A stretch of DNA of 64,000 nucleotides, taken from contig FTLJ01000089.1 of assembly GCA_900155495.1 (NCBI GenBank), positions 1 through 64,000 on the forward strand, in the 5' to 3' direction. Below are positions 1 to 64,000 of this stretch, piece after piece. A program made the position numbers and the translations under genes. This stretch comes from Porogramme epimiltina. Taxonomy: Eukaryota > Basidiomycota > Agaricomycetes > Polyporales > Polyporaceae. How positions within the stretch are numbered: the stretch's first letter is position 1; each line of letters starts with the position of its first letter. The notes under the pieces were generated by a model. The model was given only the letters and a program-made list of their open reading frames with translations, did no database searches and was not told the DNA's origin.

Positions 1-264
1 AACGTCGCGGGCATGGGCACGTTCGCGCTGCTCATCCCCGAGACCAAGGGCCGGAGCCTCGAGGAGATGGACGTCATCTTTGGCGCGGTCGACGCGGAGA
101 AGCGGATGGCGGACATCGCGCGCCAGGAGCGGGGTGCGTCGCCGCGGGCATTTGCTTGGTTGTTGGTTTTGTGGGCTGTGCATGCTGATGGTGTGTTTTG
201 TGCAGCGCTGGAACACGACAGGCACGAGACGACGTCGGAGCGCTCGCTCGAGCACAAGGTCTGA
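1..264 (+). CDS. MFS sugar transporter, C-terminal end (partial)
   Basis: This is the 3' end of a sugar/hexose transporter of the major facilitator superfamily; the gene begins left of the window. The frame is open from base 1 and contains PETKGRSLEEMD, the signature found just after the last transmembrane helix of the sugar-porter family, followed by a charged cytoplasmic tail. One intron is inferred at 134-205 (GTGCGT...GTGCAG, 72 nt); it keeps the frame and has no stop, so it could be misread as coding. The spliced tail ends SERSLEHKV and the stop is at 262-264. The substrate cannot be judged from the tail. Family assignment is firm; the intron is inferred from consensus sites. Confidence 0.88.
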   Translation, partial: NVAGMGTFALLIPETKGRSLEEMDVIFGAVDAEKRMADIARQERGASPRAFAWLLVLWAVHADGVFCAALEHDRHETTSERSLEHKV

Positions 265-1137
265 GCGTGCGCGCGAAGAACCTCAATCCTGACGTCGTGG
301 GATGGCCCGGGCATACCTCGACATTCGCTTGCGGCTATGGCATGATACCTGTACATGTTAACATCCCTCTCCTGCGGACAATGGGAGGGATGCGATTTTG
401 GAATTCGACGGTGCGCTGCTGCTCCGATCATCAGGGCAGTACGGTTCATGATTTGTGTATGTATTCTATACCTCTTGATGCTGTATTAGTATCCGTCTTG
501 CATATCTTCTCCTGTGATATTGCCTTACATATAGGCCTGCCACGTCTCGATGCGCAAGCTCTCAGCGGTAGAAGCTGTGCAGTGGCGGAGCGTGGTCGTT
601 CGGGCGACCACGCAGGCGGTATTCCCGCGCTGCGAACAGTCAATTACAATTTACAAGGACCAGAAGGTGGTGTGTCGCCCTCGATCACGCAATTCGGATG
701 TTTCCCCAGGGGAGGCCGAATTGACCAGTACTTGGACGTGCACGCGAAGCTGACCCACGAACAGTTTGCGGCTGTGATTCGCCGAATTGCCGTGTGCAAC
801 TGATGTCCTCTGAACCGCCCTGCGAAGGCGCCGTAGGGGAACGGCATGGCCTCACCGTACGCGCTGCGATCTGTCTCACTGTTTACACGGCCCGCGGCAG
901 TATGTGTGTCTGATTGCGACGTGCTGTTGCAAGTCCTTTCCGCTGTAGTCGCGAAGTGGCTGTAAGTGATGAGTTGGTATGTTGTCTACGTGAATGCATC
1001 CTTCGCGTTAGAGGGTATAAGTAGGATGATGCGGGGAGTCTGCAGCTCAGCATCTCCCTTTGCTCACTATTTCGCTTCCCTTTCTTCAATTTCCGTTTCT
1101 TTCTTCTTCGTGCTGTGCACGAGTCTTTCCCACGATC
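265..1137. other. Intergenic region and promoter of the first small secreted protein gene
   Basis: No gene is recognised in this stretch. Several overlapping open frames exist in the GC-rich part but show no family features. A TATA-like TATAAGTA at 1016-1023 lies about 115 bases upstream of the start codon at 1138 and is followed by a pyrimidine-rich leader, typical of fungal promoters. Confidence 0.5.
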
Positions 1138-1898
1138 ATGCGTGTTTCCATTCTTGCTCCCTTCGTTTCCCTCAGCGCGCTCTGCGCTTTATCCAGTGAG
1201 CACCAGCCCCTTCCCTCACTCTTCGCTTCAGACCTCGCGCGAAGCAAGCTGACGCATAGCCCCACAGATGCTGCGGTCGTCTCCCTGTTCGTCCCCGACG
1301 TCTCCCCCGACTTCCCACTCACCGCGGACAACATCGGTGTTGACGCGCAGGGCCGCACGACATGGCGCATCGCAATGGGCACACCGAGCGGCGCGTTCAC
1401 TAACGTTGGGCCCACAGCCTCGGGGACTGCGTCCGCCGCTGTGGTTACTGGTGCGTCGCCCCCGCGCTTGTTTGGCTTCAGAGCTGCTATGTAAGTGGCT
1501 GACTTTGCGCGGGGCATATTATAGCGACGCTCGTCGAGGGACCCAACGACGCTATACTGGAGGATGCGCTCGACGCGGACGAGACGTTTTTCAGCAACTG
1601 CACTATCAAGGCTGGAGTGGCGGACTGCGAGCTCGGTCGCAAGGGGAGCAGCACGACGACGATCGCTGCGACAGTGACGGAAAGTGCAGTCCTCCGAGAT
1701 GTTCAGGTGCGTTCCGCGGTCGACGTTCCGCTGCTGTGCTTCCCTTGTGCGTGGACCATTACTTACGCATGCTTTATGGCTGTCACTTGCTACTAGACGA
1801 GCGACCGCGACTTGAACGGCGCTGTTGGGCGTGCAGGGTCTTTCTTGGCGGCGAGTGCTGCTATCGTGGTCGCGGGGTTTTGGCACACTGTAATCTAG
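1138..1898 (+). CDS. Small secreted, probably GPI-anchored protein, paralogue 1
   Basis: Four exons are inferred: 1138-1195, 1268-1450, 1525-1706 and 1797-1898, giving 174 residues. Intron phases are 1, 1 and 0, identical in all five paralogues. Residues 1-19 form a signal peptide. The mature part has AAVVSLFVPD, then a GVDAQGRTTW block, then ATLVEG and a pair of cysteines (NCTIKAGVADCE) that may form a disulphide. The C-terminus is a 20-residue hydrophobic tail running to the stop, after a Gly/Ser-rich stretch, as in fungal GPI-anchor signals. It would act at the cell wall or plasma membrane. The family resembles uncharacterised fungal small GPI proteins that start with VSLF(I/L)P; no function is known to me. 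A TATA box precedes it. Confidence 0.8.
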
Positions 1899-4800
1899 CT
1901 TTTGCTTATGGCTCTCGCAGTGCATATTTCAGTGGTCGCAGAGCATTTCGACTCGGCCCGTTCGCATTTGTGTACCCTCTATACTCTCCAAGTTGTGGGT
2001 GAAGTTGTACAAGAAAGACATGCACTCTATACAGGTACTCAAGAGAAGTTCATACACCATCCTCAGCTATATCCGGACGTTCTTCTGCGAGGCCAATAAT
2101 ATGGGCACCGAGGGAGCCAATTAAGCGGTCCTGTAGAGATCTCCGGAAATGGAGGGATGTGTCTTGGCCAGGCTCCGAATATAAGATTGTCTGAGACATA
2201 TGTCTATCCCCATAAGACGCTCTATGAAGATCCGCAATAAAGCGTGTTGTAAGAATGGGAAGGATACTGATAGTTGTTATGAGTTTTGTATACACCACAA
2301 TACTTATCACCGTGCAAAAAGCTTACGTGCGGGATAACACCTTTGGGTCGATAGGTGCTGCAAGTGCGAGCTGCAAATGGTCGCCGGTTTACATTTCAAC
2401 CAACAACCTGAATGGATGCTTTCACTGACCGAAAAGCTGGGGACCTGCAAAGACTTCGTGAGTGGGTAGTTTCATTTGGGTACAGCAGATCAGTGCTTAC
2501 TCCAGTGAGTATGGTATATACTGCTATGGCGATGCCTACACTGTCACAATTGTTGAGCTCGTGGCTAGTGGTATTTTCATGGTAATCAGGGGATAGAAGT
2601 CTTACACGAAGTAGAAAGATCCTGTACAAGGTATTGATGAGCAGGCGTAATCCGGGAGCACTGTTCAGCCTTACGAACTGACCGTTGATTAGAAGTGTCT
2701 TTACAAGGGGGAATTTAACGCCCGCCACTCGGCTGTTGCTTCGGTAAACATGTAGTGTCTTTACAAGGGTAAGAATAAGGCAGAGAAGTTCGTATGCGAT
2801 GTTGATGGTAGAGATTACAATAGGTGCTAGGTTTCAAGAGGAACTTTGTCAGCATTGAATCGAACATTTTCCCCTTCCAATCAAGCGACTCACAATACTG
2901 ATCTCTTTGTAACAATTTCGAGTAGCGGGTCAACATACGCCTGGATTTTGAGTGTAGGTGACCTTACGCGATAAGTAATAGCCTCCCTGGTGATGCTAAA
3001 CCCCAACAGGGGGGGAATGGCCATTGACCTGACATGACAGTAAAGCCCCAGGCAAGGATCTATAGTTCGGAGGAGGTTATATAGAATTTGTGACTCTAAA
3101 AGGAAATAGGAGCTACTTCGTATATCGTTGAAGGATTCAGAAGGCCTCCAAGGAAAAGTGTTACACCGAGGAAATAGTTTCGCGACCAGAGAGCCATGAT
3201 GCGGATGGAGACAAAAACTGTATGTCTTTTATGAGCAATTGAGCATAGTGACATTTCTCTCCCGCATCACCTGAAATGGCTAAAAAAACACAGATTTGAA
3301 TAATAGTGGATCCAGTGTGAATGCGGGAACAACTGAATAAAAGTGATTCGGGCTTGGTCTTCTCATTTCACACATAGTTATTGCTGAGAGAACTCACCTC
3401 TGCGTAGTGAATCCAAATCCTGATCCATTGTCAGGAGAAATACTCAGTAAGAGTTCCAGAGTGGTGTTTGCGAGTGACCCATAACGCGTGACGAAGTATA
3501 ATATAGTTCCCAAGTTGTGAGATTTCGACCGAAGTAGTCGGACGTCGTCCGAGAGTGTGAGTAGGCAATCGTAATATTGGACGCCTGCGGTTGTACTAGC
3601 TTTAGGAGAACTGGCTTTCGAAAATAATCCACAGTATTACGCACAACCACCAGCGATCGTCATATAAAACACGTAGCGCCATTGTTTATAATCCGACAGT
3701 AAGTCAGGAAGTGGCTGGGATCTATGAGATAGCCGTTGCATTAGTGCGTGAATCATGGAACTAGCTCCTCCGAATGCAGAGATAGATACACTCACTCTAT
3801 TGAGTTCATAGAGGTCTTTCGATTGCTTGCAACAGCAGTAGCAACGGCAGCAGGGGACGGGATTGGTAGCTGGGTGGCAGAAGGATGCTGGATGTTCTAA
3901 TCTGAAAGAAGTTTTTATAGGGAATATCTATGATGAGTCTTCCTCCGGCGCCGGAGCCGCTGCGAGAAACTTCAGCAAAGAGACATACTTATTAGTCTCA
4001 AGCTGAGATAGAAGTGTGGACTTCCCTGATATGAATTGTGGTTAATTTCATTTTTGGTGGTCATAATGATGATGTGGTAAGGGAGCCGGATCCACGGCGC
4101 ACCGATATGTAAAGAAATTCTGGACTGCAGGTTTGCTTCCGGGATTTAAGACGGTGAATTTCAATGATCATATGTGGGCCCGAGGCTTGAGCCCTAGTCT
4201 AGAATTAGAGCGTATATTGTGTAGTAAGCAAAGCTAAGTCTCATGCTCACTGTACGTGCACGGTGTCAGGCTGCATGGTGATGGTAATCAGGACTGGACC
4301 GCAAGGGAGGGTCCGGGCTAGCGGCGGGACCAACAGAGGTTAATTCATTAAGTAACTCGCTGTATCGGACATATGTATGGTTGCGAAGGCTATGAGCTTG
4401 TTCCTTGAAGGTCGCATTTTTATGTTAAGTAATTGATTATATTCTAGTACCCCCGCATCTGCATAAACGTTAACAGGCAAACGCAGGAGACTAATGAACA
4501 AGAGAATGTTTGATCTCGCTAGTCGGCATTCTACTGAAGGATGAGTTAAGTGTTTCCACAACAAATATATCTAGTGCCTACCCCGGAAGTTTCGAGACCA
4601 TCGAAAATAGAGTTGTCATAGGTTCTGTGACGGGGCCTTATTATATATGATGTAAGTGTTGCTGTAACCTCGGTAGCCCTAGTGCTCCCCACCAATAGAG
4701 GAGAGACAATATAGCCATATAGCAAAGACAAAATCGATAGAGGTATCACCGTATCTATTTTATGCTATTCTGGGATGTACCGCCGCGTCAGATGGATAAG

Positions 4801-5350
4801 GTAGAGTTTGTTGAAAGTTGACATTGCTATCCGGTAGCTTTGATCTAGGAGCAAAGCGCGCCTACTTGGGGTTGTTGTGATGGTTCTAAGTTCATCACTG
4901 CCAGTGAGTGGTGAAATTAATCAAGGATCATCGTATCCTGAAAAGCATGCCGGCGGGGTATCTTGAATAATTTGAGTTGCATAAAGTAAGTAGGTGATGG
5001 CCCGGGAAAAGGAGTTGATTTCATCACCGACTGGATCATTGGTACAGTGACGGTACCACACCCTAATGACATTGTTATCACAGGTTCTACTTTGCCTCAG
5101 AGTGGCTATATTGAGTGTAGTCTCGAAAGCGTACCCGTGCTGCCGGAAAAGCCCACGGTGAAAATATGGCGCCATGTCACGTGCTTTGAGCCGGGAAGTC
5201 CCGGAGTCTGGTCAAGGGGTTACCATATCCGGACACGTCACGGTCAGGCACGACGCGAACAACTCGCAAGCCGCCCACATGCTGATGCATCAAGCTTGAG
5301 ACGAGCCACCACTGACGCGTCGCCCGTCTCTTGCAAGTCCTCGCTCCCCC
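1899..5350. other. Gene-poor, AT-richer region
   Basis: About 3.4 kb with no credible gene on either strand. It is visibly richer in A and T than its neighbours and carries only short frames without domain signs or plausible splice sets. It could be old transposon or duplicated DNA decayed beyond recognition. No terminal repeats or target duplications were found by eye. Confidence 0.5.
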
Positions 5351-6601
5351 ATGGACGCTGCGGGGAATGTTCCCCGTAACGCACCTCCCGCTGCTCACGA
5401 CGTCAGGCGGGACCCCACCACGCGCTTGAAGTCCCGCGAAGAGCTGTTTAAAATCGTAGGTACCTGCAGATGTTGTGAGTCTTCACCGTGCGCCATGGAT
5501 GCCGACTGATGTGTACGGCAACAGGGGGAGACCGCGAGACGACTCCACGTACCATCGAGCTCGACAGCGTCTACACGGGCATCAAGTCCGACATCCGCGT
5601 CGCAGTCCAGGACCTGAACGAGATTATCGACGACCTTCAGCGGCATGCGTCTGGAACTGAGGATCGGGCGGGTCCAGCAAAGATACGGGTGCACGTCGAT
5701 AAGCTGCTCGTCAGCCTCCTCATGGTGCGCCGCCGCCGCCAGCCCAACTGTGCACCATGGCGGCGCTCACTCATTCGGTGCCTAGGGGTTCGAGAGCGCT
5801 GCACTCGCCATCATCCTCACGCCAGGGTACGTGTGCCGGTCGGGGTGCGCAGAGCACGAGGCGCGGTTCCGGGAACGCAAGAAGACGCTGAGTGATATCG
5901 CGGAGACCATCACGCAGGGCATGCAAGAGGCGTCCGCGGCCTATGGCTCGCAGGCGATCCTGGCGCGTACCGCGGCGCGCATCCGCCAGCGCGAGCTCGC
6001 CCTCGTCGCCGTCCGCACCGCTGTACGTCCCTCCCTTTCCCCCTTCTTCCTAACGCACGCGTGTTGACCTGACGCGCGCTCACAGTCGCTCGTCCTCATC
6101 CCCTTCGCGCCCGCCGTCGCCGCAGCCTTCTCCGCGCTCGACGTGCTCGCGTTCAGCGCGCATCGCGTGACGGAGGAGCTATTCGTCCCCGGCGCGGCGG
6201 CGCAGATCCGCGAAGCCGTCGCGCGAATCGAGACGCTCGAGCGCGGCCTCACGGCGCAGCTCGCGCAGGTGCGCGCGCTCCAGGATGAGCTCGCGGCGAT
6301 CCGCCAGCGCGTGGAGGCGGAGCAGCGCCAGCCCGCGAGTGGGCGTCTAGTGGACGTGCTGGAGGCAGTGCGCCGCGCGATGAGGGCGGCAAAGACGCTG
6401 CAGGCGCGGGCGGCGGGCTCAGGCGAAGGAGTCGGGGAGAAGGAGGAGGAGGAGTCGCTCGCGATGCTGGTGGAGGCTGTGCGCCGAGTTGGGGAGGCGA
6501 TGGAGGACGAGTCGTTGGTGGTGGGCGCGGCTGCGACGATGTCGGTGGAGGAGTGCGCGGCGCTGGACCGGAGCTGGGATAACCTCAGGACCTGTGTCTA
6601 G
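5351..6601 (+). CDS. Hypothetical alpha-helical/coiled-coil protein
   Basis: Four exons are inferred: 5351-5459, 5525-5724, 5786-6022 and 6086-6601, giving 353 residues with continuous phases. The start ATG (MDAAGNVPRN) opens the longest frame that splices into the rest. The protein is mostly helical, with long Ala/Arg/Glu-rich heptad-like stretches (for example AQIREAVARIETLERGL). The acidic patch GEKEEEE lies near residue 290. A hydrophobic stretch where exon 4 begins (LIPFAPAVAAAFSALDVLAF) may be a single membrane helix. There is no signal peptide. I do not recognise the family. GC content is high, unlike the decayed DNA to the left. The frame is firm from exon 2 on; exon 1 is less certain. 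Confidence 0.6.
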
Positions 6602-6839
6602 CTGGAGGGTGATAATTTGGCTCCTTTCTCTGCCCTTGTCGTCCCTAATCCTTTCAGCACTTGACTTATTGGCAGAGGTCCGAGGACGAAGTTCGAACAT
6701 GCGCGTTGTGACCAGCCAATGCATCATCAAACCCGGCCAGAACCCATGATACTACCGACGCGCTACGTGGTATGACGCAAGGGCGGGCCAGAGGCTCAAT
6801 GCGGCTCGTTGGGAGTTCAGAAGTCGTATGTGTCCTGGT

Positions 6840-8090
6840 CTCAGAGAACTGAGAATAACGAGAAGGATTGCAGTGTCCTAGCATCGAAACACGACTCCGG
6901 TAACACGGACCGCTCTTTCCAATACCTGCTGCGATCAGACCTTCCTTGCCCTTGGATGTTATCAGGGAATCTCACGTGAGATTCAATGTGACTCCAATCC
7001 CGGATCATTTGTATTTTCCGCGTATAATGCTATGCAGACTGTACGGAGTCGATATAAGAAGTGTATGTTGTAGTTTCTCACGTACGTCTATCCGGTAGGC
7101 TTCCTTTGAGTCGTCAATGTCCTGAGCCTCCAGCGAGGCCGCCTTATCTTGATTTCGCTTCATCTTGCGATCCATTTCGTAAACATGTACTACAAGCTGC
7201 TAGGATCCTTGGCCTTCATATCAACGATTTGCACTATTTCTAGTGAGCTAATGTCTCATCATCTCTCATAAGATGTTGCCTACATGACGATTACTGATTT
7301 TCTTGCACAGATGGCGCAATTGTCTCATTATTCATTCCTGGGGCAGTTTCCGACATTCCTTACACCGCGGACAACATCGGCGTCGATAATAATGGTCGTA
7401 CAACATGGCGTGTTCAGCGTGGTTCGACAAGTGGAGTCTTCACTGCTACCCCACCCTCAGGAATCACTTCGGCACTGAGGGGTACGGGTACGTATACTCC
7501 CAATTTTACTCTAATATGTGCTCATGATGCGGACTTTCCATGCTCATCTCAGCGACTGTGGTCGAAGGGGGAAGTGACGTACACGTTATTTTTGACGTCC
7601 CTACGGAAAGCGACAAGCATTTGGTTGACGACTGTTCCTTCAAGAACGGCATAGCAAACTGCACACAAGGTGTTCTACAATCAGGGACTACGTTATTCAT
7701 CACTACAAGGACGATATCCGCTTCATTTCAGGATGTTCAGGTGAGATAGAGATCTATGTTGCTCTTAAGAGCGAGGGTTGTTAGTCTTCCTGCCTCACGC
7801 CAATCGGTCTTGGTACAGACAAGTAGTCATGTGGCGCTGAAGGTTGGATCCGGGCCTGGCCCTTTGTGGGCGGCGGGTACAGCCATCACGTTCGGAGCCA
7901 TTTTGAACGTTCTTTTGTAGGCTGTAGGATGTATCATAAGGACTAGGTTCTCGGCACACAGGAAATCGCTAGCTATAGCGCGCTCTATGCGTGTTTCTGT
8001 GCCAAGTCAACGGCTCCTCTGCAAACACAGCCTCCGCATTCAATGGGGGCAGTGCTTGTCCTGCCCCGCGCGCTACGGAGAAGCCGCGTA
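6840..8090 (+). repeat. Tandem duplication, left unit
   Basis: This stretch and 8735-10060 are diverged copies of one unit. Both contain, in order, a GCAGTGTCCT motif, a CACGTGAGATT block, an upstream TATGCAGACTGTAC block, a TATA box (7053, 8967), a complete paralogue of the small secreted protein gene and a 3' flank with AATCGCTAGCTATAG. The order is the same throughout, so the copies arose as a segment rather than by retrotransposition. Introns are retained in both. Confidence 0.75.
7185..7920 (+). CDS. Small secreted, probably GPI-anchored protein, paralogue 2
   Basis: Exons 7185-7242, 7311-7487, 7553-7740 and 7819-7920 give 174 residues. The N-terminal 20 residues (MYYKLLGSLAFIST...) form a signal peptide. 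The core shows GAIVSLFIPG, GVDNNGRTTW and ATVVEG, plus the conserved cysteine pair in DDCSFKNGIANCT. The tail (TAITFGAILNVLL) is hydrophobic to the stop, as for GPI attachment. It shares its signal peptide almost exactly with paralogue 3 at 9084, its partner in the tandem duplication. A TATA-like TATAAG at 7053 lies about 130 bases upstream of the start. Confidence 0.8.
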
Positions 8091-8439
8091 CCGGGTGGCA
8101 ACGAATCGTTATACCTTGAGCAACTCGACCCCAGCGAGAACCGCTTCGACAACTGTACACTCCAAGAGGGCATTAGGAGCTGTGAACTCGGAAAGGTTGG
8201 GACGGCGACTTTAACTGTCGTGGCAATTGCAACCCATAAGGAAACTCCCGTCTTTATAGGGGTGCAGGTGCGTACCTCGATATTCAATTTCTTTGTACTC
8301 GTAACTGTCGTCCAGATTGAAATCATCTTTACTCTAGGCTGGCGAGAACGACTTTAACGGTACTGTCTGACTTGCTGAATCTTTCTTGGTAGCGAGTCTG
8401 ATGATCATGATCGTTGGATTCATGAATGCGTTGGTGTAG
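8091..8439 (+). pseudogene. Decayed sixth copy of the small secreted protein gene
   Basis: This stretch matches exons 3 and 4 of the family. The exon 3 part contains the family cysteine pair (FDNCTLQEGIRSCELG) and ends at a GTGCGT donor. After a CTAG acceptor comes an exon 4 part (ENDFNGT) with a one-base frameshift before AESFLVASLMIMIVGF and the final stop. No exon 1 or 2 is present: the sequence to the left is the 3' flank of paralogue 2. It is closer to paralogue 1 than to 2 or 3, so it was probably joined here by recombination and not made by the same tandem duplication. Confidence 0.7.
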
Positions 8440-8734
8440 TTTCAATCTGTGACTTTGCTGGACTAAGGTACTGGGATTGTTCAAACTTGAAAGTACATCA
8501 TACGATAGAGCTACTGTGAGAATACCTGTGCAAAGCTGGCATAGTGGGCAGGAGGCCGTGTGTCAAGGGGACCGATGCTAGCCCAATACTTCCTTACAAG
8601 CGCGTTTCGCGAATTCCCATAAACGCCGCACATGAGGCTAGACCTCTCGTACAACATTACACCCAGAAGCATAACGCGAAGCAGGAGAGGTTTAGAAGTT
8701 GACTTCAGAAGCCTCAGACGTTTCTAGTTCCAGG

Positions 8735-10060
8735 GATCCGACAACGACCAGAAGAAATGCAGTGTCCTCATTGAATCACAACTCCGATGACACGGAGCGC
8801 TCTGTCAAATACCTACTGCGGTTCATTTTTCCTTGTCCTTGGGTGCTATCCGGGAGCTTCACGTGAGATTTCATGTGGTTCTAATCCCGGATTATCTATG
8901 GTCACCGCGTACGATGCTATGCAGACTGTACCTGGTTGATTATGGTCGCGAATTTACCCAGCGAGATATAAGAGCCAGTTGTGTAGTTTTGACGTACGTC
9001 TCTCAAGCAGGCTGCCTTTGGGTCGTCAATTTTCTCCTCCAGCGAGACCGCTTTATCTTGATTTCACTTAGTCTTGCGTAAACATGTACTACAAGCTACT
9101 CGGCTCCTTGGCATTCATATCTACGATCTGCGCTATTTCTAGTGAGCTAATATCCTCTCATCTCATCTCTCATCCAATGTTATCTACATGACAGCTACTT
9201 ATTATTCCTGCACAGACGGCGCAATTGTCTCGCTATTCCTTCCTGTTGCTGTTTCCAACATGCCTTACACAGCAGACAACGTCGGCGTTGATAAAGAAGG
9301 GCATACAACGTGGCGTGTTCAACTTGGTTCACCCAGTGGGGCTTTTACCGCCACTCCGTTGTATCCCCTGGCCGAGGGCTCCATATCGGCACCGAGCTTT
9401 ACAGGTACGTGCATTTAGTATTTCCTTGTGGATGCTCCCATACTGATCATGAAGTTGCGTGCCTACGGCTCGGACTCATCACAATCTGCGGACGAGCAGC
9501 GACTGTAGTGGAAGGGGGAAATGACGTGCATCTCATTCAAAACGTTCCTGGGCAAAGCGGCAAGCTATTCGTCGATGATTGTTCTTTTAGGAACGGCATG
9601 GCAAACTGCACAGTGGCCATTTCACAATCGGGATCCACTGTAACCGCTACTACAGCCACGATAACGGCCACGCTTCAAGATGTTCAGGTACGATATAGCC
9701 CTAGATTATCTTTGAGAACCGAGGACGGCTTGTCTTGAGGTCCTAGGCTAATCGTTCCCGGTACAGACAAGCGGTACTATGTTGTTGAAGGCTGCACCTG
9801 GGTTTGGTATTTTCCGGGCGACGGGCGCTGTTCTCGTGTTCGGAGTTATTTTGAACGCCGTATTGTAGGCAGTGTGATTATTTCGTAAGGAATCGGCCTC
9901 CGGCAACTTCTCTTTCTCACAGGGAATCGCTAGCTATAGTGCGCTATCCGTGCGGTTCTGCATCGAGTCAACGGCTCTGTAAAAAAGCCTCCGAGAATTC
10001 TGTGAAGGCAGTGCGGGTGCTTCCCCGCCCGCTACGGCGAAGCCGCGAACCATAGCGGAA
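8735..10060 (+). repeat. Tandem duplication, right unit
   Basis: Partner of 6840-8090. It shares the promoter blocks, the complete gene and the first ~120 bases of 3' flank. The similarity fades at about 10040, whereas the left unit runs into the decayed sixth gene copy at the equivalent point, placing the recombination breakpoint there. Confidence 0.7.
9084..9868 (+). CDS. Small secreted, probably GPI-anchored protein, paralogue 3
   Basis: Exons 9084-9141, 9216-9404, 9500-9687 and 9767-9868 give 178 residues. The signal peptide is nearly the same as in paralogue 2. The core has GAIVSLFLPV, GVDKEGHTTW (His replaces the usual Arg), ATVVEGG and the cysteine pair DDCSFRNGMANCT, followed by a Thr-rich stretch (TVTATTATITATL) likely to be O-mannosylated. 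The last residues (AVLVFGVILNAVL) fit a GPI-anchor signal. A TATA box at about 8967 lies in the duplicated promoter. Confidence 0.8.
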
Positions 10061-10433
10061 GTGGTCCGGCACAGTCCCAAACAGATATCGGAATACATTT
10101 ATAGGGGCCGGGACCAGTGGTACACACATCTAATATCACGGCAGAAGATTCCATCCCCAGAGAAATGCAGTAGGGTCCCAAATATGGACTGCGATCTAAC
10201 ATTTTGCGCACTTCTCCGGCGATTCTCGGGCACACGGATGCCCCCTGACCCTGAACCCTAATACACCCTGAGTTCCGGCATGTTCCATTCGAGGGCATAG
10301 GGCACAAATGGCACGACGCACCCCATAAATACGGTTGGACTGTGGGTGTTTAATAGAGTCTCGTCGTAAGGCTCTCCATTGTGGTTTCCCCCAGGCATCT
10401 CACCTCGGTCTCCACTTTCCACACCATTTGGAA

Positions 10434-11187
10434 ATGCGTTTCCACCCCCTCTTCGTTCTAGTAGCGGCCGCCACTCTGTGCAGTGAGAAATCACTTGTTC
10501 GTGGACCATGTTTCAATACACTCATATTTCCTACTAGATGCGGCTATCGTCTCGCTCATCATTCCCGGGGCCGAGCCAGGGGTCCCTTACTCTGCAAGCA
10601 ATGCTGGGGTGGACGGAAGTGGGAGAACTACGTGGGTAGTTCAGGTGGGGTCCCCGAGCGGCACATTCACTGCCTCTCCGACCGCCACTATACCGACAAA
10701 CTCATTTGAGTCGATCGTATTCGAGTCAGGTACGTTTTTATGGGCAGCGGGGGATTGACAAGCCCTCTTCATCTTCATGGCTCATGGTGTTTATGTTCCT
10801 GATTACTCTACTCTGCAGCTACGTTAGTCGAAGGGCCCGACAGTCTCCATGTCGTCGAAGATATTCCGGGATCAAATGAGCAGGCGGTCGCAGACTGCTC
10901 TATACAAGAGGGCTCCCCCAACCTGAACTGCACGATAGGCATAGTCCTGAGCTCTACTACCACAGTGAGTGTGGCGACGGGCGTCATCTCTGCCACGCCT
11001 CAAGATGTCCAGGTGAGCGATCATTCCTTGCCTTTCCAGCCACATTGCTCTTTCAGGGCTACAAATGCTGACTTCCCGGACATAATAGACGAGCGGTGCA
11101 GGCTCCGCAAGTGTAGGGCCTCTGGGCGCTTTATTGGCTGCCAGTGCATTTGCGTTTGCGGGAGCCTTCGCGAACACCCTGATGTAG
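10434..11187 (+). CDS. Small secreted, probably GPI-anchored protein, paralogue 4
   Basis: Exons 10434-10482, 10538-10729, 10819-11012 and 11089-11187 give 177 residues. The signal peptide is three codons shorter than in the other paralogues. The core has AAIVSLIIPG, GVDGSGRTTW, ATLVEGP and a cysteine pair spaced slightly wider (DCSIQEGSPNLNCT). The C-terminal tail is Ala/Phe/Leu-rich and hydrophobic to the stop after a Gly/Ser stretch. A possible TATA (CATAAATA, about 10323) precedes it. Its promoter does not resemble those of paralogues 2 and 3, so this is an older duplicate. Confidence 0.8.
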
Positions 11188-12671
11188 CTTGAGGTAGTCG
11201 TAACGTGGATTCGTGTCGGATGAGATAACCTCGTATAATAATGAATAACACTCATGGCATCTTATACCATGCGGGACATAAGGTGTAGATACCTGTAAAT
11301 GTCCCGATGTTCTGAGAATATGCATGATGCATCAAGTACGGTCCAGTATCTCCTGTCCACAGTAACAACACAGCTAGAACGGGTATGAACAAATACAGTT
11401 AACATTGGATTACTTGCACCAACACTATAGGCTTATGCCCACCGGATTTTGAGCCTGCGGGTGTAGAATACTGTGATGGCGTTTGTGTGTGCCTCTTTGC
11501 ATCCCTAACTATCTATGCGTGTGGATTCTATTTTTATCGACAACGGTCCCGTATGTTGCCGACATATGATCATATACGCAGCAGCCACTGCGTAGAATGG
11601 AAGAACCCTCAGGGAATTTGGAAGATGTTTCAGCTACTCACTCAGCTCAAACCTCACATGATAGCGCACTTCGAGCACCCTCGCTCAGACACCCTCAGCG
11701 TTCAGCACGGGTATGACGTCATACGCGATGGCCGATGCCGTGCCACGTCACTTACCATAAACGGCAGGCACGTCAGACACGCAATCTCATCCCCTCCCCA
11801 TCATGCGCTCCTTCCCTCTGGTCTTATCTTGCTACGTATAAGTAGGCCTTCCAAGAGGCACATGGAGCTCCTATGCACTGTCGTTGACGTCTTACATCTT
11901 CGATTCGCTCAGTAGTTGCTCTTCGCGAAACGCCTGCACAAACAAACTCGACAACATGTGATCTCCGCTCAACGAACCCTGGACCTGCCGCCCCCCTAGT
12001 CGTTTCGAAGTGACTGCTCCTCAGCAAGTGCGATACCCGCACGAGATAGCGGGGTCACCGGGTCACCGTCGACACCCAGTGAGGGTATTAGGGAGAATGC
12101 GGCGCAGGCCACGGCAACGCGGGCAACGCGGCCTCGTGCCCGAAATCCGGTAGCATGAAGCCGTAAAACTGTAACTTAAACCGTGGCGTCCGTAGTGCCA
12201 CCCCCCAAAACAACGACGCGCGCTGCCAGGTACCAGCTGCGATCCGTCTCTTTACATCTTCTGTTTGGCGCTGTATACCCGCCGCTCTCACAACGCCGCT
12301 CGAGACAGGTGTGCTCCCTGGAATGCAGCAGTCCGTGTGCCTTCTATTGCGTTCGGATCTAACACGGTTCACTGCTGATGTGCTTAGTGGCTTCTAACGG
12401 CAGATCAAGGCAATTGGCCCATCCGTGACGGTTTGATTCCACCTGTCAAATATGTTAGACAGGCTGTACTTATGATACGCCAACCTCGCGCGTGGGATAA
12501 CGAACAGGTTCGCGGCGAACTGGATACCGCAGTACAGGTATGGTCGGCACTACAAAGTCATAGCGGGCGTCGCTCTACTCCCCCCTGTTCTTCCCTTCTT
12601 CCTTCTTCCCTTCTCATTTCGCGTCTTGCTCTCTATTCTCTTCTCCGTGCTGGACACGACCTTCATTTATC
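11188..12671. other. Intergenic region, no gene recognised
   Basis: About 1.5 kb without a credible gene. A promoter-like stretch near 11836 (TATAAGTAGG) is followed by a leader and an ATG at about 11956 that meets a stop at once, so it may be the remnant of another family member, but no coding similarity remains. The last 100 bases are a pyrimidine-rich leader of the next gene. Confidence 0.4.
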
Positions 12672-13429
12672 ATGTACTTCAAGACGATTTCCACTCTCTT
12701 CGCGGTTTCGGCACTTTGCGCCTTCACCAGTGAGTCCATAACGCTTGACATCTACTGATATGCACTGACCCCGCATACTCCATTCTCCCAATAGATGCAG
12801 CCCCAGCCGCCACCAGCGTGTCGCTGTTCCTTCCCAAGAGCGTCCCGTTCGGTGACAACCAACTCGTCCCGCTCTCTGCCCACAACAACGGCGTAGACTC
12901 GCAAGGTCGGACAACTTGGCAAGTGATAATGGGCACTCCGACCCCAACCGGCACCGACACTACCGTTACCGCCACGCCGACTCCAACTGGTGGTCCAAAC
13001 GAGTCGGTGCCGCCGGCATTCATAGGTGTGTCTTGTGTCTATCCGCATGGCAAGTCCTCAGACGTCTAACGCCGCGCTCTTTATAGCTACGGTTGTTGAA
13101 GGACCTGGCGACAACGCTCACTTCGACTACCGGGTAGACGCAAACCGGACATCTTCGGGGGATTGCTCTATCAAGGACGGTGTTGCCAACTGCTCCTTCG
13201 ACTTGGTGGTGTCTGGCTCCCAGATCACCAGCGGTTCGGCTACGGAGACCGCGACCTTCCTGGCCATTGTGGTGAGTGCCTCCACTTCCCCTTCGCTCAT
13301 GCCACAGGGTGTCTCATTCGTTCGCTACAGTCTGGCGGCTCACCTATGGCAACCATCGGATCCGCTGGAAAGCTCCTGGTGGCGAGCAGTGTGATAGTCG
13401 TCGGCGCATTTGTGAACACTCTCCTGTAG
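12672..13429 (+). CDS. Small secreted, probably GPI-anchored protein, paralogue 5
   Basis: Exons 12672-12729, 12795-13025, 13087-13271 and 13331-13429 give 190 residues, the longest of the family. The extra length lies at the end of exon 2, a Pro/Thr-rich insert (TPTPTGTDTTVTATPTPTG) that probably forms an O-glycosylated stalk. The core keeps SVSLFLPK, GVDSQGRTTW, ATVVEGP and the cysteine pair DCSIKDGVANCS. The tail (ASSVIVVGAFVNTLL) fits a GPI signal. The signal peptide starts MYFKTIS. Confidence 0.82.
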
Positions 13430-13706
13430 TTTGAGGTTGACAGACTGGCCGATCGATGCCGCGAATGCCGTGATTGGACCGCACTTGTAGCGAATGGAAA
13501 TGCAATACGATACCCCCGATCCCGGAAACCATCATAAAGCTTATTACTCCCGATGATTGGGAGGGGCAAGGGTTATTACTTCCGATGGTTGGGAGGTACA
13601 GCTATAGCTAGCGCTGTGTTGTCTCAGCGTGGCGGGATCCTATGCCGCGAACTCGCGACCGGAGGCCCGGCGCCTGAGGCGGTGACGCATGGCACGGATG
13701 AACGCG

Positions 13707-13714
13707 TGACGTCA
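13707..13714 (+). promoter_or_regulatory. CRE-like palindrome TGACGTCA
   Basis: A perfect TGACGTCA palindrome lies about 180 bases upstream of the start codon at 13893. bZIP factors of the CREB/ATF type bind this sequence. Use in this organism is inferred only. Confidence 0.4.
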
Positions 13715-13892
13715 CGCGTCGTGGGGCGGCCGGGCCGGAACGCGTCCAAAAACGGCAAGGGCGTCGGGCATCTTATCTCTTTTTTCGCGGTGCATCTTTT
13801 GCTTTGACTCGTTCTGCTGCTTCTTGCTCTCTGACTCGTCCCCCTCTCTCAAAAGCCAGGGTGCTCTCTCGATCTCCCTATCCACTCCCGCC

Positions 13893-16750
<2,858 letters not shown>

Positions 16751-17559
16751 GGTGTCTGTGTACGCCGTCAGGACTTAGGGGGACGGGAGTGGTGCTTATA
16801 CTTGAAAACTCGCGTGGTAGATAGGAAGAAGCGAAACGATGCTGTATTGTTTTACTTAAGTGCTGTACCAATACGATCATAGACGTCTAAGATGGCATGA
16901 CTCTACGGACGATGAACATATACTCATGTGGCGTACGAGGAGAACATCAGCCTCAAGATGCCTTCGACTTTCGAATGTTCGAATCACGGCGTCGGTGGAA
17001 CTACGGCCACCTTTCGAAGAGCCACGTTGCAACCCTCGTTGCCCAAGCGGAGGCCAGTGCTATTCTGGTCGCAGAGAGCGCAGAGCGGCAGCTCAATTGC
17101 TGGGAGTTATTGAATTGAAAGGCCAGCGCACAAGGCAGTCGCAGGAGGTATGTCGCGAGGTGCGGAGGTGGAAAGCGGGCGAGCATTGAATGGGAGTGGG
17201 ATCGTCGTCGTATCGAAGTGGGTAAAGAGCAAACATACGACGTCATCGATGGGTCTGCGTGGGGTCCGAACAGCGAGTGTCAATAGTCTGAGGACGTCTG
17301 ATGCTGTCTGACGTCGAATACCCCGTTTTGTTTGGGAATTCGGGTGTCGGAGTTGCTGGCTGTCATGACGTCGTGCTAGAGAATGGGAGGAAGTGGTCGT
17401 GTCACGCTTGGCGAGTCGAGGAGGGCCATTTGGGAGTGAGCACGTCGCGTTGCAAGTAAAGCCTCCGAGATGTGTCGTCATACGTCCGTGCGCTGTGCCT
17501 GGCGGAGAGGCGTCCGCGTGGGTGGATGCGGCAGTCACTCTTGAGGAAGCAAGGGGACC
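16751..17559. other. Intergenic region
   Basis: 3' flank of the lysine gene and the 3' side of the minus-strand gene at 17560. The long minus-strand frame here (17107-17538) has biased composition, no domain signs and no splice context; I see no gene. Confidence 0.4.
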
Positions 17560-18014
17560 CTAAGCAGTTCGCCATCGTATGTCGAGGACCTCAGGTGAAG
17601 CCTCATCGTCATAAACACAGTTGAATGTAGCTAACGCATAAGCGAGGAGAAGGAAGAGGCCAAAAAATAACCACGAAGACGCCGCGGGGATAGAGCGACC
17701 CCCGCGGTGACCCATAGGGTAACCTATAGAGTAGCTGTCAACATGGGCCATTATGACTTCATAGATGACTATTCTCATCGTCGGGGAGAGAACTCACCGG
17801 TAACATGATCTCGGGGGCACTGCGGCATCTTCGAAGACCAGCGGGTGCAGAACCTACGATACACAGGAGCCTCGAGGCCCGTCGACGGGGTGAATGCGTG
17901 TAGTTGCGGAGGCCGTGCCCATCTGCACCTTTGACACGACTCTGAGTTCTCGGAGTGCATGTGAGGCGGAGGCTGTCAGAGTGAGACAGGGACGAACCTG
18001 GGGTGGTGCGTCAT
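17560..18014 (-). CDS. Small single-pass membrane protein (hypothetical)
   Basis: Three minus-strand exons are inferred: 18014-17998 (17 nt), 17922-17798 and 17723-17560, giving 101 residues with continuous phases. The N-terminal half is rich in Pro, Arg and Trp (for example APVYRRFCTRW) and would face the cytosol. One hydrophobic helix follows (SSWLFFGLFLLLAYALATF), then an acidic C-terminal tail (DDEASPEVLD). There is no signal peptide, so it is a tail-proximal or signal-anchor membrane protein. The first donor is a weak GTTCGT and the first exon is tiny, so the 5' end may be wrong. I do not recognise the family. Confidence 0.42.
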
Positions 18015-18647
18015 AGGGGGCTTTGAGACGGACGTTCACACACGCCGGTTTGACAGGATATGGCAATAAAGCACGGTGATCTGCGTTGAGAGTGAGACCG
18101 CGGGAGACGAGCTGCAGAGGCGGTGATTCCCAAGGAAGCCACGTATGCGCGGGTGCGTTGCTTGAATGTTCTCGTGCAGTGGAAGACAATATCGTGAAGG
18201 TCGGTGGATGTAACATGGTCTCCCTGTGACAGTGCCCTAGAAAATACAAACCAATCGGAGACACGGGTCGGATTCCACGGTCAACACCGCGGAGTTCCCG
18301 AGACGAACGTATAGCAACATACTAGAATGGGGCGTCGGTGTTGGTCTGAGGCGGCCATCATCCACGGGTCCTGTATGTGCATTGTTCTCGAGGACCAGGG
18401 TGGAGTAGGTTTCGATCGTGCGGTACCGACGTCGAGCTGAAGATGCGAGAATGAGCTCCGACTGGCTGGAGGCCTTGCCTGGGTGTGGAGCCGCATTCAA
18501 TCCAGTGATGATAGGTCGGCTAGAGATGGTCACTCGCGATGTTCCCTCGTCGACCTCAAGCGAAAGAGTGACGTAGCCAGAGAAGTGATGCGGCACCTCG
18601 CGACCGAGGTAGACCTAGAGAGAAGAGGAAAAGGTCAGCTCGAGACG
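18015..18647. other. Hydrophobin upstream region
   Basis: No gene is supported. Minus-strand open frames are present but have no recognisable features. The right part holds the promoter of the hydrophobin gene. Confidence 0.4.
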
Positions 18648-18654
18648 TATAAAA
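18648..18654 (+). promoter_or_regulatory. TATA box of the hydrophobin gene
   Basis: A canonical TATAAAA lies 80 bases upstream of the hydrophobin start codon, in keeping with the strong, developmentally regulated promoters usual for this family. Confidence 0.6.
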
Positions 18655-18727
18655 GACCTCAGACTCGAGCCAGAGTCCCCAGCGAACAGTCACCAGCAGT
18701 TCACTACTCGCCTCAGCCAGCTTCAAC

Positions 18728-19184
18728 ATGTTCTCCAAGCTCTCCATCGTCGCCACCTTGGCAATCCTTGCCGTCGCCACCGCCGCTCCCAACTCGCCGC
18801 CGCCGGCGTCGTGCAGCACGGGTACCATCCAATGCTGCGACACCGTCGAGAAGGCCAGCGACCCCGCCGCGACCGCGATCATCGCCTCCATTGGCGTCGT
18901 CGTCCAGGACGTCAACGCACTCGTCGGCTTGACCTGCTCCCCCGTCACCGTCATCGGCGTCGGCTCTGGCGACTCCTGGTAAGTTTCTGCGTGCCTTCGA
19001 CGGCTGGGCTCCGAGAGCTGACTTGCGTTCATAGCAATGCGCAGACCGTCTGCTGCGAGAACAACTCGTTCGGTAAGATATAGTGGCACGGCGTGGTCGC
19101 GACTCACTATCAGATGAAGAGTACTCACAGCGACCCATCACAGGCTCGCTCATCTCCATTGGCTGCGCCCCGATCACGCTCTAA
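18728..19184 (+). CDS. Class I hydrophobin
   Basis: Exons 18728-18978, 19035-19072 and 19144-19184 give 109 residues. A signal peptide (MFSKLSIVATLAILAVATAA) is followed by the eight-cysteine hydrophobin pattern: C-x6-CC-x32-C-x14-C-x5-CC-x12-C. The wide third gap and loose spacing mark class I, the type that assembles into insoluble rodlets on aerial hyphae and fruit bodies. The protein ends five residues after the last cysteine, as is usual. Two introns at the Cys5 and Cys7-Cys8 parts match the common Agaricomycete gene structure. It stands alone, with no hydrophobin neighbour in the window. Confidence 0.95.
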
Positions 19185-20357
19185 GCCATATGCCCAAGTC
19201 TCGACGGAAGTTGTGTCACGGGAGCTGAGGCTGACGGGGGTAGTGTATGGGAGGATGGGAAGATAGATCGTTGTGTAACGTTGTATGCCGTTGTGTATGA
19301 ATTGAGTCTATGCTCGGGCGTGTGCCCAATGAACTCTCCGGAAGGAACCGGTGCTAGTGAGCCATGTCGTAAGTATGAAAGCCCGCAGGAGCCACATGCG
19401 CCTGAGTGGTTGGGCATGGTCACATTGTGGTGCGACGTATGAGTCGCAGGCTGACCTGCTGATCAAACGTGTTATCAGCTGGAAGTTAGGACGTCATTTC
19501 CGGGCACTACTGGGTAACTCTTGCCTACGTACCTCTACTACACTTAATTGCGGGGCTGTTTGAGGTGCCTAGTTCGACCACATAACGAGAGGGCGGGTTT
19601 CCGACTCGGATGCGCGTCACATATTAGTACTACAGTCTTTGGTAGACGTTCCGGGTGGCTGGTGTTTCAACAAGTTGGGAGCGCGGGCCCTGTAGTTGCG
19701 CAGGGCTCATAGGTGGGTGATCAAAGATCCATCATAGGATAACGCGGTTAGACGAAAGCCTGTTGATGCTGGGAGACAAGGGGTTCGTTCAACTTTGAGC
19801 AAATCGAAGTGCGCGGCGGCGCAACATATGCCTTGTCATCACCTGATTTGCGCGGTCCGGGGAGGCCCGGCCCTAAATTGCCGCAAACAGCGGGGAGACG
19901 CGCGCGACGCTCGACCCCGCCTTCCTGCCTTCCTCCTACCAGGCTTCGCGCGACGCGATTCCGTTCCGACATATCTTCCGCCACCGCCTCAAATGCTCTT
20001 TACTCCCTGGAGGCATCTTCTTCTACACACGCATATAGACACACCATTCACTACTTACGCGACGCCCCCATGTTAGAAGGCTACGAATGCCCGGCGGTAC
20101 GTGATTTTTCTGACGACTCCATCTACGCCGCGACCTGAGTGCGAATGTGACCAGCCACGCGCTCTCCGGGTAGCAAAATACGAAGCAAGCCATCGCGGCG
20201 CGCGAGGTCACTGGACGGCGCCCTCCCCCTAGCCGAACATTCCCCTGCGCGACCTCCCGGCCCGCGCATCAACTCGTGACGCCGCTCCTCCGTTTAAGAA
20301 GGCCGCGCTCGCCGCCCCGCGCTGCTCTCCCAGTCTGGAGAGGCTCCTGTATGCGAC
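19185..20357. other. Intergenic region between hydrophobin and GH28
   Basis: About 1.2 kb with no credible gene. The right part, GC-rich and ending in a pyrimidine-rich leader, is the GH28 promoter; a GTTTAAGAAGG stretch near 20290 may act as a weak TATA. Confidence 0.4.
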
Positions 20358-22381
20358 ATGAAGGTGCTTGCAAGCTTGACAGCGCTGGCTCTGTTCGCCG
20401 CTCGTGTTAGCGCGGGGAAAGTGCCGAAGACGTGCGTGTTGAAGCCGTTGGGGGAGGGTCTGGACGACACGGACCAGGTGCGCACTTGCCTTTCCTCCTC
20501 TATGTTCGTTTTTGAACGATGCTCGTGAAGGTTGAAGCTGCCATTGCGAAATGCGGGCACTTTGGGCGGACGGTGTTTGAGGCGGGCGAGTACAATATCA
20601 CCAGGTGCGTTGTGCGCGCATTTACCCCAGAGCGCGCGCTCACAGCTTCTTTAGGAAGATGACCTGGGACCTCGTAGGCTCCCGCGTCGACATGCACGGC
20701 TACCTCAGCGTGAGTCTCTCAGTTTCCTCTCCAAAATCTCCACCCGCCCACCTACCCCCTCGCGTCGCACAACGTAGTTCAAGCCCGACATCCAATACTG
20801 GCTCGACGCCGCGAACACATACCGCGTCATCTTCCTCCAGAGCCAGGCGTCCTGGTTCGTCGTCACCGGCCGCGACTTCACGATCGACGCGCACGGCGCG
20901 GGCGGGATCAACGGGAACGGCCAGCCGTGGTGGTCCTACTTTGCGACGCGCGTGCGCGAGGACGGCGACGGGCGCCCCATTGCGTTTACCCTGAGCAACG
21001 TCACGCGTGCGGTTGTGCGCGATTTCAGGATCGAGGCGCAGCCTTTCTGGTGTAACGCTGTCGCGGACTCGCGGGAGGTGCTGTATGATGGGATGTATTG
21101 CAACGCGACGAACCAGGACCCGACGTTTGTAGGGCAAAAGTGAGTATGCAGAGCCTCATAGTGTCTACACTCGCTAATCGCGTTGGTTGTTTAGCGTGGT
21201 TCCTAATACGGATGGTACGCGAGTTTTCATTGAGGTTGGATGCGGAAGTTCATCGCTGCGCTCCCAGGTATCGACACGTATAGGTCTGACAAGATCACGC
21301 TGCTCAACTGGGACGTGAGTTCCGCCGTTTCAAACTTCCTCTGAGGGAGTTATACTCATTCCTCCTTAGATCACCTGCGGAGATGATTGTCTTGCTTTCA
21401 AGGGGGTACGCGTCTCATCTTGGTGCCCTCGAGAACTTAGAGCTCACTCGTATCTAGAACTCAACCAACGTCTACTCGAAGGGCATAAAATGCCGAGGCG
21501 GAAATGGTATCGCGATCGGATCCCTCGGACAATACGTGGGCATGGTGAGTCCCAGCGCTAGAGTTCAGAAGTGCCTAACGCTCACGTCCACACTCTCAGC
21601 CTGACATCGTCGACCATCTGACTATCGAAGATGCCCAGGTACGTTCACAGACTGCCTTTGGCCCCGCATTCGTTCCTTGATGCGCATTTCTCTCGCTTGC
21701 AGATGATTCGCCTGGACCCCAAGGTGCAGCCGAACATGGTCAATGGTGTCTACTTTAAGACGTGGACAGGCAGCGTGAACGGCGTGCCGCCGACTGGCGG
21801 AGGGGGTGCTGGAGGTACGCTCAGTCGTTCGTCTCTGTATACTCTGCACACGCTCACCCGTAGCGACTAGGTTACGTTTCGAACGTCATCTCTAAGAACA
21901 TCTCGTTGGACAACGTCACGGTCCCTGTACACGTGTACCAGACGAATGGCGGTCACACGTAGGTGTCTAGTCTCGTGTTTCCCGCGCCCGTAGCGCTAAC
22001 TAGACGGATGCACGACGCTCTCAGGGGAGACATCCCGTCGAGTCTTCAGTTCAGCAACCTTTCGTTCATCGATTGGAGGGGTACGTCTCAACGCAACACC
22101 CGTGAGCACTAAGCTTCTTCCGACTTCCTCCCTTCTGTGATACTGAACGGGCTCCACGTGTAGTCGTCGACATCGAATGCAGCCCAAACGCACCGTGTCC
22201 TAACATGGCGTTCGAGGACTTCAACGTCCTGCCTCCCGTGGGGACGAGCGCTGCAGTCAAGTGCTTGAACGTCGTAAGCGAAGTCGGGCTACCTGGTGCG
22301 TCGCTTCTTTTTTCTATGCCTCGGGGAGAGCTAGAAGACTGATTCTTGTTTCAAGGATGCAACACGACCGGGAGCGCCTGA
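20358..22381 (+). CDS. Secreted GH28 glycosidase (exo-polygalacturonase / rhamnogalacturonan hydrolase type)
   Basis: Fourteen exons are inferred: 20358-20477, 20531-20604, 20655-20709, 20778-21139, 21195-21214, 21268-21314, 21370-21405, 21458-21544, 21600-21638, 21703-21814, 21871-21958, 22025-22101, 22164-22295 and 22356-22381. They give 424 residues. A signal peptide (to about residue 19) is followed by a right-handed beta-helix enzyme that cuts pectin outside the cell. Catalytic motifs NTDG and CGDDC are present. In the third motif the usual His is Asn (GGNGIAIGSLG), and the usual RIK reads YFK (NGVYFKTWTG), which points to an exo-acting subtype or altered activity. The second ATG in the leader was chosen because it gives the signal peptide. 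Broken copies lie at 28594, 37141 and 44266. Confidence 0.88.
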
Positions 22382-22555
22382 GATACCCTAGCCTGAGCAC
22401 CGGATATTCACGATCGGATCAGCTCCAATCCTCGTGTCGAGTTGTGATGTGAATGTATGCGTTCCGGCAACCTACGTCGAACTTTTGGCGAACTGGTAAA
22501 AGTGGGTCAGTTCCCGGGAGCTCTAGGTTGTCCCCAATGACCAGCGCCTAATTGA

Positions 22556-22565
22556 GATAAGATAA
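22556..22565 (+). repeat. GATAAGATAA repeat, left edge of block A
   Basis: Double GATA motif followed by CGGAGCGGAGCTTAAAT. It is one of ten such sites marking the edges of the array blocks and the HNH gene promoter. Binding by a fungal GATA factor is possible but not shown. Confidence 0.7.
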
Positions 22566-22730
22566 GGGACGTGTCGGAGCGGAGCTTAAATATTGTGAGG
22601 GCCACCGGGGGAGAGATGACCGACGAGCTTCCTCCCCCATCGCGCAAATGTAGGCCCTCAGGCCTCAGGCTTTCAGATGAAAGTTACAAGGCTTCTGGCT
22701 TCACTTTTCTGGTTGATTTGAAGCGCGCAC

Positions 22731-22860
22731 ATGGCTGCCGAGGCTGAACAGGTCGGTTGCTACACTAGCCTCATCCCTAATCGAATGCATTTGTGCTTGT
22801 AGGAGATATCGGTGCGCACAAGAAGAGATACGCCGAGGTCTAGGTGTGCTCGTTGTGACT
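22731..22860 (+). pseudogene. Short relic left of 7TM A (unknown gene)
   Basis: A stretch starting at an ATG (MAAEAEQVG) recurs left of 7TM copies B (31350-31500), C (38285-38410) and D (45715-45855). In D it reads FPLVGDIVKYKKRYEMACKT before a GTGAGG donor-like site; elsewhere it is interrupted by stops. It looks like one exon of an unidentified gene that travelled with the block. Confidence 0.35.
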
Positions 22861-23085
22861 TGACTCTGACCAGTGCTCTCTCAGATATTGAAGTTTGAGC
22901 GAGTACAATGTATGCGTCGTTCTCGGAAAAGCTATATTATATGAACAGTCGTACCTGGACAAGTATTCATATGATCATGTCCGCCGGCGCTACAGCTAGC
23001 CAATCCCCGGATATACCCACTGTGACAGTCCCCTCCCCTATTACTCCAGTACTAGATGATGTCGTCTCTTTCCGAGGACGAGCAA

Positions 23086-24543
23086 TTAGTAGTACGACTG
23101 CAAGCTGGTATAGAGGTGGTCGATCGGCGACTGGTTGATCGTGACAATAACGATGATAGCCATAGGATACATTGCCTGATACGTACCGGGGAATGGCGCA
23201 CGATTTGGTAGGATCGAGAAAACAGCTGTGAATATCCTGCCGTGACAAGTTCAGAAATGAGAAACTCACGACTAGTGGAACGAGGCTACTGAAAACAAAG
23301 TTATCCATGAAGGCAACGTATTTGTCGTCGGCCACTTTGTCCCAACGTCTCAGAGTGATTGCTAGGTATGAAACAACAATGATCTATCGAAAATTAAACG
23401 ATTGCTACGCCTAGTTGGGGGTGATACAGAAAAAAAGCGACGCACCCACAGTAGGCAGTATCCTATCCCGGACTCGACGATGAACATCAACACGCTCACA
23501 GCACGTGCTTGTGCCGTCTGTCCTCCCATTGAGTATTTTTGCATAATACGCCTGTTTGACCTAATGCAAAGATTGTACAAGTATTCTCTATAGTAACCAA
23601 GAAAATTGGCGTACCATGCCTTGTACCCGATAAGGGCCGTAGCGATTACATTCGTAGCCAGAGACAAAACGGCACAAGCCAATCCTATTGGATCATACGC
23701 CAGAGCTTGGGGCCAGTTGTAGTAATCGTTGGACCGCATGGTTGAGTGACCTTGTGGGAAATTCTGGTATGAAGTAACAATGCCCAAAACTTCGAGTCGG
23801 CGATCAGTCACTAACTCTAACAACGAAGAACCTCAGCATCGAGTACCTACCCCCCGTTGTGACAATGAGGACAACCCCTGTGCCCCAGACAAGTTTATCT
23901 TTTGGCCAGATTACGAGTGCCCGCCACCAAACGATTATGTCGCTGATCAGCATCTGAAGGGGAAACTGTCAGCTGCATTTACATAGGATGCGAGACTCCT
24001 CCCCGATAAACGTACATTTACTGTGAGTGTCGCTGCTGTAGCACCCATTTGAATGAATAATAGGTCTACCATTCGATCGAAGTCGTCCGAAACTGAAGAA
24101 GCCTCGGGATTACACAAGTTTGAAGCTGCATCCGAAGTCGTTTTGCTTATCGCCCGATACAGGGATTGAGTGTACCCAAAGTATACACATGTAGAGATGT
24201 ATAACGCCGCTGTAGCAGCTAGTAGGATCCTAACCGAGGGCTGAGCCACTCCTTTACGGCTTTTCAAACGCGTGTTATGATAGTTTCAGAGGAGCGCAAT
24301 GTCAGAACTCACGCGAGGACCAGCGCTGAAACCGCTGCCAGCGCGGAGGTCACTCCTGTATCGCAGTACTCCGTTAGGTGTGTATCTAGGCCTTTGGAAA
24401 TGGAAGAAGCATGACGTACCAAATAAACATGCAGATGCAATGAAATCAGTTGTGTATTCTGACGAGGTTGTGAAATTCTGCAAGAAATACTGTGCACCTG
24501 AGTTGACCCCTTGGGAGCAGTCACCGGTGGGATCACTCGACAT
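23086..24543 (-). CDS. Seven-transmembrane protein, array copy A
   Basis: Eight minus-strand exons: 24543-24420, 24355-24313, 24259-24016, 23953-23851, 23789-23615, 23560-23446, 23383-23270 and 23175-23086, giving 335 residues. Seven hydrophobic helices are visible: around CLFGVTSALAAVSALVLA (1), a second ending ISTCVYFGYTQSL, a third before IVWWRALVIWP, the fourth LVWGTGVVLIVTT, the fifth LACAVLSLATNVIATALIGY, the sixth VSVLMFIVESGIGYCLLW running into the next exon, and the seventh MAIIVIVTINQS. The motifs WWRA..IWP, ATNVIATALIGYK and VESG.GYC mark an Agaricomycete 7TM family with GPCR-like topology; ligand and partner are unknown. The short N-terminus carries a glycosylation sequon (NFT). 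All junctions are consensus GT-AG with no frame break. Confidence 0.8.
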
Positions 24544-25229
24544 GATATAGGTCGGAGCCTACTGGGACAAGTTTTTGGGGATTTCTGAAGGAAGAGGGGG
24601 GGTAACATCGCTCAATACAGACGTGGGTCTTTTATCTTCATGGCCCTGGGTAAGATATCACGTAAAATTATATAATCGCATCATAGAATGGAACCCGCTT
24701 CCTCTGAGAAAATGCCTGTGGGCAACAAGGCCCGGCGTACGGAAAAGGGAATGGACTCAACGAAAGCGCTGTGAACATCAATCACCCCATTGACGTTTCA
24801 CAGCCTTCCTGGTTCGGACCAGTGCCTCAAAACCCTGGGTAGTGAAGGGACGTCCTAGATTCATACGCCTCATCACCGGTGTGGACTGAGCGAAGCACAG
24901 CATGGGTATTCTACGTCTAAGCCGTGTTGGAAACCGCCTTTCAAACGGCGCGGATACTCGCCTAGTCACCGCCTCCAGCACCCGCCGTCAACTCGCCTTC
25001 GCAATCTCTCCGTGTAGATAATCAACGGTTTTACAGTCGCTTACAGCCCGTGAGCAAAAGTTAGCTCGAAGAACAAAGTAAGTCGGTCGTGATGAAAATT
25101 AGAGCTTTTCATTACTGAGGTCACGTCAGACTAACTCCGGGCCCCTAGTCAGTGTCAATGTCCAATCTCCGTGGGTCGTGACATGCGATACTCAGGCAGC
25201 CACTGGGACTAGCTCACCTGCAGCATGGA

Positions 25230-25870
25230 AATTCCGTACGGGCGCCGATATATATATCTCTGTGGTCATTTGTGTCTCTACAGTTGACGTCCGCATTTGA
25301 ATATGAACATGGACAATGACGTTGGATTGTTTAAGGCCTGCAACGGCTCGCTACACAGTGGGTGGCTTATATGCTGTGGCTTTGTGTACGACCCACGTTT
25401 GCCTCAGCATTCTTTGGCATGACTGTAAGCCTATCTACATTAGGACACCGTTAGACGCTAAACTTTCCATGATACCTGCAGCTCATTGATGCACATCCTC
25501 TTCCTCGGTCAAGTTCGACAATCGCACGAGCCCATGACTTGACGTTATCAGACATAGAACAGATACAACAATCAATTTCTATCCGAACTCACTCGTGCAG
25601 AAGGTCCCACACGTCACATCTGCTTCCTCCGGTGGCATGCCGTCTTACGCCTCAGCGGCGTGGCGAAACGAACAAGGCTCTTAGATACTGACATGTGTGG
25701 CAGATTTCACGCAGTGCTTAATGTAGATGCAGCGCCTGTGGCGTCAGTCTCCATGGACAGCATAGGGCGCGGTGAGCCATGGGTTACCGGCGTCCGTCCA
25801 GCAATGTCTACTCCAAGCTATGCCCCGACCGGGGCTTGGGCAAACGTATGCCTGAGTCTATCGTAGGTGA
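25230..25870 (+). pseudogene. Decayed HNH gene copy, block A
   Basis: Plus-strand relic of the gene intact on minus at 58050-60417. The end of its first exon is recognisable (GGGTGGCTTATATGCTGTGG at 25345-25365). Near 25720 a frame reads VDAAPVASVSMDSIGRGE, matching VAPVGVDFMDKVVRGG in the intact protein. Stops and small indels break the frames between. The 3' flank and the inverted nucleoporin tail follow in the order expected of an inverted copy. Confidence 0.6.
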
Positions 25871-26055
25871 CGTCTCTTGATGCGGGGCACCCATTCGTCA
25901 GTCGAAGGTGAATGGAAGATATGGCCTTCAAAAATTACAGTCGACTATAACAACACAGTGTCTTATCCTCTTTCATGCAGCAGCGTTAAACGCGCTTACC
26001 GTATCCAATATCCCGGTCTTTCTACTCGCGCGGCGCGCACACATGACAGCTCCAC

Positions 26056-26330
26056 CGCAACAAGGATCAGAAGAAGGTCCGATGTACCACCTGTCAGACA
26101 CGCGAGGACCGCCCGCCACAACGTGCGCCGAAGTAGTCCACCAGATGGCGCCTAGGTGGCGCCTAGAAGTTGTGCGCCCTGTACCTCGAATCTGCCACGA
26201 CGTTGGTGACGAGCACCCGCGCATGCTTCGGCTTCCTACATACTAAACATTTACGTAAGCTCGGTGTTCTGGAGCAGACGAAGGGAAAGAGGAAATGCGG
26301 CGACCCATGTATTGAGACGCACCATCCCGC
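26056..26330 (-). pseudogene. Inverted 3' tail of the nucleoporin gene, block A
   Basis: On the minus strand this matches the last exon of the Nup84/Nup107 gene (57537-57717) from its acceptor (ATGTAG then GAAGCCGAAGCATGC) through TCGTCACCAACGTCGTGG, CGGTCCTCGCG and GATCCTTGTTGCG at the stop region. Part of the preceding intron (GTGCGT donor near 26322) also matches. Downstream flank similarity continues to about 25870. It contains stops and is not a gene. Confidence 0.75.
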
Positions 26331-26757
26331 TGAGAGGCCAATGCGGCGCAGGTTGAATTTTCTGCATTTTAGATAGCAAGGACGTGGTAGGACATAGGAG
26401 CAACCCACTACGTCACCTATGATATGAGGAAAGTGGGGCCGAGGATATACTGTCGTCGAATGATTCAGCGGCTATCTTCGTGCGTGCCGGTACTACAAAG
26501 TAGCGACTCGGAGCTTTGGCACCAGTGGTGACGGGATTGACTCTCAGGAGTCAGAAGTACTGCCAGCCCGCGCCGTCGCGCAGGAGGTCGAACACCGGCC
26601 CTTCTACATGAGCAAAGTCAATAACCCCTCATAATTATACCTTATTCCAACCGCACTAAACATTAAGGACTTGGTTAAAGTGGGCACATAGAGCTCGAGG
26701 GACTAGGAAGATATCAACTTGGTGGTCGTCATGTGAGACCTCTAGCGCTTAAAACAA

Positions 26758-26767
26758 GATAAGATAA
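26758..26767 (+). repeat. GATAAGATAA repeat, right edge of block A
   Basis: Double GATA motif, preceded by AGCGCTTAAAACAA and followed by GGGCGGGGTTGGAATC, like the other right-edge copies. Confidence 0.7.
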
Positions 26768-27138
26768 CGGGCGGGGTTGGAATCGAGTTAGTCTCGTGAC
26801 CAGACGTTCGGAGCTCGAATCGAGTCAGCGCCGCGGCCGGCAGCACCTGGTGGTGCACGGTGACTTGGAGCGACCACGACTCTTAAAAGCTTCAGTCTCG
26901 ATGCAGTCACTGAAGAGGTGATTGCTAGGCATGAAAGGGGCGAATTGACGCGACCGCACGAGCAGCATGGTCGGGAGTGACATTATGAGGCGTGCGCGTG
27001 AGGCTTCGCCTCTAACATACAGCTGCAGGGTCTACTCAGTGACTGTGTCTTTTGTCGCATGGGCGGCCTCGCGTCCGTTCCTCAGCACCTCCGTTCCCTC
27101 CCTGCCCATCCCGCCGTCGCACCTCGTCCGCTATAGCC

Positions 27139-28593
27139 ATGACAGATTCCCTCTACCCGGCGTGCGCGGAAATCCTCTCGATCTGCTAGGCTAAAAAGGA
27201 CGACCTCGACTCCCTCCTCCACCCCGAGACCGGCTTCGCGCCGAGGCTGCGCGACATATGTATGCTTTCAGGGGCGCGTCTCGCCGCCCGCCGTCCTGTT
27301 CACGCCCTCACTCCCTTCAGGCTCGCAGAACTAGAAAATGACTCACCGGACGGCGACCACCGGTACGAGCTCGAGGCTCTCAAGATGGATAGCGATACCT
27401 GGGTGTTACGAGCTTTTGTCTTTTCGCACGCCTACCCGGACCGCGCCGGGTGGCGCGCCGCGCAGCGCGCGCGCGCGCGCTCCCACGCCCCGCGACGCTC
27501 TGATGGCGGCCCTCGCGCGACCTCGCACGCACCATTCGTAGATACACGCGCTGCTCGCGCTCTTTGTATTTGCCTCGTTGTACTGTACAGTTTATAGTTT
27601 TACAATACTATATAACATTGACGCAGCTGGGGAAGAACCCCAGCTTCGCGTTGGTGCGATTTCCACCAAACCTCGCGCGAGCCCGACACGTGACCGCCCG
27701 CCTTCGGCGGGATTAGTGAGTTTGGACGTATCACTGGGCCCTTCTCCAGGCCCTCGTGTCGTACGTTCCTCCCGCTGCATCCCCCCCCCCCAGCCTCCGA
27801 CCTCATCCTTAGACTACGGAAAACGGCGCTGCCGCAGCATCCCCACCCGCGCGACCCGCTCCAAGACAACCCGTACACGCCTCCCGCCCCTCTCTGCCAG
27901 TCCATCATGCACGCCTTACCCCTCCTCTCCGCCCTCGTCGTCGTCAGAGAGGGGCTGCACGACTCCGCGCCCGGTCCGACCTCGCCTAGCGCGACAAATG
28001 GGTACTAGTGCTTCACGCTGAACGAGGTCTTTCAGGGCAAATACACCGGTAAGGCCGGCGGGGTCGTACAGGAGATGGACCCGGACGCGCAGGAGAGGTC
28101 GGTGGGGCAATAGGGCGGTGGACTGGTACCAGATGATGCAGTGAGTCCTGCTCTTTCTGTCGGGCCTTTCCCCGTTGGACTCGAAGTGTGGAGAGCGAAG
28201 AACGAGAGATGGAACGACCGAAGGAATTGTTGCGGGGGTGGACACATGTGTGCTGGTTAACGCTGATGGGTATGACGCTGATGACGGGCCTACTGTAGGC
28301 ATACGGCGAAACGGTGACTCAGGCACTGTCCGCGCATGTGCGAGCAAGATAGCTCGAAGAGTCCGTCGACCTCCGCCGCGAAGCGAACCAACCATGGCGA
28401 GCAGCGAGCATACACGGCATGCTGCTGTTCCAGTGGTGTGTGATAGGCAAGTACCTCGCGAGCATCGACAAGGTGCATTATTCTGACCCCCCTCACTTAA
28501 TGCAGCGAATGCACCTCAATAAGAGGTCACTGTGGACAATGATGGTGTAGAGTATTCGCAGCGGTGGTACGAGAACGTCCGCAAGGCTTGTAT
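27139..28593 (+). pseudogene. Broken nucleoporin 5' half, unit A, fused to GH28
   Basis: Copy of exons 1-5 of the Nup84/Nup107 gene at 54560. The start MTDSLYPACAEILSIC is followed by a TAG stop where the intact gene has Gln. A solo LTR splits exon 2, and a run of 13 C lies in an intron. Exons 3 and 4 are recognisable, with further stops. The similarity ends inside exon 5, after the GGNVRR-coding region (CGTCCGCAAGG, about 28590), where GH28 intron sequence begins. It is not functional. Confidence 0.8.
27404..27733. mobile_element. Solo LTR (330 bp) in the nucleoporin relic
   Basis: The insertion begins TGTTACGAGC and ends ACGTATCA, the TG...CA ends of a retrotransposon LTR, and is flanked by the 5-bp duplication CTGGG (27399-27403 and 27734-27738). 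It is absent from the other nucleoporin copies at the same point. Inside are a TATA-like ACTATATAA and a perfect stem AGCTGGGG/CCCCAGCT with a 5-base loop. No internal coding region remains, so the element was lost by recombination between its LTRs. Confidence 0.8.
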
Positions 28594-30995
28594 GTCTCTG
28601 CACTCTTTTAAACACCCCCATTCAACCATCCCTCACGTCGTACAACATAGTTCAAGCCCGACATCCAATAATGGCTCGACGCCGCGTACACGTACCACGC
28701 CATCTTCCTCCAGAGTTGGTTCGTCCTCACCGGCCGCGGCTTCACGATCGACGCGCACGGTGAGGGCTGCATCAACGGGAACGGCCAGCCGTGGCAGTCG
28801 TACTTTGCGTGCGTGAGGACGGCGAAGGGCGCCCCATCGCGTTCACCCTGAATAACGTCACGCGCGAGGTCGTGCGCGATCTCAGGATCGAAGCGCAGCT
28901 GCTTTGTTACAACGCTAGGGTATGCCACGGGTCGGGTACGGATATTTTGAGCCTACCCGTACCCGGACCCGGCCTCAACCCGTACCCGCGGGCGACGGGT
29001 ACGGGTTGTGCCCGGGTCCGGGTTATTGTGCCTCGGGTACGGGACACCCGCGGGTATACCCGCGAGTGAAAGTCAGCCCTTGACCGCAACGAGTTCCAGA
29101 AGATCTCCTCCAATGTATGAATAGTGCACAAAGCACCTTATAACAACACCTACAGTCCCTTGTGTACTACTCCATGCTACTACTCTCATAATTGACACTT
29201 TGAATGTGCCAGGTGCTGTCCTCTCTGCTACCCTAGTGCACTCAGGTCTCCGCAGTCCACTCCTCAACGGCGGTAGCACACATTGCTATCGACTCGTCTG
29301 CAATCATGATCTCCAAGAACACGAGCACGGCATGCATCCGCACCCCCTCTCCGTACACACCGACGGCCCCGTCAGCGGCACGAGAAAGTTGCACGACGAC
29401 GGCGCGCTCAGCGCCAACGAGCGCGCGACCGTCTCCGCATCCGTCCAGGCCAAGTTGACACCACGCAGGAGCTCCTTCGCATTCGCTGTGGGCACCCGCG
29501 ATGGCTGCACGTTCCATAGTGCACCCACAGATGCACGGGGCTCAGTGCTGCTGCGTGCGCGAGTTGTGGTACGCGACCGCAGACATACATGCGCCTTCCG
29601 CCCCACGATGGCCACGGCAGCGGCAGCGAAGTCACGGCAGGCCATGGCGCGCGGGGCTGGGGCATGACGGGGAGGTGAACGATGAATACCCTTCCCTTGT
29701 CCTCGATCGAGTACGTGCGTTGTGGGAGTCATCGATAGGCAACGCACGTGACAAACCCGTATACCCGCCTCGCGGGTACGGGTTTGGCCAGGGTACGTCC
29801 CCATGAACCCGTACCCGCACCCGGGCGGGTATATACCCGTACCCGCGGCGGGTTTACCCGACCCGTGGCATGCCCTATACAACGCTGACGCGGACTCGCG
29901 GGACGTGCTGTATGACGGGATGTATTGCAACGCGACGAACCAGGACCCGACATTTATTGGCCAGAAGTGAGAGCGTGGAGTATTGTGGAGCGTGCGTCGT
30001 GCTGACTCTACTCGGTGTTTAGCGTGGTTCCCAATACGGATGGTACGAGAGTTCTAATTGAGATCGGATGCGGAAGTTGATCTCTGCGCTCCCAGGTATC
30101 GACACGTACAGGTCTGACAAGATCATACTGCTCAACTGGGACGTGAGTTCTGCCGCTTCACATGTCCTCCGAAGAAGTCATGCTCATTCCTTTTCAGATC
30201 ACCTGCGAAGACGACTGTCTTGCGTTCAAGGGGTATGCGTCTCATCTTGGCGCCCTCGACATCTCGGAACTCACTCGTATCCGGAACTCAACCAACGTCT
30301 ACTCAAAGGGCATAAAATGGCGTGGCGGAAATGGTATTGCGATCGGATCTCTCGGGCAATACGTAGGCATGGTGAGTCTTGACGCCATAAGCCAGGAGTG
30401 CTTGACGTTCATATCCACACTCTCAGCCTGATATCGTCGACCATTGTGACTATCGAGGACGCCGAGGTACACTTACAGCCTGTCTTTAGCCCTGTGTCAG
30501 TTCGCTGATGCACGTTTCCTTGGCTTGCAGATGATTCGTCTGGACCCCAAGGTTCAGCTGAACATGGTCAACGGTGTGTACTTCAAGACGTTGACAGGCA
30601 GCGTGAATGGTGTGCCGCCGACTGGTGGAGGGGGTGCTGGAGGTACCCTCGCTCGCTCGTCTGTCTGGTCGGCGCACGCTCATTCATAGCGACTAGGTTA
30701 CGTTTCGAACGTCGTCTTGAAAAATATCTCATTGGACAACCCTACGGTCCCCGTACATGTATACCGGACGAATGGAGGCCACACGTGGGTACCAAGTCTC
30801 GTGTTCAGTAACCTCTCGTTCATCGATTGGAGAGGTACGTCTCAACGCAGCACTCGTGAACACTGAGCTTCCGATTTTATCTCTTTCCGTAACGCTGAAC
30901 CGGCTCCACATTTAATCGTGAACATCAGATGCAGTGCAAACGCACCGTGCCCTAATATGATGTTTGAGGAATTTTCTGTTCTACCTGAGACATCC
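28594..30995 (+). pseudogene. Broken GH28 copy B, split by a hAT-like element
   Basis: Matches the intact GH28 gene from the end of intron 3 (AACATAG then TTCAAGCCCGACATCC) to exon 13. Defects are a TAA in place of TAC in exon 4 (IQ*WLD), a deletion after the FLQS codons, a 962-bp transposon in exon 4 and loss of the gene end after the FEEFSVLP region. Exons 5-12 are well preserved. The 5' exons and signal peptide are replaced by nucleoporin sequence. Confidence 0.85.
28916..29877. mobile_element. hAT-like non-autonomous DNA transposon 1
   Basis: The element is 962 bp, bounded by 8-bp target duplications TACAACGC (28908-28915 and 29878-29885). It has about 23-bp terminal inverted repeats starting TAGGGTATGCCACGGGTC (left) and TAGGGCATGCCACGGGTC (right, reverse complement). 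Multiple ACCCGTACCCG subterminal repeats lie in both orientations. The 8-bp duplication and TAGGG ends fit the hAT superfamily. No transposase is present. The GC-rich interior (29200-29670) carries frames related in part to the ORF in element 2, but interrupted. Confidence 0.85.
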
Positions 30996-31193
30996 TAGCC
31001 CTGGTAGACGCGCTTGAGCATGTAGCCGTTATCCACGACGGGGATGGCGCCGTCCCTCTTATTTAAATGAAATATGAACTTCTGCGTGCAGCCGACAACC
31101 GTAGAGTTCGTAGTACGCACCAACTGGTGAGATCGAGTCGGGCACCCGGAGTCCCGGACACGAAATTGTCACCAGTTGCCGGCGCCTAACGCA

Positions 31194-31203
31194 GATAAGA
31201 TAA
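31194..31203 (+). repeat. GATAAGATAA repeat, left edge of block B
   Basis: Preceded by CGCCTAACGCA and followed by TGGCGAATCGGAGTTTGAAT, closely matching the HNH promoter copy at 60491 in reverse. Confidence 0.7.
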
Positions 31204-31730
31204 TGGCGAATCGGAGTTTGAATGGTGTATGAAAGATAATCGTCAAGTCGCCCCTGAGCATATGTCGTGTCCCTTTCCTGTCGCGGGAACGCGGACCCTT
31301 CCGACGAAAATCTTAGAGCTCCTAGCTTCACTGCCCATGTCTTTATCTGCCCATCTTAATGGCTTACTTGGCCGCCGAGGGGAGCTCGGTTACTGGCCTG
31401 GCCTTGTCTTCGGTTGAACGCGCTCGCGGGAGATATCGTTGTGTTCAAGTGGCGGGAAGAGATATAGGGGTCAAAGGCGCGTGCGAGACGGTGAGCGCAT
31501 CTAGGTGTGCTTTTCATGACGCTAATGTGACAGGTTTCTGTTCAGAGGCTCACGCTCTAGTATGTATGCCGGATGCGTCGTTTTCGAAGAAGCTACATTA
31601 TATGTACATTCGGCAAGTGTCCATATCATGTCCGTCACGGCCCCGGATATCCCGATTCCCCACTGTGACATACTCCTCCTTCCTATCTCTCCAGTGCTGT
31701 ACTACTCATTTTCTTTCAGAGGACTTGAAA

Positions 31731-33230
31731 TTAGTACGACTGCAAGCTCAAGCTGGTGCAGAGATGATCGATCGGGGATTGGTTGACGGTGACAATAACG
31801 ATGATAGCCATAGGATATATCGCCTGTCGGTAAGGTCAAAAAAGGTTCGTAAGATAGCCATGGAACTCCTGATATAGCTACTTTTATGAATGATAAACTT
31901 ACAATGAGTGGGACTAGGCTTCCGAAGACAAAGTTCTCCATGAAGAAGATGTATTTGCTGTCGGTGATGGTCAACGTGTCCAAAGGTTTCAGAGTGATTC
32001 CTACGTATGAAACAACTATTATCTATTAAATATTAAACCGTTAATACTATCAGTCGGTAGGTGATTGCAGAGAGAAAGCGACGCACCCACAGCAGGCAAT
32101 ATCCTACCCCCGACTCGACGATGAACATCATCACCCTCACAGCACGCGTCTGCGCCATCTTTCCTATTACTTGGTATTCTTGCATAATGCGCCTGTGTAT
32201 CCTGGGTACGAATTCCTGGAGTATGAGATGTTTACTATAGCAACCGAAGATATATATTGTCATACCATGCCTTGTACCCGATGAGAGCCGTGGCGATCAC
32301 ATTTGTAGCTAGAGACAAAACAGCGCAAGCTACTCCGATCGGATCGTATGCCATCGTTTTAGGAGTATGAAACCCGTTGCTATCACTGCCATTGGGTGGT
32401 ACGGTGGAATAGCCTTGTGGAAAGTTCTGGTATGTAGTAACAATGCCTAAAACTATGGGCTAACGCTTAGTCATTGACAACCAACGTCATCTTCAGCATC
32501 GATAACCCACCTCCCGTTGTGACAATGAGAACAACCCCTATGCGCCAGACAAGTCTATTGCCCGGCCAAATGGCCAGTGCTCGCCACCAGACGATCATGT
32601 CGCTGATCAGCATCTGGGATGTGGATGTGAAGCCGAAATTATCAACTGCATACCCACAGGATGAAACCCCTCCTAAATAAACGCACATTCACTGTGAGTG
32701 TTGCCGCCGTAGCACCCATTTGAGCAATTTCTATCTTGTCTAGCCGTACGATATCATGGTGAAGCGAATTATCGAGATTGAGTACAGTAGAAGCTGCATA
32801 CGCCGCAGTATTGTTCATCGTCCAATATAGGGTTTGAATGTACCCAAAGTATACACATGTCGAAATGTATAGCGCCACTATAGCAGCTAGCAAGATCCGA
32901 ACTGAAGATTGGGCTACTCCTTTATTGCTATTGGAGCACATCTTATGATATTAGATGGTTTCTGCTGAGGAGTGCGATTACAAAGCTTACACGAGGAGGA
33001 GGGCTGATATCGCAGCCAGCGTAGAGACCACCCCTGTGTCGGAGCATTCCACTTTTAGGTATGTATATGGTCAAACTTCGAAGAAAGTAAGACCCACCAA
33101 ATAAGCATGAAGATGCAATAACATCAGCGGTATATCTGAGTGAGGAACTGGAGTAGAAAGTCTGCAAGAAATCCAATGCAGTCCATTCGAGGAGGCAGGT
33201 AGCGCCGGGGACACCCGACTCCCTTGACAT
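31731..33230 (-). CDS. Seven-transmembrane protein, array copy B
   Basis: Eight minus-strand exons: 33230-33098, 33033-32991, 32927-32687, 32613-32511, 32452-32266, 32201-32087, 32022-31903 and 31823-31731, giving 344 residues without frame breaks. Helix motifs match copy A: IVWWRALAIWP, ATNVIATALIGYK, FIVESGVGYCLLW. Differences from A include the N-terminus (MSRESGVPGATC), the loop after helix 2 (LDNSLHHDIVRLDK, with sequon NNT before it) and two extra codons near the end (TSLSLQSY). The exon 3 acceptor has drifted, so the usual RKG reads NKG. Intron lengths and phases match the other copies. Confidence 0.8.
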
Positions 33231-33829
33231 GGTATAGGTCGGAGCCTGTTGGGAGAGTCTACGGAGGAGGATTGGGGTAACCACGTTCCTCACTTGATAC
33301 AGGCGTGGTTCTTTTATCTTCCGTGGTGGGAGAATACGTAAGGGCACACGCTCGCGTCATAGAAATCTGTTGACACAGCATTCTCTGGACCCTACAGAAC
33401 CTCCCCAAAAGTATCAAGGTTACTTGGTATACGGGAAAGGCAACAGACTCATAGAAAGCGCTGTGAAACCCTTTACCATCCCTATCTCGGACCGGCCCCG
33501 AAAGTGAAGGAACGTTCTTGGTGACTCACTCGGCGCTCATCAGCGATGTGGGCGGAATGAAACCATGACCATGCCACGCCGAAGACGCGTTTTAAAACGC
33601 CTTCCAAAGGGCCCACATTATGCACGATACTAACCTAGTCACCAGCGGAATTTGCAACGGTGACCCTAGTCAACCAGTCCTTATAATCTCTACGCTCAGA
33701 CCGACATTGAGTTGACAACCTCTTATAGCTTGCGCGTCGAATTTCTCAATAAAGCTTAATCTCTTGAAGTTCCAGTAGCTAGATATGTCAGTCACCCATG
33801 GCGGTGTTTGGAATTTGAAATCTGACCAT

Positions 33830-34860
33830 TATTGGCTTCACCCCAGACTAACTTCAAAGGCAACACTCAATCCCCGTGCCGCTCAATACTTGGCAACGGC
33901 TGCCGCTACTTAGTTCGCCTCTTTAGTACGGATCCTCGGAAGACACACGTTCCCATGACTCACTCATTCGGCTCCAAGGAGGGGCTCTCTGACGCTTTCA
34001 TTCGTGCACTATCACAAGCTAGTGTTGCCTCCGACATCCTTAAAGACCCCGATGGCACACTCCAGAGAAATCCCGACTCGGCCTCGCCCTCCAAATATAG
34101 CTCGAATGATAGGAGAGTAGACACCGTGGGAGACAAAATGACTGCCGGGAGGGGCTATAGCTAGGCCATGCACAACGTCATCTCTAACCTGAAACACTCT
34201 CCGTCCGCGCGCAGATATGTCTCTGCTGCATGTTCTACAGCCGACGTCCTTATTGCTGGCTCCTGAGGAATATGGGTGTGCTCAATAACGCAGGTCAGTC
34301 GAGGGTCTGGACCGAATTGCTGTGCGGTGAGCGGCTTATATGTATGCTGTGGCTTTGTAGGTCCATGTTCGTCTCAGGTTCACAGCCTTGGCGGATAGTT
34401 CCATTTGCATTGTCAGTCGACACGTTTCAAAGCTAAAGAATTTATTTTAGTGGTATTCGCAGCTCACGGAGGTATGTCTTCTCTTCCCTGGTCAGATCCC
34501 ACGATCTTACGAGCCCATAGCTTCACGTTTTCAAAATTCAGACTTAGAACAGTTACAGAATCTGCCAAATCCCCGGCTTCGACGATGCCTTCTTACGAGT
34601 ACCCGAAGGCCTCACGCATCACTTCTGCTTACTTCACCAGGTCTGTTTTCGGAGACACGGTACAGCTTAACTAGGGCTTACCGCGGTGGCTTGCTGTCTT
34701 ACAACTTAGCGTCCCGGAGAAACACATGAGGCTCTTATATGCCGATAGGCATGGCGGAGACCGCGCAGTGCTCAGTGTCAATGTAGCCCCTGTGGCGTCA
34801 GACTCCATGGACAGCATAATGCGTAGTGATGGACAAAAGCTGAGCTGTCGGCGCCAGCTG
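33830..34860 (+). pseudogene. Decayed HNH gene copy, block B
   Basis: Plus-strand relic. Near 34215 it encodes RYVSAACSTADVL, matching RYVSAVTYASAL in exon 1 of the intact gene. Near 34330 is the exon 1 end (GCGGCTTATATG). At 34760-34820 the frame RAVLSVNVAPVASDSMDS matches the last exon. The intervening HNH motif region is not recognisable and stops are frequent. Confidence 0.6.
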
Positions 34861-34959
34861 AAGAAATGGCCGCTCCATGCTCCTCCACGGGCAGCACAGA
34901 GCATGAGAAATGGTATGCGGAGCTCGGCTCGCCATCACAGTCTCAGGCTGCTTTGCAGG

Positions 34960-35170
34960 AGGACGTCGTGTTATTTCCCGCTCATGGGCACAAGTTGGCG
35001 GTGCTCAAAAGGCGGCTGCAGCATCATTAACCGACATACGAATGTTGCCGCAGAATATTGTGAGAGATCAATTGATCGTTTCCTCAAGCAGCAGTTCGTA
35101 TCGACCGCATAGAATCTCGAGTCCCCCACGACGTTGACGAGCGCAAGCGCGTGGTTCATATTCTGACCCA
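34960..35170 (-). pseudogene. Inverted nucleoporin tail, block B
   Basis: Minus strand reads NHALALVNVVGDSRF, matching KHALALVNVVADSRY in the last exon of the intact nucleoporin; the region towards 34960 is more diverged. Confidence 0.7.
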
Positions 35171-35518
35171 CTCCCCATTAACGCCAAGTCTGAGTTCTGG
35201 AGAAGATGAGGAGAAAGAAAGAAGCAAAAGAAAAAGAGGGGAGTTCACGTACTCAGATGCCCCGTGTTGAGAGGCCGACGATGCGACACAGGATGACTCT
35301 TTGGCATTTGCTGGTAGGTCGAACATTTAGCGATCACAAAAAGTGATATAGCATAGGAGCAACACATTGCATTACCTATTATACGTGATACGGTGTGAGT
35401 GGGCACAAAGACGGGCTGTCGTCGAGCCATTTGACTCACTATATGTGCCAGTACAAAGCGACGTTGACTCGGAACATGGTGACTGTTGCATCTTGAAGAT
35501 CATCGACGCTTAATAAAA

Positions 35519-35533
35519 GATAAGATAAGATAG
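35519..35533 (+). repeat. GATAAGATAAGATAG repeat, right edge of block B
   Basis: A triple version of the block-edge motif, followed by GGCGGAGTTGGAATG. Confidence 0.7.
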
Positions 35534-36297
35534 ATGTTGTGGCGGAGTTGGAATGCCGTATTGAGGAAATTCAGATCAGCGCCGGAGCGTCCTTCATTAC
35601 CACCAATGCAGTCACCAACAAGATGATTCAACCCCATGCCCCTCATCCACTGACTGAGACGGCTTTCGAGGTCTCGAGGTCGTCAATTAAAACATCAATG
35701 TCGAGATCCTAATAACTTGAAGGCACCCCTGGGACGAGTACAAGCCCCGCATGTGGACGCTCCCGGCGCACTGAGAGTATATATATATACTTATGAGGAC
35801 CATGCAGGATGCACGCCCATAGGATGCGCTCAATGGTCGGTGGCGAAGTATCATACCACTGCACCTCGCCACGAGGGCGAAACCATACTGTAGCATGCTG
35901 TTTAGTGAATGACTAGTCCTCGATGTACAGGGATAGTTGTTTGTTCTCATAGGGACGCCGGCATGTCAGGCTCGTTGCGCTAGCCAACATCGAGCTGTGT
36001 ATCCGTCCTGGATGATCTGCGCTAGGCATAGATGAGGCAGATTTATGCGAACGACACTAAGCAGCATCGAGCCATGCCGAGAGTGGCATCACGCTTCGCC
36101 TCTGACTACAGGGTGCTCGACGCCCGTCGCCCACGCAATGGAACGCCGAGGACTCGGAGCACTCGCCGCCGACGCGTCGTGGAAGCGCCCAAACACTTGC
36201 CTTGTCCTTTGTCGCGTGGGCGGCCTCGTGGTCCATTCCTCTATTCCTCTCCTGCCCCTCTTCCCTGTCCTCCATCGCATCCCGCTCGTCACGGCCA

Positions 36298-37140
36298 TGG
36301 CCGATTCCCTCTACGCGGCATGTGCGGAAGTCCTCTCGGTCTGCCAAGCCAAAAAGGACGACCTCAACACCCTCCTCCACCCCGAGACCGGCTTCGCACC
36401 GAGGCTGCGGGATATATGCTTTCAGCAGTGCGTCTCGCCGCTCACCGTCCTGCTCACGCCCTCACCCCCTTTATGCTCGTAGAACTACAAAATGACCGGC
36501 CGGACGGCGTCCACCGGTACGAGCTCGAGGCTCTCAAGATGGAGAGCGACACTGGGCCCTTCTCCAGGCCCTCATGTCGTGCGTTCATCCCACTGCTCCC
36601 CCCTCCCAGCCTCCGACCTCCTCATTAGACTACGAAAAACGACACCCCCGAAGCATCCTCACCCGCGCGATCTGCTCGACAACCCGTACATCGCCCGCCA
36701 CCTTCGTCCAATCCATCATGCACGCCTCACGCCTCTCCGCCCTCGTTGTCGTCCGCGAATGGCTGCACGACTCTGTGCTCGATCCGACCGCGCCTGGCAC
36801 GACGAACGGGTACCGGTGCTTTACGCGGAACGTGGTACTCCAGGGCAAACGCACCAGGGAGGCCGGCGGGGTTGTGGAGGAGATGGATCCGGACGCGCCG
36901 GAGAGGCCGGTGGGGCAAGAGGGCGGCGGGCTGGTGCCAGATGATGCAGTGAGTCCTACTCTTTCGGTAGGGCCTTTCTCCGTTGTGCTCCAAGCGTGGA
37001 GAGCGAAGGACGGGAGATGGATTGACCGAAGGGATTGTTGCGGGGGTGGAGACATGGGTGCTGGTTGACACTGCTGGGTATGACGCTGACGACGGGCCTC
37101 CTGTAGGCATACGACGAAGCGGTGATGCAGGCGCCGTATG
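36298..37140 (+). pseudogene. Broken nucleoporin 5' half, unit B
   Basis: Exon 1 is intact (MADSLYAACAEVLSVCQ) up to the GTGCGT donor, but the exon 2 acceptor is lost (TTATGCTCGTAG in place of the intact TCCTCAGGCTTG). Exon 3 (ARIWLH equivalent region through GGGLVPDDA) is recognisable. Exon 4 is cut after about ten codons (AYDEAVMQAPY), where GH28 intron 9 sequence starts. This breakpoint differs from that in units A and C. Confidence 0.8.
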
Positions 37141-37879
37141 TGCATTGTCTTCATCCCCGTGTTCGTTCGCTGATGCGCATTTCCCTGGTTTGCAGATGAT
37201 CGGCCTGGACCCCAAGGTACAGCCAAAGATGGCCAACGGCGTCTACTTAAAGACAGACGGGCAGCGTAAAAAGTGTGCCGCCGACGCGCGGAGGAGACAC
37301 TGGAGGTGCGCTCGGCGTTCGTTTCTTTCTTGGAGATGTGTACTCAAACGCTCATGCATAGCAACTAGGTTACGTTTCGAACGTCATCTCAAAATATCTC
37401 ACTGGACAACGCCACGATCCCCGTACAGGTGTATCAAACGAATGACGGTCACCCGTAGGTATCTAGTCTTGTGTTCATCTTGTCCGTATTGCTAGTCTGA
37501 CGGATGCGCGACGCTCGCAGGGGAGATATCCTTACGAGTCTTCAGTTCAGTAACGTTTCGTTCATCGATTGGAGGGGAACGTCTCAACGCAACACTCGTG
37601 AGCACTGAGCACCCTCCGATTCTGTGTCTTTCCGTAATACCGAACCGGCTCTACGTGTAGTCGTCGACGTCGAATGCAGCGTCAACGCATCGTGCCCCAA
37701 CATAATGTTTGAGGACTTTGACGTCTTGCCTCCCGTGGGGACGAGCGCTGCGGTCAAGTGCTTGAATGTTGTGAGCGAGGTCGGGCTTCCAAGTACATTT
37801 CTTATCTGTATCGTACTCGCGGAAGGACTGGGAAGTTGATTCTTGCTTCAAGGATGCAACACTACTGGGAGCGCCTGAG
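37141..37879 (+). pseudogene. Broken GH28 copy C (3' third only)
   Basis: Begins in intron 9 (TTCGCTGATGCGCATTTC), then exon 10 (MIGLDPKVQPKMANGVY), 11, 12, 13 and the end (GCNTTGSA region). Exon 10 has indels after YLKT. In exon 12 the site corresponding to a possible GTACGT donor of the intact gene reads GGAACGTCTC, which supports coding through that point in the intact model. Confidence 0.82.
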
Positions 37880-38110
37880 GCACTCAAGCTCTGGTAGTAG
37901 GCATGCTTGCGCGATCTTCTCGTACGTGAGAATATAGTCGTTATTCACGATCGGATCGACGCCAACCCCCGTCCCGAACGTTAAAAATCAATTTCTGCGT
38001 GTCGGCGATGCATGTCGAGCTCGCGACGCGCATAAACTGGTGAAAGTGGGGTAGACCGAGTCAGAGGCCAGCGACTCTCAAATAGTTTGAAGTCGACAGC
38101 GCTTACCTTA

Positions 38111-38120
38111 GATAAGGTAG
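38111..38120 (+). repeat. GATAAGGTAG, degenerate left edge of block C
   Basis: Degenerate form of the block-edge motif, followed by the usual TCGGAGCGGAGTTTGAAT. Confidence 0.6.
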
Positions 38121-38647
38121 TGAATGTATCGGAGCGGAGTTTGAATCTCACGAATGAGATTATAATCGTCAAGTCAGCACACTCCTTTCTCCATTGCGTA
38201 AACGTGTCCACTCTCGACGAAAGCCTTACGGCTCCTGGCTTCACTTTCTATGTCTCCATCAGGCTTAGTTTACATACGTACTTCTCCCCAGAGGCTGAAG
38301 AGGTTGATTGCTGCCCTGGCCCTGTCTTTGGTTGAACTCGTTCGCGCTCGTGGGGGATATAGATACGTTCAAGAGGTAGTACAGAGACGCGTGCAAAACG
38401 GCGAGCCCATCTTAATGGGCATTTCATGACATGACTCTGACCAGCATCTATGCCGAGGTTAACCCTCCAGCAGGTAACCCTCGAGCAGGTAGGACGCGTG
38501 CATCGTTCTCGGGAAAGCTATTCCTATGGTATATTCTATGTACTGTTTTAACTCAGCAAGTATCCATATTATGTCTGTTGCGGCCCTCGCACAATGACAC
38601 ACGCCCCCTTCCCTATGCTTCCAGTGCTTGAAGACGCCTTTGCCTTC

Positions 38648-40099
38648 CTAGTAGGACTGCAAGCTGATACAGAGGTGGTCAATCGGCGACTGGTTGACCG
38701 TGACAATGATGATGATAGCCATAGGATACATCGCCTAACGCATGTTCAAGGATGAGTATGGGTTAGTAGGATCGAGAAAGGTCCAGGAATCAGTTGTTTA
38801 TTCCTGAATACAGTCGTGTTTGAATCTCACAATGAGTGGAACTAGGCCTCTCAAGACAAAGTGCTCCATGAAGGCGACATATCTGTTCTCGGTCTCGTTC
38901 AACGTGTCGTAAGATTTCAACGAGATTCCTAAGTATGAAGCAATGACGACCTATCAAATACTGAGCAATTAATACAACAGCTGATGAAAAGTTAGAACGA
39001 CGCACCCATAGTAGGCAGTATCCTACCCCAGACTCGACGATGAACATTAACACGCTCACAGCGCGCGAGTGCATCACCTTCCCTCCTATTTGAAGTTTTT
39101 GCAAAGTACGCCTGTGTACCCTGAGGCGGAAATTTCTGAACTATTCACTATAGCAGCTGAAGATGATGGCGTACCATGTCTTGTACCCGATGAGAGCCGT
39201 GGCAATCACATTCGTAGCCAGAGATAAAACAGTACAAGCTACTCCGATCGGATCATATGCCATAGCCTGAGGCTGAGTTTTAAAACCATTACTAGCACCA
39301 CCATAGGGCGGCACGGTTGAGTAACCTTGTGGAAAGTTCTGGTAGGTGGTAACAATGCCCAAAGCTGTGAGTCAACGATGAGTCAATGATAATGATAACT
39401 TCAGCCGAGTCGGGCACCTACCCCCGGTTGTGAGAATGAGAATGGCCCCTATGCACCAGACAAGTCTATTCCTCGGCCAAATTACCAGCGCGCGCCACCA
39501 TACGATCATGTCGCTGATCAGCATCTGATATAAATCGGAAACTATTAACTGCTTATACACGGAGGATGAAACTTCTCCCGACTAGACGCACATTCACTGT
39601 AAGTGTTGCTGCTGTGGTACCTTTTTGAACAGTGCCCATGTTGACCATCCGAATATAATCTTCGGTAAACGAAACACTGCCAGGATTGAATAGATTTGAA
39701 GCTGCGTCCGAAATTGTTTTGTTCATCGCCGAATATAGGGATTGAGTATAACCAAAATATACACATGTCGAAATGTATAATGCCACTGTAGCTGCTAGTA
39801 GGACCCGGACCGAGTGCTGGGCCACTCCTTTGCGACTTATCAAAACACATATTATGATAGTTTCAGAAAAGTGCGATTTCAAAGCTTACACCAGGAGCAG
39901 AGCTGACATTGCCGCCAGGGCAGAGACGAGCCCTGTGCCAGAGGGTTCCATCAGGTATATTTATAGGCCCCAGCATCCAGTGGTGAACAAAGAATGGCGT
40001 ACCAAAGAGACATGAAGATGCGGTAAAATCAGCGACATAGCCGCCGGTGTAGAGACCCTGCAAGAAATACCATGCGGTGAGGTTGATCTCGTTCGACAT
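38648..40099 (-). CDS. Seven-transmembrane protein, array copy C
   Basis: Eight minus-strand exons: 40099-40003, 39932-39890, 39835-39592, 39524-39422, 39364-39175, 39120-39006, 38950-38831 and 38734-38648, giving 332 residues. It has the shortest N-terminus of the set (MSNEINLTAWYF, with sequon NLT). It keeps WWRALVIWP, ATNVIATALIGYK and VESGVGYCLLW. Further sequons NKT and NET lie in the loops after helix 2 and before helix 7. The extracellular or lumenal loop after helix 2 (NPGSVSFTEDYIRMV) differs from the other copies. No frame break. Confidence 0.8.
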
Positions 40100-40849
40100 G
40101 ATATAGGTTGGAGCCTATTGGAAGAAGATTTCGGAGACCTTGGGAGGAGGAAGGGGGAGATCGTATGCCTCACTCGGTACAGACATGATTCTTTTATCTT
40201 CCGGATTAAAAGAACACGTAAGGGCACATCTATGAACACAGCCTTGAAAGCTTCCCCGCGAATAACAAGGTTCAGCACAGGGAAAAAGAATAGATTCAAC
40301 AAAAGCGCTGCTAGCATCAATCACTCTTCTGGCTCGGATCCGGATCGGTCCCTCAGAGCCCCCGGCAGTGGAGGAATGTTCTAGACTTCGACGTCCTGCT
40401 CTTCACCGATGCGGACGGAGTGAAGGCATAGCATGGCTATGCCGCGTGGAAGCGGGCTAGAAAACGTCTTCAAATGCCTTTCAAACGCCTTTCGAACGGC
40501 CTATATGATATACGGATACTCACCTAGTCACCGGCAGAAGCGCTTGTAGTCTGCTAGCCTTTGCAATCTCTACGCTCAGACAGATAAATAGTTGACATCC
40601 ATTGCAGCTTGCAGGCACGCCAAGTCTAGCGACTCGGAGAAGGTGGCTAAGTTCCAACGAAGCAAGTCGGCCACAGAGTAGTTTGAATTTTGAAGAGTCT
40701 CCTTTATTAGCCCTGCCGTGAGTAGTCCCAGTCTTTAATACTGAACGTTTCCCGCAACACGCAATGCTCAGACGTACACCGCCACTAACTCACCTTTCGA
40801 CACTTTCCTTTGCGCGTAGGCTAGCGATTCCCTGAATTGATTTGAGGAT

Positions 40850-41610
40850 TTCTATTGCAATATACTCCAGAATCCATCCGGGTGGGCATTGCCCTCAAAC
40901 ATTTCTTGAATTCCTGATGAAATAGGAGACATCGCGGCGAGAAGGTACACAACTGCAGGAAGGTGCCAGGTCATATACAACACCATCTCCAACCCGAAAT
41001 TTCCTCCGTTTATACGACGAGATGCATCTGTGACCATTTACGTTTCTACAACTGGCGTCCGCATTGCTTGTGATATGAGTGTGCTCAATGACATCAGACT
41101 GGGTGGGGTCTGAAGCGACTGGCTATACTATGAGCGGCCTACATGAAATGTTCTTGTAGGTACACGTTTATCACCGGTCCACGCGACTCTACAGCCATGT
41201 CCGGGAATGCCATTTACATGGACTCGTATAGACGCGAAAGACCAGACCACCCCCGGTAGAAATTGCAGCTCAGAGACGTACGCCTTCTCTCTCCCGGTAG
41301 AATTGAACAGTCGCACGAGCTCGCGACTTCACGTTGTCAGACCTAGAGCGCATACAAGACCCGCCCAATGCTCAGCGCTCAGCTTCCACCGGAACTCGCT
41401 CGTACAACCGCCTAAAGGCCGCACGCGTTACTTTCGCTGACTTCAGCAGGTCCGCTGTCGGAGGCGCGTCGTTGCAGCGCAATAACTGCGGTGACATGCT
41501 GTCTTGCGACGCGGCGAAGCGCATGAGGCCCTTAGATGCCGAAGAGCGGGGCGGAGCCTGTGCGGTGCTTGGCGTCAATATGTAGCTCCTGTGGCGTTAA
41601 ACTCCATATG
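40850..41610 (+). pseudogene. Decayed HNH gene copy, block C
   Basis: Recognised by order and by the frame GACAVLGVN near 41560, just before a broken VAPV region, preceded by RMRPLDAEERG. A stretch DFTLSDLERIQD near 41325 recurs in blocks A and D. The first-exon region is more decayed than in block B. Confidence 0.5.
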
Positions 41611-41879
41611 CACGAATGGCATGGCGCGTGGTGAGGCATAGTCAGAGGCTGAGTTATAGGCGTCCGGGGTAACAATGCCCCCTACAGGATCCGACCCATG
41701 CAGTGTGTGGCTTGTGTAAGCGTATGCTGTAGTCCATTATGAGCGACGTCTTGTCGTAAGTGTAAATACATTGGAGAACTCCGCTCGCCATCACAACCTG
41801 CTTTGCAGTGAACATCCTTTGATTTCCTGTTCGTGAGCACAATGTTGCTGGGTCGAAAGGCAGCAGTACCATCATTAGC

Positions 41880-42020
41880 CGATGAATGAGCGTCGCCGCT
41901 GAATACATTGAGAGACTGCCGCTTGAGGCAGCAGTTCGTGCCAATCACGCTGTATACAACACCTCGAGTCCGCCACGACGTTAAGTATCGCCAACACATC
42001 GCTCATGTCCCGACTCACAC
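41880..42020 (-). pseudogene. Inverted nucleoporin tail, block C
   Basis: On minus, TTAACGTCGTGGCGGACTCG matches the nucleoporin last exon; flanking parts are decayed. Confidence 0.65.
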
Positions 42021-42522
42021 AGCATTGACCAGCTCTGTGTCCTGGAGCGGATGGAGGAAAAGAGGAAAGTAAACAAAAAGGCGGGAGTTCGCGTACGTGG
42101 CAGGCGCCCTTTGTTGATAGGCCGACGGTGCGGTACAGGACGGTTCCTTGCTAGCAGGATAATGTGCGAGCGACGGGCTATGTTGGCTTTGAAACTGGTC
42201 GAGTGAGCAAAAGGATGGGCTGGCACTGAGTTATTAGACTCACTATATGCGGCTGACCCCGGAGTGTGAAGCAACACTGAACCAATTGCCGGACGAGGCT
42301 GCAGACTCTCAACAACTCGCTGGCGCTGCTGGAAGTAGTTGTGTGGCAGGTCGAGCATGAGCTGTCTTACATAGATTATTCATCCAAAACTCACTATATC
42401 AATCAAGTCCGATAACGGGAGCTTGGTGAAAGTGGGCAGATGTTGGGGCTCTATAAGTTATAGCTAGAACATCAAGGATCCGAGTCGTTGCGTCTGATCA
42501 AGATAGCCGGCGCTTACTCAAA

Positions 42523-42532
42523 GATAAGATAA
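42523..42532 (+). repeat. GATAAGATAA repeat, right edge of block C
   Basis: Preceded by GGCGCTTACTCAAA; followed 15 bases later by the start of a short conserved frame. Confidence 0.7.
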
Positions 42533-42547
42533 TAGATGTTGCGCATC

Positions 42548-42673
42548 ATGACTCTCCATGCAGCCACCAACGAGGTGATTGAACTCGGTGCCCCTCATTC
42601 GCCCGCTGAGATGGCCTTCGAGGTTTTCGAGGTCTCCGAGCACACCATTAAAGTCGATGTCCTCAAACTTTGA
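42548..42673 (+). CDS. Short conserved frame of 41 codons (hypothetical)
   Basis: An ATG-started frame, TNEVIELGAPHSPAEMAFEV and on to VDVLKL, follows the right-edge GATA motif. Related sequence follows the same motif in blocks A (26889), B (35600) and at 54124 (NEVIEL), but stops interrupt it there. It may be the relic of an exon of a lost gene and not a working peptide gene. No signal peptide or membrane helix. Confidence 0.3.
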   Translation: MTLHAATNEVIELGAPHSPAEMAFEVFEVSEHTIKVDVLKL

Positions 42674-43173
42674 AGGAACTACTAGAAGCCCCGTATAAGC
42701 ATATCTACCAACTTAGGACCGTGTGGGATGCATGCCCATAGGATGCGTTCAATGGTCGGTAGCGAAGTACCATATCACCTTACCCTACCATGGGAGCGAA
42801 GCCGTACTATAAGTCCCGTTTAGTGGATGACCAGCCCTCGATGTACAAGTCCCTGTATTGGTGGCGTACTAGATCAGCATTGCGCTAGCGGGCATTGAGG
42901 ATGTGTACATCTGTCCTGGATGATCTGCGCTAGACATGAACGAAGCGGGTTTACGTGAATTGCACTAGGTGGCTTCGAGCAGCGGTAGTGAGTAACATAA
43001 TTATGCTTTGCCTCTGCAGGATGCTCGGCGGCCACGCAAGTCTCACCCCCAACGCGTCGTGGAAGCGCCCGAACACTTGCCTTGTCTTTTGTCGTGTCGG
43101 CGGCCTTGCGGCCCGCTCCTCTCCTCCCCTTCCTCCCTGCCCGTCCCGCTGTCGCACCCCACCCGCCACGGCC

Positions 43174-44265
43174 ACGTCCGACCCCCTCTAATCGACCTGT
43201 GCGGAAGTCCTCTCGGTCTGTCAAACCCAAAAGGACAACCTCGACTCCCTGAGACTGGTTTCGTGCTGAGGCTGCGCGACATATGCTTTCAGCAGTACGT
43301 CTCGTCGCTCGCCGCCCTGTTCGCACCCTAATCTCCATCAGGCTTGTAGAACTACAAGGTGACTGGCCAGAGGGCGCCCATCGATACGAACTCGAGGCTC
43401 TCAAAATGGAGAGCGACACCTAGGCCCTTCTCCGGGCCCTCATGTCGTGCGTTCCTCCCGTTACACCCCCCTCCCAGCCACCAATGACCTCCACAGACTA
43501 CAAGAAACAACGCCCCCGCAGTATCCCCACCCGCGCGAGCTGCTCCAAGACAACCCGTACATGCCTCCCGCCACCCTCGCCCACTCCATCATGTACGCTT
43601 CACGCCTCCTCTCCGCCCTCGCCGTCGTCTGTGAGTGGCCGCACGACTCCGCGCCCGATCCGACCGCGCCCGGCACGACGCATGGCTACTGGCGCCTCGC
43701 GCGGAACGCGATACTTCAGGGCAAGCGCACTGGGAAGGCCCGCGGGGTCGTGGAGGACATGGATCCGGAGTGGGCGGTGGGGCAAGACGGCGGCGGGCTG
43801 GTGCCGGATGACGCGGTGAGTTCTTTTTCTCTTCAATGGGTGGACTTTTCCCTCGGCGGGCTAGAAGCGTGGAGAATGGAGGGTGGGAGATGTATTGACC
43901 GAAGGGGCTGTTGCGGGGGTGGGGACATGGATGCTGGTTGACACTGCCGGGTGTGACGCTCACGATGGGCCTACTGTAGGCATACGGCAAAGTGGTGATG
44001 GAAGCGCTGTATGCGCATGTACGAGCAGGGCAGCTCAAAGAGGCCGCCGACCTCTACCGGAAAGCGAACCAACCACGGCGAGCAGCGAGCATACACGGCG
44101 CGTTGCTGTTCCAATGGCGTGGGATAGGCAAGTACCTCGCGAGCATCGAGAAGGTGCATTATTCTGACTCCCCCTCCCACTTCCTGCAGCGAATGCGCCT
44201 CGAAAAGAGGACGCTATGGACGACGATGGTGTAGAGGGCTCGCTGCAGCAGTATGGGAACGTCCG
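43174..44265 (+). pseudogene. Broken nucleoporin 5' half, unit C, fused to GH28
   Basis: The start codon is ACG and codon 6 is a stop; exon 1 also has a deletion. Exon 3 and exon 4 are well preserved (for example LYAHVRAGQLKEAADLYRKA), better than in unit A. The match ends at GTCCGCAGG in exon 5, the same junction with GH28 intron sequence as in unit A. Confidence 0.82.
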
Positions 44266-45364
44266 CAGGGTTTGTATGTCTCCGCAATGTTCTAAACACC
44301 CTCATCCACCCATCCCTCACATCGCACAGCATAGTTCAAGCCCGACATCCAATACTGGCTCGACGCTGCGAACACGTACCGCGTCATCTTCCTCCAGAGC
44401 TATACGTTCTAGTTCGTCGTCACTGGGCACGACTTTACGATCGACGCGCACGGCGCGCGCGGGATCAACTGGAACGGCGAGCCGTGATGGTCGTGCTTGT
44501 CGGATCTCTTGGACAATGCGTGGGCATGGTGAGTCTTAACGCCATAATCCAAGGGTTTTTGACGTTTACGTCCACACTCTCAGCCTGATATCGTCGACCA
44601 TTTGACTATCCAGGACAACGAGGCACGCTTACAGCTTATCTTTAGCCCCGTGTCAGTCCGCTGATGCGCATTTCCCTGGCATGTAGATGATCCGCCTGGA
44701 CCCCAAGGTTCAACTGAACATGGTCAACGGTGTCCACTTCAAGACGTGGACAAGCAGCGTGAACGGTGCGCCGTCGACTGGTGGAGGGGGTGTCGGAGGA
44801 GGTACACTCACTCGCTCGTCTGTCTGGTCGGCACACGCTCATTCATAGCGACTAGTTTACGTTTCGAACGTCGTCTCGAAGAACATTTCATTGGAAAACG
44901 TCACGGTCCACGTACACGTCTACCAGACGAATGGCGATTACACGTAGGTGTCTAGTCTCGTGTTTCTCGTTCCCGTATCGCTAATTAGGTGGTGCGCTTG
45001 CTGGGGAGACATCCCTTTGAGTCTTCAATTCAGTGACCTCGTTCATCGATTGGAGGGGCACATCTTAACGTAACACCTGTGAGTCGTGAGCTTCCTCTGA
45101 GTATCCTTGCGGATTACAGAACGTATCTCACGTGTAGTCGTCGACATCGAATGCAGCTCAACTTATGCACCGTGCCCTAACATGGTGTTTGAGGACTTCA
45201 ACGTCCTGCCGCCCGTGGGGACGAGCACTGTAGTAAAGTTCTTGAATGTTGTGAGCGAGTTCGGGCTTCCGGGCACGTTTCTTCTCTACACCGTACTTGT
45301 GGAAGAACTGGGAGATCGATTCTTGCGTCAAGGTTGCAATACTACCGGGGGCGCCTGCGACAAC
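44266..45364 (+). pseudogene. Broken GH28 copy D with internal deletion
   Basis: Starts in intron 3, exon 4 begins FKPDIQYWLDAANTYRVIFL, then stops occur in SYTF*FVV and GEP*. A deletion joins mid-exon 4 directly to the end of exon 8 (GSLGQCVGM), removing the NTDG and GDD catalytic motifs. Exons 9-13 follow, with the third and fourth parts in good order. Confidence 0.85.
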
Positions 45365-45544
45365 GTAGTCCTAATAGTAGACATGCTTGAGCATATTGTT
45401 CGCGACTAGAATTTCACCACCTCTGCCCCGAATTGCGTGCCGCCGACGCGTGTCGGGCTCGTAGCGCACATGAACTAGTCCAAGTGGGGCAGACCGTGTC
45501 AGGCAGAAACATGAAGTTGTGACAAGTTGCCAGCGCCTACCGTA

Positions 45545-45554
45545 GATAAGATAA
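45545..45554 (+). repeat. GATAAGATAA repeat, left edge of block D
   Basis: Preceded by GCGCCTACCGTA and followed by TGGACGCATCGGAGCGGAG. Confidence 0.7.
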
Positions 45555-46088
45555 TGGACGCATCGGAGCGGAGTTTGAATGTTACGAGAGACAGATGATC
45601 GTCGAGTCAGCGGCGAGCGCCACTGAACACTCCTTTCCCCGTCGCGCAAAAGTAGACCCTCCAGACGGAAGCTTCGAAGCATCTGGCTTTGCTTTCTACG
45701 TCTTTGTCAGGCTCAGTTGAAGAACGTACTCGGCCGCCGCCGACGAAGAGGTTGGTTGCTGCCCTGGCCCTAGTTCTGAGCTGAACGTGTTCCCGCTCGT
45801 GGGAGATATCGTTAAGTACAAGAAGAGGTACGAGATGGCGTGCAAGACGGTGAGGCCATCTAGGAGTGCTTGTCGCAAATATCTGTGCAGATGTTGGCAT
45901 TCGAGCAAATATGCTATATGCATTGTTTTCGGAGAAGCTATATCCATTGTATGCACTGTTGTGCGGCGTGGCTCGGCAAGTATCCATATCGTTTTTGGTA
46001 TGCCCCTCGGATATTCCCACTACAACGCACACTCCCCTCCATGTCGCTTCAGCCCAGGAAGATGCCGTCGCTTCCTGAGGACTCGCAA

Positions 46089-47566
46089 TCAGTACGATTG
46101 CAAGCTGGTATAGAGGTGGTCGATTGGCGACTGGTTGACCGTGACGATGACAATGATAGCCATAGGATACATCGCCTGATACAGATCCACGAATAAGTTT
46201 GGATAAAAAGACCGAGAAAGGTCCGGAAAGTAGATGTAGAATCCTTGCTGTGGTTACGTGTATAGATGATAAACTCACAACAAGTGGAACTAGGCACCCT
46301 AAAACAAAGCTCTCCATGAAGACGAAGTAGTTGTTGTCGGTACTGGTTAACGTGTCGGAGTTCTTTAGAGTAAGTCCTACGTATAAAACAACCATGATCT
46401 GTCGAACCATTAGTACGACCAGGTGGCAGCTAATGCGGAGTGAAAGCGACGCACCCACAGCAGGCAGTATCCTACCCCAGACTCGACGATGAGCATCAAT
46501 ACGCTTGCAGCACGCGCCTGCGCCGTCACTTGGTATTTTTTCATGGCACGTCTGTGTATCCTGATGCAAATATTGTCAAAGTATTCGCTATGGCAGTCGA
46601 ATATAATGGCATACCATGTCTTGTACCCGATGAGAGCCGTGGCGATCGCATTTGTAGCCAGAGACAAGACAGTACAAGCCACTCCAATCGGATCATATGC
46701 CATAGCTTTAGGAGTCTGAAAAATATTGCTATCGTTACCAAAAGGCGGGACAGTTGAGTAACCTTGGGGGAAGTTCTGGTACGTCGTTACAATGCCCAGA
46801 CCTGTGATTCAATGATCAGTCGATGACAACGAATGACAAATTCAGCATCCAACACCTACCCCCCGTTGTGACAATGAGAACAATCCCAATACCCCAGACA
46901 AGTCTATTCCTCGGCCAAATCGCTAGTGCTCGCCACCATACGATTATGTCGCTGATCAACATCTGAGATGTAAAGCCGAAACTATCAACTACGTATCCAC
47001 AGAGGATGAAACCTCTCTCAAGTAAACGCACATTCACAGTGAGTGTTGCTGCCGTAGCACCCGTTTGAGTGGTTGCCGCGTCTTCCACCCATATGTAATC
47101 GCAGAAGAATGAAGTACCGTTGGAATTGAATAGATTTGAAGCTGCATCCGAAGTCGTCTTGGTCACCGCCCGATACAAGATTTGAGTGTACCCAAAGTAT
47201 ACACATGTCGAGATGTATAACGCCACTGTAGCGGCTAGCAGGATCCGAACCGAGGGCTTGGTTACTCCCTTGCGACTTATTTAAACGCAAATAGTTTCAA
47301 AGGAGCGTGATTTCAGAGCTTACACAAGAAGTAGTACTGATATTGCTGCCAACGCGGAAAACACCCCTGTATCGGAGTATTCTGTCAGGTATGTATTTAG
47401 GCCTCCAATGATGAATGAAGCATGACGTACCAAATAAACATGCAGAGGCAATAAAAGCAGCCGTGTAGCTCGATGAGATGCTAGGGTATAGAGCCTCCAA
47501 AAGATCGGAAGCACTCAAGGTGAACTCTTGGCAATGGTTTCTGTAAGGGCTGAGGACATCGGACAT
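46089..47566 (-). CDS. Seven-transmembrane protein, array copy D
   Basis: Eight minus-strand exons: 47566-47431, 47366-47324, 47275-47032, 46962-46860, 46801-46615, 46560-46455, 46398-46279 and 46175-46089, giving 341 residues. The N-terminus (MSDVLSPYRNHCQEFT) differs from all other copies. Helix motifs IVWWRALAIWP, ATNAIATALIGYK and LIVESGVGYCLLW are kept. Exon 6 is three codons shorter than in the others (YQVTAQARA), in the cytoplasmic loop between helices 5 and 6. The loop after helix 2 carries a sequon (NGT). No frame break. Confidence 0.8.
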
Positions 47567-48289
47567 GGTCGGAGTCTACTGGGATAAACGTTTGGAGAGG
47601 GCCGGGGCGTATGTGCCTCACTCGATACGGAAGTGATCCTTTTATCCTCAGGGGTAAAACAACACGTGAGGGCATCATAGAATCCCGTGGACCCCGACTT
47701 CTATTGAAGCCCCGCTACTAATAACATGGTTTAGCTTACGGGAAGTGGAATAGGCCCAATGAAAGCGCTGCGAACATCAATCACCTCATTGACATTTGCA
47801 GTGTTCCTGGTTCGTACTGGCTATTCGGGCAGTGTGGCAACGTCCTCAGTGACTCATCCTGTCCATCAGCGATACAGACGAAGCGATACCATGGCTATGT
47901 CGCGTTTCGGACGCCGTGTGAGAAAACACCGTTTGGGTAAGCACGGATACTCATATAGAGACCGGCTGAAGGACACGAATTTCACTAGCGTTTGCAATCT
48001 CTACGCGCGCCAGATCTAGCGAGAAGGTGTCCGAGAAGTTCCAATGACAATATAAGCAAATCAACGACCAGCCATGTCACGCCAGACTAATCATAGAGTC
48101 AATATCTTCCCCGAAATACTCAATACTGGGGCTGCTCGCACAGGCCCGCCTCTAGATGGGCTCAAATACCTGGCACGTTTTCCTACGGAATCTTGACTCC
48201 GGAGCGCTCCCCCGATGCATCTCCAAATTGATGCGTGAGCTAGCCACACCTTCGAGGCCTTGAAGCTCGGGATTGAATATTTGAGATGA

Positions 48290-49060
48290 GCTTACTTTAT
48301 CTTTGAGTATCACTTGGATGATAGGGGAGTAGATATCACAGGAAACAACATGACCGCTGGGAGATGTCAGGCTACGTACGGCGCCACCCCCAGCTGAAAC
48401 ACCTTCCCTCAGCGCCCGTACTCAATGACGCTGAACTGCTCACTCTATGGAATGGTTGTATACACCGTAGTCAATGAGTGGCCTATCTGCTGTAGCCCTC
48501 TAGGTCTACATCCGTCTCAGAGCCATAGCCGTTCCCCAGAATACCATCTTCATCAACTGAGAACTCGTATCTATAGTCATAATCCGGCAACTATTGGTGA
48601 TACTTGCATCTCACGTGTGTACGTTATCTCTTTCTGAGACAAATCCGGCAATCATGCCGGTGTATGGCTTCACACTGTCGGACCTAGAACAGATACGAGG
48701 TCTTTCTAACGCCCAACTCCGGCCGGAACTCACTCGTACAACATCCCGAAGCCAGCAACGAGTGTCATCTTCGCCTACTTCAGCGGGCCCACTGTTCGAG
48801 GCACGACGTGCCGCGCAAGGATCTACTGCGGTAGCATCATGCATGCCATCTTACCCCTCAGCGGCACGGCGAAACGCAAGGGACCTTTCGATGTCGACAG
48901 GCGTGGCAGACTCAGCATAGTGCTCCGTGTCAATGTAGCCCCTGTGTCGTCAGAAGCCCCAACGCGCGGTGAGGCATGTACAGAGGTAGAGCTATCAGTA
49001 TCCATCCGTCGCAGCAATGGCAACTCCATAATCTCCGTCTCCCGGGGCGTAAGCACATGT
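48290..49060 (+). pseudogene. Decayed HNH gene copy, block D
   Basis: The first-exon end survives as AGTGGCCTATCTGCTGTAGCC near 48475. An ATG frame MPVYGFTLSDLEQIRGLSNA starts at 48654 and is open for about 90 codons. Near 48930 RLSIVLRVNVAPVSSE matches the last exon of the intact gene. The HNH motif is not recognisable. Confidence 0.55.
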
Positions 49061-49249
49061 TGTATACGCCTGTCAGTGCTCCCTCACCTTATGGGTGGAA
49101 CCCACTCGCCGGTCAAAAGTGAATGGGAGACATAACATCCAAAGGCTATGGCAATGGTTCCTCAATGTCTTATCCTCTTCCATTCGGCCATCAACTTCGT
49201 TAAACGTACTCACTATTATGACGACTCTCACGAAAGGAGGGGCAAAAGC

Positions 49250-49404
49250 GGACCAGATGAACCGCCCCCGAAACCCGGGAGGGCCACCTGAGAGAACGCA
49301 CTCAAGCAGTCTAGTCGGCATCCTGACTGTCGCTGAGAAGTCATCACGCCCTATGCCTTGAGTCGACCACGACGTTGACGAGCGCCAGACAGAGTTTCAC
49401 GTTC
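49250..49404 (-). pseudogene. Inverted nucleoporin tail, block D
   Basis: Minus strand begins after GTGTAG with GAACGTGAAAC and continues TGGCGCTCGTCAACGTCGTG, a close match to the start of the nucleoporin last exon, then decays. Confidence 0.75.
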
Positions 49405-49900
49405 CTACACACCGAACACTGGCGTCAGCTTAAAGCTATCAGCATGGTGAAAATCAAAAGACAAGGAGTGAGTTCACGTACTTGAACCCCCCGTGGTGAG
49501 AGACTAGTGCGACATAGGAAAGTTCCTTGCTGGAACATTCCGTAGTTCAGATAAGTGCCAGTATGACATATGAACAACGCGCAATGTTACCTATGTATGA
49601 TAAGAACAAGAATGTGTCGTCATAGAGCCGTTAAACTCACTATATACAGCTGTTGTAGTACAAAGCAACGAGCTTGAGTGTTAGTAGTGCTAGCTGCAGT
49701 GGCGACGGGACTTCGGGCTCGTAACAACTCGTAGCAAGCTGCCGCCGGTAGTAACTTGAGCACGAGCTTTTATAGGCGAGCAGTTTATCCCCCCAGTTTC
49801 AATTAAAGCTTGTATGAGCCAGAATAACAAGAACTTAGTAAAAAATATGTAGGCGAAGAGGCCAAACCGTCGCTTCAGAGGTCACTGACACTTAAACGAA

Positions 49901-49910
49901 GATGAGATAA
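49901..49910 (+). repeat. GATGAGATAA repeat between blocks D and E
   Basis: One-base variant of the block-edge motif, followed by TAATGGATGTTGC as at block C. Confidence 0.6.
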
Positions 49911-50250
49911 TAATGGATGTTGCACTACACATCGTCAAGTTAGCGCCGGTGGCACGCAACTACCAAAGAGGCGATCGAGCCCCTCGTAAGCTCGGCGGTG
50001 TTGCCTCAGGAAATATCACCCAAGCCTGTGTCCCGGTCATCTTCACATCGATCCTCGACCAGAAATGAGGCGTGTATCGTTCTCGGAGAGACTATATCTC
50101 TGGTAATTTCAAGTACTAAATGCTATCGTACCTCAGAAAGTATCCTGGCACATTGTTTCTATTATGACCACCGAATATCCCTACCATGGCACATATCCCC
50201 TTCCTTTGCTCCAGCGGTGGACAATCCCCTCGCTTTCCGAAGACTATCAA

Positions 50251-51784
50251 TCAGTGAGACTGCAAGCTGGTAGAGAGGCGATCGATGGGCGATTGGTTGA
50301 CTGTCACAATAACGATGATAGCCATAGGATATATCGCCTAGCACACGTGCAAGAATGGGTGTGAATCAGTAAAGCTGAGAAAAACCCGAAGGACAGCTAT
50401 GGATTTCCTGCTGCAGCCATGTTTAGAAATGAGAAACTTACAATGACAGGAACTAGGCCGCCGAACACAAAGTGATTCATGAAGACTACGTAGTTATGCT
50501 CGGTAGTGGTCCATGCATTCCAAGAATTTAGAGTGATTCCTACGTATGACACAACGAGTGTCTATCGAGCATTGAGACGTTATTGCAACCAGCGGACAGA
50601 GAATGCGGATTCAAACTAACGCACCCACAGTAGGCAGTATCCTACCCCAGACTCGACGAGGAACATCAGCACACTCATTGCACGCGACCGAATCGTCTTT
50701 CCGCCTACTTGATATTTTTTCATAGTGCACCTGTGTGTCCTGATGCAAAACTTTATCCGGTATTCACTCTAGCAAGTGAAAAAAATAGCACACCATGTCT
50801 TATACCCGATGAGAGCCGTAGCGATCACATTTGTGGCTAGAGACAAAGCAGCACAAGCCATTCCGATCGGATCATAAGCTATGGCCTCAGGTCGAACGAG
50901 AGCAACAGCGTTGTCGACGCTATAGGACGGGATAGCCGAATAACCTTGTGGGAAGTTCTGGTATGTGGTAACCATCCCCAAAACTATGGGTCGACGATTA
51001 GTCACTCACAACAAATAACTTTAGCATTGAGTACCTACCCCCTGTTGTGACGATGAGAATGATCCCTATGCCCCAGACAAGTCTATTTCTTGGCCAGATC
51101 GCCAGCGCACGCCACCAAACGATCATGTCGCTGATCAGCATCTGGGAGGCAAAGTGGAAACTATCAGCTACGCATACACGGAGAACGAAAACGCATACAC
51201 GGAGAATGAAACTCCTCCCCGATAGACGTACATTCACTGTAAGGGCTGCTGTCATAACACCCTCTTGAGTGGCTGTTATGTTGCTCAGCCAAGAGAGGTC
51301 ATCGTGGAGTGACTCTGGACTGTCGGATGCGAGTATAGCTGAAGCTGCATCCAAAGTCGTCTTGTGCTGCACCCAATACAGGGATAGAGTGTACCCGAAG
51401 TATACGCATGTCGAAATGTATAAGACCACTGTAGCAGTTAGCAGGATTCGAACGGAAGGTTGGGCCACTCCTTTGCGACTTTATCCAATCATATTTTATA
51501 ATAATTAAAGAAGGATGCGATCTCAGGGCTTACAAGAGGAGGAGTGCTGATATCGCTGCCAGTGCAGAGACCACCCCTGCGTCAGAGAGTATTCTGTTAG
51601 GTATATATCCAAGCCTTCAACGATGAAAAAAGCATGACGCACCAAATAAACATGCAGATACCATGAAATCAACGATGGTTCCCAATGAGAGGCCTGACAA
51701 GTGCAAGACATTCCATGCGTCCCAGTTGATCGGGGGGCCCTCGACGTTGGAACAGCCATCAACATCGTTACATAATCTCGACAT
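50251..51784 (-). CDS. Seven-transmembrane protein, array copy E
   Basis: Eight minus-strand exons: 51784-51643, 51576-51534, 51478-51232, 51141-51039, 50983-50794, 50739-50625, 50561-50442 and 50337-50251, giving 348 residues. The N-terminus is the longest of the array (MSRLCNDVDGCSNVEGPPIN), with two cysteines. Motifs IVWWRALAIWP, ATNVIATALIGYK and LVESGVGYCLLW are kept; the C-terminus ends TSLQSH. The loop after helix 2 holds SPESLHDDLSWLSNIT with a sequon. It follows block D directly, without nucleoporin or GH28 relics between. Confidence 0.8.
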
Positions 51785-52291
51785 GGGTTAGGTCCGAAGC
51801 TATCGGGATGTCCTTTGGGGGAGGATTGGGGGTAACTATGTGATTCACTCGATACAGGGGTGGTCCCTTTTATCTCCTGGGGTAAGAGAACACGTGAGGT
51901 TATATGCTCGCATCATAGAATTCGATGGAGCCAGCCTTCCCTGAGAACTTCCCTACGAGACACAAGGTGTGGGATATAGGAAAGGGGATAGTTTTAACAA
52001 AAGGGTTGTGAATATCAATCACCTCATTGACACTTTACAGCATTCCTGGCTCTGACCGGCCCCTCAGAGCCCCCGGTAGTGAAGGAATGCCGTGGACTCA
52101 TGCTGCCCATCAGCGATGTAGATGAAGCGAAGCCATGGCTATACGTCTGAGTCGGTGTAGAAAGCACCTTTAAAATGGTCCACATGGTGCACGTACACTC
52201 ACCTTGTCGGAATATTGATTTTCCCGGTGACTCTCTCGCGAGAACGCCACTATCTGATAGCGTATTGCACTGGTGTATAGAGTATCATAGC

Positions 52292-53482
52292 TAGGCCATA
52301 ACGCGGGTCGGGTAAACCCGCAGCGGGTGCGGGTAAGGGTGCCTAGTGAGAGACCCGCGGTATACCCGTACCCGTACGTGCGGGTAGTGGGGCGACACGC
52401 GGGTACCGGCAGCACTTACTCAACGTTCCAGGGCAGCTCGATGGCAGGAGTCGTCGAATCTGTGCGCACGCGAGCTCCATCGTCTCCAAGAGCATCCGCG
52501 CGACATCCTACCCCGCCCGCTACTTCTCCGTCGCCCTCCTCTCCCAGTCTCCAACCCAGCCCCACAAATACCTCGACCACCTTGCTCGCACGCCCGCCGC
52601 CTCCCCAATCACAGCCCGCCCGTGCATCCTGCACCTCTACATCCCCTCTGTCATGCACCATCGTCCACTCCCGTGCTCAGACCGGGACCCGGCTGCAAGG
52701 GCGAGAGAAAGAACTAGAACACGCGTACTACGGGCACTTCGCGGCTCGGAGCTCGGACTCACACAAATGCAGGGGCACCTCACGCTCACCGCGCCAGACC
52801 TCCGCACACTCACCGCGCTCGCGCACGGGCACCACGGCAAGTGCAGGCGCATGCCCGAGCTCACGTTTCCGCCGCACGTCGCGTGCGCACCCCCGTCTTG
52901 CCGTGCCTCCGCGAGCCCACTGTCGCTGGGCATGTGCTCGCATCCGAACCCGGGGAGCTCGGGGGAAGTTGGGGGCGCTGGTAAGATGAGGGCGATGGTT
53001 GCGGCGGCGGTTGCGGCGGCTGCGGCGGCTGCGGCGGCGGCTGCGGGGATGCTGTTCCCGGCGCCGGCGCGCGTGCACTTGAAGTTTGTACTGGTGTTGA
53101 CGGTGCCGGGGCAGAACTTGGAGCTGTAGGGGTGGGCCGTGCGCAAGCCTGGATCCATGCACCTCGTGTCCATGACACCATCGCAGCTGCCTGCCACTCC
53201 CTCAACAGCGTCATCTTAATCCGCCGCAACACAATGACAAGCGCAAAGGGTACGAGGAGCATATGTTTGAGCAGCTCGTGAATGGGCCCCCGATGGTCAT
53301 GCGAACCGTGTATGACACTCTACCAACTTAACCTGTGGGTACTATTCACGGGTGCACCCGTAGCACGCACATTATCACCCGTACCCGTAGAGATCCGTAC
53401 CCTTGAACGCGGGTAGAAAACCCGTGCGGGACAGGTAAGGGTAGACCTAAATCTACCCGTACCCGACCCATGTTATGCCCTA
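52292..53482. mobile_element. hAT-like DNA transposon 2 with internal ORF
   Basis: The element is 1191 bp with 23-bp terminal inverted repeats of the same family as element 1 (TAGGCCATAACGCGGGTCGG on the left, TAGGGCATAACATGGGTCGG on the right in reverse), and dense ACCCGTACCCG subterminal repeats. The 8-base flanks (ATCATAGC and AGATTCGT) do not match, so the target duplication has decayed or the element was rearranged. The interior is GC-rich and carries an open frame, not a recognisable transposase. Confidence 0.78.
52440..53129 (+). CDS. Intronless ORF carried by hAT-like element 2
   Basis: A frame open for about 229 codons with no certain start; it reads SKSIRATSYPARYFSVALLS early on and ends FVLVLTVPGQNLEL. 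A polyalanine tract (GCG/GCT repeats, about 53000-53045) lies near the C-terminus. The first part resembles, with frameshifts, sequence inside element 1 (AACGTTCCAGG versus AATGTGCCAGG), so it belongs to the element family and was not captured separately here. Function unknown; it may be a decayed gene. Confidence 0.35.
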   Translation, partial: DGRSRRICAHASSIVSKSIRATSYPARYFSVALLSQSPTQPHKYLDHLARTPAASPITARPCILHLYIPSVMHHRPLPCSDRDPAARARERTRTRVLRALRGSELGLTQMQGHLTLTAPDLRTLTALAHGHHGKCRRMPELTFPPHVACAPPSCRASASPLSLGMCSHPNPGSSGEVGGAGKMRAMVAAAVAAAAAAAAAAAGMLFPAPARVHLKFVLVLTVPGQNLEL

Positions 53483-53739
53483 AGATTCGTAGCTTGCTGA
53501 ATGTACCCTACCCGTTTGCACCTGCCAAACGCGCCTCCCCGTTGTGCTATCTGCTCGACCTCGCCCTGCTCGTTCCAACACACCTAGTCTCCTGTGGAAG
53601 CACCTACAGTCCACTGACCGTGAGATATTCCATGCTCAGACTGACGGTGAGTCGAGAGCCCCTTAGGGCCTTTAGTACGTACTGCTAACAGTTTGCAGGC
53701 GTAGGCTAATCTCACAAGAAGGTGTCCAAGCTCTGATTA

Positions 53740-54010
53740 TTAGACAATCGAGTTAGCCGCAGCCGAGTTTAGATATTACTTTGGCCTGACTGTTATTGGC
53801 TTCACGCTAGATTAACTTCAGAATCAATACTTCATCCCTATAACAATCAAGCTCAGCACTCGGCTACTGACACTGCCTCACCTTTCGACGGACTCTATCC
53901 TTCCTCAAAAGGCGCATGATTTTACGGCACGCCAATTCGCCTCCAAAGAGCGCTTCTATCCATGCGTACGTATACGGGCCCGGGGGTCCTATGCATATTG
54001 GTAGCCGTTC
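53740..54010 (+). pseudogene. Truncated HNH relic, block E
   Basis: Contains TTATTGGCTTCACGCTAGAT, matching TTATTGGCTTCACCCCAGAC in block B (about 33830). Only the left part of the block B relic is present; the nucleoporin tail is missing. Confidence 0.4.
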
Positions 54011-54046
54011 TAACTCAAAAGAGGAGGTGTCCAGCGCTTACAGATA

Positions 54047-54055
54047 GATAAGATA
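54047..54055 (+). repeat. GATAAGATAA repeat upstream of the intact nucleoporin gene
   Basis: Preceded by CAGCGCTTACAGATA and followed by CGGCCGTAGCGGCGGAGAT; the right edge of the array. Confidence 0.7.
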
Positions 54056-54559
54056 ACGGCCGTAGCGGCGGAGATAGAATGCTGTGTTGGGGAGATAGTC
54101 AGCGCTCAGAGCGACCTTGGTGACTCTCGATGCAACCCCCAACGAGGTGATTGAGCTCAACGCCCTTCATTGGTCCATATAGAAGGTTTTAGAGGCCGTA
54201 GAGCACCACCGAGCGTAAATTCTTCAAGTGAAGGCGTCACTGAGACAAGCACTCTCCCCAGTTGTGTCTAGACTATATAGTCTGCGCGAGACATGAACGA
54301 GACGAATTCATGTGAACCACACTGGAGAACACCAAACCAAAACTGAGAGTGACACCATTACGTTTCGGACAGGCCTGCCTCCAAGTACGAGGTGCTCAAA
54401 AGTCGACGCTCACGCAGACGCCGAGGAGCACTCCGCCACCGACGCGTCGTGGAAGCGCCCGAACACTTGCCTTGTCTTTTGTCGCGTGGGCGGCCTCGCG
54501 GTCCGCTCCTCTCCCCTTCCTCCCTGCCCGTCCTCCGTCGTACCCTCTCCGCCACAACC

Positions 54560-57500
54560 ATGACAGACTCCCTTTATGCGGCGTGCGCGCAAGTACTCTC
54601 GGTCTGCCAAGCCACCAAAGAAGATCTCGACACCCTCCTCCACCCCGAGACCGGCTTCGCGCCGAGGTTGCGGGATATATGCTTTCAGGAGTGCGTCTCG
54701 CCGCACCCCGTCCTGTTCGCGCGCTCATCCTCCTCAGGCTTGAAGAACTACAAAAGCACCGGCCGGACGGCGTCCACCGGTACGAGCTCGAGGCTCTCAA
54801 GATGGAGAGCGACACCTGGGGACTTCTCCAGGCTCTCATGTCGTGAGTTCCTCCCACTGCCCCCCTTCCCAGCCACCAACCGCCTCCTTAGACTACGAAA
54901 AACGACGCCCCCGCAGTATCCCAACCCGCGCGAGCTGCTCCAAGACAACCCTTACACGCCCCCCGCCACCCTCGTCCAATCCATCATGCACGCTTCGCCC
55001 GTCCTCTCCACCCTCGTAGTCGTGCGGGAATGGCTGCACGAATCTGCGCCCGACCCGACTGCGCCTGGCGCGACGAATGGGTACTGGCGCTTTACGCGGA
55101 ATGCGGTCCTCCAAGGCAAGCGTACCGGGAAGGCTGGCGGGGTTGTGGAGGAGATGGATCCGGACGCGCCGGAGAGGTCGGCGGGGCAGGAGGGTGGTGG
55201 GCTGGTGCCTGATGACGCGGTGAGCTCTCTTTCTCTTCAGTGGGTGGACTTTTCCCTCGGCCGGCTGCAAGTATGGAGAATGGAGGGCGGAATATGGCTG
55301 GGCGAAGGGCCGCTGCGGGGGAGGAGAGACGGGTGCCGGCTCTCACTGCTGGGTATGACGCTGACGATGGGTCTACCATAGGCGTACGACAAGGCGGTAA
55401 CGCAGGCACTGTATGCGCACGTACGAGCAGGACAGCTCGGAGCGGCCGTCGACCTCTGCCGGGAAGTGAACCAACCATGGCGGGCGGCGAGCATACGCGG
55501 CTCGCTGCTGTTCCAGTGGCGCGCGATAGGTGAGTGCCTGATGGGCATTGAGAAGGTGCGTTGTCCTGATCTTCCACGCTTTCTGCAGCGAATGAACCTC
55601 GGGAAGACGATGTTATGGACGACGGCGCAGAAGACTCTCCTCAGTGGAGCGGGAATGTCCGCAGGAAGATGTGGAAGTCCGTCTGTCAGCGCGGTGCGCT
55701 CAACGTACGTTCCGTCGTTGTCTCCCCCTTACCTCACAGGCCTCACTCATCCCCCGGGACGCCTTCAGACCACGCTACCCCCTACTGAACGCGCACTATA
55801 TGCCGCCCTCGCACCGACCGCATCGACATCCGTCGTGCTCAAGTCTGCCTCCCGGACGTGGGAGGACCACCTCTGGGCGCTCGTGAGCGTTGCGTGCGAG
55901 GAGCGGCTAAGTCGGGGGCTGGCGAGCATCGCGCGTGAGTGCTTCTGGGAGGGCGGGCTCGGTGCGTTGGAGAGCGGGAACGCGGACGAGGAGGGCGGAG
56001 AGGGGTCTGTGGGTGTGGAGGACGAGGAAGCGTGGGAGGACGAGGTCATACAGACGCTGCAGGAGCTCGCGGGCGCGCAGGTTGCGGAGGGGTGAGTGCT
56101 AGCTCGTATTTTCAGTGCGCGGGGTGCTGATAGGGAGGATAGTGCGCCGGCGGACCACCCGTACCACGTCTCGCAGCTGCATATCATTCTAAATCAGACA
56201 GACTCTCTGCTGGAGTCGTTCGCAAGCGGGCTCCAAGAGGGCTTGTATGTCTCCGCCCCGGAGTGAGTGTCCCCGTCCGGAGATTGTGGTTTTATGCTGA
56301 CGCGGAGCAGGTACCCGACGATGACGCGCTTTTTCGCCCACCTGTGTCTGTTCTTCCAGATGATCGACATTCCTGTGTCTCCCTTTGCGACCCAGATCAT
56401 CCTCGAAGCATACCTCCAGGTTCTCGAGGTGCGCCTACCTATAGCACACCTCTTTCCAACACTTAGCTTTACCCTCATTGCAGAACGCAGGACAGCGCGA
56501 GCTGATCGCCATGTACGCGGGTGCGCTGGGCGACAACGCAGTGGAGCGCTACGCGATGTTCCTGACGTCCCTCGAGCTCGCGGGCGACGCGAAAGAGCGC
56601 CGGCTTGCGCTTGCGCGCGCGCACGAGCACGGGCTGGACGTTGAGCGCGTCGCGGTCGTCACTGCTGAGCGCACGATCGAGAAGACCTTCGGGGTGCGTC
56701 CCCCTCCCTCCTTTCGTTCTCTACGAAGCGATGTTAAATGACGTCCGGGCAGATCCTCCCACCTGCGAAGGGCACACTGCCTGTGCTTTTGTCGGTAGAG
56801 CCACCCCCAACGGACGCGGAGTGGCTGCTCGTGCGCTCGATCGAGTGGACGACGTTCTTCGAGGCGACGTACGACACCGCGCTCGAGCAGGCGAACGTCA
56901 TCCTCCGCTACTTCCTCGGTGCGTCCGTCGCCTCCCCCTCGCCACTTCTCATTCGCTGACACTATATATGCGTATGATACAGGCCGCGGGCGCGTACACG
57001 TCGCGAAGGGCGTGCTGGAGATGCTGCCCCCGGAGCTCGGCGCGCTGCAGGACCCGGTGGAGGAGGCGACGGAGCTCCTGCACTACCGCCTGTTCTTCGC
57101 CGTGTGGGACGCGCTCGCGCGCGCGCAGGAGTGCGCGGCGCTCGAGCAGCCGCAGATGAACAAGGAGTCGCGCGCGTCGTGGCTCGCCGACTACAGGGTC
57201 TGTCGCTCTCCGTCTTTCTCTCTGTCTTCCGTCTGATGCTGATGCACGAGGATACTTTGCACAGACGCTCATCGAGCAGGCGCGCGAGCAGGTCTTGAAG
57301 CTGCTCACGACGGACTGGCTCGTGCTCGACCTGCCACGTGGCGGGGAGCGCAGGCGGCGGGACCTCGCGCGCATCCGCCAGATCTACGTCCCCGAGCTCG
57401 TTCTGCGCCTCCATTTTCTGCTCGTGGGCTCGCGCAACCGCATACCCGAGTGCGTGTCCTTCCTTCCTTCTTCTCCCCTTGCTTTGTTCCTGCCCCCTTG

Positions 57501-57717
57501 TTCCGGAACGTCGAGCTGATGTTGTTGGGCATGCAGGAACGTGAAGCACGCACTGGCGCTCGTCAACGTCGTGGCGGACTCGAGGTATAGGGTGTACGAC
57601 GACTTCTCGGCGCAGCCTGGGCGCCGGCTGGGCGACTACTTGGGCGCGGTGCGGCAGGCGGTCCTCGCGGGCTTGGAGGGCGGCGGGTCGGACCCGTTCC
57701 GGATCCTTGTTGCGTGA
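54560..57717 (+). CDS. NUP84: Nuclear pore protein Nup84/Nup107
   Basis: Thirteen exons: 54560-54690, 54738-54842, 54892-55219, 55382-55529, 55589-55704, 55769-56091, 56134-56262, 56311-56428, 56484-56693, 56753-56918, 56983-57197, 57265-57449 and 57537-57717, giving 784 residues, near the usual fungal length. Nup84 is an alpha-helical scaffold of the Y-shaped complex on both faces of the nuclear pore. Family features are YAHVRAGQLGAAVDLCREVN followed by QPWRAASIRG, FQMIDIPVS, and NAGQRELIAMYAGALGDNAV. The last exon (ALALVNVVADSRY) is typical of the C-terminus. This is the only full copy; 5' halves are duplicated in the array and 3' tails are found inverted. The exon 1 donor was chosen to keep the LEELQKHRPDG helix. 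Confidence 0.88.
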
Positions 57718-58049
57718 GAGTCGTTATGCGCGCGGAAGTGGGGTGCGGGGTGCTGTTAGATAGTGTGAGTAAGTTTAGCGTCGCTGTGCGGAAGAGGATA
57801 GGGTGCTCAGTTTTGGACAGTAGCATGTAGTTTTCAGGTATCATACCGTTTATTTGCTTCTGACTGAAGCGTGGGTTCCGCAGAAGGGTTCAGGGAGCCT
57901 TGACATGAGGGCCAGAGCCTTGTGCTCATATTGGTGCTATTGGACGACTCAAAACTGCACAATGTGCTGTAACAGCGCTATAGGATCCCTATTCTTGTCC
58001 GCGAGCAAACGACGTCCGCAGCAGAGACTAAACAATGCGCATGTCTAGA

Positions 58050-60417
58050 CTACAAGCCCCTCGGCGGCGAGTCCGACGCGAACATCGCGGCGACAGACGC
58101 CGCCAACTCGGCCGCTTCCCATGCGCCCCCGCGCACTACCTTGTCCATGAAGTCCACCCCAACAGGGGCTACACTGATGCCTGCCGCCCCTCCAGCTCCG
58201 CCGCACTCCTCACCTAAGAGTTCCAAAAGCCCGGCCGCGCCGCTCAGGTGTAAAACGTGTCCGATCGCGGCATGCAAGCGGAGTAGGTCCTTGCGTGGTA
58301 GTGCGATACCAGTCTCGCTGTGGTCGACGAAGCTGACGTGCGTATGGCCTTCGGGTTGCCCTATGAGCGCGTTATTGGGAAAGCTGGGCATAAGACAGAT
58401 CTTGTATCTGTTGTCGATCTATCCACATGAGGTGGGTATGAGCACTGGATTTGATCAAGGGAGAGATAACGTACCTCCGTGGGTTGCAAGCACCACTCAA
58501 AGATGTCAAAACCTTCACGTGAATAGGAATTCACGTATATGCCGTTCTCGGGCATGTCTATGGCATGTACGATCTCGTCTAGAGACCCTTCTAGTTGGCA
58601 ATAGTGTCTCAGGATGTCATACGTGGCGCGTCTGGACGCCGTCTGTACCATGTCAACAAAGCAAACCTGCACCCGGATGAAACTGACGCACCTTAGCTTC
58701 ATTGACATCATCTTCCCAAACAACAGCTACACGTTTGAAGATGTGCGCTGTGTTCATATGGGCTTTTTTGCGCACTTCGCCACCAGCGTTGAGTTTGTCT
58801 ACGTATCCCTTTGGAGCGCTTCGGTCTAATGCTCCGGTGAAGCAGCAAGTGTACCCATCGCGTCGGGCGACCTGAGAGTCGGAGATGTGAGCACTAAGCG
58901 ACGTGTAAGGCGAAGAAAACCTCACCGACGATCTGAAATCGCAACGTCGCGGCGTCAGGTCACTAGATGAGTGTTCTGAGGTTGTATCCTGTACTGTGGG
59001 GGTCTTTGCGTCTAATATGTCTTCGTATTCTTGGAGTTTACGCAATATAGATGTTTTTACAACTTGACGAGAAAGGCGAGCGTCAGCGACTGTGTGTGGC
59101 TCGTATTGTGGGTAATAAATAGATATCCACTGGAAACAGGAGGTTGGAGCAGAATCAACAAGCTGGCATGTCGGTGTTGCGGTCCTCCCTTACATATATC
59201 ACAATACAAGTATATGGTGGAAGTTCCAAGAAGTGAGGAAACTCACAAGCAGGGAAGTCGACCAAATCACAAGTCAGAAAACTCGCAAGTGGAAAAAACT
59301 CGCAAGTTGGAAAAGTTGCAAGTGGAAAAGTCGCAAGCTGACTAGTCGCACGTTCCGAAAGAAGAATAATGTGAGGGCGCCGTTCTGGGGGCGTCCAGGC
59401 TCACGCCTAAGGGCTCCACTAGTCTCAATCAAAGTTCTCGGGAGGACAGCTTACTCGCGGGCGATAGACTAGTACTCAAACTAAGAGCTCCCCTCGTTCT
59501 CTAGTACCACCACTATCCATTCATTTTAGAGACACTCTAGGATAGTCGCTTTTGACACCAGTGATAATCCGCAAGTTTCCTGACTTCCGCATTCCCCCGA
59601 CTTGTACAAGTTTCTCCACTTGCAAGTTTTCGCACCTGCGAGTTTTTGTGCTTGCAAGATTGGATACCTCCAAGTTTTCTTACTTGTGATCATGAGTATC
59701 CCACTTGCGAGTTTTGTGCCTGCGGGCTTTCGTGCATGCGAGTTTTTTACCTGTGAGTTTTTGTACCTACGAGATTTCTTCCCGAGGCCCAGGAGCCGAC
59801 CCAAACATGGGAGTTTCGACGCCTTCTGAGGCAGCTTGCGACTTTTTATTTTTTACCCTAAATACGTGCCATAACTGTGGACTGGAGGAGGACGCTCGGA
59901 ACTCACAAGGCCAAAGCATATAAGCCACCCAGGTCGTTGCCAGCTGCTCAAGGGCGTTGGCGAGTGCGTTCCGTCTAGCGTTCTTGTCTTCGAATAACGC
60001 ATCAGCTTTGAGTGCGGAGGCATAAGTAACTGCAGAGACGTATCGCTGCGCGGCAGAAGGGAGCCCACAGGACTCGGCGGAGGTGTACATGGCCTCGAAC
60101 ATCTTACGAGTTGTGTAGTTGTCCTTGAGCTCAAATCTCCTAGCGATGACCGCCAGATCTTCGAGACGCGAGACCCAGGTGGGTTTATTCCGGAGCCTAT
60201 AGTCATTGCTGTCAAGAATCTTCAGCGCCTTGTTGGCTTCGGCACGGAGATAGGGGTCCGAGAAGCGCTCCGTGTCTTTGATGATCTCCAAGAATTCATC
60301 CTCGTCGTACGGGAGTTGGGTGGCGGTGTCAAAGCCAGATATTTCTTCAGAGGAAATGCTAGAGTCCACCGCAATGCCTACCCCCGTGTCGACGCTGGAG
60401 GGGTGACTGCAAGACAT
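58050..60417 (-). CDS. HNH endonuclease domain protein
   Basis: Five minus-strand exons: 60417-59907, 59089-58926, 58871-58692, 58642-58475 and 58418-58050, giving 463 residues with continuous phases. The N-terminal half is helical, without known domain. Around residues 225-275 lies an HNH_2-type motif: RRDGYTCCFTGALD, then AHMNTAHIFKR, with the first Cys as possible zinc ligand. The C-terminal part (LLRLHAAIGHVLHLSGAAG) is typical of the large Agaricomycete family of HNH proteins, whose function is unknown. Intron 1 is 817 bp and holds a foldback element. It converges with the nucleoporin gene, and the stops are 333 bp apart. The promoter carries the GATA repeat. An earlier in-frame ATG at 60483 would add 22 residues. 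Confidence 0.75.
59226..59785. mobile_element. Foldback element with inverted minisatellite arms
   Basis: The left arm (59226-59350) is an imperfect tandem repeat of a unit like AAAACTCGCAAGTGG. The right arm (59567-59785) is the same repeat in the opposite orientation (CACTTGCGAGTTTT). About 215 bases of unrelated sequence lie between. Arms of this kind form a large hairpin and are typical of foldback or Helitron-independent MITE-like insertions. It lies wholly within intron 1 of the HNH gene. No target duplication was identified by eye. Confidence 0.65.
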
Positions 60418-60490
60418 GGTGGGCGAAGGAAACAATTCAGACGCCCGAAGATGGGCTTGACGGCATTCAAACTCCGACGCCACGAGCCCA

Positions 60491-60500
60491 TTATCTTATC
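60491..60500 (-). promoter_or_regulatory. GATAAGATAA motif in the HNH gene promoter
   Basis: On the minus strand the double GATA site lies about 75 bases upstream of the start codon, followed by GTCGGAGTTTGAATGCCG. It matches the sequence next to the block-edge motifs, so those probably began as copies of this promoter. A GATA-type regulator is a reasonable guess. Confidence 0.55.
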
Positions 60501-61820
60501 TGCGATTAAACGCCCAAGATATCTCGCAACGTTGAGGGGTCCTCACTCTTGTATACTTCATTTCTACCACTGTTTTAGTATGTTGCACGGGAATAAGCGC
60601 AGTACTTATAGCCTGTAATGGTGAACTCAGAACCATTGCGGCCTCTCCTGGACAGCTCGTCCTCAGCCTGCCCTACTGCTGCGCCCAGCAGCCTGCCAGC
60701 AAAGTGCTACTTGTTAACTTGACAGCAAACCTCTACCCACGCCTCGCCGGGCACTGAACTGTTCATAGTCTACCCAAGCAGGATACAGATCCAAATCAAC
60801 TTTGTAGCGACAATTCCCACTTCTCCACGCTCGTCTCCTCTGAAGCTCCAAGACGCCTGCAGTAACTTGACGTTGGATGCCACCAAAGTAAGTATGCACT
60901 ATGCTCTTCCGCTCAGGCCGCCGGCACTATCGTGTGATCAACGAAGGCTGTCCATGTATCCATTGTGAAGGTTTAAAACTAGTCATATCACAGCTCCAAG
61001 TGCATTGCCCCGGCTCCTTTTTACGTACAGCCCATGCGCTGAAGATGCTTCCTTGAACATCGGAAGGCCTGGAGAGCGGCTCCGGAGTCCAGACCAGTAG
61101 TCGTTGCCGAAATTTCGAGGAAAGTGACCAAGAGTTTTCGCTTCTAAGTCCATTTCTTTCTTCAACCTCTGGAGGTCTCATTACTCATATCACTGTTAGG
61201 AAGTTATTGTACTCTGCTGCGAACCGCCAAGGCTTATTCTGCGCTTAACTGGGTCACTGCCTCATTTTTGAGGCCTAGCAGGCGCTCCGCGTGTACACCG
61301 GTTTCTATTTCATATTGCTTCTTTATGTCAAGAGAGGCACTCGTCGCTCAGTTGCACTGCGTCAGTCTCACGGCTCCCGCGCTCATCTGCGTAACCTTTG
61401 TGAGGTCACATCCAGGGTGCAGTCTTCCATTCCATAAGGAACCCGTCAAAGCCACCAGACCGCGCGCCTTGAATTCGACCAGTGCATTCAGTACCGGTGT
61501 CCGTACACCCCCGACACTGGAACGACTGGTTGGCAGTGATAACGATTTTCTTCGAGGAGCAGTTCTCGTTGACAGGTGCTCTGCTGTTTTAGGGGTCAAT
61601 GAACTTTGTCGTGCGGCAGGCGCGCGCTTACCCAATTTATGTCTCACAAATCACATCTGTCGAACTTGGTTTGGATGGGGAGCACCGGAGCCAATCGCCT
61701 ATATACGTGATCCCAGATAATGTAGTATAAACACTGCATGTGCCAACGCAACAAGGTGTTAAACATCCTTCACTTCTTCTGCGCCCCCGCTAGAATCTAA
61801 CATCACAGCCCTCTGACTAC
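60501..61820. other. Intergenic region between HNH and 7TM F
   Basis: About 1.3 kb. The open frame at 61268-61720 ends with CSAVLGVNE, faintly like the GACAVLGVN relic of block C, but no other HNH feature is seen. No gene is supported. The last part is the 7TM F promoter. Confidence 0.35.
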
Positions 61821-63287
61821 ATGATTCTAAATACCCCCAGCGCAAACTGTTCTCAAGACATCAATTTTATTTCGTATGACTTTTTGTCAGAACTCGACTA
61901 CTACCGTAGCTTAGGGGGAATGAGCGTGGTGAGCTCCACAGCAGGGTCATGTTTGTTTGGTGAGTTGTGCCTCCCCAGTTACTCTAGCTTCAGCAGCATG
62001 CTAATGAGATGTCATGGGTTAGGAATATTATCTATCCTGACGGCAATCTCAATCACCTTCCTAATGTAAGTCCAAAGTCCAAACTTCTATAAACCAAACC
62101 AACACCGTCTTTGTTCTTATTAGTCGCAAAGGAATAGCTCTACGCTCGGTCCAAATACTTCTCATGGCTACGATCACCCTCTACGTATCAACAAGCGTGA
62201 ACCTCGTCTACAAGCAATCACTGTATCCCTTATTGGACCAGACAACTGCGGAAGCATGGAATACTTTGTTTTCTATCAACGATTCTTCATTTGGAGATGC
62301 TTTGGTGCGATTAGGAGATAGGATGTCCTCGCAAGCCGGTGCCATGACTGCAACCCTCTCAGTAAACGTAGGTAGGTTTATAGCAGGGAGGTCTATCCCT
62401 TGGTAACACTCTACTCCCCAGATGCTCGTCAGCGACGCAATTGTTTGGTGGCGGGCAACAGTAATATGGAAAAGGAACAAACACATTTTGGGAATAGGTG
62501 TTGTTCTCCTCGTTACTACTGGGGGTAAGTTGTTTTTATTGCGGTCACAATAATTCAACGTGCCTCATGGGTAGTTTCCCGGGATCCCTCACAGCTCTAG
62601 GTATCACTACTGCGTACCAAAATCTCCCTCAGGGCTATACGAGCTTGCCGTCATATGCCGATAATCTACCCAGTGCCCCGAGAGGCATGGCATATGATCC
62701 GATCGGGGTCGCATGTGTTGTTATATCGTTGATCACAAATATCGCCGCCACGGGGCTGATAGCATATAAGACCTGGTATATTTCTTCTTCCATCCTTAAT
62801 GAATATTTCAAGAGCATTTGCTTCAGGGTACATAGGTGTACCATGAAACACCATCAAGTGGGGGGGAAGGTGATGCAATCGCGTGCTCTGAGTACGCTAA
62901 TGCTCATTGTCGAGTCGGGTGTCGGATATTGTTTTCTCTGGGCAAGTATTCTCCCTGCGTCCCCCACACACTCAAAGCTTATCTCTTGATTTACTTACTA
63001 CCAGATGGTTATTGTTTCATATGCTGGGATATCCCTCAAAACCGGTTCCCAAACCTACATCGAGACCAAGTACATTGGTTTCATGAATAACTTCGTATCT
63101 GGATGCCTTATTCCACTCATTGTGAGCATATTTCCGTCTATTTACCTTGCATAATCGCCAAGATATCATACACTGATCTTTGACTGGCGTGCACTAGGCT
63201 ATATATCCCATGGCTATCATTGTCATTGTCGCGGTGAACCAATCACCAATCGACCACCTCTACTCTAGTGTCCCACATTCTAACTGA
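61821..63287 (+). CDS. Seven-transmembrane protein F, divergent copy
   Basis: Eight exons: 61821-61959, 62023-62065, 62124-62367, 62422-62524, 62595-62775, 62827-62941, 63005-63121 and 63198-63287, giving 343 residues. Exon lengths and phases match copies A-E, but the sequence is clearly more diverged: IVWWRATVIWK, ITNIAATGLIAYK, LIVESGVGYCFLW, MAIIVIVAVNQS. Seven helices are visible. The sixth intron starts with GCAAGT, a GC-AG intron where the others have GTGCGT. It lies in the opposite orientation to the array and next to the intact HNH gene, so it marks the source arrangement. Ligand and partner unknown. Confidence 0.82.
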
Positions 63288-63527
63288 TCGCAGAACACAT
63301 GTGGAGCAGGTGCATGGGAGGATTCCAAATGCTGAGTGTGCTCAGAATGTTGTACATACACTTAATAACTTGAGAGTGTTTACTTGATAGAACTGCATCT
63401 ACAGGGCTCAGGAACAGTGGTCGCCTCCTCCGGTACAACAACATACATGCGCGAGTATCTCCAACAACTGTGAACGCACCCCGCGAACTTGAACTCTCCA
63501 TGCGAATTATCTGAGCGACGCACGTAC

Positions 63528-63733
63528 CCCACCGCCTCTTCACTCTTCTTGCTTACCACACGTGACCTGACGCCTCGCACATACATTTGACACCTTGGGC
63601 CATCCCCTTTGTCGTCCTCAGCTTGTTGGCTCTGAAGCCGAAAGTCGGGATACTTTGAAGCGGAAGAGCAGAAGGAGTCGCAAAGGAGTGAGACACGAGG
63701 GCGAAGCGCGTAGTATGCGGGAGGAAAGTGCAC
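63528..63733 (-). CDS. Possible 5' exon of a further gene
   Basis: An ATG frame on minus (MHFPPAYYALRPRVS to KKSEEAVG) is followed by a good GTACGTGCG donor. No continuing exon could be established towards 63290, and there is no known domain. It may be a first exon or a chance frame; 63734-64000 shows nothing recognisable. Confidence 0.25.
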
Positions 63734-64000
63734 GGCGGGGCGAGAATTAAGGGTCGTGAAATAGTAGCCCTGAGGCTCTCTCTAGACGAGTGACGAGCCC
63801 ACGCGGTATTGTCCTCAGAGAAAAGGAAACCTCGCGATACTTTACTACGTATAGCAATTCCTTCAAGTTCTCAGTACTCAGGAGGCCAATTTAACCATTG
63901 CGGAAAGAATTCCGCGGTGCAAGTCTATTGGGAGTATCAGTAGCATGTTCAGTATCAGGAAGGTATGGTCATTATTCTCATTTAAGGTGAACACTCTTCT

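Follow-up and report, generated by a model that had tools for sequence, protein, structure and literature searches.

Clusters of receptor genes that evolve by birth and death are known, for example, in the odorant receptor or Pth11-type families. The polypore locus described here resembles them in that the copies of its seven-transmembrane (7TM) gene are tandem and intact, with ω well below 1 and a star-like divergence. It is unlike them in that each extra unit drags along fragments of other genes and in that the 7TM family has no name in Pfam.

In Drosophila yakuba, chimeric genes arise by tandem duplication (Rogers et al. 2017, PMC5460883); a tandem-duplication origin of chimeras is a kind of mechanism already known. 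The duplications treated there are polymorphic and come with expression data. The polypore array differs in having four units, three decayed chimeras with nucleoporin fragments (n1–n3) 16%–21% apart in DNA, and an inverted arm within the unit. The DUF6534 proteins are candidate GPCRs of Agaricomycotina, predicted to have seven helices and found mostly in Polyporales, Agaricales, and Boletales (PMC12842992). The polypore 7TM proteins are likewise predicted seven-helix proteins. However, among at least 75 matches of the DUF6534 profile (PF20152) listed at E 0.1, none falls on the three contigs with modelled 7TM copies (C70, C199, and C232), and membership in DUF6534 was rejected.

The locus offers a clean multi-copy record of how duplication breakpoints in two unrelated genes would amplify a receptor-like gene and leave hybrid fragments. 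The array adjoins a nucleoporin gene found whole just once in the genome, and it draws attention to a GPCR-like family that has no name yet, from Polyporaceae, whose members are candidates for ligand sensing.

Layout of the array and its parent genes

The window, that is, the whole stretch of 64,000 nucleotides analyzed, comprises bases 1–64000 of contig C70 (100136 bases) in a 41.9-Mb genome of 926 contigs. Exon coordinates derive from copy-to-copy comparison, not from transcripts. In self-comparison, the array spans 22.4–54.4 kb of the window, with five blocks (A–E) and three chimeras of a Nup84 5′ part with a GH28 3′ part. From left to right, the order is complete GH28, block A, n1::g1, block B, n2::g2, block C, n3::g3, block D, block E, a TIR element, complete Nup84, an HNH-type gene, and the 7TM gene F62. 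There are four units and three chimeras, with a whole parent gene at each end. Blocks A–D and the intervening Nup84 5′ and GH28 pieces repeat head to tail with constant order and strand, as in a tandem repeat. As in a tandem duplication, the upstream gene is complete at one end (GH28, 20361–22382) and the downstream gene at the other (Nup84, 54560–57717). Forward matches number 4, 5, and 11 for the Nup84 5′ half, GH28, and block A, vs. 0, 0, and 0 in the reversed-sequence controls, and the right arm reversed as a control gives 0 matches. The collinear repeats of the preliminary description are thus seen in the order given there, as are its four full blocks and one partial block, its minus-strand 7TM gene in each block (five of five), and its Nup84 5′ halves joined to GH28 between blocks (three of three junctions).

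Block A (22383–27045, 4663 bp) contains a 7TM gene (minus strand), an HNH-gene remnant (plus strand), and an inverted Nup84 3′ tail (minus strand). The same three pieces are present in blocks B (30975–36142, 5168 bp), C (37880–43045, 5166 bp), and D (45371–50106, 4736 bp). Block E (50107–52234, 2128 bases) is partial and contains the 7TM gene only. The remnants, all on the plus strand, lie at 25251–25819 in A (tblastn matches at 25251–25385 and 25627–25782, with a DNA match to the other blocks) and, by DNA matches between blocks, at 34445–34853 in B, 41193–41664 in C, and 48588–48870 in D. The minus-strand tails lie at 26056–26276 in A (72% identical to 57499–57714), 35116–35281 in B and 41961–42086 in C (both by sequence match), and 49218–49418 in D (71% to 57523–57727). 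Remnants and tails, attributed before to every block, occur in four of the five and are absent from E. The measured sizes do not agree with the 4.1–4.4 kb first given. The blocks were also said to be bounded by GATA-type motifs; the WGATAR nearest to the eight block edges is 78–615 bases off, and with 129 such sites in the window (mean spacing of 496 bases) a GATA boundary signal is absent.

The complete GH28 gene (glycosyl hydrolase 28, pectinase-type) is at 20361–22382 on the plus strand, with Pfam PF00295 matching in exon 4 (E 1.5e-6); its exons and splice sites were read by eye. On the intact branch, ω is 0.00–0.15 (six three-way comparisons). The complete Nup84/Nup107 gene is at 54473–57717 on the plus strand (CDS from 54560; Pfam PF04121). 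It is the sole full copy found in the genome (eight matches in a family search, all on C70). By tblastn, it covers 780 of the 782 residues of an Epithele protein and 782 of the 784 of a second relative. Over the first 262 residues, identity is 71%–74% to the first eight homologues listed, which come from Epithele, Ganoderma, Dichomitus, Earliella, Trametes, and Daedaleopsis; this suggests a polypore near those genera.

To the right of Nup84, the HNH-type gene (58051–60495, minus strand) is interrupted at ∼59095–59873 by a dispersed repeat of ∼780 bp, with copies on other contigs up to 94% identical; contrary to the earlier description of an intact Nup84–HNH–7TM order at 54.5–63.3 kb, this HNH gene is therefore split. 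A contiguous relative of the gene is found on contig C330. Against HNH_2 (PF13391), the chained C330 copy scores 17.4 bits vs. a cut-off of 21, and the right-arm pieces have no HNH match. We take the gene to be of putative HNH type from this sub-threshold match and a motif.

Two elements with terminal inverted repeats (TIR) are present. One, at 28916–29877 within g1 (plus strand, ∼960 bp), has 23-bp arms that are 96% complementary and begin with TAGGG, and an 8-bp flanking target repeat, TACAACGC. Relatives of its ends occur on many contigs. From its arms and 8-bp target repeat, it is presumably hAT-like. The other (52292–53482), between block E and Nup84, has 23-bp arms 87% complementary and ends that resemble those of the first, with no clear target repeat around it. 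A tRNA scan of the window found none, and a tRNA-linked insertion was dropped for that reason. Outside the array, a further tandem pair is present at 6842–8092 and 8731–10051 (69% identical over ∼1.3 kb).

The 7TM genes

The minus-strand 7TM genes of blocks A–E are all intact: A at 23086–24543 (eight exons, 335 aa), B at 31731–33230 (344 aa), C at 38648–40099 (332 aa), D at 46089–47566 (341 aa), and E at 50251–51784 (348 aa). So is F62, on the plus strand at 61821–63287 (343 aa). The other copies modelled are G65, H69, I71, and J77 further on C70, one on C199, and two on C232. Exon limits were transferred from copy A, and for D, F62, and G65 the start codon was assigned manually. All 13 copies examined have open eight-exon models of 332–351 residues, and the view of the 7TM genes as debris has to be abandoned. 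The splice exceptions are a GG acceptor in G65 and, in one intron of F62, a GC donor. Beyond these 13 models, other contigs hold more distant relatives (at least 51 matches listed, several per gene).

Contrary to the first description, the cluster extends beyond 63.3 kb. A plus-strand arm continues past the window at 64508–77402 of C70 (L057, L058), where four more intact copies (64.5–77.4 kb) occur with a repeated unit of ∼5.5 kb, which C232 and C199 also match at 64%–85%. The preliminary description had passed over the intactness of all 7TM copies, the continuation of the cluster, and the presence of the chimera joint elsewhere in the genome.

Between the genes of blocks A–E, pairwise Ks is 0.51–0.64, Ka 0.19–0.27, and ω 0.29–0.44; the introns have K2P distances of 0.36–0.54 (identity 63%–72%). 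F62 is at K2P 0.66–0.73 from the block genes, vs. 0.54–0.57 for I71 and J77. In unrooted codon and protein trees, A–E split from all other copies with a support of 100, and F62 pairs with H69 (support 94 and 95). With these distances and this split, the 62-kb gene is unsupported as the source of the block 7TM genes. Of the earlier proposal that the blocks are an inverted copy of the right arm, the part on Nup84 tails and HNH remnants stands, as they match, and the 7TM part is unsupported.

A simple hydropathy scan gives seven hydrophobic peaks in 12 of the 13 copies and eight in one C232 copy (C232a). A modelled homologue from Ganoderma looks GPCR-like. The matches listed in a fold comparison include GPCRs and one designed GPCR-like protein, and the top VIA structural match of the 7TM model is Ste2. 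Foldseek on the model returned nothing under E 0.001, and the 7TM profile had no match at E 1 among PDB sequences. A two-sequence structure model was set aside (pLDDT 47). The family has no Pfam name; its named matches come solely from Ganoderma, Dichomitus, and Epithele. In Ganoderma adspersum, several members have adjacent locus tags, which suggests that clustering is usual for this family. As part of the best overall explanation, the 7TM genes are probably a birth-and-death cluster of putative GPCR-like receptors, a function that we infer.

Chimeric junctions and decay of the fragments

At all three inner junctions, the 5′ part of the right gene (Nup84) is joined to the 3′ part of the left gene (GH28), on the plus strand. 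At J1, n1 (27046–28583; a decayed Nup84 5′ half with five in-frame stops and an insertion at 27404–27731) meets g1 (28584–30974), a decayed GH28 3′ part. At J2, n2 (36143–37144, a frameshifted 5′ part) meets the GH28 3′ exons of g2 (37145–37879), with the joint at Nup84 55419 and GH28 21653. At J3, n3 (43046–44269; a 5′ half with the start codon lost, two in-frame stops, and a 10-bp deletion) meets g3 (44270–45370), a GH28 3′ part with an internal deletion. All three chimeras are now broken, every Nup84 fragment having stops or frameshifts. J1 and J3 have a common pair of breakpoints and J2 a different one. In local alignments of J1 and J3, the Nup84 part ends at 55663–55665 and GH28 begins at 20757 (J1) or 20741 (J3), inside intron 3 and shortly 5′ of exon 4 (20778). 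By eye, at J3, the frame across the joint depends on the donor (GTTTGT in frame, GTATGT out).

In a multiple alignment, the letters of the J1/J3 joint also occur on contigs C553 (L060) and C781 (L061); on C168 (L062), the match begins just right of the joint only. A leading block of ∼2.1 kb is common to C781, C168, C559, and C879, which indicates that the dispersed copies are parts of a larger duplicated segment. These chimera or chimera-adjacent pseudogenes lie at 5971–7099 of C553, 2139–3031 of C781, and 2445–4584 of C168. In a tree, the Nup84 fragments fall together with the intact gene in a single clade that excludes ten other Nup84 proteins, and the copies thus arose within this lineage. 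Among other fungi, the best 120 of 162 Nup84 homologues (candidates of 0.55–1.75 of the query length) have precomputed domain entries for PF04121 alone, with no fusion to GH28. Among the titles listed from open-licence literature, none concerns this locus or a Nup84::GH28 fusion.

Over GH28 exons 5–13, ω is 0.20 (g1–g2), 0.27 (g1–g3), and 0.34 (g2–g3). A codon-model likelihood test of ω = 1 was rejected, as out-of-frame controls were as strong (for Nup84, P 1.5e-9 in frame +2 vs. 1.4e-8 in frame), and neutral simulations (400 per pair, with or without a fivefold CpG weighting) were used in its place. Overall, the neutral median ω is 0.76–0.92 without and 0.50–0.68 with the weighting. Because it is already below 1, bootstrap P values against ω = 1 are too optimistic. 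For the three GH28 pairs, 0, 0, and 1 of 400 simulations reached the observed ω without weighting (P 0, 0, and 0.0025), and P is 0, 0.0025, and 0.0225 with it. Such low values imply that the GH28 part of the array copies was coding for some time after the copies parted. Between g1 and the C553 copy, ω is 0.37 (P 0.01 without, 0.0725 with weighting). For the Nup84 fragments, pairwise ω is 0.44, 0.59, and 0.47; P (n1–n2, n1–n3, n2–n3) is 0.0025, 0.03, and 0.0025 without and 0.04, 0.28, and 0.075 with weighting. The neutral medians here, 0.88–0.92 with the local substitution pattern and 0.67–0.68 with CpG weighting, are well under 1, and the signal of past selection in the Nup84 halves is accordingly weak.

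No constraint is found in GH28 exon 4 beside the joint (three pairs, 46 codons for g1–g3) or between the dispersed copies (three pairs), with P 0.19–0.76. Constraint in exon 4 would be expected if the chimera were translated, and its absence argues against a simple translated chimera. It is quite unlikely that a chimeric gene once read as protein arose from the Nup84::GH28 joint, with copies of the joint reaching other contigs before the family died; a functional chimera may have existed but is not the favoured reading.

Origin of the array

The order of the pieces, the breakpoints, the intact 7TM models, and the decay of the rest point to a tandem duplication with breakpoints inside GH28 and Nup84, which probably produced the array, with the 7TM genes kept and the passengers decayed. 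We infer the following sequence of events. The ancestral Polyporaceae locus would have held GH28, an inverted arm (7TM on the minus strand, HNH on the plus strand, Nup84 tail on the minus strand), and then Nup84. The arm probably predates the duplication, since all four full blocks carry it. A tandem duplication with its left end in GH28 intron 3 and its right end in Nup84 exon 5 would add, per extra unit, one intact 7TM gene and a Nup84 5′ half joined to a GH28 3′ half; as units multiply, the whole GH28 would stay on the left and the whole Nup84 on the right. Non-allelic recombination between units may have raised their number to four. Later, J2 would have lost more sequence, J3 would have undergone a deletion within GH28, and the TIR element with its 8-bp target repeat would have inserted into g1; the extra 7TM copy E lies beside D. 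Selection would keep the 7TM genes, the Nup84, HNH, and GH28 pieces being decaying passengers. An inversion followed by unequal crossing-over had been proposed before. The anatomy fits tandem duplication of a unit with an inverted arm, but the J2 breakpoint deviates and, being unlike those of J1 and J3, leaves it unproven that all three go back to a single founding joint.

Along the unit, the distances vary. The synonymous distance is 0.28–0.33 in the Nup84 halves and 0.45–0.70 in GH28 exons 10–13, with the 7TM genes at the Ks given above; noncoding identity is 76%–83% in the Nup84 fragments and 74%–79% in the GH28 fragments, vs. 63%–72% in the 7TM introns. This is at odds with a single clock; gene conversion, past constraint, or a second duplication round could each be sufficient. 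Past selection on GH28 exons 5–13 is, however, unexpected for copies born broken. It would suit units that each once had a complete GH28 and Nup84, with later deletions making the chimeras and gene conversion or unequal exchange spreading the J1/J3 joint. The purifying selection after the fragments parted, the growth of synonymous distance away from the joint, the different breakpoint of J2, and a slightly raised J1–J3 identity near the joint (0.840 of 400 bases within 200 of it vs. 0.793 of 1613, P 0.035) all favor such units. Yet no plus-strand match to the middle or 3′ exons of Nup84 is left at any of the three junctions, GH28 exons 1–3 are unmatched at all three (E 1e-3), and the identical joint on C553 and C781 demands still more spreading, so that an origin from whole-gene units seems unlikely.

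The fragmentation of the assembly (926 contigs) could suggest that contig pieces were misjoined or duplicated. But the array copies are 16%–28% apart in DNA, which makes collapsed or duplicated reads an improbable source, and each has its own indels or insertions; the 7TM exons are intact across copies, and clustering is usual for the family, as in the neighboring locus tags of G. adspersum. An artefact is very improbable. It is hardly credible that the 7TM genes form the B mating-type locus, which encodes pheromone receptors: a basidiomycete tandem array of receptor-like genes with seven helices, and Ste2 as top VIA structural match, would fit, but all 18 STE3 (PF02076) matches in the genome are on C92 and none on C70. 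Pfam scans of copies A and C232a show no STE3 match, and an STE3 identity was rejected.

The STE3 pheromone receptor genes are clustered at 72270–107963 of C92, a region that is likely the B mating-type locus.
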